From assembly GCF_007746795.1 (NCBI RefSeq), contig NZ_CP036343.1, positions 6,051,357 to 6,115,356 on the forward strand: a DNA stretch of 64,000 bases. Reading direction: 5' to 3'. A program made the position numbers and the translations under genes. Each line of letters opens with the position of its first letter. The first letter of the stretch is position 1. The stretch comes from Gimesia algae (lineage in GTDB: Bacteria > Planctomycetota > Planctomycetia > Planctomycetales > Planctomycetaceae). The notes beneath the pieces were generated by a model. That model was given only the letters and a program-made list of their open reading frames with translations, had not been told where the DNA came from and made no database searches. Below, piece after piece: positions 1 through 64,000 of this stretch.

Positions 1-152
1 TAATGGCTAATTACGAATTGACTTGCAGTCAACTACAAGGTGTCACAGGGAATTTTGCTGAGAAACGAAGCTGCAGAATCACCAACAAACGCTTAAATCA
101 ATACAACTTGCCCCTGAATCACTGAAGTCTTCACTCAGGAAAGGGAACCGAC

Positions 153-1160
153 GTGCCCGAGAAAACAACGCATCAGCAAGTAGAGGAATTGATTACCGGC
201 TACTGGAAATCGCAGAGTATTTATGCCGCTGCGAAACTGGGCATTGCCGACCTGCTGGTCGACGGAGACCAGACTCCTGAGCAACTGGCAGCTGCTACAA
301 ATACAGACTCCAATGCCCTCTATCGCCTGTTACGCGCCCTGGCCAGTATCGGAATCTTCAAAGAAAATGAAGCGGGAGAGTTCTCATTAACTCCTCTCGC
401 GGAACCATTGCGCAGTAGTGATCCCCAATCAAAACATGCGTTAGCCATCATGAATGGGGAAGATCAGTTTCGCCCCTGGTGTGAAATCATCTATAGTCTC
501 CAGACTGGAAAGCCGGCGTATGACAACATCTGGGGAAAGTCGATTTTTGAATTTCTTTCAGAACATCCCGACAAGGCACGCATCTTTGATCAGGCCATGA
601 TCGGCATTCATGGCCGCGGAACCGATGCCGCGATCAAAGCGTATGATTTTTCTGATATCCGGGTACTGGCGGATCTCGGGGGCGGCAATGGTTTGAATCT
701 GATCAGCATCCTCCAGGCCTTTCCGGACCTGAAAGGAATCCTCTTTGATCTGCCTCATGTCGTTGATAATGCCCAGGAGCAATTCGACCGGGCAGGTCTG
801 ACTGGTCGCTGTGATCTCGTCGGTGGTGACTTCTTTCAGTCTGTGCCAGCCGGAGCAGACGCGTATCTCCTGCGACATATCATCCACGACTGGAACGATG
901 AAAAATCACTCCAGATTCTCAAGAACTGTCACGCAACCATGCCGGAAAAGGGAAAACTGCTGGTGATGGAAAGTGTGATCGATCCGGGGAACGCCCCGTT
1001 CTCAGGTAAGTTTGTCGATCTGGTGATGCTGCTGGTGACAGGTGGTAAGGAACGCACGGCTGAAGAATTTCAGCTACTCTACGATCAGGCGGGCTTCGAA
1101 CTGACACGCATTCTACCGACCCAATCGGAACTGAGTATCATTGAAGGAATCAAACGCTGA
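153..1160 (+). CDS. SAM-dependent O-methyltransferase with dimerisation domain
   Basis: A 335-aa protein of the plant-type O-methyltransferase family (COMT/hydroxyneurosporene methyltransferase-like). The N-terminal ~100 residues look like the winged-helix dimerisation domain (an AAKLGIADLL stretch, then LYRLLRALAS). The C-terminal Rossmann domain carries the SAM-binding motif DLGGGNG near residue 173 and the conserved RHIIHDWNDE segment near residue 235, where the family keeps its catalytic histidine. The start is GTG, chosen because AGGAAAGGGA lies 7-15 bases upstream. The small-molecule substrate cannot be told from sequence. It stands alone: the next gene is convergent, 16 bases away. Confidence 0.85.
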   Translation: MPEKTTHQQVEELITGYWKSQSIYAAAKLGIADLLVDGDQTPEQLAAATNTDSNALYRLLRALASIGIFKENEAGEFSLTPLAEPLRSSDPQSKHALAIMNGEDQFRPWCEIIYSLQTGKPAYDNIWGKSIFEFLSEHPDKARIFDQAMIGIHGRGTDAAIKAYDFSDIRVLADLGGGNGLNLISILQAFPDLKGILFDLPHVVDNAQEQFDRAGLTGRCDLVGGDFFQSVPAGADAYLLRHIIHDWNDEKSLQILKNCHATMPEKGKLLVMESVIDPGNAPFSGKFVDLVMLLVTGGKERTAEEFQLLYDQAGFELTRILPTQSELSIIEGIKR

Positions 1161-1176
1161 ATGCCCTGTCGTCTTT

Positions 1177-2151
1177 TCAGGGAAAACGAATTGAGCAGCC
1201 CGCGCCGACAAAGTATGCATCTGCTGCGTCATTCAAACCTACGCCCGCACTCATGTCGAGCTGCAGGTTGTTGGTGATCAGGTACGTGAGGCCGGCATCA
1301 AAATAGTGTTCGGTGCGCGCCGTTCGGGCACCGCTGGGAATCAATACAAACCATTCGGTAAAGGCTCCCAGTTTCTCAGTCAGGGTATAACCCACCGAAC
1401 AGGATTGTGCGATTTCAAGAAAGGATTCGCCGGAATCATCGATATCGCCATAACCCTGTGTAGAGGCCGCGACGTTCACAAAATCATTGAGGGTCCAGGC
1501 ATAGACCAGATCAATGCCCGCTTCCACCTGATTCGCAGTAAACGCAGTACTTCCTGTCGGTACGCTCATCGAAGTAATCAAAGCCATTTCAGGCAGAACT
1601 CCCTGCTGGGGAGTCAGGGCAAATTGCAGCGCCAGCCCCAGATCCTGACTGCCGAAAGTCGTATTCTGATAGAATCCCGCATCGGTACTCTGTTCCAGAG
1701 GAGCAAACGACAACCGAAATTCCATCCAGTCTGCCACAATCCCACGGCGATACAGGAATTCACCGAATGACTGATATTTGACATCCGCCCCCAGTTGCTC
1801 GCTGTCCAGATAAGTATAACCAAACTCAAGCTGAGTAACGCCTTTACCGACTGTCACAGATGTCGACGTGAAGTTCGGCCGGTCCGTCTGCAAAGGCTGA
1901 TCGAGCTGCGGTCCTCCGTTACATCCAGTGCTGCCTCGCCATTGAAACAGGGTGCCACATTCCAGTGAAAAATTGAGAAGCTGATTGCGAGGGGCCTCAT
2001 ACTCCACCTCGGGTGTTTCGACGAATTCTGATGCGAGCAGACTATGATTAAAGAGAGTTTCGCTGGTTTCGGCAAAGGTTCTCCCTGCGCAGCAGAACAA
2101 CGTGATGTTGACGAGCAGACCAAGCCAGGCTCGCCAACAAAAGTTACGCAT
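1177..2151 (-). CDS. Secreted/outer-membrane beta-barrel-like protein (MetA-pathway-like family)
   Basis: A 324-aa protein with an N-terminal signal peptide (hydrophobic LGLLVNITLFCCAG, cleavage near AETSE). The body has alternating short beta-rich segments, the phrase LQTDRPNFTSTSVTVGKG near residue 88, and repeated aromatic/glycine strands ending in GAGCSIRFP. This resembles the 'putative MetA-pathway of phenol degradation'/transporter barrel family common in planctomycetes. A terminal aromatic residue, typical of barrels, is nearly present (F-P end). Function is unknown; the family name does not prove phenol metabolism. It is divergent from the phosphodiesterase at 2420, with a 268-bp shared upstream region. 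Confidence 0.6.
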   Translation of the reverse strand: MRNFCWRAWLGLLVNITLFCCAGRTFAETSETLFNHSLLASEFVETPEVEYEAPRNQLLNFSLECGTLFQWRGSTGCNGGPQLDQPLQTDRPNFTSTSVTVGKGVTQLEFGYTYLDSEQLGADVKYQSFGEFLYRRGIVADWMEFRLSFAPLEQSTDAGFYQNTTFGSQDLGLALQFALTPQQGVLPEMALITSMSVPTGSTAFTANQVEAGIDLVYAWTLNDFVNVAASTQGYGDIDDSGESFLEIAQSCSVGYTLTEKLGAFTEWFVLIPSGARTARTEHYFDAGLTYLITNNLQLDMSAGVGLNDAADAYFVGAGCSIRFP

Positions 2152-2419
2152 GAGATCTACTCTGAAATCGATTCCGGGGCATTTTCAAATTATCGGAATT
2201 CCGCTCATTTTCCGTTAATCCAAATAGAAAGTCCGATTGCAAGTATCTCACCAGTAACATCAAGCTAAGACACTGTTATCATAAGAGATACAACGTATAA
2301 CCTGTACTCGGTCGTACTTCGGCTCCCAACAATCCGGTCATGTCGAAGATAGAAATGATCCAGTCATTCAGGTACGCTTAACTTTTCAAAATGCTTTCAA
2401 AATCCCGGGATGCTTAATT

Positions 2420-3250
2420 ATGTACCAACACCAGATCCTGCTGACGATCATCTGTTCCTTGATTCTTCCTACTGCTGATGTTCTCGCAACGGAACCTGGA
2501 GCCCCCCTGATCGTCGCACACCGCGGCTTACTCAAAGTGGCGCCGGAAAATACGCTGGCTAATTTCCGAGCCTGCCTGGAACTGCGGTTGGGATTTGAAT
2601 TCGATGTACAACGCAGTAAAGACGGACACCTGGTCTGTATTCATGACAACACACTCGATCGAACGACCAATGGCTCAGGGAAAGTCGCCGACCTGACACT
2701 GGCGGAAATTAAACAGTTGGATGCCGGCGACTGGTTCGCCCCTTGTTTTAAAGGAGAACGGGTTCCCACCGTCGAAGAAGTGTTACAACTTGCTGCTCAA
2801 TATCGACAGCATGAGATTCTTATTGCTGTCGACTTCAAAGACTCAGACGTCGAACAGGAGGTCGTCGAACTCGCGAAAAAACAGGGAATTCTCAAACGAC
2901 TTCTTTTTATCGGGCGAACGATTCAGGAACCACAGGTCAGAAAAAATATCAAAGCCGCCTCCCTGACAGCGGAAACGGCGGCGGTCGCTAACAACATGGC
3001 TGAATTTTCCGCAGCGCTGTCAGAACCAGATGCAGACTGGGTTTATGTGCGGTACCTGCCCACCCGGTCAGAAATGCAACAGGTACATGCTGCCGGTAAG
3101 AAGTCGTTCATCGCCGGTTCCTCCGTGAGTGGAAAGGTTCCGCAAAACTGGCAGCAGGCGACAGCCGCCGGCATTGATGCCATTCTGACTGACTATCCAC
3201 TCGCTTTACGCGCCCTGCAACAACAGAGTAAATTGAAATCTGACGATTGA
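2420..3250 (+). CDS. Secreted glycerophosphodiester phosphodiesterase
   Basis: A 276-aa protein that should hydrolyse glycerophosphodiesters to glycerol-3-phosphate and an alcohol. A signal peptide (LLTIICSLILPTADVLA) sends it out of the cytoplasm. The GDPD TIM-barrel signature is complete: H34-R35-G, E43-N-T, E60-F-D62 and H75-D-N-T-L-D-R-T, which are the catalytic histidines and the metal-binding acidic residues of the family. The C-terminal ILTDYP motif is also typical. It lies 98 bases before the MarR gene on the same strand, but the palindrome and promoter-like sequence between them suggest separate transcription. Confidence 0.88.
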   Translation: MYQHQILLTIICSLILPTADVLATEPGAPLIVAHRGLLKVAPENTLANFRACLELRLGFEFDVQRSKDGHLVCIHDNTLDRTTNGSGKVADLTLAEIKQLDAGDWFAPCFKGERVPTVEEVLQLAAQYRQHEILIAVDFKDSDVEQEVVELAKKQGILKRLLFIGRTIQEPQVRKNIKAASLTAETAAVANNMAEFSAALSEPDADWVYVRYLPTRSEMQQVHAAGKKSFIAGSSVSGKVPQNWQQATAAGIDAILTDYPLALRALQQQSKLKSDD

Positions 3251-3262
3251 ATTAACGACTGG

Positions 3263-3292
3263 TTGAAAAACAATATTATGTATGCATAATAT
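3263..3292 (+). promoter_or_regulatory. Promoter overlapped by palindrome, candidate MarR autoregulatory site
   Basis: A perfect inverted repeat lies at 3273-3292, with 8-base arms ATATTATG and CATAATAT around TATG. It overlaps a sigma70-like promoter made of TTGAAA (3263-3268) and CATAAT (3285-3290), 16-bp spacing, 56 bases before the regulator's ATG. MarR proteins bind palindromes of this size as dimers, so autoregulation is the natural reading. Binding is inferred, not shown. Confidence 0.55.
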
Positions 3293-3348
3293 CTCCCAGG
3301 GGTCGCCCGCGCTTTGTTTATCCACCTGTTACTTACATCGAGAATCTT

Positions 3349-3861
3349 ATGTCACCTCTCAGTCTTGAGGATCAGGTTATCGTCGCATTGCGACGGATCA
3401 CACGCGCGATTGATTTACACTCCCGGGGGCTGATGCAGGAAATCGGCCTGACTGCGCCACAACTAGCTTCGCTCCAGACGATTGCGCGAATGCAACCTAT
3501 TACAGTAGGTGCTCTGGCGAAATCGATTCATCTCAGTCAGGCAACACTTACCGGGATCTTGAGCCGACTGGAATCCCGAAATCTGGTCTCTCGGAGTCGC
3601 AGGGGACAGGATAAACGGACCGTCGTCGTCGAATTGACCGAAGAAGGTCAGGCAATGATCATCAATGCCCCCTCGTTGTTACAGGACCGCTTTCACCGCG
3701 AACTCCTGATGCTGCAGGAATGGGAACAGACACAAATGCTTTCCACTCTGCAACGCATCGCATCTATGATGGACGCCGAAGATATCGATGCTTCTCCTGT
3801 CCTCTCTGCAGGAGAAGTCTCGACCCCTGCAGAACATGATTCTCGTTTCCTGAATGAGTAA
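3349..3861 (+). CDS. MarR-family transcriptional regulator, possible ectoine-locus regulator
   Basis: A 170-aa winged-helix protein. The DNA-binding part is visible at about residues 45-100: LTAPQLASLQTIARM, then the recognition region LSQATLTGILSRLESRNLVSRSR, then RRGQDKRTVVVELTEEG in the wing. It sits 499 bases upstream of ectA on the same strand. In methylotrophs the ectoine operon is repressed by a MarR-family protein (EctR), so a role in controlling the neighbouring ect genes is plausible, but the sequence does not establish that it is EctR. A palindrome over its own promoter suggests autoregulation. Confidence 0.8.
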   Translation: MSPLSLEDQVIVALRRITRAIDLHSRGLMQEIGLTAPQLASLQTIARMQPITVGALAKSIHLSQATLTGILSRLESRNLVSRSRRGQDKRTVVVELTEEGQAMIINAPSLLQDRFHRELLMLQEWEQTQMLSTLQRIASMMDAEDIDASPVLSAGEVSTPAEHDSRFLNE

Positions 3862-4099
3862 AATCGCTTCTTCGCCTGCGCCTCTATCAGAAATTGAGAA
3901 AAAAGTGGTAAAATAATCGAAAATACCGCAATACATACGAACAGATTCGATATCTCCTTGAAATCACAACTGGAGTAATGGCATATCAACCTGTATATGT
4001 AACCTGATTCCCCTCTGCAGTCTGATGGATAGCCGAATCGCAATCACCGGATCCCCCTCAACCTCACGCTGTATTCATCTGCAATTAAAAATCAGAGGG

Positions 4100-4128
4100 T
4101 TGACACTCAATATTCCATTGTGTACAAA
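4100..4128 (+). promoter_or_regulatory. Sigma70-like promoter upstream of ectA (distal)
   Basis: TTGACA at 4100-4105 and TACAAA at 4123-4128 are separated by 17 bases, a near-consensus arrangement, 232 bases before the ectA ATG. Just downstream at 4138-4145 is ACTAAATA, the reverse complement of a TATTTAGT half-site as I recall it for the methylotroph EctR operator; the partner half-site is poor here. Confidence 0.45.
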
Positions 4129-4270
4129 GCATTGCATACTAAATATTATTGAGCTACAAACTCGGTACAGATAGTGAAACGCAATAACAAAAGCTTCTTG
4201 TCTGTATCAACATAACACTGCTAAAACAGTTATGTTGCACGAATAACTGCTTTGAGAACGAATCAAATTC

Positions 4271-4299
4271 TTGGCATCTTCGGAATGCGACTTTATTTT
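4271..4299 (+). promoter_or_regulatory. Possible proximal ectA promoter
   Basis: TTGGCA (4271-4276) and TATTTT (4294-4299) with 17-base spacing, 61 bases before the ectA ATG. This is weaker than the distal candidate. Ectoine operons often have more than one promoter, so both are recorded. Confidence 0.3.
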
Positions 4300-4360
4300 G
4301 TAGTCTAATCTTTTTCATACTCTAGAGCTGATTGCTCAGAAGCCCGTAAAACACAGCCAA

Positions 4361-4894
4361 ATGGATAAGGCCACACAACTGATATTTCGCGAGCCCACTC
4401 TGGAAGATGGTCTCGCTATTACAAACCTGGTGAAGAACTGCCCTCCCCTGGACGTGAATTCCCATTACGTCTCTTTGCTGCTTTGCCGCGATTTCTACGA
4501 TACGTGCGTTCTGGCCGAACATGATTCCCGTATTGTAGGTTTTCTCTCGGCTTATTGCCCCCCTCATCGAGAAAACACCATCTTCATCTGGCAGGCAGCC
4601 GTCGACAGCAGCATGCGTGGCTGCGGAGTTGCTTCCCGTATGCTGGATGCCCTGCTTTCACGTGAAAGTCTGTCAAACATCAACTACCTGGAAACGACGA
4701 TTACACCTTCCAACAAATCGTCTCAAAAGCTGTTTCGCTCGCTGGCGAAGCGGCTCAACACTGAGTGCCGAACGTGCTGTGGATTTCCTTCGGATCTGTT
4801 TGGTGAAGCTGAAGAACACGAAGCCGAAGAACTGCACCAGCTAGGCCCATTCACACTCACACCTTCTTATGGAGAGAAATCACAAGTATCATGA
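4361..4894 (+). CDS. ectA: L-2,4-diaminobutyrate N-gamma-acetyltransferase
   Basis: A 177-aa GNAT-family enzyme that acetylates 2,4-diaminobutyrate with acetyl-CoA, the second step of ectoine synthesis. The family opening FREPTLEDGLAITNLVKNC and the core IWQAAVDSSMRGCGVASRMLD (acetyl-CoA binding R/G-rich loop), followed by LETTITPSNKSSQKLF, are classic EctA features. Its length is normal for the family. Its TGA stop overlaps the ectB ATG by 4 bases (ATGA), so translation is coupled and it is the first gene of ectABCD. No strong Shine-Dalgarno is visible before the ATG. Confidence 0.95.
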   Translation: MDKATQLIFREPTLEDGLAITNLVKNCPPLDVNSHYVSLLLCRDFYDTCVLAEHDSRIVGFLSAYCPPHRENTIFIWQAAVDSSMRGCGVASRMLDALLSRESLSNINYLETTITPSNKSSQKLFRSLAKRLNTECRTCCGFPSDLFGEAEEHEAEELHQLGPFTLTPSYGEKSQVS

Positions 4895-6183
4895 ATATAT
4901 TCAACCGACTCGAATCTAATGTCCGGGGATACTGCCGCTCGTTCCCGACAACCTTCACAAAAGCCCAGAATGCGACTTTGACTGATGAAGCAGGAAACGA
5001 ATATATCGACTTCCTTGCCGGCGCCGGTACTTTAAACTACGGCCATAATAATCCGATCTTCAAAGCGAAACTGCTTGAATTCCTCGAACGGGACGGCCTG
5101 CTGCATGGTCTCGATATGCACACCGATGCCAAACAACACTTTCTGGAAGTATTTGAAAAACACATCCTTTCTCCACTCGAGTTCGATTACAAAGTCCAGT
5201 TTACAGGCCCCACCGGGACCAATGCCGTCGAAGCCGCACTCAAGCTGGCTCGCAAAGTCACCGGACGAACCAACGTCGTTTCCTTCACCAATGGATTTCA
5301 TGGGGTCAGCCTCGGTTCAGTCGCTGCGACAGGTAACAGTCATTTTCGCGATGCCGCTGGCACTCCTTTAAACAATGTCACTTTTATGCCTTATTATGGG
5401 TACCTGGGTGACAACATCGACACGCTGGAATACTTCGAAGCGCTGCTGAAAGACAATAGCAGTGGTCTAGATTTGCCGGCTGCCGTGATTGTGGAAACGG
5501 TTCAGGGTGAAGGGGGCGTCAATGTTGCCAGCGCAGAATGGCTGCAACAGCTCGAGACTCTTTGCCAGGAACATGGCATGCTGCTGATCATTGACGATAT
5601 CCAGGTTGGCTGCGGCCGTACCGGCAGTTTCTTCAGTTTTGAAGAAGCGGGAATCGTCCCTGATATCGTTACGCTCTCAAAATCATTGAGCGGTTATGGC
5701 TTACCCATGTCGCTGGTATTGATGCGATCGGAACTCGACCAGTGGGAACCGGGTGAGCACAACGGTACATTCCGCGGAAACAACCTGGCGTTTGTTTCTG
5801 CAGCTGCTGCCATCGAAACATACTGGAGCGATTACCGACTGACGCGCGAAGTCAAACGTAAAGGTACCTTGATTGAAAGCCGTCTCCAGGCGATTGCTGA
5901 TACGACTACCGAACTGGATATGGAAGTACGTGGCCGCGGCATGATGTGGGGTCTTGCCTGTTCGGAATACCCTCAACTGCCAGACATGATCAGTGCCGAA
6001 GCATTTAAACGTGGCTTGATTATTGAAACCAGCGGGACGGACAGCCATGTCCTGAAAATCCTGGCACCACTGACAATTGAAGACGACCAGCTGCTGGAAG
6101 GCCTGGAGATTGTTGCCGACTGTTTCAAAACCGTTCTTAATGACGAAAAAGTAATTAAAGAACTGGGACTGATCACGAATTAA
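4891..6183 (+). CDS. ectB: Diaminobutyrate-2-oxoglutarate aminotransferase
   Basis: A 430-aa class-III PLP aminotransferase that converts aspartate-beta-semialdehyde to 2,4-diaminobutyrate using glutamate, the first step of ectoine synthesis. Visible features are FTGPTGTNAVEAALKLARK near residue 110, the acidic IIDDIQVGCGRTG at about 233-245, and the PLP lysine in LSKSLSGYG (K264). The C-terminus carries GRGMMWGL, as in other EctB proteins. It is full length and translationally coupled to ectA by an ATGA overlap. No aspartokinase gene (ask_ect) accompanies the cluster, so precursor must come from the general aspartate pathway. Confidence 0.96.
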   Translation: MNIFNRLESNVRGYCRSFPTTFTKAQNATLTDEAGNEYIDFLAGAGTLNYGHNNPIFKAKLLEFLERDGLLHGLDMHTDAKQHFLEVFEKHILSPLEFDYKVQFTGPTGTNAVEAALKLARKVTGRTNVVSFTNGFHGVSLGSVAATGNSHFRDAAGTPLNNVTFMPYYGYLGDNIDTLEYFEALLKDNSSGLDLPAAVIVETVQGEGGVNVASAEWLQQLETLCQEHGMLLIIDDIQVGCGRTGSFFSFEEAGIVPDIVTLSKSLSGYGLPMSLVLMRSELDQWEPGEHNGTFRGNNLAFVSAAAAIETYWSDYRLTREVKRKGTLIESRLQAIADTTTELDMEVRGRGMMWGLACSEYPQLPDMISAEAFKRGLIIETSGTDSHVLKILAPLTIEDDQLLEGLEIVADCFKTVLNDEKVIKELGLITN

Positions 6184-6253
6184 GGCCCTTTTCAGATTAC
6201 CGAGTCGATACAAACAGCACCAGTTTATATATTTTTGACAGAAGAATGAGATC

Positions 6254-6649
6254 ATGATTGTAACACAACTGGAGGACATTCTAGGAACAGAACGGGATGT
6301 CCATGCAGAAACCTGGAACAGTCGCCGTTTATTACTGGCGGGTCAGAAAATGGGCTTTTCACTGCACGACACTTTGATTCATCCCGAAACAGAAACCGAA
6401 ATCTGGTATCAGAATCACCTGGAAGCCGTGTACTGCATTGAGGGCGAGGGGGAAATCGAATTGATCCCCGATGGCCCGACCTATCCCATCCAACCCGGAA
6501 TGATGTACGCCCTGAATGAAAATGACCGACACCTGCTGCGTGCAAAAACACAGTTGCGAATGATCTGTGTTTTTAATCCGCCGGTGACGGGTCAGGAAGT
6601 GCATGATGAAAACGGGGTTTATCCGGCTGCCGCTGGTACCGACGCCTGA
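6254..6649 (+). CDS. ectC: L-ectoine synthase
   Basis: A 131-aa cupin enzyme that cyclises N-gamma-acetyl-diaminobutyrate to ectoine, losing water. It matches EctC throughout: start MIVTQLEDILGTERDVHAET, LLLAGQKMGFSLHDT, EAVYCIEGEGEIE (cupin motif), IQPGMMYALNENDRHLLRA and CVFNPPVTGQEVHDE. Length is standard. It lies 70 bases after ectB, in the same operon. Confidence 0.96.
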   Translation: MIVTQLEDILGTERDVHAETWNSRRLLLAGQKMGFSLHDTLIHPETETEIWYQNHLEAVYCIEGEGEIELIPDGPTYPIQPGMMYALNENDRHLLRAKTQLRMICVFNPPVTGQEVHDENGVYPAAAGTDA

Positions 6650-6735
6650 CCTTGATTTTATCATTTTATCAAACTCGTAAAGCGAAAGGCTTCAGATACT
6701 ACCTGTAGCGGCAACATCCACAGAAAGCGCCTCTG

Positions 6736-7674
6736 ATGACTGCCAACACAACAACTGATTCTACTACCCGCGTAGAGGATCTTTATCCATCCCGCATCAC
6801 CCAGCAGCCCGAGTTCCTCGAACGCCGTGATCCGGTCGTGTATGGAGATGCTCAAAATGGACCGTTGAACGCGGAACAACTGGAGCAATTTGACCGGGAT
6901 GGTTTCCTCCTGCTACCTGGATTTTATAACGATCAACAGGTGGCTCTATGCCATCAGGAACTCGACAGGCTGCGTGACTCTGCAGAAACCAGACAGCGTC
7001 CTGAAGCAATCGTTGAACCGAACGGCTCCGCGTTACGCTCGCTGTTTGCAGTACATCGACCGGAAATCAGCACTCGATTTTCTCAAGTCGCGTCGGATAA
7101 AAGAATTCTGGAAATGGTGATGCAGGTTCTGGGCAGCGAGGTTTATATGCATCAGTCGCGGGTGAACCTGAAACCGGGATTTGCCGGCAAGGAATTTTTC
7201 TGGCATTCCGATTTTGAAACCTGGCATGTCGAAGATGGTCTGCCTCGGATGCGCACTGTCAGTTGCTCTCTCCTGCTGGATCATAATTATGAGTTTAATG
7301 CCCCGTTAATGTTACTCCCGGGTTCGCATCGTAAATTCGTCACCTGCATCGGACAGGCACCCGAAAAGCATTATCAAACTTCACTGAAACAGCAAAAATA
7401 TGGGGTACCCGATCCGGAATCACTCACTCAGCTGGTGAAGGAACATGGGATTACACAGGCGACAGGGCCCGCTGGATCGTTACTGTTGTTTGACTGTAAC
7501 GCCCTGCATGGTTCTAATGGGAATATTACACCGTTTCCGCGGTCTAACCTTTTTTTCGTCTATAACAGTATCTGGAACCAGCTCGCGAAACCTTTCTGCA
7601 ATCATCAGCCACGACCTGAATTTATCGCCTCACGTGAATTCAGCAACACAATGAAACCCAGAGAATTCATCTGA
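6736..7674 (+). CDS. ectD: Ectoine 5-hydroxylase
   Basis: A 312-aa Fe(II)/2-oxoglutarate dioxygenase of the PhyH superfamily that makes 5-hydroxyectoine. The EctD signature is intact: F-W-H157-S-D159-FETWHVEDGLPRMR provides two iron ligands and H258 (LHGSNGN) the third. The N-terminal YPSRITQQPEFLERRDPVVYG is also typical. It follows ectC by 86 bases. Its presence means the cell can make hydroxyectoine, usually linked to heat or stationary-phase protection. Confidence 0.95.
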   Translation: MTANTTTDSTTRVEDLYPSRITQQPEFLERRDPVVYGDAQNGPLNAEQLEQFDRDGFLLLPGFYNDQQVALCHQELDRLRDSAETRQRPEAIVEPNGSALRSLFAVHRPEISTRFSQVASDKRILEMVMQVLGSEVYMHQSRVNLKPGFAGKEFFWHSDFETWHVEDGLPRMRTVSCSLLLDHNYEFNAPLMLLPGSHRKFVTCIGQAPEKHYQTSLKQQKYGVPDPESLTQLVKEHGITQATGPAGSLLLFDCNALHGSNGNITPFPRSNLFFVYNSIWNQLAKPFCNHQPRPEFIASREFSNTMKPREFI

Positions 7675-7756
7675 TGTCCTCAAAACAATTCCGCATTCCC
7701 AGGCGACCTGCAGGCGACTGCATTGATCGTTTTATGAACCTCAGAAAGAGACGCTG

Positions 7757-8287
7757 ATGAACCGCCTCTTTCAGATGATTCAGAAAATCGAAGCTTTCCT
7801 GCTGGCCTGGTCGATCATTGCGATTGCCGCGTTATCCATCGGAAATGTGTTCTGCCGGGCCGTGCTCGGCTTCAGTGTCTCCTTTACCGGGGAACTGTCC
7901 CAGTTCCTGATCATCATTGTGACCTTTGTAGGTTTGAGCTACGCTGCCAGCCGCGGACGCCACATTCGCATGACGGCATTCTACGATCAGCTCAACCAGC
8001 GCTGGCGTAAGATCCTGATGATTGCCATCAGCGGGTTAACCTCACTTCTCATGTTAATCCTTGCCTGGTACGCGTTCGAATATATTTCCACGGTCCGCTT
8101 TTTAGAGACCGTCTCTCCCGTCTTGCAGGTTCCCCTGTATTTGGTCTATCTGTTTGTGCCACTCGGCCTGCTGCTGACAGCCATTCAGTATGGCTTAACG
8201 GTTCTGAAGAATCTGACTTCCCCCGATGTGTATATCTCGTATAGCCAGAAGGACGAATATGAAACCACAGTGGTAGGGGAACTCTGA
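7757..8287 (+). CDS. TRAP transporter small membrane subunit (DctQ type)
   Basis: A 176-aa protein with four predicted membrane segments (residues ~15-35, 45-67, 88-108, 130-152). The DctQ hallmark is seen as F..ELSQFLIIIVTFVGLSYAASRGRHIRM. It is the small integral component of a tripartite ATP-independent periplasmic transporter. It starts 82 bases after ectD, preceded by AGAAAGAGA, and is followed 29 bases later by the large subunit. Position right after ectABCD suggests an ectoine/hydroxyectoine uptake system like TeaABC or UehABC. Confidence 0.85.
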   Translation: MNRLFQMIQKIEAFLLAWSIIAIAALSIGNVFCRAVLGFSVSFTGELSQFLIIIVTFVGLSYAASRGRHIRMTAFYDQLNQRWRKILMIAISGLTSLLMLILAWYAFEYISTVRFLETVSPVLQVPLYLVYLFVPLGLLLTAIQYGLTVLKNLTSPDVYISYSQKDEYETTVVGEL

Positions 8288-8316
8288 AATGACCAAGTCA
8301 GTGGGGAGATAGCCGC

Positions 8317-9606
8317 GTGGAAGCATTACTCATTCTGGGAATCATGCTGGTGCTGTTGATGCTGGGCTTTCCCATGAAAGTCCCCCTCATCACGGCAGCA
8401 TTGGCGGTTCTGCTGGTGTTTCATCCGGATGTAACCCCCGCGGTTTTGATTCAGCAGATGATCGGCGGTATTAAACCGGCAGCGCTGATTGCTGTCCCGA
8501 TGTTTATTTTTGCTGCGGATATCATGACACGCGGGAATTCAGCCAATCGATTACTCGACCTGGTGACCGCGTTTGTAGGGCACCTGCGCGGCGGCCTGCC
8601 CATCGCCAGCGCCATCAGCTGTACGCTGTTTGGGGCCATGTCCGGTTCGACACAGGCAACCGTTGTCGCAATAGGCGGTCCCCTGCGTCCGCAATTACTC
8701 AGAGCCGGTTATTCCGATTCTTTCACCACCGCTCTGATTATCAATGCCAGTGATATCGCTCTCTTGATTCCACCCAGTATCGGCATGATTGTGTATGGCG
8801 TTGTTTCGGGAACTTCCATCGGCGAGATGTTCATCGCCGGTATTGGTCCTGGTCTGCTGGTACTGCTGATGTTCTGCATCTACTGCTGGATTGCTTCTAT
8901 TCGGATGCAGATTCCCCGACAACCCAAAGCGGATCACGCGACGCGCCGCACCGCAATTCAACGTGCATTGCTGCCTTTGGGCTTTCCACTGATTATCATC
9001 GGAGGCATCTATTCCGGTATTTTCAGCCCGACGGAAGCCGCCGCTGTTTCTGTCCTTTATGCTGGCATATTAGAAATCGTCTGTTTTCGGGATCTCTCGC
9101 TGAAAGACATTCCTGATATTGCACTGTCGACGGGGCTTGTGACTGCGGTCGTTTTTATCCTCGTAGGTGCTGGTGCGGGATTCAGCTGGGTGATTTCGTT
9201 TGCCCAACTTCCCGACGCACTCATCAATAACTGGCTGGGGCTGACTCCCGATTCTGGCTACTGGACCATTATGCTGACGATTGCCATCGCCTATTTTATC
9301 GGCTGCATGTTCGTTGATCCGATTGTGGTGATCCTGATCCTGACCCCCATTTTCCATCCCGTCGCAGCGGCAGCCGGCATTGATCCAGTGCTGGTTGGAA
9401 TCGTCGTGACTCTGCAGGTCGCGATCGGCTCGGCCACGCCGCCGTTCGGTTGTGATATTTTTACGGCGATCGCGGTCTTCCGCCGCCCTTATCTGGAAGT
9501 CATTCGAGGCACGCCTCCCTTTATTGCCATCCTGCTGCTCGCAGGTGTCTTACTGATCGCCTTCCCCAGTATTTCCCTTTTCCTACGCGATCTGGCTTTT
9601 AACTGA
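8317..9606 (+). CDS. TRAP transporter large permease (DctM type)
   Basis: A 429-aa membrane protein with about 11-12 hydrophobic segments, the size and pattern of DctM, which uses the Na+ gradient to drive uptake. Conserved stretches include GFPMKVPLITAAL at the N-terminus, SGSTQATVVAIGGPL, LLIPPSIGMIVYGVVSGTSIGEMF and IGSATPPFGCDIFTA. The start is GTG with GGGGAG 7-12 bases upstream; an ATG reading would lose the first membrane segment. It lies between the small subunit and the binding protein, so the transporter is complete. Confidence 0.92.
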   Translation: MEALLILGIMLVLLMLGFPMKVPLITAALAVLLVFHPDVTPAVLIQQMIGGIKPAALIAVPMFIFAADIMTRGNSANRLLDLVTAFVGHLRGGLPIASAISCTLFGAMSGSTQATVVAIGGPLRPQLLRAGYSDSFTTALIINASDIALLIPPSIGMIVYGVVSGTSIGEMFIAGIGPGLLVLLMFCIYCWIASIRMQIPRQPKADHATRRTAIQRALLPLGFPLIIIGGIYSGIFSPTEAAAVSVLYAGILEIVCFRDLSLKDIPDIALSTGLVTAVVFILVGAGAGFSWVISFAQLPDALINNWLGLTPDSGYWTIMLTIAIAYFIGCMFVDPIVVILILTPIFHPVAAAAGIDPVLVGIVVTLQVAIGSATPPFGCDIFTAIAVFRRPYLEVIRGTPPFIAILLLAGVLLIAFPSISLFLRDLAFN

Positions 9607-9620
9607 TCAGACAGGTGTCG

Positions 9621-10694
9621 ATGATGAACAGCGCATTCTATCTCAAATTGATTCAGTTATCGGGGCTGCTGATCTGCCTCATTCTACCTTCTGCCTGTGA
9701 GTCAGAGGGGACCGCTTCGACTGAAGAACCGGTAGTGCAGTGGCGATTTGCCATTGAAGAAACGATCGGCAGTGTGCAGCATCAATACGCGATCAAGTTC
9801 AAGGAACTGATTGAAACGCGGTCTGCAGGCAAAATCGAAGTCACGATTTATCCCTATGGCACCCTGGGGACTTCGGACCAGATCACCGAACTCGTCGATA
9901 TGGAAGTCATCCAGTTTGCGATGGCTTCGCCGGGACATCTGGGAAAACTGATACCGGAGGTCCAGGTCTTCCTGCTCCACTTTCTGTTTTCCGATGACGA
10001 CGAAATCAATAACAAGGTCCTCAACGAAGACCCTAAACTGCAGGAAACATTCGATGAACTTTATGCCCGCAAAGATCTGAAGCTGCTTTCGATTTTTTCC
10101 GAAGGCTGGCAAGTCTGGACGACGAAGAAAGACATCCAGACTCCCGATGATTTCCAGGGAGTGAAAATGCGGGTCATGACGACGCCACTGTTACTGGCCG
10201 CGTACGAAGCCTATGGTGCCAGCCCGACCCCCCTACCTTACTCCGAAGTATACTCGGCTCTGCAGCTCAATATGATCGACGGTCAGGAGAACCCGGTCTT
10301 CGCGATTCAGGAAATGAATTTCTATGAAGTCACCGACTGGATGATTTTTGCGCGACATGCCCCCTTCATCACAACCGCAGTCACCAATCGTAAGTTTTTT
10401 AACTCACTCTCCCCGGAAAGGCAGAAACTGGTACTGGGCGTCGTTTCCGATTTGAACGGTTACATTCTGGACGTACAGAAGCAGTTCAACCGGGAGCGAT
10501 TGAATCTGATTCGTAAAAACAGACCCAAGCTGAAAATCGTCGACGAACTTACCCCCGAAGCCCGCGCCGCATTTCGCGAAGCCAGTCAGCCCGTCCGCGA
10601 GCAGTTCATCGAGATGACGGGTGAGGATGGCCGCAAACTGCTCGAAGAAATCAAAGCGACGATTAAAAATTATGAAGACAGGCAGACTCAATAA
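9621..10694 (+). CDS. TRAP transporter substrate-binding lipoprotein (DctP type)
   Basis: A 357-aa extracytoplasmic solute receptor. The signal ends in the lipobox LPSAC (Cys ~26), so the protein should be membrane-anchored. DctP features: IKFKELIETRSAGKIEVTIYPYGTLG, then DFQGVKMRVMTTPLLLAAYEAYGASPTPLPYSEVYSALQ, holding the substrate-carboxylate arginine in MRVM, then NMIDGQENP. ATG at 9621 is preferred to an in-frame GTG at 9615 because AGG at 9613-9615 makes a usable ribosome site. It is the last gene of the ectABCD-transporter unit. Ectoine as ligand is inferred from context. Confidence 0.88.
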   Translation: MMNSAFYLKLIQLSGLLICLILPSACESEGTASTEEPVVQWRFAIEETIGSVQHQYAIKFKELIETRSAGKIEVTIYPYGTLGTSDQITELVDMEVIQFAMASPGHLGKLIPEVQVFLLHFLFSDDDEINNKVLNEDPKLQETFDELYARKDLKLLSIFSEGWQVWTTKKDIQTPDDFQGVKMRVMTTPLLLAAYEAYGASPTPLPYSEVYSALQLNMIDGQENPVFAIQEMNFYEVTDWMIFARHAPFITTAVTNRKFFNSLSPERQKLVLGVVSDLNGYILDVQKQFNRERLNLIRKNRPKLKIVDELTPEARAAFREASQPVREQFIEMTGEDGRKLLEEIKATIKNYEDRQTQ

Positions 10695-11228
10695 ATTTGA
10701 TCTGGCTTTCACTCTTCTGCGTGCCAGCCAGGCATTTCTCAAAGAGCTTGCTGCATCTTTGTATTTACATTGCTGACGATACAGCAACCGTCGACTGTCA
10801 TTCTTTGAACTACGATCCGGATTCAGAAGATTTCCGCTAGCCCGCAGCAGGGCAGCCCACTTCTCCTGCGTCCGCGCGATCTGATAGTCCAGAAAAAAAT
10901 AGCGCTGAAATCAATCCCCACATCACTCTGGAAAACCAGTGTTTGACAGTCCCCTCGTAAACGGGAAAAACCAGATGTTTATATCTTCTTAAGATTTACA
11001 GCTGAGAATTCAGCCACGAGCTTTCATCAAATAGAAGCTCCTCCCATTATCCGCCTCTTTGTTCAAAAAACATATCATCAATTCAGCAAATATTTTCCAA
11101 CATTCGTGTAAGAAATATCTGCGATTTACATCAACTATACTTACCTAGTAATATATAATTAACTTCCTTTATATTTACTTGGCTTATTTAGTCATCCTTC
11201 CTAAATCCCTACCTGAGGAGCGAATACC
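10695..11228. other. 534-bp intergenic region
   Basis: No gene was recognised. The last ~150 bases are strongly AT-rich and end with the ribosome binding site GAGGAG at 11216-11221 for the DUF1559 gene. No convincing terminator hairpin for the ectoine-transporter unit was found. Confidence 0.4.
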
Positions 11229-12203
11229 ATGATTTACCAAGATAAAACCCGCAAGGGATTTACGCTGATTGAGCTATTGGTCGTGATCGCGATTATTGCC
11301 ATTCTGATCGCATTGCTTTTACCAGCAGTCCAGCAGGCGCGTGAAGCGGCCCGTCGTTCTGACTGCCGTAACAAAATGAAACAGCTGGGATTGGCCTTAC
11401 ACAACTACCTGGAAACACACTCTGTCCTGCCTCCCAGTGCCGTAGCCAAAGGACTCTGTTCGACCGGGGTTGCCGCCAGCAATACCTTGAATGGTAACGG
11501 GCTGGTTCTGCTGCTCCCCTATCTGGATCAAAGTGCCCTGTATAATCAGCTCAATTTCAGTCTGGCCTTCGATGATTACGGTGCGGGAAGTGCGCCACTC
11601 CCCAGTGGCGGCGCAACTTCGAACGCAGATCTGGTGAACCGGAGAATGACGATCTTTAACTGCCCCTCCGATCCCGGTCCCCAGGGAATCCCGTCCAGCA
11701 GCAGTTACATGCTTCCCGGCGGTTCGAATGAACATCGTACTAACTACGATTTCATTGTCTATCGACTAACCTACAACAACTGTCATGGCTGGACCTCCCG
11801 GGCAGCGAGCCAGCGCACCATGTTTGAAGATGGCAGCAAATGCCGTCCCCGAGATGTCACTGACGGAATGTCGAATACCGCCATGATGGCAGAGACGCGC
11901 CAGGCCTGTTGCGGTAACGGCGCCAACGCCAACTGGGGTGGCAGAGGTTATACACAAATTGGTCTGAGTCTGAGCGGCGTCACGCCGAATCGAACCACGC
12001 GTAACAGTTCCAGCTATCCGGGTGGTGTTAAGGATTTTGCTCCCTGGCTGGGTGACTGGAATACAACAGGCAGTCTGCACGTTGGTGGACTTCATGTTCT
12101 GCTGGGTGATGGCGCAGTACGATTCATGGGCGACAATACAGACTACTCAATTCGATTGAATCTGGATCGCATTGCAGATGGTAATGTGATTGGAGAATGG
12201 TGA
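11229..12203 (+). CDS. DUF1559 protein with prepilin-type N-terminus
   Basis: A 324-aa protein of the large planctomycete-specific DUF1559 family. The N-terminus is a type IV pilin-like signal: K-GFTLIELLVVIAIIAILIALLLPAVQ, with the processing glycine-phenylalanine site followed by one hydrophobic helix. The body carries AREAARRSDCRNKMKQLGLALHNY and a C-terminal LHVGGLHVLLGDGAVRF, both family hallmarks. It is probably exported and processed by a prepilin peptidase; exact role unknown. A lipoprotein gene follows 71 bases later, a common pairing in these genomes. Confidence 0.92.
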   Translation: MIYQDKTRKGFTLIELLVVIAIIAILIALLLPAVQQAREAARRSDCRNKMKQLGLALHNYLETHSVLPPSAVAKGLCSTGVAASNTLNGNGLVLLLPYLDQSALYNQLNFSLAFDDYGAGSAPLPSGGATSNADLVNRRMTIFNCPSDPGPQGIPSSSSYMLPGGSNEHRTNYDFIVYRLTYNNCHGWTSRAASQRTMFEDGSKCRPRDVTDGMSNTAMMAETRQACCGNGANANWGGRGYTQIGLSLSGVTPNRTTRNSSSYPGGVKDFAPWLGDWNTTGSLHVGGLHVLLGDGAVRFMGDNTDYSIRLNLDRIADGNVIGEW

Positions 12204-12274
12204 TCTGAAATCGAATACACCTGTTTGAGCAACAATCCTTCATGAACTCAGATCATTTAACTGAAAGAATCAAT

Positions 12275-12766
12275 ATGCGACGCATCCTTCGTATTTCCCT
12301 GTTTTGTTTACTGGCGCCTGTCGTATTTAATATTTCGGGATGTGGATCTTCCTCTACAGAACCGGAATTTGTATCCAAACTGGTTCCGGTGACTGGCAAA
12401 GTCACCTTAGACGGGAACCCCTTGACTGGTGTGATGATTAATTATCTTCCCGCGGAAGGCCAGCCGGGGGGAGAGATTGCCTTCGGTCTGACCGACGAAA
12501 CAGGCACATACACTCTGCAGACTCAACTGGCAGGTCAATCACCGGAAGATTCACAGGGAGCCCTTCCCGGTAATTACAGTATCTATATTCATAAGCTGGT
12601 TCTGCCGGACGGATCAGCAGTACCGGAAGGACTATCCGATGCAGAAGCTGAAGAAAAAGGGGCAAAACAACTACTGCCCGCACAATATTCCAGCCCCACA
12701 GCGAGCAAACTGACCGCCGTTGTTAATTCAGAGGCCACGACGAACGACTTCACCTTGAAGAAATAA
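12275..12766 (+). CDS. Lipoprotein with carboxypeptidase-regulatory/transthyretin-like fold
   Basis: About 163 aa. The signal LFCLLAPVVFNISGC ends in a lipobox, so a lipid-anchored envelope protein is expected. The mature part reads VPVTGKVTLDGNPLTGVMINYLP...GLTDETGTYTL...LPGNYSIYIHK, the planctomycete 'carboxypeptidase regulatory-like' pattern. The start at 12275 is chosen over the in-frame ATG at 12242 because it puts the signal peptide at the N-terminus and has GAAAGA upstream. Such genes are often found next to DUF1559 genes, as here. Function unknown. Confidence 0.8.
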   Translation: MRRILRISLFCLLAPVVFNISGCGSSSTEPEFVSKLVPVTGKVTLDGNPLTGVMINYLPAEGQPGGEIAFGLTDETGTYTLQTQLAGQSPEDSQGALPGNYSIYIHKLVLPDGSAVPEGLSDAEAEEKGAKQLLPAQYSSPTASKLTAVVNSEATTNDFTLKK

Positions 12767-12773
12767 GTACTTC

Positions 12774-12867
12774 AGACTGTGTCCAGTTTTACTGTAGCGT
12801 CTCCAGGGCCATTTGAACCGAGTATAATGGATTGAGAGATGCTATGATTAAATGTGATCCGTTCTAG
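12774..12867 (+). repeat. 94-bp palindromic repeat, copy A
   Basis: One of five copies in the window, all exactly 94 bases, from AGACTGTGTCC to the terminal CTAG. Internal arms TAGCGTCTC (12795-12803) and GAGATGCTA (12836-12844) pair with one G-T. It begins 8 bases after the lipoprotein stop codon, so it could also end that transcript. Confidence 0.85.
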
Positions 12868-13032
12868 AAGCAACAACTGAATTCAGTATTACCTTAGTCC
12901 CTCTGTCCCGGTTTCCGGCAGGGGGATTTTTTCATATAACACTGGAAAGTACTGAACCTTTCCTGTAAAAAGGTCCTCACTAAGGTACAGATAAGGCAGC
13001 TCGCTCTCAATATTTTGCGTGAGGTTAATTTG

Positions 13033-13458
13033 ATGACAATATCGGTGCAGTGTGAGGAATGTTTTCAAAGTTATAAGGTCAAAGATGAACGCGCAGGACA
13101 GACCCTGAAGTGCAAATCGTGTGGCAGCAAAATTCGCGTTCCCGCTGTGGAAGAAGAATTCGAAGACCTGTCCGCCGATTATGGGGAGCCGATTGCCCAG
13201 CCTCGCAAGAAAAAAGCGGTCAAAGCAAAAAAGAAAAAGTCATCCTCCAGAAAATCGCTCAACATCTCGGCAGGAGGCATCGTCAAAAAAACCTTTGGCG
13301 TACTGTCGATGGCGTTAGGCGTAGCGATGCTGGGTGGAGCGATCTATATGTTTTTCGCCGGAGATGAACCCAACGGGAAGAGATCCCGACCTGTCGCAGG
13401 ACTGCTCATGGCATCGGTCTTTATGGGTGTCGGAAAAAAATGGATGTTCGATGAATAA
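13033..13458 (+). CDS. Small zinc-ribbon membrane protein
   Basis: A 141-aa protein in three parts: an N-terminal zinc ribbon of the MJ0042 type (CEEC near residue 7 and CKSC near residue 29), a lysine/serine-rich basic linker (~60-85), and a C-terminal pair of hydrophobic segments (GVLSMALGVAMLGGAIYMFF, then GLLMASVFMGVG). ATG at 13033 has GAGG eight bases before it, so upstream TTG codons are not needed. Such ribbon-plus-membrane proteins are common in planctomycetes; no function is known. The next gene is convergent, 9 bases away. Confidence 0.7.
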   Translation: MTISVQCEECFQSYKVKDERAGQTLKCKSCGSKIRVPAVEEEFEDLSADYGEPIAQPRKKKAVKAKKKKSSSRKSLNISAGGIVKKTFGVLSMALGVAMLGGAIYMFFAGDEPNGKRSRPVAGLLMASVFMGVGKKWMFDE

Positions 13459-13467
13459 GACAGGCAG

Positions 13468-13956
13468 TCAACGCTCCCTGGCATCCACTCCAAATTCTTC
13501 GACGCGACCATTCACAAAGGCAGCCAGGTTCTCGGCATCATCGGTGCCGATGCGTAAAGTGCCGCGTTTCATCTGAATGGCCACACAGTCGCGGCCCCAG
13601 AGATTCCAGACCCAGCCTCCGCGCGGGCTCAGATGAATTCCCCAGCCTTCCATGAAAGTGGTCCGATCCACGTCGGCACGGAGGATCTCCTCATACAATA
13701 CACTGCGCTGAAACAGGGGGAGCGGGCCGAACGAAATCCGCAGGCGATCGATTTCATCAGCCACCGTCAGATGATGAAAGCCTGTCGCTACAATTAACAT
13801 CACCAGCCCCACCATCACGAAGATCAGACTCAGAGTTGATTGTGGCGGTATTGTCCGCACAAACCAGGCAATCACAAAAAACGCAATCGCCAGCCCGTAC
13901 AAAATCAAACAGAGCGGTCCCCGTTGGCGATGATAATACAATGAAAGGCTGGTCAT
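13468..13956 (-). CDS. Membrane protein of unknown function
   Basis: A 162-aa protein with two hydrophobic segments near the N-terminus (GPLCLILYGLAIAFFVIAW and LSLIFVMVGLVMLIVATGF). A soluble C-terminal part (~70-162) looks beta-rich: IDRLRISFGPLPLFQRSVLYEEI, then GWGIHLSPRGGWVWNLWG, then VAIQMKRGTLRIGTDDAENLAAFV. The pattern resembles bacterial PH-like membrane proteins, where a short hydrophobic hairpin precedes a PH fold, but this is only an impression. It is not clearly linked to any neighbour. Confidence 0.55.
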   Translation of the reverse strand: MTSLSLYYHRQRGPLCLILYGLAIAFFVIAWFVRTIPPQSTLSLIFVMVGLVMLIVATGFHHLTVADEIDRLRISFGPLPLFQRSVLYEEILRADVDRTTFMEGWGIHLSPRGGWVWNLWGRDCVAIQMKRGTLRIGTDDAENLAAFVNGRVEEFGVDARER

Positions 13957-14149
13957 GTCTGATTCTCAATCTCGTGGAATAACTGAATGATAGCATTATA
14001 TTCATTTCCACTGAATTTCGATATCCCCCACAACATGATCGGAACCACCAGCGTCAGCAAGGGAATCGCCCAATGCCCGCGAACCGTGCTTGAATCTTCT
14101 GATTATATAGAAATTATACTTTCAATCTGAGATCAGTTTTAAACCAGCC

Positions 14150-14695
14150 TCAGGGAAACTCAATATACTCGACGGGTACGCTGTCTGTCAGCCAGACCTG
14201 GTTCGGCGTCACAAAAAACTCCCAGCCTGCCTGATGCATTTCCAGTGCCCGGACCTGCAGTAACACCGGTCTGCCGCGTCTGCGACCGACGGCGATGCTG
14301 GTCTGCTCGTCCACGTGCAGATGCACATGATGCCGATTCATTTTTTTGAGCCCTTCCTGCGAAATGGGTTCGATGAATTTGTCGGGGGTGCCATGAAACA
14401 GGATTTCAGGGGGAACGGCTGTAGTATATCCCAGGTCGACGGAAATCGAATGCCCCTGGTTGGCACGAATGCGAGTTCCTTCTGCGTTGAAGGAAAACCG
14501 CTGTTTGTCATTGGACTGCACGACGGTGTCGAGTGTCGCGCGCGACATCCCCTTCCCCTGCTGAGACATCGCTGCCAGTAATACTTCGACATCGACCCAG
14601 CCTGAATCGTCCAGTGTGATCCCGACGGTTTCCGGCTGGTGCCTGAGAATCAGACTCAGGAATTTGCTTTTCTTTTTTAATTCTTTTTCGTTCAT
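14150..14695 (-). CDS. kptA: RNA 2'-phosphotransferase (Tpt1/KptA family)
   Basis: A 181-aa enzyme that moves an internal 2'-phosphate from RNA to NAD+, giving ADP-ribose 1'',2''-cyclic phosphate and nicotinamide. Family features: SKFLSLILRHQPE with R18-H19, WVDVEVLL, then the NAD-binding half with ILFHGT, HHVHLHVDEQTSIAVGRRRG and a V..A..M...G..F..T.N.VWLT end. It is the last gene of a five-gene unit of NAD synthesis and salvage genes, 48 bases after pncA. Co-location with NAD genes fits an enzyme that consumes NAD+ and releases nicotinamide, which pncA can recycle. Confidence 0.9.
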   Translation of the reverse strand: MNEKELKKKSKFLSLILRHQPETVGITLDDSGWVDVEVLLAAMSQQGKGMSRATLDTVVQSNDKQRFSFNAEGTRIRANQGHSISVDLGYTTAVPPEILFHGTPDKFIEPISQEGLKKMNRHHVHLHVDEQTSIAVGRRRGRPVLLQVRALEMHQAGWEFFVTPNQVWLTDSVPVEYIEFP

Positions 14696-14743
14696 TTTTT
14701 CTTTTTTGTTCTTCGGATTTCAGATCCGATATTTTCATTTGAT

Positions 14744-15343
14744 TTATTCAATAATTTTTACGCCTGCGTGCTGCATTTCCTGGTAAGCGCGATGCACGTC
14801 CCCCGGACTGAGATCAACGCCTCGACATCCCCGCTCGATCAAGCGGGTCTGGAATCCCAGTTTCACAGCATCCAGCGCCGTCCATTTCACACAATAATCA
14901 GCAGCCAGTCCCAGTACCGTAACGGACTGCACCCCCTGCTCTTGCAGATATTCACCCAGGCCGGTCGACTTCTGATGGCCGTTATCATAGAAGCCACTGT
15001 AACTGTCAATCAGCCGGTCTGTTCCCTTGGGAAAGATCCTATCAATCTGGCCCTGTTTCAAATCCGCATGAAATTCCGCGCCCCGCGTATCTTGCACACA
15101 ATGATCGGGCCAGAGAATCTGTTCCAGGCCCGCCAGGTCAATCTGCTCTCCGATCTCTCGATCGGGATGCTGACTGGCAAAACTCAAATGATCGGCGGGA
15201 TGCCAGTCCTGGGTCGCTACGACCAGATCGAACTCCGATATCAACTCATTGGCGACCGGAACCACCTGATCCCCCTCGGGAACCGCCAGCGAACCGCCGG
15301 GCATAAAGTCATATTGCAGGTCCACCAGAATTAATGCATTCAT
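14744..15343 (-). CDS. pncA: Nicotinamidase
   Basis: A 199-aa isochorismatase-fold amidase converting nicotinamide to nicotinate. The catalytic triad is visible: D8 (LVDLQYDF), K106 (IFPKGTD) and C151 (GLAADYCVKWT). The metal-site region DWHPADHLSF and the conserved WPDHCVQDTRGAEF are present. It sits between nrtR and kptA, 12 bases after nrtR, as part of the NAD salvage unit; its product feeds the nicotinate phosphoribosyltransferase encoded at the head of the same unit. Confidence 0.94.
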   Translation of the reverse strand: MNALILVDLQYDFMPGGSLAVPEGDQVVPVANELISEFDLVVATQDWHPADHLSFASQHPDREIGEQIDLAGLEQILWPDHCVQDTRGAEFHADLKQGQIDRIFPKGTDRLIDSYSGFYDNGHQKSTGLGEYLQEQGVQSVTVLGLAADYCVKWTALDAVKLGFQTRLIERGCRGVDLSPGDVHRAYQEMQHAGVKIIE

Positions 15344-15355
15344 TGTCTCTCTTTC

Positions 15356-16045
15356 CTAAATCTCAAAATGAAAGCCCTGTTTTGTCAGGCGTTTGTATTT
15401 GCGATGATCGAATTTGTAGAGTCGGGCGGCTCGATGTGCCACATCCGTCTCCACTTCATCCAGTTCGATCAGAATTCCCATGCTGAGAATCTTTTTCCGG
15501 AAATTGCGCTTGTCAAGCTGACGATCCAGGATGACTTCATACAGATGTTGTATCTGACGCAGTGTAAACTTGGGTGGCAGCAGTTCGAAACCAATCGGCT
15601 GGTAGCGGACTTTGCCCCGCAGGCGTTCGTGCGCCGTTTCTAAAATCATCGGGTGGTCAAAGGCGAGTGTGGGCACATCATCCACGGCGAACCAGGCGGC
15701 GTTGCGAGCATCTGTAGCTGCCTGGACGCGGTGATCGGAAAGATTCACCAGCGCATAATAGGCAACCGTAACGACCCGTTCACGCGGATCACGGTCCACA
15801 TCCCCGATCGTATAAAGCTGCTCTAGAAAAACGTTTTCGATTCCCGTCTCTTCCTGCAGTTCCCGGCGGGCGGCCTCTTCCAGCGATTCTTCCAACCGAA
15901 CAAAGCCTCCCGGCAAGGCCCAGTCTCCTTCAAAGGGAGGCAGGTCACGCTGAATCAACAGCACCTGCAGATCGTCTTCGTCCAGGCCGAACACGACACA
16001 GTCGACGGTTAAAGCGGCCCGGGGATATTCATAACTAAATTTCAT
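15356..16045 (-). CDS. nrtR: NrtR-type regulator: Nudix domain plus winged helix
   Basis: A 229-aa protein with an N-terminal Nudix domain (residues ~8-140) and a C-terminal winged-helix part (~150-229, ending [14 protein letters not shown]). This is the architecture of NrtR, the ADP-ribose-sensing repressor of NAD metabolism. The Nudix box GX5EX7REXXEEXGI is fully intact ([24 protein letters not shown], split here only for naming), so hydrolase activity may remain, unlike NrtR proteins that have lost it. It lies within the NAD operon, 10 bases after nadE. Confidence 0.88.
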
Positions 16046-16055
16046 TGCCTGTCCT

Positions 16056-18056
16056 TCAGTTTAAACTTTCTTCGTCAACAAACTCGCGCAGTTCTTCCAG
16101 TTCCCGCTGATAGCTGCCTGAGAGAATCGGAAAACGACACCAGGTTTTGGGGTCCAGATTTTCATCGTCCAGATGAAATGAGGGTGCATAGCGTTCGCGC
16201 TTCCATTGATTGCGTGACCAGAGTTGAAAGAAGCGAGTGATCCAGGCAGACAGCTGCGCTGGCTGATAGTCCGAAAACTGAGTTCGCGCCAGCCGATACA
16301 GATCAACGGGACCATGTTTATCCCTGATGGCGGCCCGTTCGATCCAGTCCAGCAGCTCATAAGGCATGAGATCGGTTTCATCCGTCTGGTGGGATGCTTC
16401 AGGACGCAGTTCAGCAGTCGGCTCCTGTTGGTTGACCAGTTTCAGAATTGGCAGATTCTCTGCTCCTGCTGGTCCTGAATTTTCCATCCAGAGCAACCAG
16501 TGTCTTAAGAATGCTTTATCAATTCCGGAAATGGGGGAAAGTCCGCCACAGGTATCTCCGTCCATTGTCGTATAGCCGACCGCGGCTTCAGAACGGTTGC
16601 TGGTCGCCAGCAGAAGCGCATTCCGTAAATTGGCGATCATCCAGACCCCTGGTGCACGCACCCGCGCCTGTATGTTCTGCAGCGCAATATCGTCTGAATC
16701 CCAGTTCAATTCGCGGTCCAGCGCATTGGAGACAAGACCGACATAATCCTGTACGATTGAATCGACATCCAGTTTGAGATAGTCAGCCCCTATGGCTTCG
16801 GCAAGTTTTGCTGCCGCCTGTTTAGTGGTTTCAGAACTGTTACGAGTTGACTGATACACGCACGTCAGTAACCGGGACACCAGGTCCTGTACTGCCTTTG
16901 CCTGGGTGAGATCAGAAACGTGAGATAACTTCGACTGGAAGGCTTGAAGCCCCAGTTCAGCCACTCCCAGTTTCACCAGCAACCAGACCAGTGTCGCCAC
17001 GGCAGAAGAATCGGCTCCCCCACTCAGAGAAACCACAAAGCCCTGAGAGCGACTTTTACGTAGATAATCAAACAAGCCCAGGGCGACTGCCCGGGAAAAC
17101 TCTTCTGCTTTCACCGCTGGAGAAGTTTCCCAGCCTTCTGCTGACTGTGACAAAGGTTTTGGATCAATCTCCGGGAAATGAAACGATGCGACGACCCGGC
17201 TTTCGCTCTGCCCGAGTTGATCTGGTTGAAAACTCATCAGGCGGGCACGGTTCATACGGTTCAGATCAATGTCAATCACAGTGGACGTGACGACCACATC
17301 TTGAAATGAGAGCCTGGGACCTTCAGCCAGCAAAGCGCCATTACTGGCGATTAAAGCCGCTCCATCATAAATGATGCGTCCGGCTTCGTTGCCCAGTAAA
17401 TTGGAATAGATGTAGCTGACACCATAGGCACGTGAGCTTTCCAGTACGAGACGACGCCGTATTTCCTGCTTTCCAAAAGCAAAGTGGCTGGCGCTGGGAT
17501 TCAAAATCAGATCGACGGCCGCCTGTGATAAGGCATGTCCCGGCCGACGGGCGGCCCAGGCATCTTCACAGATTTCAAATCCGATTCGGATTCCGCCACA
17601 TTCAAAAATCAGATTTCCGATTGGATATAATTGGCCTTCAATTTCAATCTGGCTCACATGCGTTGAATTCCAGGCCTTGAACCAGCGTGGTTCGTAATGG
17701 ATTCCGTCTCCTGCCAGATGATTCTTAGCCACAAAACCTAATATCTGTTGATTCGCAATCAGGCAGGCACAGTTATAGAGCCCGCCCCCATGCAGCAGCG
17801 GAAGTCCCACAGAAACTGCAATTCCTTCCGTAAACGGCAGCAGTTCCTGCAGCGCGCGGATTGCCCTCTGTTGAATATCCGGTGAAAAGAAAGCATCTTC
17901 ACAACCATAGCCGGTGATACATAATTCCGGCAGACAGATCAGGCTCGCCCCCTGTTCGCGCGCTGTGGAGATGGCCGCCTGAATGTTCTGCATGTTGCCT
18001 GCCCACTCCAGCGGCGTCTGGTTAAGTGCAACGGCGGCGACCTGAATCAGTTGCAT
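16056..18056 (-). CDS. nadE: Glutamine-dependent NAD+ synthetase
   Basis: A 666-aa two-domain enzyme that amidates nicotinate adenine dinucleotide to NAD+. The N-terminal ~280 residues form a nitrilase-fold glutaminase with the catalytic set E in [15 protein letters not shown] in VAKNHLAG and C in FEICEDAW. The C-terminal synthetase domain has the ATP-pyrophosphatase loop [10 protein letters not shown] (~345) and the conserved [19 protein letters not shown]. It is full length and lies 50 bases after pncB in the same unit. Confidence 0.95.
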
Positions 18057-18106
18057 GACCGTTTACCTCCCTTTATTCTTTTGGCGATTTTTGGTTTACA
18101 ATTCTG

Positions 18107-19582
18107 TTACATCGGATGCGGATGCCGGGCTCTGAGTATTTCCGCTGTTTTAAATTCATGCAGTTCCTGTTCAAGTCCCACGGGGTATTCATGTGGAGTC
18201 GTATGACGGCGAACACTCGTATGGAACTGTGACAGTTGCTGTTGCACACGCTGCCGAATCTGAGTCAGTGTTTCACATTCCTTCACAATCTGTCCCGCTC
18301 TGACAACCGGTATCAGCAGGTCTTTTGCCTCGAGATCCCGACTGAGCAGACGACGCCGCGTCGGATCCAGAGGGTCTACCACAATATCACTGACAGGCTG
18401 TGGATTTAACTCATCATAGATCATATCTGCCATCGCACCTTCCGAATTGAAGAAGCGGCGTACCTGCAGGATGCCCGGAGTGGATGTTTTAATGGCCTGT
18501 TCAGACAATTTGAGTTTACGTTCCCAATGACCGGTTTCATTCTGAATCGCCCCGAGCTTGTAAACTCCCCCCAGTGCCGGTTGGTCGTAGGCGGTCACCA
18601 GTTTTGTTCCCACGCCCCAGACAGCAATGGTTGCTCCCTGTGTTTTGAGACTGGTGATGATCCCTTCATCCAGATCATTGCTGGCGACGATAGCGACGTT
18701 TGTTAATCCGGCTTCATCCAGCAACTGCCGCGCTTCTATACTCAGATAGGCCAAATCCCCGGAATCCAGTCGAATTCCTACCATTTCATGTCCCGATTTT
18801 CGCAACTGGAGCCCGACTTGAATCGCATTGCGAACGCCATCCAAAGTGTCATAGGTGTCTACCAGAAAGACACAGTTATTCGGCATGGCATCGGCATATT
18901 CTTCAAACGCAGCCAGCTCATCGTCGAACGACATGACCCAGCTGTGAGCGTGTGTGCCTTTCACAGGAATCTGAAACAGCTTTCCTGCCAGCACATTTGA
19001 CGTCGCGGCACAACCTCCCAGATAAGCGGCGCGGCTGGCAGCCAGACCGCCATCGATGCCCTGCGCACGTCTCAGGCCGAACTCCAGTACCGGGTCAGAT
19101 CCAGCTGCTGCACAGATCCGGGCTGATTTAGTGGCAATCAGGGACTGATAATTGACCAGATTCAGTAGCGCCGTTTCCAGTAACTGACACTGCAGAATGG
19201 GCCCTCTCACCCGGACCAGTGGTTCATGGGGAAAGACGACTGTCCCTTCGGGCACGGCATCGAGATCGCAGCGGAGTTCGAGCCGGGTCAGATATGACAA
19301 AAATTCAGCAGAAAAGAGGGACGCGCCATCATTCCCCTCCAGGCTGGCAAGATAATCAACATCACAGTCCGTGAATCGAAACTGTTTCAGGTAATCGAGC
19401 ACATACTCCAGCCCGGCTGCAATCGTGAATCCTCCCTGAAAGGGATTTTTACGAAAGAACAGATGAAACACCGCTTCCTGTTCTGAACGACCCGATTTCC
19501 AGTACCCCTGCGCCATTGTCAGCTGATACAGATCGGTCAGCAGGGCCAAAGGCGTCTGATAGATTTGTGATAATTTTGACAT
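18107..19582 (-). CDS. pncB: Nicotinate phosphoribosyltransferase
   Basis: A 491-aa enzyme joining nicotinate and PRPP to give nicotinate mononucleotide. Family features: [18 protein letters not shown] near the N-terminus, [47 protein letters not shown] and the phosphate-binding [13 protein letters not shown]. It is the first gene of pncB-nadE-nrtR-pncA-kptA. AAGGAG (19590-19595) gives a good ribosome binding site, and an inverted repeat a few bases further upstream is a candidate NrtR operator. Confidence 0.95.
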
Positions 19583-19597
19583 AACTCTTCTCCTTGT

Positions 19598-19616
19598 TAG
19601 TGTATTATCGACACTA
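19598..19616 (-). promoter_or_regulatory. Inverted repeat before pncB, candidate NrtR operator
   Basis: TAGTGT and ACACTA are perfect arms separated by 7 bases (ATTATCG), 15 bases upstream of the pncB start. NrtR regulators bind palindromic sites of about this size before NAD genes, and this operon encodes an NrtR-like protein. Binding is inferred. Confidence 0.6.
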
Positions 19617-19662
19617 TCTTTCGTAAAGTCAAGCGGCGTTTTATAGTTTCTTCCCTTTTGTT

Positions 19663-19756
19663 AGACAGTGTCCGGTTTCACTGTAGCGTCTCCAGGGCCA
19701 TTTGGAGCGAGTATCATAGATTGAGAGACGCTATGGTTAAATGTGATGCGCTCTAG
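19663..19756 (+). repeat. 94-bp palindromic repeat, copy B
   Basis: Same 94-base unit, starting AGACAGTGTCCGG and ending CTAG. The arms TAGCGTCTC and GAGACGCTA are both perfect. The insertion sequence begins only two bases after its end. Confidence 0.88.
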
Positions 19757-19900
19757 CTAGTGTCTGACCCGAAAGCGTTTTGGTTCGTAAATAATAGCGT
19801 GAAATTGTGAGAACGCTCCTCGAAGATGAGGCATTGATCCGTATTACTTGTTGAAAAGACAGTTAAAACGGAATCAACACGTTCAATCTTCGAGGAGCCA

Positions 19901-21377
19901 ATGATGCGAAAATCATACTCGAATCAGCTGCGACTGGACAGCGTTCCGATCGAACAGGTGGAGTTAAATCTGGAATCGCGGGATCGCATCGTTCCCATTC
20001 TTCGCGCTCTGCAGTTCCTGTATTCGGACCGCAGGCTTGTCGATGACATTCTGCAGTGGATCGCCGCCGACGTTAACGGTGACAGTCGCACCGACACAGG
20101 TCGAACGGGGATGGAATACTGGCATATCTGTGTGCTGGCAGCCGTGCGACTGGGTTGCAACTTCACCTACGATCAATTGCAGGACCTTGCTGAAAATCAC
20201 CGCAAGCTGCGCGCCGTCATGGGAGTCGGCGACTGCGATGACAGGCCCTTCAAATGGCGAACCATCCGCAACAACATTCGACTCCTGCGACCGGAAACCA
20301 TCGCACGCATCAACCAGGCCATCGTCAGTGCAGGACACTCGTTTGATCCCACTGCGATCGAAAAGGTCCGCGCCGATTCGTTCGTGATGGAAACGAACAT
20401 TCATTATCCCACGGAAAGCAGTTTGCTGTACGACGGGCTGCGGAAAATCATTCCTCAGTGCGTGAGGCTGGCCGAAGCACATGGCGTGAACGGATGGCGT
20501 GAACGGATGGCGTCAGTATGCTCACCTCTTGAAAAAAATCAAACAACTCAATCGAGACATCAATCGCATCGCGACAAAGAAAGGCCCCCGCTACAAAAAG
20601 CGGCTCCAGCCGCTTTACCGCGAACTCCTGCAGAAAGCGGACATCTTGACGCAGCGTGCGCGCGACCTCTGCCTGGTCACGGGCCAGCGATTACCGGAGA
20701 TCGCCGACCTGTTCGGGCCGAACACGCTGCAGGCGTTGATCCTACGCACAGAACGCGTCGCGGACACGACCCGGCGACGTATCATCCACGGCGAAGCAGT
20801 TGCCAACAGCGACAAGCTCTTCAGTATTTTCGAGCCGCACACTCAGCTTTACAAACGTGGCAAAGCCGGTCAGCCGATGCAGTTTGGTCGACAGGTTCTG
20901 GTATTCGAAGATGCGGCTGGCTTCATTGTGCGCGCCGTTTTGATGAAACGCGATGAAGGCGACAAACAAGTGGCAGTCCGTGAAACGAAGTCTTTGCAAA
21001 ATGACTTTCAAAACGGTGTGAAGCGTCTGTCGTTCGACCGTGGATTTCATTCGCCCGACAACCAGAGAGAATTGTCTGAGCTTGTCGATCATCTGTGTCT
21101 TCCCAGAACCGGCGTCAAGCAGTCGGCGGTTCAACTGGTCCAGGCCGATGACGAGTTTCGATCGGCTCAGCAGAATCATTCGGGAGTGGAATCAATGATC
21201 GGAGCGTTGCAGAGCGGGAACGCGATGAAGCGATGTCGCGACCGTTCGGAGATCGGTTTTGAACGCTACATGCAACTGGGTATTCTGGGGCGAAACCTGC
21301 ACACGCTCGGTCGGATGCTCATCGCCCGGGAGAACCAAAACGCGGCCGCCGCTCACAGTCGCCGCAAAGCGGCCTGA
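19901..21377 (+). pseudogene. Transposase, frameshifted by a 13-bp tandem duplication
   Basis: The N-terminal part (from 19901) reads in one frame to about 20495 and the rest (to 21377) in another. Removing one copy of a 13-base tandem repeat at 20483-20508 joins them into a 487-aa protein, across the junction as AHGVNGWRQYAHLL. The N-terminus (SVPIEQVELNLESRDRIVPILRALQ) resembles ISNCY-family transposases of planctomycetes; the second half has DTTRRRIIHGEAVANSDKLFSIFEPHTQLYKRGKAG and a late conserved glutamate in QNHSGVESMIGALQSGNAMKRC, consistent with a DDE-type enzyme. As read, it should be inactive. Confidence 0.8.
20483..20508 (+). repeat. 13-bp tandem duplication inside the transposase
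   Basis: GGCGTGAACGGAT occurs twice in direct succession (20483-20495, 20496-20508). The 13-base gain shifts the reading frame and splits the transposase. It looks like a replication-slippage event. Confidence 0.95.
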
Positions 21378-21840
21378 GACAGTCGCGATCCATACGAGAG
21401 AGCAAAGCCAGGGAAGAGCGTACGCGCTGTAGTGCCAGATAAAATCGAAATCCCGGCCAAAATCACCCGAACGCAGCCAGCGGAGACCCGATATCAACAA
21501 TCTCCACGATCCACTACCATCGCGTTAACACATAAAATTCAGCACGAACCCACTTTCGGGACACCCACTAGCTAACCGTCGACGTTCAGCTAAATTCATT
21601 CACTTAAGCCGCAGCGCGCATTCAGAGCAGCGGATAACTGGATTGATGGTACCAAGCCCGAGATATAATGTTGCGTTATTTTCTCTGATTCCGCTATACT
21701 CCCTCACCGGCTGTTCTTCACCATGACCTAATGATCCATGGTGGTAATCAACACTATTTCCTTGAGATCAGCACTACTTATTGATTGTGGAGCCTCAGTA
21801 GTGATTAAAGGGCCTCTTCAATCATACTGGAGCGAATTGA

Positions 21841-22434
21841 ATGAGCCCGCATACTCAAATCATCTGTCGAAATCTGGAACGATCTATCGCAGCCAAAAAA
21901 ACGCTGTTGGAGAGCCCTGATATCCAGGCTGCCTTCTCGCAAGCTGTTGATGTCGTGCTGAAAAGTTACCAGGAGGGTGGCCGACTTTACATCGCCGGGA
22001 ATGGTGGTTCAGCCGCGGATGCACAACATCTGTCTGCAGAATTTGTCAGTCGACTGGCTCGAGATCGGGCACCTCTGCCTGCGGAAGCCCTGACCACCGA
22101 CTCTTCAATCATTACGGCGATTGGAAATGATTATGGCTACGACCAGATATTTTCTCGACAGATTGCCGGGAAAATGCTGCCGGGGGATATATTCCTGGGA
22201 ATCACCACCTCCGGAAATTCTCCTAATATCGTCAAGGCGTTACAAATGTGTCGGGAGAAAGGTTTTACGAGCATTGTCTTTACAGGGCATGATGGAGGCG
22301 AAGTCAGTCAATGCAGTGATATTTGCGTCATTGCTCCCGGTGAACTGACGAGTCAGATCCAGGAAGTCCACCTGGTACTGGAACACACTTTGTGTGAATG
22401 CGTGGAAGCAGCGCTGTTTGGCTTTGAGTTATAA
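21841..22434 (+). CDS. gmhA: Sedoheptulose-7-phosphate isomerase / SIS-domain phosphosugar isomerase
   Basis: A 197-aa SIS-domain protein. The phosphosugar-binding loop GNGGSAADAQHLSAEFVSR (~53-71), the ITTSGNSPNIVKAL loop and the C-terminal QEVHLVLEHTLCECVE (conserved Glu/His pair) match GmhA, which turns sedoheptulose-7-phosphate into heptose-7-phosphate for surface glycans. It is preceded by TGGAGCG eight bases before the ATG. It opens the surface-polysaccharide region but has no heptose kinase or transferase (hldE, waa-type genes) beside it. DiaA-like SIS proteins are similar, so the role is not certain. Confidence 0.82.
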   Translation: MSPHTQIICRNLERSIAAKKTLLESPDIQAAFSQAVDVVLKSYQEGGRLYIAGNGGSAADAQHLSAEFVSRLARDRAPLPAEALTTDSSIITAIGNDYGYDQIFSRQIAGKMLPGDIFLGITTSGNSPNIVKALQMCREKGFTSIVFTGHDGGEVSQCSDICVIAPGELTSQIQEVHLVLEHTLCECVEAALFGFEL

Positions 22435-22552
22435 AATCCGACCTTGGCTCCCTCACGACCGTTATTGTGTCAGGGCCGTCGCGCCACTACCGACAAGAGA
22501 TGGAGAACATCCATGGGATGATCGCTCATAAGCTTGTCGGAATTGATCGAGT

Positions 22553-23371
22553 CTACTTGAAGACACCCCAATATGCGGTGGTAGCACCACCTGAATTAAC
22601 AAAGTCAATTTCGGTGTCGACAGACTGTTCAATGTATGCCTTGTCCTGCTCGTTCTCCAGGTCATAATTATCAATATAGGCCAGATTGTATAATCTCCAG
22701 AGAAAGCTATCGAAGGCCATAGAATCTGTTTCCTGAAATTCGTTTCTGAAGATTGGCAAGATATCCTGACTTCGGATGCCTTCAAACGTTGCCAGAGAGC
22801 AATCATTATTAGGCAAACACTGATCAACACGAGATAACACGCCAGGGTTTCGATTCAGTCTGTACTTCTTAGGAAGGCTCGTAAAATGCGAGTTTGCCAC
22901 TTCCAATGCGTCTTCATACAGCCGCGTACCATTGCGACCGACATATTCTCCGATACTCCAGAACTCGCCCCCTTCTACTAACGCAGTTTTAATCGAACTG
23001 GCAATATGCTCGAGTTCAACGACATGATGCAAGGCGGAAACACATAGTATTACATCGTAGTGATTTTCTTTGAGTTTAATCTGATTGATATTTTGAACTG
23101 AAGGAAGAATTGAAATCTTACTATCAAATTTTTCTTTCGCTTCCGCAATCAACTGAGGATTAATATCGACGAGTGTCAGCTCGATTCGACTCATATCCAG
23201 ACCGGCAATCAGCTGGCGTTCGATGCGAGCAGCTCCACTGGCCAGAGACAGTATCCGGACTGTCCGTTCGGGATCTTTTTCCATAATTGACACCAATCGA
23301 TCATGAAAATCAATTTCCCTCAGTCCCATTTTTGTTTTTAACCGATCGGTGTAGTAACTATATGCACTCAT
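22553..23371 (-). CDS. Class I SAM-dependent methyltransferase
   Basis: A 272-aa protein with a Rossmann methyltransferase core. Motif I is ILSLASGAARIERQL (~39-54), motif II the acidic ELTLVDINPQ, and the post-I segment HYDVILCVSALHHVVELEHI holds motif IV/V features. A helical N-terminal region (TDRLKTKMGLREIDFHDRL) precedes it. Its place among glycan genes suggests it methylates a sugar or glycan intermediate; the substrate is not visible. It is convergent with gmhA, with 118 bases between. Confidence 0.78.
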   Translation of the reverse strand: MSAYSYYTDRLKTKMGLREIDFHDRLVSIMEKDPERTVRILSLASGAARIERQLIAGLDMSRIELTLVDINPQLIAEAKEKFDSKISILPSVQNINQIKLKENHYDVILCVSALHHVVELEHIASSIKTALVEGGEFWSIGEYVGRNGTRLYEDALEVANSHFTSLPKKYRLNRNPGVLSRVDQCLPNNDCSLATFEGIRSQDILPIFRNEFQETDSMAFDSFLWRLYNLAYIDNYDLENEQDKAYIEQSVDTEIDFVNSGGATTAYWGVFK

Positions 23372-23491
23372 CTGATGACCTTTTCGAGATTAGCAGTTAT
23401 GGCGAATTCTAATTTTTGTAAATCAGCATAAATCCAGAATAATAGAACTTTAAAAGCCAGTCAGATGACTTTTCTCACAACGACCATTGTA

Positions 23492-24184
23492 TTATTTAGA
23501 TGCGAGCTTTCGGCTCAGTTTTCCAATTCCCCTTCTCATTAAAGAGACGAATCTGGCAGGAATCTTATAGAGAGGAGTGGCCCCTTCATCATCCTGGTAC
23601 ATACTATGACTATACACAATGGAAAAATGTGCTAATTCATTCCGCTCACGGATCTGTTGAAAAGATCGCGCCCGATTCAAATTAAATTCTGCAGCAGGGC
23701 TGATCACAAATTCGTAAACAGCAAGCCAGTCCGCTGTAGGATCATTTTGTGGACCAGGGGAACAGGAGATTTCAAAGTGGCCTGATTTTCCAGCTAGCGC
23801 ACTCAGATCATATTTGTGTTCACGCCATTGATCGTTTTGTTCAAATGCTAGAATCCTGTCCTGAAAAACCAGATGCGTTTCCTGTGTCTGGTCTTCTATA
23901 AATATCAGACTGAGTATCAAACCATCGGAACTGATCTTCTGAAGCCCCGCCCCATAGGTGATCAAGCCCACGGTGCTCTCCTGAATCGTGATTGGCTCAA
24001 AATTCATGGACGCGCCTGCAAGGATCACAAACCCCGGACGTCCCGAAGGTGAAGTATGAGTTGATTCCTGAAAAAACACATATTTCTTTTTTTCTGCAGA
24101 CTTTAAGCTTTTGTGATGTCCGGTCAGACTGACATCAAATGAAACCGGTTCTCGAAAAGTGAAGGCTTCAGAAGTCATAATCAA
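23492..24184 (-). CDS. Unknown protein of the glycan cluster, beta-rich
   Basis: I do not recognise this 230-aa protein. Residues ~10-170 look like a beta-sandwich: FREPVSFDVSLTG, GRPGFVILAGASMNFEPITIQESTVGLITYGAGLQ, ILSLIFIEDQTQETHLVFQDRI and WLAVYEFVISP. A positively charged C-terminal tail (RRGIGKLSRKLASK) follows. There is no signal peptide. It lies after the ABC ATPase gene on the same strand, 192 bases downstream. That ATPase lacks the extra cargo-binding domain seen in long Wzt proteins, so a separate glycan-recognition role is a possible but unproven idea. Confidence 0.5.
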   Translation of the reverse strand: MIMTSEAFTFREPVSFDVSLTGHHKSLKSAEKKKYVFFQESTHTSPSGRPGFVILAGASMNFEPITIQESTVGLITYGAGLQKISSDGLILSLIFIEDQTQETHLVFQDRILAFEQNDQWREHKYDLSALAGKSGHFEISCSPGPQNDPTADWLAVYEFVISPAAEFNLNRARSFQQIRERNELAHFSIVYSHSMYQDDEGATPLYKIPARFVSLMRRGIGKLSRKLASK

Positions 24185-24376
24185 TTCCAGATAAAGGGTT
24201 CAACAGGAAAAACGATGGTTATCGTTGCTGACAAATCAGCACCATCTAAAATACTCCCGTGTAAAAAACACAGTGATCCTAATAACTTTCATCAATCTGT
24301 CAATCTGAATCATGGGCAAGGTGATTTTGACATCACCTGACACCCAGACATTCAGTTGAGCGGCATTCGCAAATCG

Positions 24377-25129
24377 TTAATCCTGGTACTCATCAGACTG
24401 ATAGAGTTCAAGGATTTCTCCCACCTCTCCCATTGCAAACACAGTTCCATTTTTCAGCAGTAACGCTTTATTGCAAAATTCTTTGATCACATCATCTGAA
24501 TGCGAAGCAATGACCATGATTTTAGCCTTGTTCATAAACTCATTCAGACGTGCTTCTGCCTTATGGATAAAACGGGCGTCTCCTGTCCCAATCACTTCAT
24601 CCATCAGTAAAATATCTGATTCCAGTGAAGTCATAATGGCAAAAGCCAGTCGCATGAGCATACCTGAAGAGTAGACTCTGACAGGCAGTTCCAGATATCT
24701 TCCCAACTCAGTGAATTCAGCGATCTCATCGATTTTCAGCTTAATCTCAGCTGAACTCAAACCCAGCAATCGTCCACGCAAAATGATATTTTCAAAGCCG
24801 GTCGCTTCCATCTCGAAACCCAGAGTAATATTCAGTGTTGATAACACCTTGCCTTGAACCTCAACGTGTCCCTGAGTCGGCGTGTAAATTCCTGCGATGA
24901 CTTTTAATAACGTCGATTTTCCAGCTCCATTGTGACCGATCAATCCCAGACGATCCCCATCTCGGAGCTGAAAATTCACGTGTTCCAGCCCTGTGACCAG
25001 AATCGTTCCACTGCCACCAGATATTTTCCCTCCGGTGGCGATGCTCAGCAGTGTATTTTTTACGGACCGGTCACCTGCTCCGATAATCGGAAAATGTAAT
25101 GTGACATCGTCTACATCGATACTCGCCAT
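24377..25129 (-). CDS. ABC transporter ATP-binding protein for polysaccharide export (Wzt/TagH type)
   Basis: A 250-aa ATPase. Walker A is GHNGAGKSTLLK, the signature region reads LPVRVYSSGMLMRLAFAI, and Walker B is DILLMDEVIGTGD. This is the Wzt/TagH/KpsT class that energises export of O-antigen-like polymers. ATG at 25129 is chosen: it sits one base after the permease stop codon, whereas in-frame upstream codons would overlap the permease. It has no C-terminal substrate-binding extension, so polymers are probably not recognised by a modified end through this subunit. Confidence 0.88.
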   Translation of the reverse strand: MASIDVDDVTLHFPIIGAGDRSVKNTLLSIATGGKISGGSGTILVTGLEHVNFQLRDGDRLGLIGHNGAGKSTLLKVIAGIYTPTQGHVEVQGKVLSTLNITLGFEMEATGFENIILRGRLLGLSSAEIKLKIDEIAEFTELGRYLELPVRVYSSGMLMRLAFAIMTSLESDILLMDEVIGTGDARFIHKAEARLNEFMNKAKIMVIASHSDDVIKEFCNKALLLKNGTVFAMGEVGEILELYQSDEYQD

Positions 25130-25130
25130 T

Positions 25131-25922
25131 TCAAATCCAGTATACGATTCGATCGCGCTTGTATGCATAGAGCAGAAGTGAGACAGTAAAACCAACCAGA
25201 GCTAATGCCAGTGCGATCAACCATGAACTCGATGCAGGACCATCATTCATAATGGGAGAACGCGTCAGATCCAGAAAATATGTAATCGGATTTAATTTGA
25301 GGACCCAGCTGTCGGCCCCCACCAGTTTGGGTAACCAGGTAATAGGCGAAACGAAAAATAAAACCTGGACCAGACTTTGGATGATGGGCTCCAGATCACG
25401 AAAACGGGCCCCCAGAATCCCCAGGAGCAGCATAATCCAGAACAAATTCATCAACACAATAATTAAACCCGGTATCAGTGCCAACATCTGCCAATGAGGC
25501 CAGATATGATAGTAAAGACACACCCCTACAATAAAAACGGCATTGTGCAGCAGGATGATAAAATTCCTGGTCAGAGCACGTACTACCAGTACCAGGAGAT
25601 TGACCTTCATATCTTTGATGTAGGAATTGTTTGTAATAAATATTGTCGGTGATTCGCCCAACGTAGTGGCGATCATGGTCCAGAACAGATAGCCAATCGC
25701 CAGATTGGGGAGATATTCTCCGGCAGGTACTTTAAACAGCTTGGAGTACACGACCCCGAGTGCAATGATAAAGATGGCCATACTGATCGTAATCCAGAAT
25801 GGCCCCAGCTTCGACCGGCGATAACGAATGCGAATATCAAACCAGGCCAGAAAGAGACATAGCTGGCTGGATTTGAACACATCGACAATATCATTCAAGG
25901 CAAGATTGACTCGGTTTCTCAT
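25131..25922 (-). CDS. ABC-2 permease for polysaccharide export (Wzm type)
   Basis: A 263-aa membrane protein with six predicted membrane segments. FLAWFDIRIRYRRSKLGPFWITISMAIFIIALG at the N-terminus is the ABC-2 motif of Wzm/TagG permeases. A central amphipathic part and the C-terminal LLLYAYKRDRIVYW tail are typical. Together with the ATPase encoded just downstream it forms a complete inner-membrane exporter for a glycan made on a lipid carrier. It follows wecB by 7 bases on the same strand, so the three genes are one unit. Confidence 0.87.
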   Translation of the reverse strand: MRNRVNLALNDIVDVFKSSQLCLFLAWFDIRIRYRRSKLGPFWITISMAIFIIALGVVYSKLFKVPAGEYLPNLAIGYLFWTMIATTLGESPTIFITNNSYIKDMKVNLLVLVVRALTRNFIILLHNAVFIVGVCLYYHIWPHWQMLALIPGLIIVLMNLFWIMLLLGILGARFRDLEPIIQSLVQVLFFVSPITWLPKLVGADSWVLKLNPITYFLDLTRSPIMNDGPASSSWLIALALALVGFTVSLLLYAYKRDRIVYWI

Positions 25923-25929
25923 CAGCAGG

Positions 25930-27051
25930 TCATTTTATTGAATTTAAAAATTCAACAATCCTTTTACTTGCCAGGCCATCGCCATAGGGATTATGTGCTT
26001 GTGACATTGATTGATAATAGGAATCGGAATCAAGCAGTTCAGTCACTTCTGCAACAATTCGTTCATAGTTGGTTCCGACCAGTTTCACCGTTCCCGCCTC
26101 AAGTGCTTCCGGTCTTTCCGTTGTGTCACGCATTACCAATACAGGTTTTCCCAGCGAGGGGGCTTCTTCCTGAATCCCACCGGAGTCTGTCACGATCAGA
26201 TAAGACTGGTTCATCAGATACACAAAGGGTAGATAATCTAAAGGCTTGATGAGAGAAATATTATCGCAATTCTGAAGTAACCGGTTCACAGGCTCCTGCA
26301 CATTGGGATTTAAATGCACAGGATAGATGATTTGCACATCGGGGTAATCAGATGCTAATTTTGCCAGGGCTCTGCAGATCTGTTCGAAGCCATCACCAAA
26401 GTTTTCCCGCCGATGCCCGGTCACCAGTACCAGCCGTTTCGAAGGATCGTATTCCGGAATCAGGCTTCTGATCTGTTCCGCCAGACTGGTATCCGTTTTT
26501 AATTTTTCCAGCACATAAAACAGTGCCTCGATCACCGTATTCCCGGTGACATGGATTTTCTCCACCGGTACATTTTCTCTAAGCAGATTTTCTTTGGCTG
26601 TTTCTGTCGGCGCAAAATGATAGTCTGTCAGAACGCTTGTCAGTTTTCGATTCGCTTCTTCCGGCCAGGGTGAATAGATATCGTTGGTTCTCAACCCAGC
26701 CTCAACGTGCCCTAAGCGGATCTGCTGGTAATAGGCCGCCAGACTGGCCGCAAACGTGGTACTGGTATCCCCGTGCACGAGCAGGGTATCCGGCTGAAAC
26801 TCTTTCAGAACAGGTTCCAGCCCCGTGAGAATGCGGGAGGTGATGGTAGTCAGCGACTGATTGGGCGACATAATATCCAGATCATAGTCTGGAGTGATCT
26901 CAAACAGATCCAGAACCTGATCCAGCATTTCCCGATGCTGCGCTGTGACACACACCCGTGCGTCCAGTTCAGGATGGTCTACCAGTTCCTTCACCAGTGA
27001 GGCCATTTTGATCGCCTCTGGTCTAGTCCCAAAAACTACAAGGATTTTCAT
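25930..27051 (-). CDS. wecB: UDP-N-acetylglucosamine 2-epimerase (non-hydrolysing)
   Basis: A 373-aa enzyme interconverting UDP-GlcNAc and UDP-ManNAc. Signature segments: [16 protein letters not shown] at the N-terminus, [58 protein letters not shown] and [31 protein letters not shown]. It is full length. It is the first gene of the wecB-wzm-wzt unit, suggesting that the exported polymer holds ManNAc or a derivative. Confidence 0.93.
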
Positions 27052-27586
27052 ACTGGTGCGTGTACATCCTGTTAAATGGTTAAGCGTAATACATCAGAAT
27101 TACGCATTCAATCTGTCTATTTCAGCTGCTCTAAGTTCAATCGTGCCGGAAGTATAGTTGAATCAGAGAAAATGACGCAACCTTAATTCCTGCTGTCGGA
27201 TCATCATACAATCCCAGGAAAAAGCACTTGAAAACTCATGCAAAATGAATGCTATTAGTGATATTTCCCATGAATATTGTGATTTTGAGGGACAGAGTTT
27301 TAAGTAACAGGCTAGTGGAGTGTCATTTTTAAAATTTGGGTTGATAGATATCACGAGAGTGCGACAACGGAGCACGTAAACAACACCTCCCAACCCTCAA
27401 TTTGTAGCTTGACAAAGCACTAGACTGTGTCCAGTTTTACTGTAGCATCTCCAAGGCCATTTAGGCCGAGTATAATTGATTGAGAGACGCTATGGTTAAA
27501 TGTGTTGCACTCTAGCCAGTGGATTGGGTTCCTGCTCCTTCGCTGACTGACTTCGAGAATTTTCTCCAGCAAAACAGATATTTTCG
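27052..27586. other. 535-bp gap between wecB and a methyltransferase remnant
   Basis: It contains repeat copy C (27422-27515) and otherwise no recognisable gene or clear hairpin. The sequence is AT-rich. The divergent ends of wecB and the pseudogene lie on its two sides. Confidence 0.4.
27422..27515 (+). repeat. 94-bp palindromic repeat, copy C
   Basis: Same 94-base unit. It begins AGACTGTGTCC and ends CTAG, with one change in the left arm (TAGCATCTC) against an unchanged right arm GAGACGCTA. It lies 71 bases before a degraded gene. Confidence 0.85.
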
Positions 27587-28020
27587 TTGTGGAGTTCTCT
27601 AAAAAACGCTTATGAGATTTTTCTCCTGAAAGAATTCGATGAAGAGAGCGTCGTTTGTCGCATTTCTAATTTCGTTCGGATCTGGTCTAAACCTGAGGAC
27701 TTTTACAAGCATTCTCAGATGTCAGGCTGGAACTGGTTCATCTCCCAGGAGCTTGTACAGCATAAATATATTACTGGAAGTATCCTGTATTCAATGATGC
27801 AAATGTTCCAACCAAATCATATCATTGAAATCGGCAGTGAGGATTCGACAATGATGGGTCTCGAAGCAATGAATCATTAATAATCACGGTGACTATACCT
27901 GCATCGAGCCTGATCGACAGTCCGATTCAATTCTTCGACCTGCACACCGTTGGTAAACTCTCTTCTGGCAACATACTGTTTATTGACTCCACGACCCCGG
28001 AAGCGGAGAAATTGTATTGA
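27587..28020 (+). pseudogene. Degraded class I SAM methyltransferase gene
   Basis: The reading frame starting at 27587 (TTG; start uncertain) gives ITGSILYSMMQMFQPNHIIEIGS and stops at 27880. The family resemblance continues in other frames: GDYTCIEPDR from ~27888 and GNILFIDST from ~27967. These blocks match, in order, the motif I, acidic motif and 'NDILFIDSSH' region of a methyltransferase family found in glycan clusters. At least two frameshifts and an internal deletion (too short between blocks) are needed, so this is a remnant rather than a gene. Confidence 0.6.
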
Positions 28021-28026
28021 CTGTTG

Positions 28027-28713
28027 TCATGTAGACTCAATGTGACAACAGTAGAAGAGATTCAGGTCGGGAACCGGAGCCATAAGTGGGTACCAGCTTT
28101 CGGTCACGTTTTCAAAATGATGTCGTATAAATACAACCAGATTATTGATTGCATTGACGTGTTCCGCCGCCATGAGGTAATCGTAGTTTAGTCCTCGTTT
28201 GAGTGCATTTCGACGCGGGCCCAGATTTCTACCGAAACGCCATAACAACCCTGGATCACAGGGCAGAACAATCGAAATAATTCCACCGGGTCTGACAACC
28301 CGATTCCATTCACGTAAAACATCGACAGGGTTAAGGAGGTGTTCCAGAACATGTGTTGCAATTAATCGATCAACACTGTCATCAGGATAATCGATCGCAG
28401 TCGCATTTTGTTCTTCAATTTGCACAAGACCAGAATCAATCTCAGCCGCATACTTTTCCCTGGCGGCATCCAACATCACCGTGCTTCCATCGGACATAAT
28501 GTATTTAGAGAAGCCTTTCTTCACGTGTGGAAAATGATGTCCCGTCCCTGCGCCTACTTCCAGAATGGTGTCAATGCCTTTTAAATCTGGAACATTCTTT
28601 TCCAGAACAGCGTGAGACTTCTTAAGGAAATATCCCCCTAAAGTCTTATCCGAATTATTTTTATCATAGGTTTGAATGTAGTCTAATTCTTCTGTTGGAA
28701 CTTCTCGCATCAT
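28027..28713 (-). CDS. Class I SAM-dependent methyltransferase (Methyltransf_11 type)
   Basis: A 228-aa methyltransferase. Motif I is ILEVGAGTGHHFPHV (~50-64), followed by YIMSDGSTVMLDAA, then ATAIDYPDDSVDRLIATHVLEHL (motifs II/IV) and VLREWNRVVRPGGIISIVLPCDPG. The C-terminal part ends in LNLFYCCHIES. The start at 28713 could be the second methionine at 28710. Substrate unknown; the neighbours are glycosyltransferases, so a glycan or lipid-linked sugar is likely. Confidence 0.8.
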   Translation of the reverse strand: MMREVPTEELDYIQTYDKNNSDKTLGGYFLKKSHAVLEKNVPDLKGIDTILEVGAGTGHHFPHVKKGFSKYIMSDGSTVMLDAAREKYAAEIDSGLVQIEEQNATAIDYPDDSVDRLIATHVLEHLLNPVDVLREWNRVVRPGGIISIVLPCDPGLLWRFGRNLGPRRNALKRGLNYDYLMAAEHVNAINNLVVFIRHHFENVTESWYPLMAPVPDLNLFYCCHIEST

Positions 28714-28908
28714 AAATCCTTTCGCTGAATTGCAGCTCCGGTGTATATTTTTAATAAAAAACAGGAGACTCGAACTATTATTCAGGAAGTTTTCCCGGAA
28801 TTTCTTGCTCTGTTTCTGCTTCTGCTTCTCTCAAGTTCAATATTTTTCACATCCAGGATGAGATAAAGAAATCATCACCATCCAGATCGTCTGATAATTC
28901 GCTCCTGT

Positions 28909-29943
28909 TCAATTCTCTTTTTCATCCACGACGAAGTTCCAGCCATTTAACTTTCGGTAAATAACCTGGTTGGGAACCCGTGAGATATCATACCCTAAAA
29001 ATGCCAGCAGGAACTGTAATCCCATCAGAATTGGTAATGCCGCTAGCATTACAGTACCAGCGGAAGTCGTTACCCCCTGAGCGATATTTTCAATCCATGT
29101 ATAAGCTCCAAAACAGAGCCCAAAAGTAAAAAGAAGCAACCCAAATATCAATTCAAATGAAGCCAGAGATAAATCTCTCAAATAGTAATTATAGAAAATC
29201 CGTTTAATAATATTTCTCAAATGCTTGTAGAAAAACTCCGTGACCACCGTCGATACTTTTAAATTACTGACTTCATCTTCGTAGCGGGCATGCATGGGCA
29301 CATCGACGACAACAGCGCGCGATGTATTCAACCGAAACAGCATGTCTGTTTCAAAGAAATATCGTTTACTGATTTTCCTGAATGGCAGATACCGGGCCAC
29401 ATCTGCATGTATTGCTGTATAACCATTGGTAGGATCAAAGAGATTCCAGTAACCGGTTGAGACCTTCGACATAAATGATAGAACCGAATTCCCGAACAAT
29501 CGAATTCGTGGCATCGCTCTGATTTCTTCCAGCAAATAAAACCGATTCCCTTTAGTATAATCCGCTTCCCCTTTTAAAATGGGTTCAACGAAAGAGGGAA
29601 TGAGACGAGGATCCATTTGTCCGTCGCCATCTACTTTGACGATCACATCTGCCCCATTGGCAATTGCGGCACGATATCCAGAGATAACCGCCCCTCCGAC
29701 ACCCTGATTTTCTGTATGATAAACGACTTTGACACGTTTATCTGTCACGGTCGTCTCTACCAGCTTCCCACTTCCTTCGGGGCAACAGTCATCAACAATA
29801 TATATTTGTGAACACTCTTCACCAATCCCTGCAATTACACTTAGTATATGTTGATGAACTTTGTAACAAGGAATCACAACCGCGATAACCATATTTTCAG
29901 CCCTCATATTTGAGCCTCTTGTATTTTGTCCTGGCATATTCAT
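28909..29943 (-). CDS. Membrane-anchored family 2 glycosyltransferase (DPM1/GtrB-like)
   Basis: A 344-aa protein. The GT2 domain (~18-245) opens AVVIPCYKVHQHILSVI, has YIVDDCCPEGSGKLVE, and the D-x-D-like VDGDGQMDP (~118). Two hydrophobic segments follow (SFELIFGLLLFTFGLCFGAY and VMLAALPILMGLQFLLAFLGY), the layout of polyprenyl-phosphate sugar transferases that act at the inner membrane. ATG at 29943 overlaps the TGA of the upstream gene as ATGA, so the two are translationally coupled. Confidence 0.86.
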   Translation of the reverse strand: MNMPGQNTRGSNMRAENMVIAVVIPCYKVHQHILSVIAGIGEECSQIYIVDDCCPEGSGKLVETTVTDKRVKVVYHTENQGVGGAVISGYRAAIANGADVIVKVDGDGQMDPRLIPSFVEPILKGEADYTKGNRFYLLEEIRAMPRIRLFGNSVLSFMSKVSTGYWNLFDPTNGYTAIHADVARYLPFRKISKRYFFETDMLFRLNTSRAVVVDVPMHARYEDEVSNLKVSTVVTEFFYKHLRNIIKRIFYNYYLRDLSLASFELIFGLLLFTFGLCFGAYTWIENIAQGVTTSAGTVMLAALPILMGLQFLLAFLGYDISRVPNQVIYRKLNGWNFVVDEKEN

Positions 29944-32381
29944 TCTTTGAAGGAATTCTTTTTGAATTGGATTTTTTTGTTGGAATGACCAGTACAGTAC
30001 ACGATAGCGGAGTACGCATTGGGAGGAGAATTTACTCTCATAGAGTAAGAATTCCAGCTCTCTGAGCACTGAATGGGCCTGAGGTCAGTGTCGATGAATC
30101 TGCCCTGAGTATCCAACCAGTTTATTTGCATGCGAGCCTGTCCGTGATGCGCATCAGATCTAGCCGTAATCATATTCTGATAACGCTTATTTGGTTTTAC
30201 CGGGATCACCTGATACACCGGAGACTGAACATCCACAGAAACCAATCTCTCTGCATCATCAAAATCAGCATTCTCATGCAAAGTCCATCCCTCAATCTTA
30301 TTGAATTCTGAAGATTGTAATAATTCATGAGTGAATTGATATTTCTCGCTTAATCTACGAACGCTGATTTCATCGATTTCAGCAATGACATCTGTCACTT
30401 TTTGAATTTGCTTAATTACCTGTGGATCTTTCCAGGATGAATCCAAAATCATGTAATCGACCCCTTCATTCTTAAGCGCAGTAATGATGGACTCTTCAGT
30501 TTGGGCGTTGGTGATTAAGCCTTGAAAGCGCGAATTATACCATGAACAATGCAGGGCATCGGAAGTGAGACCGGCGACATAGGGAGCAGCAAATATTGCT
30601 ACAGGACTACGACTCATATTAATTTCATTTACGAGTTTTACAGCAGACCGAACCGGACTTCTCTCACTTAAATAGGTCTGTCGATGCGTATGACTTAACA
30701 AAGACTTAATCTGAAAATCACCATAAAAAGCTGCCGAATTAAGAAACACCACATTCAAAACCACAGTCATACATCCTGCGGATATAAAATAATTGTGAAG
30801 TCTGGTTTTTCTCATCATTGGACTGAATATCAGACAACCAGCCATCGTGGTTAACATCAACCACTCAGGAAATGTGTATCGAATATAACTGACTGATCGA
30901 AATGAGAGGTACAATGAAAGTGCTGCAACCATAAAAAGTGCCAGGGCTTTTTTATTTTTTGTGATTACAAGTGCACCCAGAGCCGGGATAAATAATAATA
31001 ACCACTGAAATCCTGATCCACCGACATAGCTTTCAAGAAACTCCCCTGTATGGAACACGACGCGATAGAGAAAGTCCCAATGCAAGCCCTTCCCAAAAAT
31101 GGAGGCGTTATCAAAATTTTTAATTGCGAAGTATTCTGATTTGAATATTTGATTGAAAAATGGAAATACCGGATTACCGGTTTTAACAAGAGCTGTCAGG
31201 TAGGGGATTGATCCCGGCAGAGCAAATAAGAAGAGCCCTGAACCTACTGTGGTAATCCAAGTCAACTGGCACCAGTATTTCCAGCGATAAAGCAGGATTA
31301 AAAATATGCCTGGAATAATCAACAATGTCACCGCTTTTGTCGCAAGCGCGAAACCTAATAGCAAACCTGCCAGTAAGATTCGACTTTTGAGCGGCTCCGG
31401 ATCTTCCCAGAAACGAAATACTATAATGGCGCCAGCTATAATATAAGCAGTCCAGATAGATTCAATAAATAAACTACTGCCTACAGCAAAGGTCAAAGGC
31501 GTCGACAAAAAGATGAGATTCGTCCAGCGGACGGTCGTTTCATCTCCATCAAGCCATAACACAAACTCTTTGATTAACCCTGTCAGTAATAATATAAAGC
31601 AAACATTAATCAGACGGACTGCAGTCTCCCCTCCCAGCATATAACAGATTGAATAAATCCAATCCCCCAGCAATGGCATCACAGCCCAGACATAAATAGA
31701 TGCATCAAAGCCCCATTGATGCTGTGCTGCCATATGCACCGGAATAAATAAATGCATGGCCAATGCATCGTGGCCCACCTCCGGCATTAAAGCTACGACG
31801 AAATAAATCAGAGCTAAAGTTGTAAGCAGACAGTCCAACAGATTGAACCGGTACGGGTCTTCGTTATTTCCGAGGATCCAGTTTTTAAACTGAATGAGAT
31901 AATCCCTGGCCAGTTTTTGATCAAACAGAACAGGCAGCAGCAGCCCGATTCCATAAAATACAGGATAGTTAATCGGCACATGTGCAGACAAAGAGACTAA
32001 ACTGGCATAAAGTCCGGCCCCTGTTAGAAACTTCATGAGAAATGAACTGTCTTGTTCTGTGATTTTCAGAAAAGCAAGAATACGATGCCCTACTAAAATC
32101 GAAGCAAAAACAAACCAGAGTGTGGCAATCACGGGCCACACAGCGCCCGCCAGCAGCGCTAAAACCAGCGCGATCATCAAACCAATTGATCCAGGTGACC
32201 TTTGAAAGTATCTGCTACCCCATACAATCCCCGCCAGGCAGAGACTGCTAAATAAGACAAAACTTTTTCTACCCGAATGTGACCAGCCGATGGAGTGCGA
32301 AAGGTGAGCCAACCCGAAAAGCGTGAGCCCGAAGCCACATACCAGCAAAACACTGAGAAAAATAAGCTTGTTTCTACTCAT
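29940..32381 (-). CDS. Large integral membrane protein, GT-C glycosyltransferase-like
   Basis: An 813-aa protein with about 12-14 membrane segments over residues 1-530, then a soluble C-terminal part. The segment LMPEVGHDALAMHLFIPVHMA (~200-220) in the first large loop looks like the acidic/histidine loop of GT-C glycosyltransferases, which use polyprenyl-phosphate sugars outside the membrane. The C-terminal ~150 residues (from ENADFDDAERLVSVD) resemble a carbohydrate-binding beta-sandwich. It is coupled by overlap to the GT2 gene, whose predicted product class is exactly a polyprenyl-phosphate sugar. Acceptor unknown. Confidence 0.68.
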   Translation of the reverse strand: MSRNKLIFLSVLLVCGFGLTLFGLAHLSHSIGWSHSGRKSFVLFSSLCLAGIVWGSRYFQRSPGSIGLMIALVLALLAGAVWPVIATLWFVFASILVGHRILAFLKITEQDSSFLMKFLTGAGLYASLVSLSAHVPINYPVFYGIGLLLPVLFDQKLARDYLIQFKNWILGNNEDPYRFNLLDCLLTTLALIYFVVALMPEVGHDALAMHLFIPVHMAAQHQWGFDASIYVWAVMPLLGDWIYSICYMLGGETAVRLINVCFILLLTGLIKEFVLWLDGDETTVRWTNLIFLSTPLTFAVGSSLFIESIWTAYIIAGAIIVFRFWEDPEPLKSRILLAGLLLGFALATKAVTLLIIPGIFLILLYRWKYWCQLTWITTVGSGLFLFALPGSIPYLTALVKTGNPVFPFFNQIFKSEYFAIKNFDNASIFGKGLHWDFLYRVVFHTGEFLESYVGGSGFQWLLLFIPALGALVITKNKKALALFMVAALSLYLSFRSVSYIRYTFPEWLMLTTMAGCLIFSPMMRKTRLHNYFISAGCMTVVLNVVFLNSAAFYGDFQIKSLLSHTHRQTYLSERSPVRSAVKLVNEINMSRSPVAIFAAPYVAGLTSDALHCSWYNSRFQGLITNAQTEESIITALKNEGVDYMILDSSWKDPQVIKQIQKVTDVIAEIDEISVRRLSEKYQFTHELLQSSEFNKIEGWTLHENADFDDAERLVSVDVQSPVYQVIPVKPNKRYQNMITARSDAHHGQARMQINWLDTQGRFIDTDLRPIQCSESWNSYSMRVNSPPNAYSAIVYCTGHSNKKIQFKKNSFKE

Positions 32382-32765
32382 ACAAAATCATCCCTGAACC
32401 TGTTATATTCTATTTCTCTGATCCTTCAGTGAAATCTGTCTGGTCGTAGCAAAAACCTTTTCATCCTGCTGAATGACTGCCGAAGGTTAATAAATAAATC
32501 AGTTTTGCTTTAACTGATCAGGTGCAGTACTTTCTGTTCTTCTGTTCCCATTAAGAACGTTTCAGACGAACAATCCAATTACATTTCTCGAAGTGCAATG
32601 ACACAGAATATTATTTTCTATTCTGGTCTCCCGCAATATCAAACACTGCCGATGCACCCTTTCACAAACAGGGAGGCCTGATTTCACAGAGAAGCATTCA
32701 GAGTGAGCCTCTGTGAAATACCATTTCGGTAGTTCGTGTTTCATTAAAGAACAGAATCGCTGCGA
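32382..32765. other. 384-bp intergenic region
   Basis: Nothing recognisable was found: no gene with a ribosome site and no strong hairpin. Upstream of the GT-C-like gene, so its promoter should lie here. Confidence 0.35.
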
Positions 32766-35378
32766 TCAACGATAAACGTGGGGAGTCCACGTACCCCATT
32801 TTTCTTCGAAGATCTGTTTATTCTTATCGAAAAGCTGCTGTCTCTGCTCTGCTTTCAACTTGTTAAATGATGCTGAAAGATGGTGGTGAATAAACACATC
32901 CTCGGTAATGGCTATTTTGTATCCGGCATTTCTGGCACGAATACAATAATCATCGTCTTCAAAGAATCCGCAGCCAAATACTTCGTCAAGTACTCCGACT
33001 TCATTGATGACCTGCCTGCTGATCATGGCACAGAAAAAGGCGACCGTATTCATATTGAATAAATCACGGGTATGTTCCGAAGTATATTTACGGGCTTTGA
33101 TCGACATTTCTTCCATTCCCTCGTAAGAAATGTCAATTTTCGCTTCGTTACCAATATTATTGGTAACAGGCCCCAGAAGACCCAGGCGATTATCCTGTAG
33201 AAAATAGCGTACCATCCCCCACAGCCAGCCTTTGGTAACATAAGTGTCATTATTCAGCAGAACGACATACTCACCTCGGGACTTTTCAATCCCCACGTTA
33301 TTTCCTGCAGCGAAGCCGACATTTTCTTCGTTCAGAATCACTTTCACATTCTCATATTTCTCAGAAAAGTCTTGCAAGTAGGTCTGCGTACCATCACTGG
33401 ATGCATTATCAACGACGATCAGTTCCCAGTCTGGATAGTGCGTCAACTCCATCAGGCTTTCCAGGCATTTGTGGGTTAGCTCCAGATTATTATAGGTGAG
33501 TACAATCACGCTCACCGCAGGCGCTGTCGATTGAATTACCTGTTCCAACTGATCCACTCGATTGGACCATTTGTTTTCAAATGCAAAACTTTTTCTGGCT
33601 TCAATTTCCTGAATTTCATCTTTTGTTTCGTATGCTTCCCTGATCTTGGTGACAAAGGAGTCTGCATCATGCGCGATCGATACCACATGATCAACAAGTA
33701 AAAGTTCCGGCATCGCGGTCGCAACAACAGGTTTTCCCGAGGCAAGATATTCATAAAGTTTCACAGGATTTGTGTGCTGAATAAGCTCGGTCAGTTTGAA
33801 GGGAATCAGACAGACATCAAATGCATAAAGATACTCTTTTAAATTGCGATAGGGCACTTCACCTATGAAATGAATATTGCTTACCGTTTCTGCAGTTTTG
33901 GTATTACATTGATAAGTATTACCGATTAATACAAAATCATATTCGGGACACTCTCTGGCAGCTTTAATCACAAGTTCGATATCAAACCAGTCACTGATGG
34001 CGCCAAAGTATCCCACTACAGGGCGGTTTTTCTGGTAGGCAATTTGATCTGGTGGCTGAGCAAACCACTCTGCATCAGCCGCATTTCGGATGAGAGTATT
34101 ATTTCGTTCTCGACCGATTTTTTCGGATAACGAAGCCGAGGATGTAACTACCCGATCAGCATTCTGGATCAGATATGTTTCTGCCTGGAGAATCTGTTCG
34201 GCGGTATTTTGGAATCCACTGTGGTCATCCATACAATCGTAAACGACCAGTGAATCAGCAACTGCCAATGCGACGGGCGCCCAGAAGGGGTGATCAACAA
34301 TGGTCACACTGTTTTTGATTCCCGCATCTTTCACAAACTGATCCAAAGCCTTGTTTATGTACGCTCTTTGCTTTTTAGTCATTCCCTGTTCGTAGATGGA
34401 GCTATGCTGAAACGCGGGGAATTGGAATTGACAGATAAATACCCGCTCATCCAATTGCTCCGTAATCAATACGTCCGGTTCACCACTCGCAAACGTAGTG
34501 CTGAAATAGAAGACACGATGACCTTTGCCTGCCAGACCAGAAGCGATGTGCTGCGGGCGTTGAAACCTGAAATGCCAGTCGATTACAGGAAAGACAAGCA
34601 CATCATAACTGTCATTGTCACAATTGTTAATTTCATTGAGCATTTTGAGTTTTTTTTGTGCTGCAGCTCTTTTTGATCGCCTTAAAATATCAATAAATTC
34701 ATTAATGATTGGCTTTAATCGTCGATACACTTTTCTAATCACGGTTTGCATACCCATTGGCAATTTGTGAAAGACTGAAATAGCGCGTCTTCGCAATTTT
34801 CGCACAATTGGCTTGATAACGGTCAGTCGTTCAAACTCCAGACTCTGCTTCGCTTCAGAGTACAGGCTCAAGAGTTCATTGATTTTCTGAGAATAATTTT
34901 CATTCTGTTCCTCAAGGTTCTTGACCCGGGACTGAAGTGGATTAGTGAGTTGGCCATCCGATTTCATGTCGGTCACTTCTCTATTTTCAAATGAATTTTG
35001 AGTTCCCGCTGCTGGCTCAGAATTCTGCAACTGAGCTGCAAGTACTTTCGATTGAACGCAGATTTCCAGTAATTCATTCTGTGCTGCAATCAATTCCTCT
35101 CGAAGCATTTCTTCTAATTCAGTTCCAGGATGGAACTGTTTTTGAATCTTTATCAATTCATGTAACAGTTTTTTTTTATGTTCCTGTTGGAACATCAGCT
35201 CATCATGTTTCGTCATTAATTGAGTGACAATCGCGCAGGAAACCTCGTCTCTTTGAGTTTCATTCTCAAACTGGACGCGGCAATCTTTAGAAGAACTTAT
35301 GTAACCATTTTGCTTTAACAGATCTGACTTGTTCTGAACCTGTTCCTGTTCAATTTCCTCTGGAAAAAAATCGTTCAC
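32766..35378 (-). CDS. Two-domain glycosyltransferase (coiled coil + GT4 + GT2)
   Basis: An 870-aa protein in three parts. Residues ~45-190 are Glu/Gln/Lys-rich and heptad-like (a coiled coil, HKKKLLHELIKIQKQ and NLEEQNENYSQKINELLSLY). A basic stretch with LRRRAISVFHKLP joins it to a GT4-type domain (~255-620; VVGYFGAISDWFDIELVI, KLYEYLASGKPVVAT). A GT2 domain fills ~622-870 (SVIVLTYNNLELTHKCLESL, VVDNASSDG, LLNNDTYV, GFFEDDDYCIRARNAGYKI). It probably adds two sugars in succession to a glycan. The neighbouring 36935 and 38053 genes encode the same two domains separately. Confidence 0.85.
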   Translation of the reverse strand: MNDFFPEEIEQEQVQNKSDLLKQNGYISSSKDCRVQFENETQRDEVSCAIVTQLMTKHDELMFQQEHKKKLLHELIKIQKQFHPGTELEEMLREELIAAQNELLEICVQSKVLAAQLQNSEPAAGTQNSFENREVTDMKSDGQLTNPLQSRVKNLEEQNENYSQKINELLSLYSEAKQSLEFERLTVIKPIVRKLRRRAISVFHKLPMGMQTVIRKVYRRLKPIINEFIDILRRSKRAAAQKKLKMLNEINNCDNDSYDVLVFPVIDWHFRFQRPQHIASGLAGKGHRVFYFSTTFASGEPDVLITEQLDERVFICQFQFPAFQHSSIYEQGMTKKQRAYINKALDQFVKDAGIKNSVTIVDHPFWAPVALAVADSLVVYDCMDDHSGFQNTAEQILQAETYLIQNADRVVTSSASLSEKIGRERNNTLIRNAADAEWFAQPPDQIAYQKNRPVVGYFGAISDWFDIELVIKAARECPEYDFVLIGNTYQCNTKTAETVSNIHFIGEVPYRNLKEYLYAFDVCLIPFKLTELIQHTNPVKLYEYLASGKPVVATAMPELLLVDHVVSIAHDADSFVTKIREAYETKDEIQEIEARKSFAFENKWSNRVDQLEQVIQSTAPAVSVIVLTYNNLELTHKCLESLMELTHYPDWELIVVDNASSDGTQTYLQDFSEKYENVKVILNEENVGFAAGNNVGIEKSRGEYVVLLNNDTYVTKGWLWGMVRYFLQDNRLGLLGPVTNNIGNEAKIDISYEGMEEMSIKARKYTSEHTRDLFNMNTVAFFCAMISRQVINEVGVLDEVFGCGFFEDDDYCIRARNAGYKIAITEDVFIHHHLSASFNKLKAEQRQQLFDKNKQIFEEKWGTWTPHVYR

Positions 35379-35537
35379 GTAAGTTCCAATCTCTTATTTT
35401 GAGGCAGTTGATATTCGATAATAAAATGGTAGATAGAGTTAATTCTCTGCAGTCATTTTTTTGTCAGCAGAGTGGAATTTTCGAATGCTGACATAGATGT
35501 TTCCAGCAATTCCTGCATTCAGCAGTCGAATTATTCT

Positions 35538-36341
35538 TTAGACATGAGCCAGACTGTCTTCTAAAGATCCGGTAATCCCATGAATGATTTGAATCTCACT
35601 TTCTGACAATATTCCGACATATCTTCCTACGGAGCTTGTAGAAATTGCCTTACCGGGATCGGTGCCACCAATCGCTTTACCATCGGGGCCAATCTCACTG
35701 TGCTTTATCTTATGGTGATTCAAAAGTGAGTCTTCGAATTCAATATTCAGAAATTCGACAATCCGAGTGATCTCAGTGCGGGGAGATGACACCAGTGTCT
35801 CATATTTCAGCGAAAGGAGCTTTAAGCCGGCTTGTTGATACTCGAACAATGCATCATTTTTAAATTTCCAGTACAATGCGCCGACAGCAGCTTCATTGTA
35901 TTCTGTTTCTTCAACCTGCTTTATTTCAGTTTTATACTTATTGCAAAATGATTCGTCGTTCATTTTGAATTTCAGGGTTTCGAGACCGTATTTCTGTAAC
36001 CAGCTCAATCCGTCATCAAAGGTTAGAGTTTTCATTGAAGAGACGACATCCAGAACGTCTCGCGTAATAAAAATGACTTCATCATCATCCTTATTGAAAA
36101 ATTGTGGCACATGCGGATAGTCGGTATCGCTGACGACTTCTAACAGTAACTGTTCGGCAAACCTTGGAATTTTGTATCCAATAAGATGATCTTCCAGAAT
36201 TAACTCTTCCGGTGTTTGCAGCCCCAGAAATGTTTCATACGAGACCGCTTCATCAAAACATGTAATCTGGCTGTGAGAATTCAAGATCAGACGCAATAAA
36301 GTTGTTCCAGAACGTTGGCATCCTGCCACATAAAAACTCAT
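35538..36341 (-). CDS. Sulfotransferase family protein
   Basis: A 267-aa PAPS-dependent sulfotransferase-like protein. The 5'-phosphosulfate loop is AGCQRSGTTLLRLILNSHS at residues 6-24. The 3'-phosphate loop region is likely FITRDVLDVVSSMKTL. The Arg/Ser pair and the late LSLKYETLVSSPRTEITRIVEFLNIEF are typical of the Sulfotransfer_3 family. ATG at 36341 is chosen because GGAGG lies eight bases before it. In a glycan cluster it would sulfate a sugar, consistent with marine surface polysaccharides. No PAPS synthesis genes are in the window. Confidence 0.86.
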   Translation of the reverse strand: MSFYVAGCQRSGTTLLRLILNSHSQITCFDEAVSYETFLGLQTPEELILEDHLIGYKIPRFAEQLLLEVVSDTDYPHVPQFFNKDDDEVIFITRDVLDVVSSMKTLTFDDGLSWLQKYGLETLKFKMNDESFCNKYKTEIKQVEETEYNEAAVGALYWKFKNDALFEYQQAGLKLLSLKYETLVSSPRTEITRIVEFLNIEFEDSLLNHHKIKHSEIGPDGKAIGGTDPGKAISTSSVGRYVGILSESEIQIIHGITGSLEDSLAHV

Positions 36342-36934
36342 TTTTTTCCTCCACAAAAAAGTTGAAACAAGCCTGTATCAATTTCTGAATTGAGAATTTC
36401 ACATGGTTTCAGGCCTACTCTTACCACATCTGAGGTGATTATGGCTGTCACTTTCGACTAAGCATTTGATTGAGAATTGGTTCCCCAAATCATCAAGGTC
36501 GGCGTATCTTAGTTATATCTCAATGTGTGTCTACTTGAATTTGTAAAAACTACAGTCTTCGGGTATCAGGGCAATTTTTGAACGGCATTAGATCTTTCAA
36601 AATGAGTGTTTCTTCCCTGCTGACAGTATTTCGAATCCGCTTTTGAACCCGCTAGCTCGGATATGGGAGAAGTACACAACAAGACCCTGAGGCACAGTAT
36701 ACACTTAGCCACTTTCAGGAGAAATCGCGTAAAACTCTGTCTCAAAATTGATGTTCTGGCGGTCCCGTCATTTTGCTAGACTGCTCTCGCTTCATGACTT
36801 TCACTGAGCCAGACTCTCATTACGGCTGCTCATGAATATTTTGTGTGGGGTATTAGTATTAAAAATCAAGGTTTGTGCTGTTCACTCCTCGTCGCAATTG
36901 CGCACTTGACTATTTTGAATCGAGATATTGACTG
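36342..36934. other. 593-bp divergent intergenic region
   Basis: It separates the sulfotransferase (minus) from the GT4/GT2 pair (plus) and should hold both promoters. No element was confidently assigned. Confidence 0.35.
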
Positions 36935-38044
36935 ATGGATATGGTCTATTTTTCGCCTGTCCTGTGGGACAGTTACACACAACGGCCTCATGAATTTGTC
37001 AAATACATGGCAGAATCAACTGCGATCCGTCGAATTCTGTGGGTCAACCCGTTTGCAACACGTCTACCCAAGTGGAATGATATTTTCCATCGCCCCAGTC
37101 TGACCAACAGCAGATCCAAAACAGATTTTCCAGCAGTGAGTGTCCTCGATGTTCCCTCTGTCCCCGTCGAACCTTTACCCCTTTTCCGTTATGCCAATGA
37201 CCTCATTTGGAAAAATGTAAAACAGGAGATCCGGGAATTCTGTTCCTCTCAAGACGATCTGGTTATCGCCTGCGGAAAACCCAGCCGGCTGGCTTTATGG
37301 GCTCTGGAAAACCTGCAGGCCAGAACAACCATTTACGACCGCATGGACGACTTTTCTCAGTTCTATACAAGTTTCTCAAAAGCAGCGATGCAGTCCTGGG
37401 AAAATCAAATCGTAAAACAGGTCCAACATGTTGTTGTTTCCGCCAAACATCTGGCATCACATATCTCACATCTGAACTCTGATATTACTGTCATCGAAAA
37501 TGGGTACGACATGTCGTCACTCCCCGTGCCCAAGCAGCCTGTCAAAGACACTTCGCAGGCAGCTCTGGTTCTAGGTTATGTGGGATCAATCGCTGAGTGG
37601 TTCGACTGGGATTTAACAATTGCTCTGGCCAGAGCGAATCCGGACTGCCTCATCAGGCTCATCGGGCCCTGCTTTGTCACACCTCCGCCACTTCCTGCCA
37701 ATATCGAACTCTGCCCGGCCTTACCTCGTGAAGAACTGGTCGAGCAAATTAAACTGTTTTCGGTCGGCATCATCCCCTTTAAGAAAAATGAGCTCTCACA
37801 GGGAGTCGACCCCATCAAATTCTATGAATATCGCGGACTGGGCAAACCAGTTTTATCGACTCAGTTTGGTACGATGCCGGAACATGCCAGACAGGGCGGA
37901 ATCCTTTTCTTTGAGGAAACCGATTTGAATCAATGTGTTGAACAAAGCCTGCAGATGGTTCCCACCACGATAGAAATTGAGTCTTTCCGAAAAACGAGTG
38001 ACTGGTCTACTCGCTTCAGTACTATTCAATCCTGGGTCGCATAA
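36935..38044 (+). CDS. Family 4-like glycosyltransferase
   Basis: A 369-aa GT-B protein. N-terminal half: YFSPVLWDSYTQRPHEFVKYM and TIYDRMDDFSQFY; C-terminal half: LVLGYVGSIAEWFDWDLTIALARANP, IELCPALPREEL and the nucleotide-sugar site region GVDPIKFYEYRGLGKPVLSTQFG. The middle of the 870-aa fusion protein at 32766 has the same phrases, so the two are paralogous. Its TAA stop is 8 bases before the following GT2 gene, which indicates one transcript. Confidence 0.85.
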   Translation: MDMVYFSPVLWDSYTQRPHEFVKYMAESTAIRRILWVNPFATRLPKWNDIFHRPSLTNSRSKTDFPAVSVLDVPSVPVEPLPLFRYANDLIWKNVKQEIREFCSSQDDLVIACGKPSRLALWALENLQARTTIYDRMDDFSQFYTSFSKAAMQSWENQIVKQVQHVVVSAKHLASHISHLNSDITVIENGYDMSSLPVPKQPVKDTSQAALVLGYVGSIAEWFDWDLTIALARANPDCLIRLIGPCFVTPPPLPANIELCPALPREELVEQIKLFSVGIIPFKKNELSQGVDPIKFYEYRGLGKPVLSTQFGTMPEHARQGGILFFEETDLNQCVEQSLQMVPTTIEIESFRKTSDWSTRFSTIQSWVA

Positions 38045-38052
38045 AACAACTC

Positions 38053-39015
38053 ATGCCTTTAGAACAATGCTCAACGATTATTGTCAATTATAATTCGCAC
38101 ATCCATGTCACGGAATGTGTGCGATCTGTACTGACGAATGCCCCTCAGGCAGAAGTCATTGTGGTTGATAACGCATCCACCGACGACAGTCTCACAATTC
38201 TCGAAGTAACATTTCCTGATCATCCGCGGCTGCAGATTGTTCGTAACCCGGTCAATGCAGGTTTTGCAGTCGCCTGTAATCTGGGAACCTGTCAGGCCAG
38301 CAAAGATTATTTCTTTTACCTTAACCCGGACTGCATGATTTCTCAGGAAACCATCCCACAGCTTATTTCCAGCCTGAAACAGAATCCCCAAGCGGGAATG
38401 GCGGGGGGGCGGTTGCTCAATTCAGATGGTAGCGAGCAGCGAGGAGGACGGCGTAAAATCCCGACCCCGTGGAGCACTTTTGTAAAAGTCTTCAAGCTAT
38501 CTGCATTATCCCGTTTTTTCCCGAGGATCTTCGCTGATTTCAACCTGCATGAGCAGGGTGTGCCTGACAAACCAATCGAAGTCGAAGCGATTTCGGGTGC
38601 CTGCATGATGATTCCCAGGCAGGCGCATGAAGAAGTAGGCGGGTTGGATGAAGATTATTTTCTGCACTGTGAAGATCTGGACTGGTGCCTGCGATTCACA
38701 CTCCAGGGATGGAAAATAGTTTATGTTCCCGACGCGGTTTTGACACACTTCCAGGGTGCCTGCAGCAAATCGACGCCCATCATCGTTGAGTGGTATAAAC
38801 ACAAAGGCATGGTTCACTTTTATCGGAAGTTCTATCGCAAACAGTATTCCACAATCTTGCTGTGGGCTGTGATTCTGATGATCTGGGTCCGCTTTGCCGC
38901 GATCGCCACTCTTTCAAAACTCATGTCGATTTGCAGGACATTGACCTTTACCAACGAAATACCCTCGGAGCAGCCAGAACCGGCGTCTTCTACCACTGCA
39001 ACGATCTCGAATTAG
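38053..39015 (+). CDS. Family 2 glycosyltransferase, rhamnosyltransferase-like
   Basis: A 320-aa GT2 enzyme: TIIVNYNSHIHVTECVRSVL at the start, VVDNASTDDSL, NPVNAGFAVACNLG, then FLNPDCMI-type DxD (YLNPDCMIS) and the acceptor part LDEDYFLHCEDLDWCLRFTLQGWKIVYVPDA. One hydrophobic segment near 270-285 (TILLWAVILMIWVRFAAIA) suggests membrane attachment. It forms a two-gene unit with the GT4 gene upstream. Family members of this form often add rhamnose, and rmlA lies next door, but the sugar is not proven. Confidence 0.86.
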   Translation: MPLEQCSTIIVNYNSHIHVTECVRSVLTNAPQAEVIVVDNASTDDSLTILEVTFPDHPRLQIVRNPVNAGFAVACNLGTCQASKDYFFYLNPDCMISQETIPQLISSLKQNPQAGMAGGRLLNSDGSEQRGGRRKIPTPWSTFVKVFKLSALSRFFPRIFADFNLHEQGVPDKPIEVEAISGACMMIPRQAHEEVGGLDEDYFLHCEDLDWCLRFTLQGWKIVYVPDAVLTHFQGACSKSTPIIVEWYKHKGMVHFYRKFYRKQYSTILLWAVILMIWVRFAAIATLSKLMSICRTLTFTNEIPSEQPEPASSTTATISN

Positions 39016-39105
39016 ACCGGATAACGATGTGCGGTAAACTATAAAGATGGTTCGCGTAAGGAACTCTGCATCCAGCCGAGGCTTGATACAATGACATCCG
39101 CATGA

Positions 39106-39987
39106 TCAATGCGCCGGTTTCTCCAACAGCTTTTCCAGATACAGGCCGTAATTTGTTTTTCCCAGCTGCGCCACATGTTCCTGCAGTTGATCCCTGTTGA
39201 TCCAGTCTTTTTTGAACGCAATTTCTTCCAGACAGGCAATCTTTAATCCTTGACGCTTTTCGATGGTCTGAAAGAAATGGCTGGCTTCCTGCAGACTTTC
39301 ATGAGTCCCCGTATCAAACCAGGCATGACCACGACCGAGCAGTTCGACATTCAAGCCCCCCCGCTCCAGGTAAGCGTTATTGACGGATGTAATTTCCAAT
39401 TCGCCTCGCGCGGAAGGTTTGACATTTTTCGCAATCTCAATTACTTCATTATCATAGAAATAGAGACCGGTCACAGCATAGTTGGATTTAGGTTTTACCG
39501 GCTTCTCTTCAATAGAAATCGCCCGGTGCGCGCTGTCGAATTCGACAACACCAAATCGCTCCGGATCGTGTACCTGATATCCAAATACCGTTGCACCGGA
39601 TTCCCTGGCAGAAGCAGATTTCAGACTTTCTGTAAAGCCATGTCCATAGAAGATATTATCGCCCAAAATCAGACAGGCATCATCCCCGCCGATGAACTCT
39701 TCACCAATCAAAAACGCCTGGGCAAGTCCATCGGGCGAAGGCTGCTCTGCATATTCAAATCGGACGCCCCACTGTTCTCCACTGCCAAGTAAATCCTGAA
39801 ACATCGGTAAATCATGGGGAGTGGAAATGATCAGAATTTCTCTGATTCCCGCCAGCATCAACGATGACAGCGGGTAATAAATCATAGGTTTGTCATAGAT
39901 CGGAAGCAGTTGCTTCGAAATTACTTTTGTCACAGGATGCAGCCTGGTTCCCGTTCCGCCAGCCAATACAATTCCTTTTCTCGACAT
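39106..39987 (-). CDS. rmlA: Glucose-1-phosphate thymidylyltransferase
   Basis: A 293-aa nucleotidyltransferase forming dTDP-glucose, the first step toward dTDP-rhamnose and other deoxysugars. Signatures: [48 protein letters not shown] and [21 protein letters not shown] at 39987 is chosen because longer readings would add an unusual non-homologous leader. The rest of the rml pathway (B, C, D) is absent from the window and must lie elsewhere. Confidence 0.93.
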
Positions 39988-40736
39988 ATCGTGTTCCTGT
40001 GAGTTCTGATGCGATGCTGAAAATAAAGACACCACCTAGAATTGACGGTACCTGAATCATTTAGCTTGAATACAGTTTCTGACACTCATCTGCTTAAAAT
40101 CTTCTCAGATGTTCGTTTGGTATTGAAAATCGAAAAATAAAGCAACCTGATTTCTGAATTCAATGCAGGCATTACAGGAACAGTGGGGGCTTTCAGTATC
40201 CAAACCAATCGCTCAGGATAGCAGCAGCAACTTCAACTACCCCTGTTTGCCAGCAATATCTTGAACACATATGGCCAATAGTACACAAGGTCGCATCACA
40301 TTTAACCATAGCGTCTCTCAATATATGATACTCGCCCCAAGTCACCCTGGAGACGCTACAGTAAAATTGGACACAGTCTAGCCCTTACAGCGCAGACAGT
40401 GGACAGGAATGGGAAGAATGAAATTTCACTCTCGGAGTACAATAAAAAAGCCCAATATCGAAAATCCGATATCGAACATTAAAATAATAGTTTCTATAAC
40501 TTAAAAATGAGCTCCTTGAGGCGGTCTCAAGTCAAACTCCATTTGCATCGAATTCGCGAGGACCCCAAATCCGCAAAGCCTAAGCGGAATCGTATGCGAT
40601 TCGCTCTTGAGTATCAAAAGCTGCGCGATTCTGGTGAGGTCAAAACATGAGCGAAACTGGCTTGAATAAATTCCAAGGGTATAGGAGTGAGTTAAAAACT
40701 TCACGATCATTTTTGTGTCACTGTGGTGTAAACGAA
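39988..40736. other. 749-bp gap between rmlA and the SDR gene
   Basis: It holds repeat copy D (40286-40379) and otherwise nothing well supported. A short frame near 40501-40785 on the minus strand has no ribosome site or clear family. Confidence 0.45.
40286..40379 (-). repeat. 94-bp palindromic repeat, copy D (inverted)
   Basis: Same 94-base unit on the minus strand, starting at 40379 with AGACTGTGTCC. The arms TAGCGTCTC and GAGACGCTA are perfect, but the far end reads CTTG instead of CTAG, showing drift. It is oriented opposite to copies A, B, C and E and, with E, brackets the 40737-46583 gene block. Confidence 0.85.
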
Positions 40737-41471
40737 TCAATTTGACGCACCACCATCGGCACGAACATGTTGTCCCGTAACCCACGCCGCGTCGTCGCTG
40801 GCCAGGAACGAAACGACTGCGGCGATGTCATTGGGATGACCGAGTCGCTTGAACGGAGAAAGGTTGCGAAAAAACTCCTTCCGTTCTTCGTCACTTCCGG
40901 CAAACATGCCAGGCTCGGTGGCTCCGGGGCGGACACTGTTGACGGTGATCCCTCTCACCCCCAGTTCGTGCGACATCGAAACAAGCATCGCGTCAATTCC
41001 CGCCTTTGTCGCTGAATATGCGCCGGTTCCCGTACGAGGTCGCTCAGCCAATTGCGAAGAAACAAAAATCAGCCTTCCACCATCGCACAGTCGTCTTGCA
41101 GCTTCGCGAAGAGTCAAGAAGGCACCAACAAGATTAACGGAGACCAGTTTCTTAAAATCAACCAGCTCCACTTGCTCAATCGGGCCGCCACCGCCGATTC
41201 CCGCATTTGCCACCACGACATCCAAGCCGCCAAATTCGGCGGACGTGAATTCAAACATGTTTCTAATAGCATCTTCGTCCGTAATATCTGCCGATCGCGC
41301 AATCGCAACACCACCGGAATCAGTAATCTCCTGGACAACTTTTTCTGCGGTCTGACGGTCGTTTCCGTAGTGAACAACCACGCGATATCCGTCACGAGCC
41401 AATCGTTTACAAATCTCGCTGCCGATGCCACCAGATCCACCAGTGACAATTGCAGTTCGGTTACTGGACAT
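40737..41471 (-). CDS. Short-chain dehydrogenase/reductase
   Basis: A 244-aa classical SDR. The Rossmann motif is TGGSGGIG, NAGIGGGG follows, and the catalytic set is S in LIFVSSQLAERPR with YSATK downstream. VNSVRPGATEPGM and the C-terminal DAAWVTGQHVRADGG are typical FabG-like features. ATG at 41471 has GGAGGGA 7-13 bases upstream. It is 110 bases after the AhpD-like gene and probably in the same operon. Substrate unknown. Confidence 0.9.
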   Translation of the reverse strand: MSSNRTAIVTGGSGGIGSEICKRLARDGYRVVVHYGNDRQTAEKVVQEITDSGGVAIARSADITDEDAIRNMFEFTSAEFGGLDVVVANAGIGGGGPIEQVELVDFKKLVSVNLVGAFLTLREAARRLCDGGRLIFVSSQLAERPRTGTGAYSATKAGIDAMLVSMSHELGVRGITVNSVRPGATEPGMFAGSDEERKEFFRNLSPFKRLGHPNDIAAVVSFLASDDAAWVTGQHVRADGGASN

Positions 41472-41581
41472 GACTGGTCCCTCCAAATTCATAGTGAAGT
41501 TGCGCTCCGGAATTGTCGACCCAGCTACGCTTGAGCAACTCGCGAACCAGTGCAAAGATCGCGAGTCGCCATGCAGTGTGA

Positions 41582-41908
41582 CTACTGTTGAGCAGCCGTT
41601 TTGACTGCTTCGATGACGTCGGCCGGAACATTTCCGGCTTGCATAATCGACGTATGAGCCGCCATACAGTAAGTGCAACCATTCAGCCGGTTATTGGTCA
41701 TCGCAATAATCTGCTGCTCCGTCGTCGAGAGGCTGGTCTTGTTGTCGAAGATATCGGCGACCGTCTTGTACGCTTCCAGTAAGGCAGGCGACTCCGCCAT
41801 CACCGCATGCAGGTTGGGAACAAAGCCATAAGCCTGCTTGCTGGCCTCCAGCAGAGGCTTGCTGTCATCGCTGGCGGTCTCGATCGTGTGAACACTAAAG
41901 CTGGTCAT
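41582..41908 (-). CDS. Carboxymuconolactone decarboxylase/AhpD-like protein, probably truncated
   Basis: A 108-aa protein with the peroxidatic CxxC of the family in NGCTYCMAAHTSIM. The family usually runs to about 170-190 aa. Just past the TAG stop, another frame encodes ALVRELLKRSWVDN, which looks like the missing helical part. So the gene seems to have lost its C-terminus by a frameshift. Members act as alkylhydroperoxide reductase-like or decarboxylase-like proteins. An operator-like palindrome lies just upstream (41929-41944). Confidence 0.75.
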   Translation of the reverse strand: MTSFSVHTIETASDDSKPLLEASKQAYGFVPNLHAVMAESPALLEAYKTVADIFDNKTSLSTTEQQIIAMTNNRLNGCTYCMAAHTSIMQAGNVPADVIEAVKTAAQQ

Positions 41909-41928
41909 CGTTTTTCCCCTAATTCAAT

Positions 41929-41944
41929 TTGACCGATCAATCAA
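41929..41944 (-). promoter_or_regulatory. Operator-like palindrome before the AhpD-like gene
   Basis: TTGACCGATCAATCAA, a near-palindrome differing by one base from the core of the site before the TetR gene (TTGACCGATCAGTCAA at 42685-42700). It is 20 bases upstream of the AhpD-like start, where a repressor would block transcription. Confidence 0.6.
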
Positions 41945-42053
41945 AACTAATTCTAAAAAACAGGGGCCCATACCCCCTCCTGACTTACATGACGCACTCT
42001 CGATGGAACTCCTTACCGAGAATTCCACTCGCTTTGCTGATTCTCTCTTCTGC

Positions 42054-42635
42054 CTATGAAATCAACGCAATCGCCTGCTGAGCGACTTGTCGCAACGCCC
42101 TTTTTCCAAACGCCCCGCGACCCAGCACACGAATTCCCACGACCAAGGCAACGAGCGCCTTTGCTGTGGAGTGAGTGTCAACCGAGTCGGGAATGTCGCC
42201 AAGTTCTTTTCCGCGGTTGATTCGTCCTTCAAAAAAAGTGACGACCTCTTTAATTCCCTCTGATACGAGTTTTTTGACGTCATCGTCATGCGACGAATAT
42301 TCGAGCGCGGTGTTGAACAGCAAGCACCCCTTCTTGTCGGGATCGTCCAGCGTGGCCTTTACGAGCGAATCGAAAAACATCGTGATCGCTTCACGCGGAT
42401 CATCAAGCGTTTCCAGCATTCGTAATTTACTCGTCCTGCGATCCCCGCCGTACTTCAGCAGTCCACGCACGAAAAGGTCATGTTTTCCGTCAAATGCGTT
42501 GTAGAGGCTGCCTCGTTTGATTCCTGTCGCGTCCGTGATGTCAGAGATCGATGTCGCGGCGTATCCCTTCTCCCAGAAGACCTTCATCGCCTGTTCGATC
42601 ACATCCGACTCTTCAAATGATTTTTCCCACGGCAT
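42054..42635 (-). CDS. TetR-family transcriptional regulator
   Basis: A 193-aa repressor-type protein. The helix-turn-helix occupies ~10-55 (AMKVFWEKGYAATSISDITDATGIKRGSLYNAF), with the remainder the usual helical ligand and dimerisation domain, including CLLFNTALEYSSHD. ATG at 42635 is chosen for GGGAGAG upstream. Matching palindromes before this gene and before the AhpD/SDR genes suggest it represses both. The likely inducer is an electrophile or xenobiotic given those targets, but nothing in the sequence proves this. Confidence 0.88.
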   Translation of the reverse strand: MPWEKSFEESDVIEQAMKVFWEKGYAATSISDITDATGIKRGSLYNAFDGKHDLFVRGLLKYGGDRRTSKLRMLETLDDPREAITMFFDSLVKATLDDPDKKGCLLFNTALEYSSHDDDVKKLVSEGIKEVVTFFEGRINRGKELGDIPDSVDTHSTAKALVALVVGIRVLGRGAFGKRALRQVAQQAIALIS

Positions 42636-42680
42636 TGATTTCTCTCCCGAAGTTTGTTCCTTCTTCAGCAAAGAATAGAT

Positions 42681-42704
42681 AGTCTTGACCGATCAGTCAA
42701 GACT
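42681..42704 (-). promoter_or_regulatory. TetR-type operator before the regulator gene
   Basis: AGTCTTGAC and GTCAAGACT are perfect 9-base arms around CGATCA, with core TTGACCGATCAGTCAA. It lies 45 bases upstream of the TetR start, consistent with autoregulation. The same core occurs at 41929-41944. Confidence 0.65.
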
Positions 42705-42883
42705 CGGCTAGTTATTTCTTTCGGCCATTCGCTGCTTATTCTTGAGCCGCTCCACCGGAGACGCTGCGAACCGATCAAAAAAACAATCGAAGCCAGCTGC
42801 GAAGCAATATGTAAGGTTAAAACAGCGAAGCGTTCGCGTCCCGCCATCCAATCCCCTGCCTGGCCATTTCAATATCTCGTTAA

Positions 42884-45637
42884 CTACTCAAGCAAATCCG
42901 CTACCTGCTCGGCGGAGTACTTGAACGCTTTGAAGGTTGGAGCAGGACCTTTGTAGCGAACGACGACATCCCCATCAGGGGCAACTTCCCAGACCCTTTT
43001 ACCCACCGTATCGGTCAGAAGAGTATTGCCATTGGGCAAGCGGCGAGCGCCGCCTTGAAAGGGAGCGAAGAAATCATCGTTTTTCCAGAACCAGATTTGC
43101 CTGGCTTTAAAGGTTCCAGATTTGCCTACGACGTAACGTCGATCATCATCAACAGTGGGACTAATCTCATGGACGTTGCTAATACCCTTTAACTGTTCCT
43201 GGGTAACAGCGGCGGCCGCTCCACCAGTTCCTACTCTCGCTATGCCGCCCATGCCTGTATTGTTATTGAAGACCAAGATATTACCGGCGCCAGGAAGTCC
43301 TTCGTCAATCCAGTTGGCGTCGTGTTGATTTTGGAAGAGCCGGTCTTTCTCCGTGCCCCTCGCGTAGGCAGCGGGATTGCCGTATCGGAACAGCAGCTCT
43401 CCCCCTTTGCCCCTTCGACCGCCTGCAGAGCCCGCGGCTTGTTCGATGGTTGTGCTGTGATCGATCACCCAGATTTCGTTATAGATAAAGGAGCTAATAA
43501 CAATCTGATCCATGCCCGCGTGATAGTCGAGCGAATTCAAATGCTGCCGCACAGCGTTCATTGGCGCATAGCTTTCAGGGAAGTGGCCGTCGATCTTTTC
43601 CGGATGATCGGCGATGACACCGTAGTTGGCCGCTTTGGTATTTTGGTCCTGAATCATGTGGTCAATAAATCGCCAATACCAGACAATTTCATAGGAACTC
43701 TTTTTCAGGTCGGGTTTGATCTCCAGCACTCCATCTGACCAGACCGTTTTCCCTTTGCCGGCCGACCAACCAGCCGCCGCGGCTTCTTTCGAACTGATTT
43801 CTTCGTAGATTAAAATCAGGATATTGCCGTTGGACATGGGCAACATATCGTGGTGAAAGGTAATTTTGTTCCCGTTGATATCAATATTCTTGGCATTCAA
43901 TTCCCAGACTGCTTGTCCAGTTGTGTCTGTGATCTGCAGCGTGTCGGTGGCGGCTACTGGCTGCCCCGCAACATATCTTCTATCCCTGATGCCCATGCGC
44001 AGCAGGCCACCGGATTTCAGCAGATACGAGGTATGCCCCCCTCCAGTTAGATCGGTATCCCAGCGATGAACGACCTTTCCCTCAGCATCGAGAAGCATTG
44101 CGTAATTAACGACATCGGTAGCGAGTTCATCTGCCTGGTGCCAAAACAGGTAACCTTGATACAGCTCGTCAGGCAAAGCCAGATCGATCTTTTTCATAAC
44201 CGCATCACCGATGGACGCGATTGTTGTAGTTTTTTGTGGCTTTTGTGGCTGTCGAGGACGTGCTTCTGCGCCTGCTTCTGACACCTGTTTACGAAGTTCA
44301 CGGGCGACAGTGAGGTAGTAGTTTCTTGCGGTGGCATTGACCATGTTGTGAGCCAGATTTGTCAGAGCTTCGGCTTTAATCTGCCTGGCTTCGGCATTGT
44401 TTTTGTTGATTGCCAGCAGATGGTCGGCAAGCTGTGCGGCCCATTGGCTATCATTCTCGGCGAGCGCCTCTTTGGCCGATTCTAATAGCTTGTCTTTTCC
44501 TCCGGCCAGTTTCGCAACTCGTTCGGCTTCCGCCTTGGGTGGTAAGGGGAACAAATTGGATGCATTGCCGTCGAACCAGCCAAGATAATTGCTGAAGGTC
44601 TGACGGACGCCCCAGGCGGGATGTCCGTAGAATGGCTGCAAGTATTCACTGCTTGTCAGACGTTCGGGAAGCTGAACGTACTCGACCAACTCGTCGGGTG
44701 TCAGACCTTTATTAATGCCCTCGACCGTCTTGTCGTGAATGAATTGCACGGCGTCGCGGTAATCGGTCAGAACCTGTTTGACTTCGTCTGCACCGAGAAT
44801 CGGATTCGTGTGACCGCCGACCAAGGCAACCGCGTCCTTGTCGGCCATTCTGCCAAGACTTTCCGCCCACAGTCGGACGCTGCGGTTGGGAGTACCGCGA
44901 ATGGCATACAGATTTGGGAACGATCGATAGAAGCTGTCGCCGGCGAACAGGACTTTACCCGCTGGATACCAGACGGAAATTCCGTCGTTGGTTTCACCGG
45001 GCGATGATGTGAGTTCGAGTTTCACGCCGGCAACTTTGATGACCTTTCGATCCCCTTCGAGGAAATGAGTCGGCGAGGTTCCTTCGTTGGAAGAGAATAC
45101 TTCCCCGCCTCGTTTGGGATAGCGAACTGGCGCGACGCCGTTATTGATTCGTTCCTCCGGCGGCAACTTGAAGCCCGCCTGCCTTGCACCGCGCACATTT
45201 TGATACGTCAGTCCGCCTGCCTTCCAGGGCCGGGCTTCACTTCCGAAGTTGATGTGTGCCCAGATTTGCGGACGCTCAGAACCGAGAAATGCGGGTGCTC
45301 CGCCAGTGTGGTCCCCATGCGAGTGCGTATAGATGATCGCCTTGACCGGCTTATCGGTGATCTCGCGAAACTTCTTTGCGATCTTACTTGCCGCCTCACC
45401 CATCATCCCGGTATCAACGATGATGATGCCATCGTCGCCGACAATCATCGAAACGTTGGAAACGCTGTAGCCAACGGCAACGTAGACGTTGTCAGCCACC
45501 TGGAGTATCTGTTCCTTGAACTGCTCGCTCTGTTTCGTCAGCTTCTCCGTCGCAGAGTTCTCCTGCGCGATCGCTTGACTCGTACAGACAAGCAAAGCTG
45601 TCAAAAGGATGGTGGGAAACCTGCCAGGTTTTGACAT
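42884..45637 (-). CDS. Metallo-beta-lactamase/alkylsulfatase-like protein fused to an arylsulfotransferase-like propeller
   Basis: A 917-aa exported protein (signal LLTALLVCTSQAIAQ). Residues ~45-285 are a metallo-beta-lactamase fold with the metal motif HSHGDH (105-110), SSPGETNDGIS (~210-220), LFAGDSFYRSFPNLYAIRG and GGHTNP. Residues ~290-450 match the dimerisation helix region of alkyl sulfatases (PAWGVRQTFSNYLGWFDGNASN, then a TPR-like stretch). Where those enzymes have an SCP2 domain, residues ~485-917 instead look like an arylsulfotransferase/ASST-like beta-propeller (ITFHHDMLPMSNGNILIL, GRRLPNGNTLLTDT-type repeats). It could release or move sulfate from alkyl or aryl sulfates in the periplasm. 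It follows the MarR gene by 51 bases. Confidence 0.78.
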   Translation of the reverse strand: MSKPGRFPTILLTALLVCTSQAIAQENSATEKLTKQSEQFKEQILQVADNVYVAVGYSVSNVSMIVGDDGIIIVDTGMMGEAASKIAKKFREITDKPVKAIIYTHSHGDHTGGAPAFLGSERPQIWAHINFGSEARPWKAGGLTYQNVRGARQAGFKLPPEERINNGVAPVRYPKRGGEVFSSNEGTSPTHFLEGDRKVIKVAGVKLELTSSPGETNDGISVWYPAGKVLFAGDSFYRSFPNLYAIRGTPNRSVRLWAESLGRMADKDAVALVGGHTNPILGADEVKQVLTDYRDAVQFIHDKTVEGINKGLTPDELVEYVQLPERLTSSEYLQPFYGHPAWGVRQTFSNYLGWFDGNASNLFPLPPKAEAERVAKLAGGKDKLLESAKEALAENDSQWAAQLADHLLAINKNNAEARQIKAEALTNLAHNMVNATARNYYLTVARELRKQVSEAGAEARPRQPQKPQKTTTIASIGDAVMKKIDLALPDELYQGYLFWHQADELATDVVNYAMLLDAEGKVVHRWDTDLTGGGHTSYLLKSGGLLRMGIRDRRYVAGQPVAATDTLQITDTTGQAVWELNAKNIDINGNKITFHHDMLPMSNGNILILIYEEISSKEAAAAGWSAGKGKTVWSDGVLEIKPDLKKSSYEIVWYWRFIDHMIQDQNTKAANYGVIADHPEKIDGHFPESYAPMNAVRQHLNSLDYHAGMDQIVISSFIYNEIWVIDHSTTIEQAAGSAGGRRGKGGELLFRYGNPAAYARGTEKDRLFQNQHDANWIDEGLPGAGNILVFNNNTGMGGIARVGTGGAAAAVTQEQLKGISNVHEISPTVDDDRRYVVGKSGTFKARQIWFWKNDDFFAPFQGGARRLPNGNTLLTDTVGKRVWEVAPDGDVVVRYKGPAPTFKAFKYSAEQVADLLE

Positions 45638-45688
45638 TGTCAGCTCCTTTGGTTCACGGACAGACTGGCCCGTCGTTTACGTGGAAAG

Positions 45689-46132
45689 TTATCGGTGTTC
45701 CATTAAGTTCTTCTGCATTGTCCGCAGAACGTTGAGCGTTGCTTCCAGTTCCGATTTTTTGATACCCGTTAACGCCGTTTTCCGCAGATCATCCAGTAGT
45801 GGAAGAACATTCTGCAGTCTCTGTTCGCCACGACGAGTCAAACCGATCATCACGATGCGCGCGTCGTCAGCCGATGCATTCCGCTCGACAAATTGTTGTT
45901 CGACAAGTCGATCCAACTGCCGTTTGACCGTGGTCGGATCACGAATCATCAGTAACGCCAGATCGTTCATACTCAACGGCTCGCCGGCATCGGACAGAGT
46001 GATCAGAGTCTGCGTTTCCTCCGGCGAAAACGGCCAGCCGGCATCCTTCAGGACGGCGGCCATACCGGAACGAATCAGGTACGCGACGCGACCGATGGCA
46101 AACCCGGGCGAGGATTCGGAATCAAAGTGCAT
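45689..46132 (-). CDS. MarR-family transcriptional regulator
   Basis: A 147-aa winged-helix protein: GWPFSPEETQTLITLSDAGEPLSMNDLALLM then DPTTVKRQLDRLVEQQFVERNASADDARIVMIGLTRRGE, the recognition helix and wing. ATG at 46132 is chosen; longer readings add an unrelated proline-rich leader inside the DoxX gene. Its start lies 11 bases inside the end of DoxX, so translation is coupled. It probably controls its own DoxX-MarR-sulfatase-like unit. Confidence 0.8.
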   Translation of the reverse strand: MHFDSESSPGFAIGRVAYLIRSGMAAVLKDAGWPFSPEETQTLITLSDAGEPLSMNDLALLMIRDPTTVKRQLDRLVEQQFVERNASADDARIVMIGLTRRGEQRLQNVLPLLDDLRKTALTGIKKSELEATLNVLRTMQKNLMEHR

Positions 46133-46583
46133 GTTCGCCTCCGGCCAATTCGGTGGTCGCGATACTGGTCGGCCTGGCAAAGATCGGACGATACCAGTCA
46201 AAGTAGCAGTAGAGAAGGAATGCGCAGGCGGCAAAGTCGGGAAGCCCGATGACGAGGTATTTGTGAGCAAAAAACGTCACATACAACAGGATATTGAAGG
46301 CATAAGGCAGCGACATCAGAATTGCGAGAGGCGCGGTCCTCGGGAAAAACATCAGTCCGCCGGTGACCGTCTTGAATAAGCCAACCCATAAAATCAAATA
46401 GCCCGTCTTCTGAAGCGCGAGCATGAACTGGCCAACGTCATCCGGCGAATTACTGACTGGATAGCCGTTGATGGCAAGCCCAATTGTCATGATTCCTGTG
46501 CCAAACAGAAAGAGTGCGAAGAGTAGCCGCACCACCAGCGCGAAACGTGGTACTTGAACACTGTGTTGTTCCAGTGGAAGCAT
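46122..46583 (-). CDS. DoxX-like membrane protein
   Basis: A 153-aa protein with four predicted membrane helices (VVRLLFALFLFGTGIMTIGLA, MLALQKTGYLILWVGLFKTVTGG, APLAILMSLPYAFNILLYV, LPDFAACAFLLYCYFDW), the DoxX layout. The family occurs with oxidative-stress or respiratory proteins; no precise role is known. It is the first gene of the unit and is preceded by a weak inverted repeat AGGTAA/TTACCT at 46630-46662. Confidence 0.75.
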   Translation of the reverse strand: MLPLEQHSVQVPRFALVVRLLFALFLFGTGIMTIGLAINGYPVSNSPDDVGQFMLALQKTGYLILWVGLFKTVTGGLMFFPRTAPLAILMSLPYAFNILLYVTFFAHKYLVIGLPDFAACAFLLYCYFDWYRPIFARPTSIATTELAGGEHAL

Positions 46584-46945
46584 TTCAGTAGATCCGTATG
46601 AATTGAATTGGCACGTTTTCTCACCTGAGAGGTAAGCACGCGATGTAAGCGAAACTTTACCTGTATTCTACAGGCATCTAGCAGACCGTCAACATTCAAT
46701 TGCAAAAGTCGCGAAAATAATCCTGCGACACCTGGCTACTATTCTGAAATGATCCAGAAGCGGCCATTCGTTGGCACGGAAAGGTTCGCCCCGGATTCCG
46801 ACTCCGATAAAAGCAGGTGTATCGATTGCCCCTGAGAGCCAAAATAGCTGTCACACTCCAAAGTCCTCGTGTCGAACTCGCCGTAGACCTGGTGCTCAGG
46901 TCAGCCCTGAATCACGACACTTCCGAGAGTCGATCCGCTGCCCTT

Positions 46946-47039
46946 AGACTATGTCCAGTTTTACTGTAGCGTCTTCAGGGCCATTTAGACCGAGTATAAT
47001 AGATTGTGAGACGCTATGGTTAAATGTGATGCGCTCTAG
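46946..47039 (+). repeat. 94-bp palindromic repeat, copy E
   Basis: Same 94-base unit, AGACTATGTCC to CTAG. The left arm reads TAGCGTCTT, so its outermost base is changed, and the right arm GAGACGCTA is unchanged. With inverted copy D it brackets the six-gene block 40737-46583. Confidence 0.87.
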
Positions 47040-47179
47040 ACATGTGATATGATCCGAAGCGGCTTGAATTGCCACAAGCCTTTGATTCACAGCAACTACC
47101 GCATTTTGCACCGGGAGTGATCGCCCACCGCATTGACCCGGCCGCATTTTCAATGGAAACGGATTGCGGATAAAACGAC

Positions 47180-47219
47180 AAAACCCTCGACCGCAAAATG
47201 CATTGCGAGCGAGGGTTTT
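47180..47219 (-). terminator. Terminator-like hairpin after tRNA-Asn
   Basis: Perfect 10-base arms AAAACCCTCG (47180-47189) and CGAGGGTTTT (47210-47219), with a further small stem CGCAA/TTGCG inside. The stem ends in T-runs on both strands. It lies 17 bases after the tRNA, so it most likely ends the tRNA transcript. Confidence 0.75.
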
Positions 47220-47236
47220 CTGGTTTGAGCTGAAAG

Positions 47237-47309
47237 CTCCTCGAGTAGGACTCGAACCTACAACCTAGCGGTTAACAGCCGCTCGCTCTACCGATTGAGC
47301 TATCGAGGA
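47237..47309 (-). tRNA. tRNA-Asn (GTT)
   Basis: A 73-base cloverleaf on the minus strand. The acceptor stem TCCTCGA (5') pairs with TCGAGGA, and G is the discriminator. The D-arm is GCTCAATCGGTAGAGC, the anticodon loop CTGTTAACCGC gives anticodon GTT, and the T-arm is TAGGTTCGAGTCCTA. CCA is not encoded. An apparent terminator follows. Confidence 0.95.
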
Positions 47310-47464
47310 TTAGTTATGTGTTTAAGGAAAACTCCCAACCACATAGTGCGTATAACATATTGTGAGAAATGTATGAAGTCAACCGATGATAAACAGGAAC
47401 CGCTGGGGTTCTGGCAAAATATTTGAGAATTATGCCGACTTGTAAGAATCGTAACTGTTTTAAC

Positions 47465-47908
47465 TCACTCAGCTTCGGTGTCTGGTGGTTTGGGGGAAAC
47501 GCCTTTGACCTTTTCGAGGATCACTTTGTTCCCCTGTTCGTTATATTCGATGAGATTCATGAAGGCTCCCATCAGCATGATCCCTCTGCCACAGGGACGT
47601 TCCAGATTCTCCAGCAGTGTTGGATCAGGAACATGACTGCGGTCGAAGCCTTCTCCCTCGTCCTGGATTTCAATGCGAACCCGCTCATCGCTGATCCAGC
47701 ATTTGATCTCGACACTTTTATCAGGAGACATGCGATTACCATGTTTAATCGCATTCACCAGTGCCTCTTCAAGTGCCAGGCGCACCGAGAAGACATCTTT
47801 ATCCGGGTATTCACGTACCTCCAGAGCCTCGACGATTCGGGCCTGAACAGCCTGACCTTCCGAGGTATCGCTGGGTATCGTTACTTCAAAGTGTTCGTCC
47901 GATGACAT
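47465..47908 (-). CDS. RsbW-like anti-sigma regulatory kinase (HATPase)
   Basis: A 147-aa GHKL-fold protein of the RsbW/SpoIIAB type. Visible ATP-site boxes: LALEEALVNAIKHGN (N-box), IEIQDEGEGFD (G1) and CGRGIMLMGAFMN (G2). Such kinases hold a sigma factor or other partner and are released by an STAS-domain antagonist. The STAS gene lies upstream on the same strand, 194 bases away, forming a likely partner-switching pair. ATG at 47908 is preferred; the partner sigma factor is not in the window. Confidence 0.85.
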   Translation of the reverse strand: MSSDEHFEVTIPSDTSEGQAVQARIVEALEVREYPDKDVFSVRLALEEALVNAIKHGNRMSPDKSVEIKCWISDERVRIEIQDEGEGFDRSHVPDPTLLENLERPCGRGIMLMGAFMNLIEYNEQGNKVILEKVKGVSPKPPDTEAE

Positions 47909-48101
47909 GAATTTGGCCAGCACACGATTTCTGGTGTTTATCCAGTAACTAATTCAAAGAGCATTCAAACTCACTCTGAGAAGGTTGCTTTTCACAACTT
48001 ACTTCTCAGTCTGAATCTCTCACAATCATTGTTCTCAAAGAATCTTTACGAAGCAGTGGTCGTTGCAGACAGAATATGAATCTGCAATTTCCGATCCAAA
48101 G

Positions 48102-48458
48102 TCAAAATCCTTCGAGAGCCGCCTCCTGTGTTTCGGCGATGTCAAACAGTTGATTCAGTCTCGTAATGGCAAATACCTCATAAATGTCAGGACGAATTGA
48201 ACACAGCTTCAATTTACCTTTTGCCTTTTTGACCTTTTTATCCAGCGTGATCAGTTTACCCAGTGCAGCACTGGAAAGATATTCGACGTTGGAAAAGTCA
48301 AGAATAATCTTCTTGCGTCCATCTTCATCAACAAGCCCAAATAACTGAGTCCCGATGATCTGGATATTTCCTTCATCAAGAATTTTCTTGTCAATAAATT
48401 TTGCAATGGTGACATCTGAAACTTCCTCGATGTCAACACGACGGTGACCAGCTGCCAT
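48102..48458 (-). CDS. STAS-domain anti-sigma factor antagonist
   Basis: A 118-aa single-domain protein. The STAS phosphorylation region is KKIILDFSNVEYLSSAALGKLITL, with the acceptor serine in YLSSAALG. It would be phosphorylated by the adjacent RsbW-like kinase and, when dephosphorylated, displace it. ATG at 48458 (start MAAGHRRVDIEEV) is chosen over longer readings that add a non-STAS leader. No PP2C phosphatase is visible nearby. Confidence 0.85.
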   Translation of the reverse strand: MAAGHRRVDIEEVSDVTIAKFIDKKILDEGNIQIIGTQLFGLVDEDGRKKIILDFSNVEYLSSAALGKLITLDKKVKKAKGKLKLCSIRPDIYEVFAITRLNQLFDIAETQEAALEGF

Positions 48459-49220
48459 AATTCCAGCCCACCCTCTTCTAAAAAGACAAAATCCGACGTA
48501 GGCACCTGAATCCCCTGTGAATCCATTATCGAAGACGTAGTTTATCGACGACTGCCTGGCCCGATCGGAATCGATCATAAAACGAATTGAATCAAGTATC
48601 AAATTATACGTGCTAAGTCTGAGAAAAAAAATTATCTAAACAGATATTCCCGAAAGACTAACATCAATTTGAATGAGGACCACAAGTCCCCGGTATTGCA
48701 TGATCATCACGCTTTCTTTCCTTGCTGTCAAGCATATTCGCAAGATTGTTTGCGGGATTCCAAGGGTCTAAGTGCCATATTCAGCAGACTTTGTGTAATT
48801 TCGCAGGCTCAGAATGTCAAAACGCCCCTTTCTAAAGGGAAATCTGACACTCCGAACGAATGGATGCACTCTCTTAGATTCACTACTTTAAAACGAATTT
48901 TGTTAAGACATTCAGACATCCAGTTGAAACTTGTGTTTAAGAATTGAAACAGGACGCAGATTTCTAAGGGATGTTTCTAAGGTAGAAAACATCCTTTTCG
49001 CCCCGATGCATTTCGAATCGGCGTGGATCGGATCGGACACAACATCTGCGACTGTCATAATCCTGCTAACAGGGCACCTCTCAGTGGAACCCCCTGCTCC
49101 AGCCTGTACCACAGCGACACGCATCGCTTCGGGCGCGTTGTTTGCCTTTCAATTCCCTCTGACCAACTTCATCTCATCACAAAACAGTGATTGAGACTGT
49201 CTGTTCAATCGGGGATTGTG
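48459..49220. other. 762-bp intergenic region
   Basis: No gene was recognised. It contains a hairpin with a T-run at 48969-48998 (listed separately) and AT-rich sequence. A short plus-strand frame at ~48669-48947 has no family resemblance and poor composition. Confidence 0.4.
48969..48998 (+). terminator. Hairpin with T-tail, possible terminator of an unknown transcript
   Basis: GGATGTTT (48969-48976) and AAACATCC (48987-48994) are perfect 8-base arms, followed by TTTT. No annotated plus-strand gene ends before it, so it may end a small RNA or act in the leader of the 49221 gene. Confidence 0.4.
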
Positions 49221-50423
49221 ATGCAACGCCACCTTACTTTCTTAGCCTTCTTTTTGGCTCTCTTTCTGTTTTCGACGTCGAGTTCTCAAGCCGAGGTGGA
49301 AATAATCTTAAACTCCGGTGACATGCTCCACGCGGACTGCATCCAATGGGGCCCCGACTCCACTCTCATTCTTGAACAGGCGGGACAGCAACCCAGTTCC
49401 ATTTCACTCACTAAAATAGCACGCTTGAAGATCGAGAATACAGACTACGACCAGCAAACCATTCAACTGGCCGCAACCCAATACCAGCAGAGCCAGGCAG
49501 TTCAGTTCGCGTTTCATAAACATAAAAAATATTACCCCATGCCTGTCCCCGTTTATCCGAGCCCAATGTACGTACCCGTAGAACCAAGGGAAACTTTCTC
49601 GGCTCCCTGCGATACCCGCTGCAGTCGAGGAATCATCATTGGAGTCCACGAAGACCCCCTGAGTGCCTACCAGCCTCTTTTAAAACAGTACTACCCGAAT
49701 GGCGTACCCACACTGGAACGCGGATATGCTCTGGGTCTGATGCGTGCCACCGTTGCACAACATGCGCTGGGATACGAGCCTGTTCCCGGGATTATTCCTC
49801 CCCCACCGGCGACCGAACCACTCTTGGGGAAATTGACTCAAATCAGCGTGCAGGCAACCCCCATAAACACACAGGGAAAAGCGGATTGGAACGCGCTGTC
49901 GGTCCGCCTGCAGGGATTTGACCGCCTGGGGAATCCTGCTGCATTGACGGGGAATTTAAAAATTCAGTTGTTCGGTCAGCGACAAATGCTGTTACCGGTC
50001 TGGGATCAACGGTTTGCCGCCGTCCCCCAGGAAACGATTTCTCTGGGTCAATGGACCCGGAATTGCGCCACAACCCCACTGACTCAAACGCCCCGTGCAG
50101 GTAATCAGTTCGGTACCGGTCAGCCATCGGACCAGACCTGGATCATCAAGCTCTTTCCGCAGATCCCCGCGCATAATCTGAATGTTTACGCGTTGGGAGA
50201 AGTTCAGGTCAGCCTGCTTTCACCGGGTAAGGGAACCTTTGCAGCATCCACTCCCGCTGTTCCACTGAAGCATGTCTCCCTGAATCGAGATTCTTCACTG
50301 GCGACAACAGGTACCCGCTTCTTTCCCGGAGAAATGACATCGGCAGGCATTTCACGCACAGGCAGACTCAACCTTGAGGGCCCCTCAAGGCCAAACAGCC
50401 GCCCGTTCACCGTCCAGCCTTAA
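49221..50423 (+). CDS. Secreted protein of unknown function
   Basis: About 400 aa, with a signal peptide (LTFLAFFLALFLFSTSSSQA). The early mature part, VEIILNSGDMLHADCIQWGPDSTLILEQAG, reads like the short beta domain planctomycetes put in front of secreted proteins, and TRGC-like cysteines (CDTRCS) appear near residue 138. Later segments (RLQGFDRLGNPAALTGNLKIQLFG, WTRNCATTPLTQTPRAG) look beta-rich. I do not recognise a family. ATG at 49221 starts the signal cleanly. Its end overlaps the convergent gene by 39 bases. Confidence 0.6.
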   Translation: MQRHLTFLAFFLALFLFSTSSSQAEVEIILNSGDMLHADCIQWGPDSTLILEQAGQQPSSISLTKIARLKIENTDYDQQTIQLAATQYQQSQAVQFAFHKHKKYYPMPVPVYPSPMYVPVEPRETFSAPCDTRCSRGIIIGVHEDPLSAYQPLLKQYYPNGVPTLERGYALGLMRATVAQHALGYEPVPGIIPPPPATEPLLGKLTQISVQATPINTQGKADWNALSVRLQGFDRLGNPAALTGNLKIQLFGQRQMLLPVWDQRFAAVPQETISLGQWTRNCATTPLTQTPRAGNQFGTGQPSDQTWIIKLFPQIPAHNLNVYALGEVQVSLLSPGKGTFAASTPAVPLKHVSLNRDSSLATTGTRFFPGEMTSAGISRTGRLNLEGPSRPNSRPFTVQP

Positions 50424-51245
50424 AGTCAGGCATTTCGCGGAGCCTCCCGCTTTGATGAACTCATCCAGCGGAGTACTTAAAGTCTGATAGCCGCGCTGCT
50501 GCAAATCTGCTTCCAACTGCGGACAGCCGGTATTCATGACGACAGTTTCTCCCAGCACGACCGCATTGCAGGCAAACCGCTGTGCTTCTGCTTTCACGAC
50601 CGGAATCAGATGCGGGATATACTCTTTTAAAGCCTGTTGTCCATATTCATCAAATGCGGGGGGATAATAGATGGCCTCCGTTTCACTCAGAGGACAGAAG
50701 CAGGTATCAAGGTGATAATAAAAGTCATCGACCAATTGCAGAGGAATCACCCGGCAGTGCATCTTTTCCGCAACCCACTGCAGCGCCCGGACGTCACTGC
50801 GAATCAGATAGCCGGCAAAGAGGGTATCGCCACAGAATAACGCATCGCCGGCTCCTTCGAAGAAAAAGTCCTCGGGCATTTCAATCGTTTCAAAACCGGC
50901 ATTTTCAAACCAGCTCCGATCGAGGGGTGTTTCTCCCTGACGCGCTTCATGTCGAAATAGTGAGAGAAACACAAGATCTTTCCAGATCAGACCGGCATTC
51001 GCAGTAAAAACCAGATCGGGGAGACCTTTGACGGGGGTCATGAGTTCGATTTTTGCATTCTGTTTCTGCAGCAGTTGATGCAGTGATTCCCATTGTTGTC
51101 GCGCCAGAGCAGGATCACTCTGTTTGCTGCGGCTCATCCAGGGATTGATTTCATACTCAATCCCATAAAAATCAGGAGGACACATCAGGATCGCCGGGGA
51201 CTCATAGATCAATGAACTACCTTTCTCAGTTTCAGCATAAAGCAA
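50385..51245 (-). CDS. Arginine-modifying amidinotransferase-fold enzyme, ArgZ-like
   Basis: A 286-aa enzyme of the pentein (GME) superfamily. The opening ILMCPPDFYGIEYEINPWM, the LPDLVFTANAGL segment with its conserved Asn, FFFEGAGDAL, YHLDTCFCPL (catalytic histidine) and the end AGGSAKCLTLRL (catalytic cysteine) match the catalytic N-terminal domain of cyanobacterial ArgZ/AgrE, arginine dihydrolase, better than classical arginine deiminase or DDAH. There is no C-terminal domain. It may convert arginine to ornithine and ammonia, or act as a deiminase; activity needs assay. Confidence 0.7.
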   Translation of the reverse strand: MLYAETEKGSSLIYESPAILMCPPDFYGIEYEINPWMSRSKQSDPALARQQWESLHQLLQKQNAKIELMTPVKGLPDLVFTANAGLIWKDLVFLSLFRHEARQGETPLDRSWFENAGFETIEMPEDFFFEGAGDALFCGDTLFAGYLIRSDVRALQWVAEKMHCRVIPLQLVDDFYYHLDTCFCPLSETEAIYYPPAFDEYGQQALKEYIPHLIPVVKAEAQRFACNAVVLGETVVMNTGCPQLEADLQQRGYQTLSTPLDEFIKAGGSAKCLTLRLDGERAAVWP

Positions 51246-51429
51246 AACGCATGCGGGTGGAATACTCTCTATCGTATTATACCATAGTCCGAATCAGATC
51301 AGGGGAAGAATTCTTTCTTCTCGGGAGAGATTCTGATTCAACCACTCTATAATTGACGGGACGACTACCGATCCAATACAGTCAATACAGATTGATCATC
51401 TCTCTTTTTACTGAAATGGATTTACCGCT

Positions 51430-53244
51430 ATGACAGAGTCGACTGCTTATCCGCTGACCTGGGAACTGGCCTCGCTGTACCCCCATCCCGAACAACCCGC
51501 GTTTGAGGACTGTCTACAGCAGATCAAAGCGTCACTGGAAGACCTGGTGGCACGCGTTGCAGAATTAGCGCAGTCAACCAATCCAAAACAGCATGCTTCC
51601 CATTGGGGAGATTTTCTGACCGATTATCAGGCTGCCGTCGCCGAACTGTCAGGGCTATTTGCGTTTCTGGAATGTTATTGCGCGGAAGACGCACACAACA
51701 AACGGTTTCAAACACTGATGGCCCGGCTGGCCAGTATTCGACCACTCAGAGAGAATATTGAAACCCAGCTGCAGCTGACGATCCGTGAAATCCCGGATGA
51801 AGTACTCCAGCAATTCACAGCACAGGATTCCCGCCTGAAGCAGATTCAGTTTTTCCTGGAAGACTCGAAACGGAACGCGACATTACGGCTGCCTAAGGAC
51901 CAGGAAATCCTGGCTTCACAGCTGGCCGTCGATGGATTGCATGCCTGGGGACGACTTTATGACCGGCTCTCGGGTGATCTGAAAATTCAACTAATGGAAA
52001 AAGGAGAACTGGTGGAACGTTCTCCGGGACAGGTCCAATTCGACTCTCCGCAACGTTTCGTACGGCAGAATAATTTCTATGCAGCCAACAAAGCCTGGGA
52101 TTCGATTGCCGATTCGTGTGCCGACGCCTTGAATCATCTGGCAGGAACCCGTCTCACGCTCTACAGTCACCTGCCCGTCACAGACCATCTGGATGCACCA
52201 TTAGTTTATAACCGTATGCAGCGGGATACTCTGAATACGATGTGGTCGGTGATCTCCCAGCGGAAACAGAAGCTGGTTCAGTTTCTGGAAAAGAAAGCGG
52301 AACTGCTGGGGCTCGAAAAACTCTGCTGGTACGACCTGAATGCCCCCCTGCCACTCTCAGGCGGGGAATCTCCTGAACTCAGTTATAACCGTGCCTGTGA
52401 CCTGGTGGTGAATTCCTTTGAAAAATTCAGTCCCGACCTCAGCCAGTTTGCAGAGAGAGCCCTCCGTGAACAATGGATCGAAGCGGAAAATCGCGCCGGT
52501 AAACGTCAGGGTGGCTTCTGCACCACTTTCCCGGTTCAAAAACAGTCCCGGATTTTCATGACCTATACCGACTCTGCCGACAGCATGTCGACCCTCGCCC
52601 ATGAACTGGGGCACGCCTATCATTCGTATGTGTTGAAAGACGCTCCGTTTGTATTAAGCGATTACCCGATGAACCTGGCAGAAACAGCATCCACCTTCGC
52701 CGAAGCCGTACTGGGAGAACAACGCCTCAAAGCCGCTCAGACCCGCGATGAAGAATTACAGATTCTCGATGGCATGCTGGGGGACTCAGTGGCATTCATG
52801 ATGAATATCCACACCCGCTTCCTGTTTGAAGATCGTCTGCATCAGGAGCGGGCGACAGGCGAGTTAACCCCAGAGCGTTTTTCGGAACTCATGCTGGCGG
52901 CGCAAAAAGAAGCTTACGCGGGTGCCCTGGATGATACCGGCTGGAATCCTTCCTTCTGGATTTCCAAACTCCATTTTTATATCAGTGAATTGCCCTTCTA
53001 TAATTTTCCTTACACATTCGGTTATTTACTCTCCCTGGGGGTTTATGCCCTGGCAGATACCTTTACCGATCAGTCAGAGTTTGCGGACAAATACCGTGAA
53101 CTCCTGATTGCCACCGGTTGTCAGGTAACAGAAGACGCCGTGTCCAATACATTTGGCTACCATCTGGGTGAAGCGGAATTCTGGAACAAAAGTATTGATA
53201 TTATCGACCGCCGCGTCGAGCGTTTTCTGGAACTGGCAGACTGA
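51430..53244 (+). CDS. pepF: M3-family oligoendopeptidase F
   Basis: A 604-aa cytoplasmic zinc peptidase that cleaves short peptides. The zinc motif is LAHELGHAYHSY with HELGH at 391-395, and the downstream zinc ligand glutamate sits in PMNLAETASTFAEA. The N-terminal ~110 residues are helical as in PepF, and the C-terminal YNFPYTFGYLLSLGVYALAD is the usual family ending. It is isolated, with its own 315-bp downstream gap. The symbol is given for the family; substrate is not shown. Confidence 0.85.
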   Translation: MTESTAYPLTWELASLYPHPEQPAFEDCLQQIKASLEDLVARVAELAQSTNPKQHASHWGDFLTDYQAAVAELSGLFAFLECYCAEDAHNKRFQTLMARLASIRPLRENIETQLQLTIREIPDEVLQQFTAQDSRLKQIQFFLEDSKRNATLRLPKDQEILASQLAVDGLHAWGRLYDRLSGDLKIQLMEKGELVERSPGQVQFDSPQRFVRQNNFYAANKAWDSIADSCADALNHLAGTRLTLYSHLPVTDHLDAPLVYNRMQRDTLNTMWSVISQRKQKLVQFLEKKAELLGLEKLCWYDLNAPLPLSGGESPELSYNRACDLVVNSFEKFSPDLSQFAERALREQWIEAENRAGKRQGGFCTTFPVQKQSRIFMTYTDSADSMSTLAHELGHAYHSYVLKDAPFVLSDYPMNLAETASTFAEAVLGEQRLKAAQTRDEELQILDGMLGDSVAFMMNIHTRFLFEDRLHQERATGELTPERFSELMLAAQKEAYAGALDDTGWNPSFWISKLHFYISELPFYNFPYTFGYLLSLGVYALADTFTDQSEFADKYRELLIATGCQVTEDAVSNTFGYHLGEAEFWNKSIDIIDRRVERFLELAD

Positions 53245-53559
53245 TCTCTACACGGGTATTGTGCTTAAGATCAGTGTCTTTTCAGAAAAAAGCCCTGTTT
53301 GACAGTGTCATCCCGTTTCCACTACTTATCTCAGCGGAGATCCCTCTGAAATGCAGCAGGATCTGAGGGCTTTCGTTCTGTAGCGTGTCGAAATTCTGAA
53401 CAAGCTTGGGTATACTGTCTGGACGATGGAACATCGCTCGCACCCGACCGGGGTATCAGCCCGATCTTGAACTGGGTGTGAAAGATTCCTTGAGAATAAT
53501 CATGAACTGAACGACAGACAGCTGATGAATTTGCTGGAATACTGAAAAGCATTTATTCT
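53245..53559. other. 315-bp region before metX
   Basis: I looked for a SAM riboswitch here because metX follows, and found no match to the SAM-I/IV core. Only loosely paired segments (for example CCCTC/GAGGG near 53340-53370) are seen. No gene is supported. Confidence 0.4.
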
Positions 53560-54762
53560 ATGGCAACACAACAGGAACTATCAGAAACCCGGCAGGATTC
53601 AGGGGTTGGTATCGTACAAACCAGACTGGCAACCCTGTTTGCGCCTCCGAACTGGCTCAAGCTGGCAGGTGGGGGTGAACTAGGGCCTATTCAGGTCGCC
53701 TATGAAACTTATGGCGCGTTGACCCCGGCGAAAGATAACGCGATCTTTATCTGTCACGCGCTGACAGGCGATGCCCATGCCGCCGGTTACTATGAAGACG
53801 ATGACGAAAAAGCCAAGCCAGGCTGGTGGGATGACCTGATCGGTCCGGGACGCACGCTCGACACGGATAAGTACTACGTGATTTGTGCGAACGTACTGGG
53901 CGGCTGCCAGGGGACCACGGGACCAGGCAGCATCAACCCGGAAACCAATCAGTCTTACCGACTGGGATTTCCCTTCATCACCGTCGGCGATATCGTCGAA
54001 GTACATTCGGCACTTACAAAACATCTGGGTATCGATCAGTTGCTCGCCGTCATTGGAGGCAGCCTGGGAGGCATGCAGGTACTGGAATGGGCGACCCGCT
54101 TTCCCGATCAGCTGCGCGGTGCCATCTGCCTGGCTTCTGCCGCTCAACTTTCTGCCCAGGGAATTGCCTTTAACGCAGTGGGCAGACGTGCCATCAAAAC
54201 CGACCCTGAATTCAAGGACGGGGAATATGAAGTGGGAGCCGGTCCCCGCTATGGACTTGCCCTGGCACGCATGATCGCCCACATCACCTACCTCTCGGAC
54301 CAGTCGATCGAAATGAAATTTGGCAGACGCCTGCAGGATCACGATACCTTCACTTATGAAATGCTGCCGGAAGTGGAATTTCAGGTCGAGAGTTACCTGC
54401 ATTATCAAGGCAAGCGGTTTGTGGAACGCTTTGATGCGAACAGTTATCTTTATCTGACCCGCGCGATGGATTATTTTGATCTGCTTTCCCAGCACGGTTC
54501 ACTGGTCAATGCGTTGGGAAAAACGGACGCCCGCTTCCTGATTGCCTCATATGATTCTGACTGGCTGTTTACAACCACGCAGAGCAAGGAGATCGTCAGG
54601 GCTTTGATCGAGTGTGGAAAACATGTCTCATTTATTGAGCTCAAGAGCCCGTTTGGACATGATTCCTTTCTGATTGAAATTGAACAGCTGAATAAAATGA
54701 TTACGCCTTTTCTCGAGCAGGCTTATTCCACGTGTCTGGCGGAAAACAAACCCGCTTCATAA
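53560..54762 (+). CDS. metX: Homoserine O-acetyltransferase
   Basis: A 400-aa alpha/beta-hydrolase that acetylates homoserine in methionine synthesis. Features: LKLAGGGELGPIQVAYETYG, FICHALTGDAHAAG, WWDDLIGPGRTLDTDKYYVICANVLGGCQGTTGP, and the nucleophile in VIGGSLGGMQVLEWA (Ser ~168). The catalytic Asp/His lie near SYDSDWLF and FGHDSFLIE at the C-terminus. It is followed by metW, the usual order in bacteria. Confidence 0.95.
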   Translation: MATQQELSETRQDSGVGIVQTRLATLFAPPNWLKLAGGGELGPIQVAYETYGALTPAKDNAIFICHALTGDAHAAGYYEDDDEKAKPGWWDDLIGPGRTLDTDKYYVICANVLGGCQGTTGPGSINPETNQSYRLGFPFITVGDIVEVHSALTKHLGIDQLLAVIGGSLGGMQVLEWATRFPDQLRGAICLASAAQLSAQGIAFNAVGRRAIKTDPEFKDGEYEVGAGPRYGLALARMIAHITYLSDQSIEMKFGRRLQDHDTFTYEMLPEVEFQVESYLHYQGKRFVERFDANSYLYLTRAMDYFDLLSQHGSLVNALGKTDARFLIASYDSDWLFTTTQSKEIVRALIECGKHVSFIELKSPFGHDSFLIEIEQLNKMITPFLEQAYSTCLAENKPAS

Positions 54763-54822
54763 AGAGTAAGACAGAACGTTTCCCACAAGAGACCTCGATA
54801 GAAACAAACACGGATTCAAACC

Positions 54823-55515
54823 ATGCGTGCTCAACATCGATATTGTATGCAGGACCCTTCGCTGGAAATGACCGACAGGTTACTGCTGGAACAGATCCAA
54901 CCCGGCAGTCGCGTACTCGACCTGGGTTGCGGCGATGGTCGATTGCTGGCGCGGTTGCGCGAAGAACGCGGTGCATCCGTTCTGGGTATGGAAATCGATA
55001 TTACACAGCATCATGCCGCCATCGCACGGGGTGTTCCCGTTATCCAGGCCGACCTGGACGAAGGTCTGCCGGATATTCCCGACGGGGCCTTTGATTATGT
55101 CGTCCTGAGCCAGACACTGCAGCAGGTTTTACATCCCAAACAGTTGCTGGAAGAAATGGTGCGTGTCGCGAAAAAAGCGCTGGTTGTCGTTCCGAACTTT
55201 GGAAACTGGCGGATCCGCCTGCAGGTGCTCAAACAGGGCCGCGCCCCCGTCACCGAAGTTCTGCCTTATGAATGGTACAACACGCCGAACCTGCATCTGA
55301 TGTCCATGCATGATTTTCAGGACCTGATGCGGTTGCTGGGCATCGAAATTTTACAGGAAATCCCAATCATCAATCACCGGGCTATCGAGAAAGCCTGGCT
55401 GGCCAACCTGCGGGCCCAGCATGTACTGTATGTCCTGCAGCGTCCGGAAAGCCCTGGTAAACTCCAGTCGTCCGAACACGTTTCGGCAGGACATTCAACG
55501 CCGATTCCGCGATAG
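54823..55515 (+). CDS. metW: Methionine biosynthesis protein MetW
   Basis: A 230-aa protein with a methyltransferase-like Rossmann core: VLDLGCGDGRLLARLRE, LGMEIDI, FDYVVLSQTLQQVLHPKQLLEEMVRVAKKALVVVPNFG and YEWYNTPNLHLMS, which are strongly conserved in MetW. It lies 60 bases after metX, and these two proteins act together in homoserine acylation in other bacteria. The start could be the methionine at 54847. Length is slightly above the usual 200 because of a C-terminal tail. Confidence 0.93.
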   Translation: MRAQHRYCMQDPSLEMTDRLLLEQIQPGSRVLDLGCGDGRLLARLREERGASVLGMEIDITQHHAAIARGVPVIQADLDEGLPDIPDGAFDYVVLSQTLQQVLHPKQLLEEMVRVAKKALVVVPNFGNWRIRLQVLKQGRAPVTEVLPYEWYNTPNLHLMSMHDFQDLMRLLGIEILQEIPIINHRAIEKAWLANLRAQHVLYVLQRPESPGKLQSSEHVSAGHSTPIPR

Positions 55516-55772
55516 ACTCCGGTCACGGGTATTCCATTCCGCAGTTCCGGGTATGGATTAAAATCCCGGAGAAATAATTCGTTTTTCAGCTGCTCAATTC
55601 CTGTTTCCAAAATTTGATTTACCCGATATACTGCCCCACCTTCAGTACGGAAATGGTGTACTGCCATCCTGACAGGCGGCATCCCAGCCGCAATCTAAGG
55701 CATGAACATACAAGAGTTTGAAACAAGCAAGCGACCCGATTTTATCACAGAGAAAGAGGGAAAGGACTCCCG

Positions 55773-56597
55773 ATGCGTATTATTGCAATCATGAATCAAA
55801 AAGGGGGCGTCGGCAAAACGACGTCGAGCGTGAACATGGCTGCCGGCCTGGCGATGCAGGGCAAGAAAGTCTGCCTGATCGACCTTGACCCACAGGGACA
55901 TGCCTCTTTACACCTGGGCATCGAACCGTTCGGGAATGTCCCGACTGCCTACGATGTCTTCTCTGGTTTTAAAACCCTCGCCGAAACCCGACAACTGGTC
56001 GCCAAAAATTTATGGGTCGTGCCTGCGACACTCGATCTGGCAGCCACAGAGTTGGAACTGGTCGACGCCGACAACCGCGAAATTGTTCTGCGTCAGGCCA
56101 TTCGAAAAATGGCGGAGACCGAACCGTTCGACTACATCATTATGGACTGCCCCCCCTCCCTGGGTGTGCTGACCATTAACGCGCTGACAGCAGCCAGCGA
56201 AGTGATCATACCTCTGCAGCCACATTTCTTTGCGTTACAGGGGCTCTCCAAGTTGCTCGAAACCACGGCACTGGTCCGTCGTCGTTTGAATCGTGAACTG
56301 CGCGTCTCGGGAGTTGTCCTCTGTCTGTATGAAACCGGCACCCGACTGGCCGCCGATGTGACCGACGATCTGTCTGCCTTCCTGAATAATAGCGATCCGG
56401 AAGCCCCCTGGGCGACCGCAAAAGTATTCCAGAGTCGAATCCGACGGAATATCAAACTGGCGGAAGCACCCAGCTATGGGCAGTCTGTCTTTGATTATTC
56501 CAGCTCCTGCCCCGGCGCCAAAGATTATGGCGGACTGGTCAATGAAATCATCGCTGGCGAACAGGTGGAGGAATCACCGATTCAACGGGCAGCCTGA
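55773..56597 (+). CDS. ParA-family ATPase (Soj-like), no ParB nearby
   Basis: A 274-aa deviant-Walker ATPase: [17 protein letters not shown] (Walker A, signature lysine K10), [35 protein letters not shown] (Walker B) and later [25 protein letters not shown], typical for chromosomal Soj/ParA. No parB gene or parS-like sites were seen around it, so it may act on plasmid-like cargo, in positioning, or with a partner elsewhere. The start ATG fits a GAGGGAAAGGAC upstream region. The following gene is convergent. Confidence 0.88.
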
Positions 56598-58040
56598 TCA
56601 CTCTGCTGCTTTCTGCTTCGCTTCCAGCTTTGCTTTCGCTTCTTTCCAGAGTGGATCGTAAACCTCTTTATCAAAGGGAGGGCATCCCGTGGGATACTGT
56701 CCCAGGGGATGGTCCTTCGTGCGCATGAGGTTGGTACAATACGAAAACGTCCGACAGACGGTTTTGCGATTGAGCTTGCCTTCTTCCTGAAGCTGTTTCG
56801 CAAACTCAGGCTGCGAGAGTGTTGCGCGCCCCATCCCGACGATGGAAATGTTTCCCGATTCCACATTCGCAGCAGCAGCATGCATGGCGAAGTCCTGCAA
56901 CCAACTGTATCCACTGCCGACCACGGGAATATCCGGAACTGCTGCCTGCATCTGTGCCGCAATCCGGAAATGACGGGCCACGCCGATCAGCGGGTGTTCG
57001 GGCGCATGATAGCCATCGGTGGGCGGAAATTCGGCGGGTCTCACGATGTGCGGATTCGCATAGGGATTTCCATTGGAGATGTTAATCATGCTGACTCCCC
57101 ACTCTTTCAGGAGTTTAGCCACTTGAATTGGTTCCGTCAGATCTTCCTGCAGATGATCATCAGGATTAGTGCCGAATGCGGTTTGCAGCGGCAGTTCATG
57201 CGGGCAGGGTTCGCCGATGAAGTTTTCACCGGCTCCCTGGTAGGGAATTCCATCGTAACCATTCATGCGGGTGCCGATCACCAGGGTGGGACACTCTTCG
57301 CGAATGCGTTTGACGACATTGCGCACCAGCCGCGTGCGGTTCTCCAATGAACCACCATATTCACCGGGACGATTTTTCGCCGCCAGTAATTCGGAGAGGA
57401 GATAGCGGTGACACTGCTTAATATCGACAAAACCGACCCCGATGGATTCCGCCAGTTTGGCGGCCGCAACGTACTGGTCTTCGATGTGTTTCAGATCGTC
57501 ATCGGTGAGCAGCGAATAACTGTCATCGACGATCCGCCCGTTAGATTTATCCACAGTGCGAGGATCGAGCACCTGGTCGTGGGTCGCCAGTAGAGGCTTT
57601 TCAAAACTGAAGCGCCCCGAATGTGTTAACTGCAGACCGATCACCAATCCATCAGCCGATCCGAAGACTTCCGCATGCGCGTCGCGGCAGCCGGCCAGCA
57701 TCTTTTCCAGCGCGGATGCGGTTTTTTCATTGATCATCAACTGGCGGGGATTCATCCGCGCTTCCGGGCCGATTGCGGTGGCTTCACCCCAGATCAGCGA
57801 AGCGCCCCCGGCTCCGAATCGCTGATAACGTCGATAGGTCAACTCATCAGGGAAACCATCTGTGGTTCCGTCACAGCCTTCCATCGGTTGAATTCCCAGT
57901 CGACTTTTTGCCTGCAGATGACCAATCTGAATGGGTTGATAAAGGACATCAAAGTTGTCGGAAACCTGAATCGGGCAGCCCAGACGTTCGGAGTCAGCCA
58001 CAACGTCAGCAGGAGTTTTATATTTAAAGTATTTGGCCAT
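56598..58040 (-). CDS. NADH:flavin oxidoreductase (old yellow enzyme family)
   Basis: A 480-aa TIM-barrel flavoprotein. Typical stretches are LQAKSRLGIQPMEGCDGTTDG (start of the FMN region), YRRYQRFGAGGASLIWGEATAI, QLTHSGRFS, GFVDIKQCHRYLLSELLAAKNRPGEYGGSLENRTRLV, and PVVGSGYSW near the phosphate site. It lacks a C-terminal pyridine-nucleotide domain, so it resembles the single-domain OYE-like oxidoreductases. It abuts parA end to end with no gap. Downstream on the same strand nothing follows. Confidence 0.83.
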   Translation of the reverse strand: MAKYFKYKTPADVVADSERLGCPIQVSDNFDVLYQPIQIGHLQAKSRLGIQPMEGCDGTTDGFPDELTYRRYQRFGAGGASLIWGEATAIGPEARMNPRQLMINEKTASALEKMLAGCRDAHAEVFGSADGLVIGLQLTHSGRFSFEKPLLATHDQVLDPRTVDKSNGRIVDDSYSLLTDDDLKHIEDQYVAAAKLAESIGVGFVDIKQCHRYLLSELLAAKNRPGEYGGSLENRTRLVRNVVKRIREECPTLVIGTRMNGYDGIPYQGAGENFIGEPCPHELPLQTAFGTNPDDHLQEDLTEPIQVAKLLKEWGVSMINISNGNPYANPHIVRPAEFPPTDGYHAPEHPLIGVARHFRIAAQMQAAVPDIPVVGSGYSWLQDFAMHAAAANVESGNISIVGMGRATLSQPEFAKQLQEEGKLNRKTVCRTFSYCTNLMRTKDHPLGQYPTGCPPFDKEVYDPLWKEAKAKLEAKQKAAE

Positions 58041-58173
58041 GCTGGAAGACTTCTTGAATGCAGTTTGAGATCACGGACGTTCATTTTTTACTGCAACGAG
58101 TTTACTCAAACCGAAAGTGAAATGCCATTCACCACCCGGATTCGAGATCTGCTGTCGGGAAACGTGAAAAACT

Positions 58174-58857
58174 TCAGGCAGGAGCCGTCAACGATTTTCC
58201 GTTTTCGCGGGCGGAGAGCTTCAGCAGAAAAGGAACTGCGGACTCCGCCCATTCCTCAGCCGTCGCATAATGATCGGCATGCTCACCGAAACAGCTTTGC
58301 AGCAAAGCGGTGTTGATGACTCCCGGGTTCAGGGGGATGGCCGCCATTCCCGGTGGTAACTCCTGTGCCAGAGACTGTGTTAAACCCTCGATGGCCCACT
58401 TGGTGGCACAATACGAGGCGACTTCTGCAGCTGCCGAACGACCCCAGCCCGAACTGAAATTGACAATGACTCCAGACTGGCGTTCGCTCATTGCAGGTAC
58501 AAAGTGACGAATTGTATTGATGGTGCCTTTGATATTGACGTCAATAATCGTGTCGATATCGTCAGCGGAGATTTCCCAGAGCGGGGCGTTCTCATTGATC
58601 ACGGCGGCGTTGTTCAACAGCAGATCAGGTGGACCCAGTTGATCGACGATCGTCGTCGCCCAGTTCGCAACCGCGCGGTCATCGGCCACATCGACGACCG
58701 AAAACTGATGGGGTACACCGAACTGCTCTGTGAGTTCCGCAATTTTATCAGCAGAGCGACCGCAGCCAACGACGGTGTGCCCTGCTGCAACCAACGCCTG
58801 CGTCATGGCGCGGCCCAACCCCTGGGTCACGCCGGTGATGACAATCACTTTCGACAT
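58174..58857 (-). CDS. Short-chain dehydrogenase/reductase
   Basis: A 227-aa SDR: VIVITGVTQGLGRAMTQAL (cofactor loop), NNAAVINENAPLW, FSSGWGRSAAAEVASYCATKWAI with the catalytic S...YxxxK set, and PLNPGVINTALLQ. Somewhat short, with an unusual PLNPGV in place of VxPG. It follows the ThuA gene on the same strand by 32 bases and is likely in a unit with it and the OYE gene downstream. Substrate unknown. Confidence 0.85.
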   Translation of the reverse strand: MSKVIVITGVTQGLGRAMTQALVAAGHTVVGCGRSADKIAELTEQFGVPHQFSVVDVADDRAVANWATTIVDQLGPPDLLLNNAAVINENAPLWEISADDIDTIIDVNIKGTINTIRHFVPAMSERQSGVIVNFSSGWGRSAAAEVASYCATKWAIEGLTQSLAQELPPGMAAIPLNPGVINTALLQSCFGEHADHYATAEEWAESAVPFLLKLSARENGKSLTAPA

Positions 58858-58889
58858 GCTGGCTTTCCCTGTTTCTGCTGTTCGTTGGC

Positions 58890-59747
58890 TTATTTCGATT
58901 CCGTTTTGGCAGCGGCTGCCGCTTTTTCGTCTTCTTTTTTGGAAAGCTCAGGATTGACGGGAACCGCTGCGGGCGCGTCGCCACGAATCCACTTGATGGC
59001 TCCGATCACTGATTCCTGAAACTGGGGATTGGCCCAGGTTTGCGGATTGTGTCCCAGGTTGTTGACGAAGACTTTGCCTTCGCCCCATTCTTTAGCCCAG
59101 GCGACTGGCACCTGATAGGGTTTCCTGGGACTACACTTTGCCATATTCAGGCTCATCAACACGTGCACTTTTTCCGGCTGCCAGTTTTTGTACTGGTAGA
59201 TTTCATCTTTGATCTGAAACTCTTTACCAAACGGTTTCATCGCCGGAAAATCAGGATTGTGTACCGTTATCGTCACTGTATTACCGGCAGTCCAGGGATG
59301 CCCATTGAATGAACCGCCCACCATGTCCCAATACGGTTCGTACGATTTATAGGTATCGGTGGCAGAATGAAAACCGATGAACCCATGGCCTTTCTGCTTG
59401 AGCCAGTCGTTCAGAAAATACTGCATATCTTCTTCTTTGATCGGCAGCATCCCCGTGGTATAGAACATGACGAGATCATAGTTCTGCAGATTCTCTTTCG
59501 TGAAATCCGCGGCGGCGTCCTGGGTACAATCCACGGTGAACAGTCCGGACTGTTTGCCCAGTTGAATCATGGCAATTTCTGCGGGAGCCAGTTTCTCATT
59601 CTGTCGTTTGACGGAACCGTGCGTGTAACCTTTGCTCTGGGTGAGCATCAGCACCCTGGTCTTCCCCTCGGCGGCGTCAGCGTGAGAAGAGAAAGCCAGG
59701 ACAGAACATACCAGCAGACAGCAGGCTGTCATCAATCGAAAACTCAT
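58890..59747 (-). CDS. Secreted ThuA-domain protein
   Basis: A 285-aa protein with a signal peptide (LMTACCLLVCSVLAFSSHADA). The ThuA (trehalose-utilisation, glutamine-amidotransferase-like) fold is seen in VLMLTQSKGYTHGSVKRQNEKLAPA, YDLVMFYTTGMLPIKEEDMQYFLNDWLKQKGHGFIGFHSATDTYKSYEPYWDMVGG and VFVNNLGHNPQTW. The lysine/alanine-rich C-terminal tail is low complexity. In planctomycetes such proteins are common beside DUF1080 proteins, as here, and are thought to act on sugars or keto-sugars; function is unknown. Confidence 0.85.
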   Translation of the reverse strand: MSFRLMTACCLLVCSVLAFSSHADAAEGKTRVLMLTQSKGYTHGSVKRQNEKLAPAEIAMIQLGKQSGLFTVDCTQDAAADFTKENLQNYDLVMFYTTGMLPIKEEDMQYFLNDWLKQKGHGFIGFHSATDTYKSYEPYWDMVGGSFNGHPWTAGNTVTITVHNPDFPAMKPFGKEFQIKDEIYQYKNWQPEKVHVLMSLNMAKCSPRKPYQVPVAWAKEWGEGKVFVNNLGHNPQTWANPQFQESVIGAIKWIRGDAPAAVPVNPELSKKEDEKAAAAAKTESK

Positions 59748-59838
59748 GGTGATCGCTCCACAGTTGAGTATTTTGATTTTAAGTGAATAGAGACTTCTAT
59801 TTTAAGGAGAAGATCTCAAACATTGCAAAGCTAAACAC

Positions 59839-60558
59839 TCAGTCGGTCAGTTTCTGCACGCGGATGTTGCGGAATTCGACCGCGTCACCTTCGGATTGAA
59901 TGCCGAAAAAGCCGGACTTCAGCTCGCTGGGCTGCGAAGTGGCGATCTGAGTTCCATTCAGGACGGACGTCAGCGCCCCGTCTTTGCAGACGACTTCAAT
60001 GGTATTCCATTCGCCAATCGGACGGCGGGCTTTTTCTCGAGCCGCCTCATTGTCTGTGACTTCGAGTTCGATCTCTTTGCTGTTCGACTTGATATGGGCC
60101 ATCTCTGCGAATTTGCCTTGCACTTCCAGGCATTTCGGCCAGATCCGGTTTTCGCCAGTGATGAAAAACAGGAACCCGGTATTCGGATTTTCATTTTCCT
60201 CAGCGGATTCCGGGAAACGGTATTCCAGACGGATCGTGCAATTGCCGAACGACTCATGGGAGTACAGATAACCGCGGGGCGTACCTTTGCAGGAAATCAC
60301 GCCATCAGCTTCGCTCCAGTTTTTTCCTGCGACGGGTTCTTTGGTTTTCGCGTTGAATACTTCAAAGTCTTTGAGACCGAGCAGAGTGAAACCATCTTCC
60401 ACTTCAAATAACGATTCTAACGTTTTTTCGGGAAGATCGATGGCAGAGACCTCATCGGCGGCTTCCTTTTTCTGGGCTTCAGTCGGTCCGGAATCGGAAC
60501 AGGCCGCCAGCAGGCAAGCCAGTGAAAACAGAGGGATAAATCGATTCAGGGATTTCAT
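59839..60558 (-). CDS. DUF1080 lipoprotein (3-keto-disaccharide hydrolase family)
   Basis: A 239-aa lipoprotein: signal ending LLAAC (Cys ~20), then the DUF1080 beta-jelly-roll with DGVISCKGTPRGYLYSHESFGNCTIRLEYRFPE, NTGFLFFI, CLEVQGKFAEMAHI and GEWNTIEVVCKDGALTSVLNGTQIA..SGFFGIQSEGDAVEFRNIRV. Members cleave 3-keto-glycosides. It precedes the ThuA gene by 91 bases on the same strand, so a periplasmic sugar-degrading role for both is plausible. Confidence 0.88.
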   Translation of the reverse strand: MKSLNRFIPLFSLACLLAACSDSGPTEAQKKEAADEVSAIDLPEKTLESLFEVEDGFTLLGLKDFEVFNAKTKEPVAGKNWSEADGVISCKGTPRGYLYSHESFGNCTIRLEYRFPESAEENENPNTGFLFFITGENRIWPKCLEVQGKFAEMAHIKSNSKEIELEVTDNEAAREKARRPIGEWNTIEVVCKDGALTSVLNGTQIATSQPSELKSGFFGIQSEGDAVEFRNIRVQKLTD

Positions 60559-60994
60559 AAAAGTCTCTTTCCGAAAAGTCGTGAGAAAATTCGTATCTGA
60601 AGCATAACTTCATCCTGTATTCACATTCTAACGTACAATACCGGCAACACATAAGTGAAGACGTACGAAATCATGACGACGATTTCAACACTTTTAACAT
60701 CTGGTTCTGGAGATGCGATTTCAAACCTGAAAACAGGCGAACGCCAGTCACCTCACCTGCCTCTCAAGACAGCTATAATCGATACAGCTTCCTCTAACAC
60801 TGCAGAGTTACTCAGGAAAATAATGAAGAGATGCGGGAGAAACCGCAGAAATTACCGATAGATAATACTAACTCTCCTTTGACTGACTCGCCTGACAGGA
60901 AACCGTTCCTCTCCAGAACCAAATTGACTGACCCCGGCGACCGGTGTCTTCCACGAACGATTTCGGTAACTTACCGAGATAGAAATGGGCTAAA
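60559..60994. other. 436-bp region upstream of the DUF1080 gene
   Basis: Nothing firm. A 68-codon plus-strand frame (60655-60861) lacks a ribosome site and family features. No hairpin or operator was assigned. Confidence 0.35.
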
Positions 60995-61276
60995 ATGCAA
61001 CAATTAGTGACTTCTCCCCCCGGAGAAGAATTGAAGACAATCCAACCAGAGACTATGACTCTTCCTCTACGAAATGAGAATGAAGGAACAGATCAGAGAC
61101 AAATCCTGAGCATTTCCGTACTGGAATGGCTGAACGCAGAACTGCGAAAAGAGGTAGAAAAGCGGGAAATTGTCGCCTTCCATTCGAGCGAGAATGTGCT
61201 GGATCGACTGCAGAATATGCTGACATCCAAAGCAACCGGCATTACCATCATGGTGGTCGGCTTATTCATGATGTAA
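60995..61276 (+). CDS. Possible small protein with C-terminal membrane segment
   Basis: A 93-aa reading frame. The middle is a charged helix (LSISVLEWLNAELRKEVEKREIVAF) and the end is hydrophobic (GITIMVVGLFMM). No recognisable family and a weak ribosome binding site; it may not be a gene. It lies convergent to spoVG, ending 99 bases from it. Confidence 0.28.
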   Translation: MQQLVTSPPGEELKTIQPETMTLPLRNENEGTDQRQILSISVLEWLNAELRKEVEKREIVAFHSSENVLDRLQNMLTSKATGITIMVVGLFMM

Positions 61277-61374
61277 CAGTCATGTCAGACAGGCTGACTG
61301 AGGACGTGGACCTGTCAGTGATTCTGCTATGACTGCAGCTTTTGCGCATAGCAGAATCGGAAACCCGTCTGAAT

Positions 61375-62037
61375 TCAAACGATACCTGATCCGAAGGTAT
61401 CCCCCTGACCTCTCGTCTCATTTTCATTTGAGGTAACTTTGTCCGGGGAAGGTTGATCCGTCGCCGTATGATGAGGTCGGTTACGGTCTGATCCTGACTC
61501 TGCAGAATCGATACGGAAAACCTGATTATTCTTACGAATTTGAGTCGATTCTGAAGCGGAAGACTGTTCGACAGGCGCCTCTTCGTACTCTTCCTCGTAA
61601 GGTCCCAGGCGGGCAAAGTCCTCTTCGCCGAAATCGTCATAACGACAGATGTAACCAGACTGTTGCGCGGAGATTTTTTCTTCCTGGTAGGCTTTCAATA
61701 CTTCTTCCTGAATCAATTCGCGGCACTCGGAATTGATCGGATGCGCGATATCGGCATAAAGCCTGGCGCGCCCCGCGTCATCTTTATCGGCACGATTTTC
61801 ATCAAGCCTGACGCCACACTGATTACAGAAGGAAGCCCTCAGATGGTTTTTGGTGTGACATTTGGGACACCGGTCCATCAACTTGCGGCTGGGCATTGCT
61901 ACGAAGGCACCTTTTGCCCCCTGGATGATTTTCAGATCTCGGATGACAAACGAGACATCGAAAGTAATTGAGCAAAACGCCAGTAATCTTTCGTGTGGAT
62001 CATTCATCAACTTGATGCGTACTTCACTGATCTCCAT
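61375..62037 (-). CDS. spoVG: SpoVG-family protein with inserted zinc ribbon
   Basis: A 220-aa protein. The SpoVG core is visible: [27 protein letters not shown] at the start, [21 protein letters not shown], and [23 protein letters not shown]. Between the last two lies a zinc-ribbon insertion, CPKC-x10-CNQC with flanking HLRASF (~58-76), not found in ordinary ~85-100-aa SpoVG. A long, charged, low-complexity tail of ~90 residues follows. SpoVG binds DNA/RNA and regulates sporulation or virulence in other bacteria. It lies 38 bases after ispE, the same neighbour relation as in Bacillus. Confidence 0.85.
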
Positions 62038-62075
62038 GGCCTCACTCCATTTGTGCCAAATTTTAAAATGCTCAT

Positions 62076-62990
62076 CTATAGGCGGTTCTGGACGACAAAT
62101 ACATGCCCTTTCACTGTGGATCGTAATCGCGCAGCAATTTGAGATGCCTGTGCTCTGTTTTGGCAGACTCCAAAGTAGGCAGTCCCACTTCCACTCATCA
62201 TATGCCCCAAAACGGACTGTTTTGAGAAGAAATCTTTTATTTTTAGTATATCGGAATTCAGTTTTTCGGCGGGTGCCTGCAGATCATTCAGCATCAGGTT
62301 GGATACTGCATGAAATTGACCAGAAGACAGATTACGAACCAGTTGCTCCACCTGATTTTTCGAGTGGCTTCCCACTCGACAGTGCCGATAAACGTCTGCC
62401 GTTGATAAACCCGACTGAGGTCGAACAACCACAAAATGCAGACATTGGGGAACGGAAACAGGTTCAATGATCTCCCCTCTCCCGCGACAGATGGCACTAT
62501 GGCTGGCTGTCAAAAAGAAAGGAATATCACTGCCCAGTTTTGCCGCGATCTCACATAATTCTGAAAGCGACAATCCCAAACGCCAAAGTTTATTGGCAGC
62601 AAATAAGGCTGCAGCGGCATCACTCGATCCCCCTCCCAGGCCGGCTTCTGCTGGAATTCGTTTGATCAACTCAATTTGAATTCCCTGACGTTGCCCCGTC
62701 TGTTCCTGAAGTAACCGGATTGCTCTGACAACCAGATTCTCTTCACCCGCGGGGATACGCTGCTGGTTTTTCTGGGGGGTGAGAAGTGAATTGGCTTCGG
62801 CAACACGCAACTCGACTTCTGCTGAAGGTTCCTCCGTGAAAACTAAAGTGTCGTATATTCCTACCGAAAGCATCAACGAAGTAATTTCGTGAAAGCCATC
62901 GGTTCGTTTATCATCGATGCTTAAGTACAAATTTAACTTGGCAGGAGCGTGAACGATCAGGGTGCCAGGATTGGAGTAAGCGAATAGCAT
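62076..62990 (-). CDS. ispE: 4-diphosphocytidyl-2-C-methyl-D-erythritol kinase
   Basis: A 304-aa GHMP kinase that phosphorylates CDP-methylerythritol in the MEP isoprenoid pathway. Key parts: [24 protein letters not shown], the ATP loop [19 protein letters not shown] (~114-131), [21 protein letters not shown], and the end [13 protein letters not shown]. Full length. It is upstream of spoVG on the same strand and probably in the same unit. A terminator-like hairpin lies just before its start. Confidence 0.95.
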
Positions 62991-63015
62991 CCGTCACAAT
63001 TCCAAAATTCCTACT

Positions 63016-63040
63016 TTAAAAACGAGGCTTTCCTCGTTTA
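63016..63040 (-). terminator. Intrinsic terminator upstream of ispE
   Basis: AAACGAGG (63020-63027) and CCTCGTTT (63032-63039) are perfect 8-base arms with a CTTT loop. On the minus strand the stem is followed by a T-run (TTTTT). It should end the transcript of the gene at 63252 and keep it out of ispE. Confidence 0.6.
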
Positions 63041-63251
63041 TTGAACAGGTCCCCACCTTTTGAGTTGTGAGAGAAAAGAGCAGCTTGACCTGATAAAGAT
63101 TCGACTTGTATACGACGCGGTAACATTAAGACCGTTACCACAAGAAGTATCCTATCTGTTCCTTGAAAAAACGTCAACATCTTTTCCCGGTTGAGCTGAT
63201 TTCCCTCTAGCAAACAGGGGAATTCCGCAAGCAGTTCTCGCAGCGCGTCAC

Positions 63252-63998
63252 TTAAGTAATTGATGTCAGCAGCGCTTTGAACGATTTAGACTCGACCTGT
63301 TTTTTCTGCGTGAACCGAATCCGGGCCTGTTCTTTGCCTCGTGCATCCGTTTTTATTTCCCGCTCGCCCCCCAAGTCAGCAATTTTACCTAAAGTAATCT
63401 TACCCGCCGTTCCCTGTAGCGTCAGATCCACACCTTCCCGGCGTTTGGTATGCACAGTGAGAAATGGTTTCTTTTTCCCGGCGTGCGACAGATTGACCAG
63501 TGACTTACTGTCCCACTGATATGCTGCATCCGGATAAATCTGCTCCAGCAGATTAAATAACGACTCCAGCAGTTCCGCATCCCACTGGACACGTTTATTG
63601 TTCGGAAAGCCCTTTCGGGAGAGATGCCATTTTTTCTTCAGTACTTTCCAGGGCATGATCTCTTCAGGCTTAATTTCCTCACGGTGAATCAGACCGAGAT
63701 ACGCTTCGCAGGCGGTTTCCAGAAACTCCTGGAATCCGGGAGTCTCGATCTCTTCCTGCCAGTGGATCGTCAGGCTGACTTCCTGCCAGGGACCTTTCAG
63801 ATTTTTGACGCGGACCCGATTGGAGCGACCATAAATCGGCAGTTCATCCAGTTCGTCCAGAGACTTTAAGGACAGCTGGTCGCGGAGTTCATCCTGTTTG
63901 AACGTATTCCGTTTCACGCGGAAGCTGAGGCGGAGCAGCCATTCATCGCCGGTATTCGCATGCAGGAACCAGCCCTGTTTTTTCACCGGGCCATTGAC
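63252..63998 (-). CDS. C-terminal part of a gene cut by the window edge, family uncertain
   Basis: The reading frame is open to the window edge (VNGPVKKQGWFLHANTG at its visible start), so the true start is outside. About 248 residues are seen: DEWLLRLSFRVKRNTFKQDELRDQLSLKSLDELDELPIYG, RVRVKNLKGPWQEVSLTIHW, and WHLSRKGFPNNKRVQWD. From memory this resembles the C-terminal extension of large tandem UvrA-type proteins in planctomycetes, but I cannot confirm it, so no function is assigned. Confidence 0.5.
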   Translation of the reverse strand, partial: VNGPVKKQGWFLHANTGDEWLLRLSFRVKRNTFKQDELRDQLSLKSLDELDELPIYGRSNRVRVKNLKGPWQEVSLTIHWQEEIETPGFQEFLETACEAYLGLIHREEIKPEEIMPWKVLKKKWHLSRKGFPNNKRVQWDAELLESLFNLLEQIYPDAAYQWDSKSLVNLSHAGKKKPFLTVHTKRREGVDLTLQGTAGKITLGKIADLGGEREIKTDARGKEQARIRFTQKKQVESKSFKALLTSIT

Positions 63999-64000
63999 TT

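Follow-up and report, generated by a model that had tools for sequence, protein, structure and literature searches.

The stretch of Gimesia algae DNA that we analysed (64,000 nucleotides; referred to here as the window) sits in a chromosome of 7,929,454 bases belonging to the genome designated G000, and it contains five copies of a palindromic repeat, F1, all of which were found at the coordinates and on the strands given in the first-pass annotation:

12773..12867, plus strand: F1 copy A; left trinucleotide CAG, not TAG
19662..19756, plus strand: F1 copy B; mini-hairpin broken (ACAG/CGGT)
27421..27515, plus strand: F1 copy C; mini-hairpin intact, 27424-27435
40286..40380, minus strand: F1 copy D; right end CTTG; mini-hairpin broken (ACTG/CAAT)
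46945..47039, plus strand: F1 copy E; mini-hairpin broken (ACTA/CAGT)

The copies measure 94/95 nt, and the natural unit is 95 nt when counted from TAG to TAG, with a period of 92 nt. F1 can be described as a 92-nt unit with TAG at both ends that encodes nothing. Pairwise identity among the five copies was 78 to 85 of 94 positions, and two core patterns (up to three mismatches) matched five times each in the window, compared with no match in 100 dinucleotide shuffles. The pairing reported for the long terminal arms was reproduced exactly: with the C in front and on the genome consensus, 22 of 32 positions form Watson-Crick pairs, six are G-T, and none is A-C. The corresponding figures are 21, 7, and 0 for a majority sequence of the five window copies and 18 to 21, 5 to 8, and 0 to 2 for the copies taken individually.

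Within the window, the short stem at the left end is intact in copies A and C only. In copy A the mini-hairpin reads ACTG-TGTC-CAGT (12776-12787); this copy starts six bases past the end of the open reading frame (ORF) at 12242-12766 and is absent at the corresponding place in two other Gimesia genomes, G008 and G012, where the exact empty site is not clean. The right end of copy B is interrupted at its TA by an ISNCY-family insertion sequence (IS), to which the final G of the copy may belong, and the left TAG of copy C doubles as the right-hand TAG of another repeat, F2.

The first-pass annotation would have been refuted had only these five copies existed or had all been confined to one recent duplication, and both conditions proved false. 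In G000 there were 219 left-end and 141 right-end matches (up to three mismatches), with none for reversed-pattern controls, and at least one match was present in all 17 Gimesia genomes searched (G000 included) and in 1 of 42 genomes outside the genus. First-look candidates were most numerous in G000 (309), G008 (219), and G012 (215), with 7 to 62 in each of the remaining fourteen Gimesia genomes. Motif matches in a named sequence collection, which may leave out the genome under study, fell in 18 stretches from records titled Gimesia or Planctomycetota, and a search of plasmids, phages, and viral contigs gave no match. Relatives in other genera were detected with one diverged-copy query and a covariance model; of the 155 genera of the class sampled, 14 gave matches (E up to 0.001), as did 27 of 297 genomes overall, these E-values being rough and several genera being represented by one to three matches near the limit; at most 13 candidates were scored per genome, and copy counts from this survey are floors. 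A second genus carries elements of about 106 nt, with 57, 18, and 25 left-end matches in G034, G102, and G124, respectively, and relatives are also present in G029, G073, and others. All 56 copies examined in G000 lie outside predicted genes. Copies occur on both chromosome strands throughout, in no strand blocks (70 of 151 places on the plus strand), and in a test based on 100 listed places per end, rather than on all 219 and 141 matches, the best strand contrast was reached by 96 of 200 shuffles; the G+C skew of the fetched loci did not define a replication origin or terminus.

The F1 family is mobile, as is evident from empty sites in sister species, a net insert of 92 nt, and tandem units sharing a TAG. 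When the two flanks of each copy were joined and aligned with sister-species sequence (81-91% identity), eight sites that carry F1 in one species proved to be empty in its sister (L007, L023, L199, L200, L201, L204, L209, and L211). Three of them (L204, L209, and L211) are filled in G014 and empty in G016, with one TAG there; L199 is filled in G014, and the empty site has TAA in G016 and likewise in G003. At L200 and L201, also filled in G014, the empty G016 sites read TGT and AAG, respectively, and the filled L201 keeps AAG on the left and has TAG on the right. Both L007 and L023 are filled in G000, and the empty G008 site has TAA in the first case and in the second is one base shorter, with TA before AGGA. 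The insertions add 92 nt net (93 at L023), with TAG or a similar trinucleotide present once at the empty site and at both ends of the filled one. Tandem arrays of two or three F1 units keep the 92-nt period with TAG in common, and at L066 an F2 is nested in an F1 copy at an internal TAG. Guesses from collinear position gave few empty sites in G008 and none for ten G016 copies against G014 windows. When duplication of TA was considered, most empty alleles had one TA-containing site, but TGT at L200, AAG at L201, and the right-hand G were harder to reconcile with it: with TA as the boundary, the base beyond the right TA is expected to vary, as it does in the G073 family (A in four, G in one, and T in one of six copies), whereas in Gimesia F1 it is G in 82 of 91 copies, even though the two clean empty sites L007 and L199 read TAA.

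Many copies are seated exactly on stop codons. Among 124 distinct copies with 300-nt flanks, 40 lie at a stop codon made by the element's own TAG, the criterion being that this very TAG terminates an open frame of 95 codons or more. Frames end at the left TAG in 21 copies (against 2 in each of the two alternative frames), and opposite-strand frames end at the right TAG in 22 (against 1 and 3); these 43 junctions in 40 copies all have TAG as the stop, and three copies lie between two convergent genes. Of 1280 non-genic YTAR sites in 660 kb of Gimesia sequence (31 stretches), 108 are at stop codons, as are 48 of 659 in the YTAG/CTAR subset, so that the expectation is about 8%, a figure that relies on our crude gene caller. 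The observed share is about four times higher (binomial p ~5e-14) in a non-random sample, drawn from search matches and fetched regions, in which at least two stop-codon pairs are orthologous between sister species (L034/L035 and L053/L202) and L320 comes from another genus. A separate count in G000 found 7 of 56 copies abutting a stop exactly. At L007, L023, L205, and L206, the sister species has TAA where the filled site has TAG, the left flank alone aligning at the last two. The abundance of copies at stops may arise because insertion in either orientation preserves a TAG stop.

The ends of F1 point to its parent. Beyond the TAG, the right end agrees with five IS630-family ends, which belong to broken elements in two Gimesia genomes and the second genus, at 19, 20, 19, 22, and 19 of 24 positions, scores reached by none of 2000 shuffles in each case. 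The left end agrees with the same five at 16, 14, 16, 15, and 13 of 24 positions (0 to 6 of 2000 shuffles); the match is only moderate, and to judge from these alignments, the left end is a diverged version of the terminal repeat. The TAGAGCG-type repeat that forms the right end of F1 is present at both ends of L322 (TAGAGCGCATCC) and L323 (TAGAGCGKTTCCAA), two distant relatives found in different families within the class. An inverted pair of this type also bounds L264, a 517-bp element (G008 2649093-2649609) with the N-terminal part of an IS630-family transposase followed just by the element's right end; L264 is an internally deleted element, a natural intermediate on the way to a MITE. The scan of fetched loci for inverted pairs yielded eight, of which L264 and L322 were used and the others set aside: five with F1 copies (L005, L060 twice, L072, and L077) and one with the g19 relative (L197). 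In L281 and L276 (G012), which are 97% identical to L264 over 445 nt, the same left end stands upstream of an IS630 transposase with a break past mid-gene; in L270 (G102, second genus) an L264-type left end precedes an IS630 transposase, and in L261 (G102) the right end lies past the transposase C-terminus, with a LPPYSPDLNPIE stretch. The transposase pieces matched NF033545 with E values of 3.4e-11 (L264), 2.1e-15 (L281; Pfam DDE_3, 5e-11), and 7.9e-23 (L261; DDE_3, 2e-19), the three NCBIfam scores for these fragments (43, 57, and 81 bits) being under the curated cut-off of 100. F2, for its part, is similar to the termini of another IS630 group (L259 and L260).

From the match between the ends of F1 and those of IS630-family elements, we conclude that F1 is an IS630-type MITE; a non-autonomous element of this family is the best explanation and very probably the correct one. 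The MITE-like reading offered in the first-pass annotation is thus supported by empty sites, many dispersed copies, and ends common to IS630-family elements. In G000 itself, 19 matches to the IS630 family were obtained, all of which fell short of the family cut-off. Several other candidates were tried and rejected. A full-length element with near-identical F1 ends was sought in G000 at some of the 50 left ends for which the listing gave no right end, and the fetched regions yielded F1 copies, some of them diverged, cut, or interrupted, but nothing longer bounded by such ends. The stretches between same-orientation pairs about 2.5 kb apart were dissimilar and held different ORFs, arguing against a composite element. 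A 568-codon gene present at 11 places in G000, with a longer frame at a twelfth, belongs to an IS, presumably IS21-like, whose ends (TGGAGATTGG...CCAATCTCCA) are unrelated.

The two ends of F1 have diverged in kind. A hairpin (a perfect stem of at least 4 bp with a loop of 3 to 5) is present in 12 of the 16 left ends that were tested and in none of 12 right ends or 5 parent IS ends (Fisher, left against right, 7e-5). The 16 left ends are not all independent (kinship or a common stem links F1 with its CCTG form, F1b with F1c, and L328 with L330), and several stems are known from one copy each; for individual ends, between 5 and 192 of 2000 shuffles attained the stem seen. The stem reads ACTG-TGTC-CAGT in most species and CCTG-TGTC-CAGG in a subfamily. 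Other genera have stems in a shifted register (ATCTT/AAGAT, ATCCT/AGGAT, and AGCAG/CTGCT), and single distant copies have AGTGCC/GGCACT, TCGAC/GTCGA, TAGAC/GTCTA, and GTCCG/CGGAC, to which further distant single copies add AGTGCG/CGCACT (two genera) and GATCGT/ACGATC. Six further copies of the G073 family carry TAGAC-TAY-GTCTA in five cases, and the sixth has one stem base different. Left ends without a hairpin were those of L322, L323, and L325, all three of which have kept a repeat-like left end, and that of L320 (G073 family). RNAalifold, applied to a 39-copy Gimesia alignment, picked nothing but the small left-end hairpin; compensatory change is present in it (11 compensated cells, a count that was reached in 0 of 500 shuffles and is inflated by shared descent) and does not tell RNA from DNA. 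To our knowledge, such an asymmetric end architecture is not known from Tc1/mariner-type elements. We tentatively suggest, as a generalization about which we are rather doubtful, that there is a planctomycete-wide class of IS630-derived elements in which the left repeat has become a hairpin of kept geometry and changing stem, the right repeat stays intact, and stop codons serve as neutral docking sites.

Other readings of the palindrome were weighed against transposition by an IS630-type enzyme. F1 might be a structured RNA (a 3'-UTR element or terminator) that is spread by copying and whose plus-strand hairpin is selected, in line with the first-pass proposal that the hairpin is kept as RNA on that strand. 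The consensus arms do have six G-T and zero A-C pairs, the consensus fold is stronger on the plus strand (-34.2 kcal/mol, z -4.3) than on the minus strand (-21.2, z -1.9), the inner helix has G-U pairs at matching positions in another genus, and 40 of the 124 copies lie directly at stop codons. Variation among copies, however, lends the proposal no support: over the 34-pair structure, 39 Gimesia copies have 3 double changes, compared with 3.1 in shuffles, the covariation score was reached by 489 of 500 shuffles, and across 125 distinct copies pairs that departed from Watson-Crick by one change gave 73 G-U and 84 A-C cells (18 and 19 distinct variants, respectively), so that G-U is no commoner than A-C. 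The absence of compensatory changes, which the first-pass annotation had set against its own reading, was found in the long arms but not in the short left hairpin, a feature that it had not picked out. Furthermore, stop-codon copies are nearly equal in orientation (21 left and 22 right), and Rfam scans returned one tRNA only from the window at the gathering threshold and nothing from 27250-27600 under permissive settings. Plus-strand pairing is not visibly guarded in established copies, and we regard a structured RNA as very unlikely.

As a REP/PATE-like element, F1 would be moved in the form of single-stranded DNA by a RAYT or another tyrosine (HUH, Y1) transposase. This would suit a palindrome in hundreds of copies with a hairpin adjoining its left boundary and no clear target duplication, and Y1 transposases occur in 14 of the 17 Gimesia genomes; yet no full F1 copy accompanies any of 30 Y1 loci (one has a left-half fragment), and those read carry other palindromes, the Y1 genes compared in G000 and relatives being flanked by a different, AAGGTGTCAGGAACCTT-like one. 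G004, which is 99% complete, has F1 copies and no Y1 match, the chromosome has no blocks of F1 strand preference, and F1 is without the REP hallmark, a palindrome of 20-40 bp with an unpaired GTAG/CGTC tag at one end. The REP-like alternative, which the first-pass annotation had also raised, is thus highly improbable. That the ISNCY-family IS abutting copy B is the mobiliser of F1 is scarcely credible: it likewise uses TA, and a full-length ISNCY transposase is found in the three F1-richest genomes (G000, G008, and G012), but its ends (GCTAGTGTCTGACCCG and GCTAGTGGGTGTCCCG) differ from those of F1, to which IS630 ends are a far better fit, F1 is present in G014 and G004 with no ISNCY match, and G009 has a 1.8-kb ISNCY match yet one F1 match.

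For F1 as an IS630-type MITE, the following mechanism can be proposed. An IS630-family (Tc1/mariner-like DDE) transposase acting in trans would bind both ends, excise the element, and join it to the TA within a preferred Y-TA-G site, duplicating the TA. With TA-G...C-TA termini, an element that enters a TAA or TAG stop codon at its TA would leave a TAG stop in either orientation. At the left end, a lineage-specific hairpin of 4-6 bp would have taken the place of the repeat's AGCG; this hairpin, we guess, may substitute for one of the sequence contacts made within the transposition complex or may temper transposase binding there. Established copies would then decay, with no visible constraint on pairing.

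The MITEs ERIC, NEMIS/Correia, RUP, and Nezha are linked to IS630-type transposases. F1 resembles such IS630-associated MITEs in being short, non-coding, extragenic, and present in many copies, with transposon-family ends and a TA-centred target; unlike them, it has unequal ends, of which the left is a hairpin with a lineage-specific stem, it often lies exactly on stop codons, and its host group is the Planctomycetes. With the IS630 family proper (NF033545; Pfam DDE_3) it has terminal repeats in common, but in the IS both ends carry AGCG next to TAG and neither forms a hairpin there, whereas the left end of F1 has one. A published account lists ERIC, NEMIS/Correia, RUP, and Nezha as MITEs, gives REPs as 20-40 bp, and describes the GTAG and CGTC REP superfamilies as dispersed, high-copy extragenic palindromes, Planctomycetes included (PMC3733652). 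F1 is like REPs in being dispersed, extragenic, palindromic, and of high copy number, and differs from them in its 92 nt, in its position away from the Y1 genes examined, and in having IS630 ends in common. Among the matches listed in a search of titles and abstract openings, with most subscription journals outside its coverage, no publication describing the F1 family was found.

In summary, an unexplained repeat becomes a named kind of element with an identifiable parent. F1 represents a simple route to harmless seating on stop codons, both ends giving TAG after TA, and the F1 set allows us to ask why, in a DDE-type mini-element, a lineage-variable hairpin is kept at one end and the transposon repeat at the other.

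Other repeated or mobile sequences directly abut two copies (B and C) of F1, the short repeat read as a nonautonomous IS630-family element (MITE):

19755-21575, insertion sequence of the ISNCY family (NF033593), whose insertion site is the right-end TA of F1 copy B
27311-27424, F2, a second repeat family of about 110 nt, adjoining F1 copy C, with a TAG common to both

The ISNCY-family element has the termini TA-GCTAGTG...CACTAGC-TA, and its transposase at copy B is broken across two reading frames, while the frame is open over 508 codons in the chromosomal copies at 2483384 and 7751064.

RAYT-type tyrosine (Y1) transposases were considered as mobilizers of F1 under a REP-like reading, and genes for such enzymes are present in the same chromosome at 7238455 (locus L084) and 2099253 (locus L093). 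These genes are flanked by palindromes of their own (AAGGTGTCAGGAACCTT), including a perfect 52-bp palindrome beside the gene at L084, and these palindromes bear no relation to F1.

The chromosome also carries an insertion sequence of ~2.56 kb (for example, at loci L289 to L292) with the termini TGGAGATTGGCGTG...CACGCCAATCTCCA; the four copies compared were 99.9 to 100% identical to one another and 95.8% identical to one copy from another Gimesia species (G014). G+C skew along this chromosome, taken at the sampled loci, departs from the usual two halves: positive values prevail up to about 0.7 Mb, and negative values prevail beyond it.

F2 is present in numerous copies across several Gimesia genomes, and the similarity of its termini to those of a different IS630 group (loci L259 and L260) suggests that it is probably a second IS630-type MITE.
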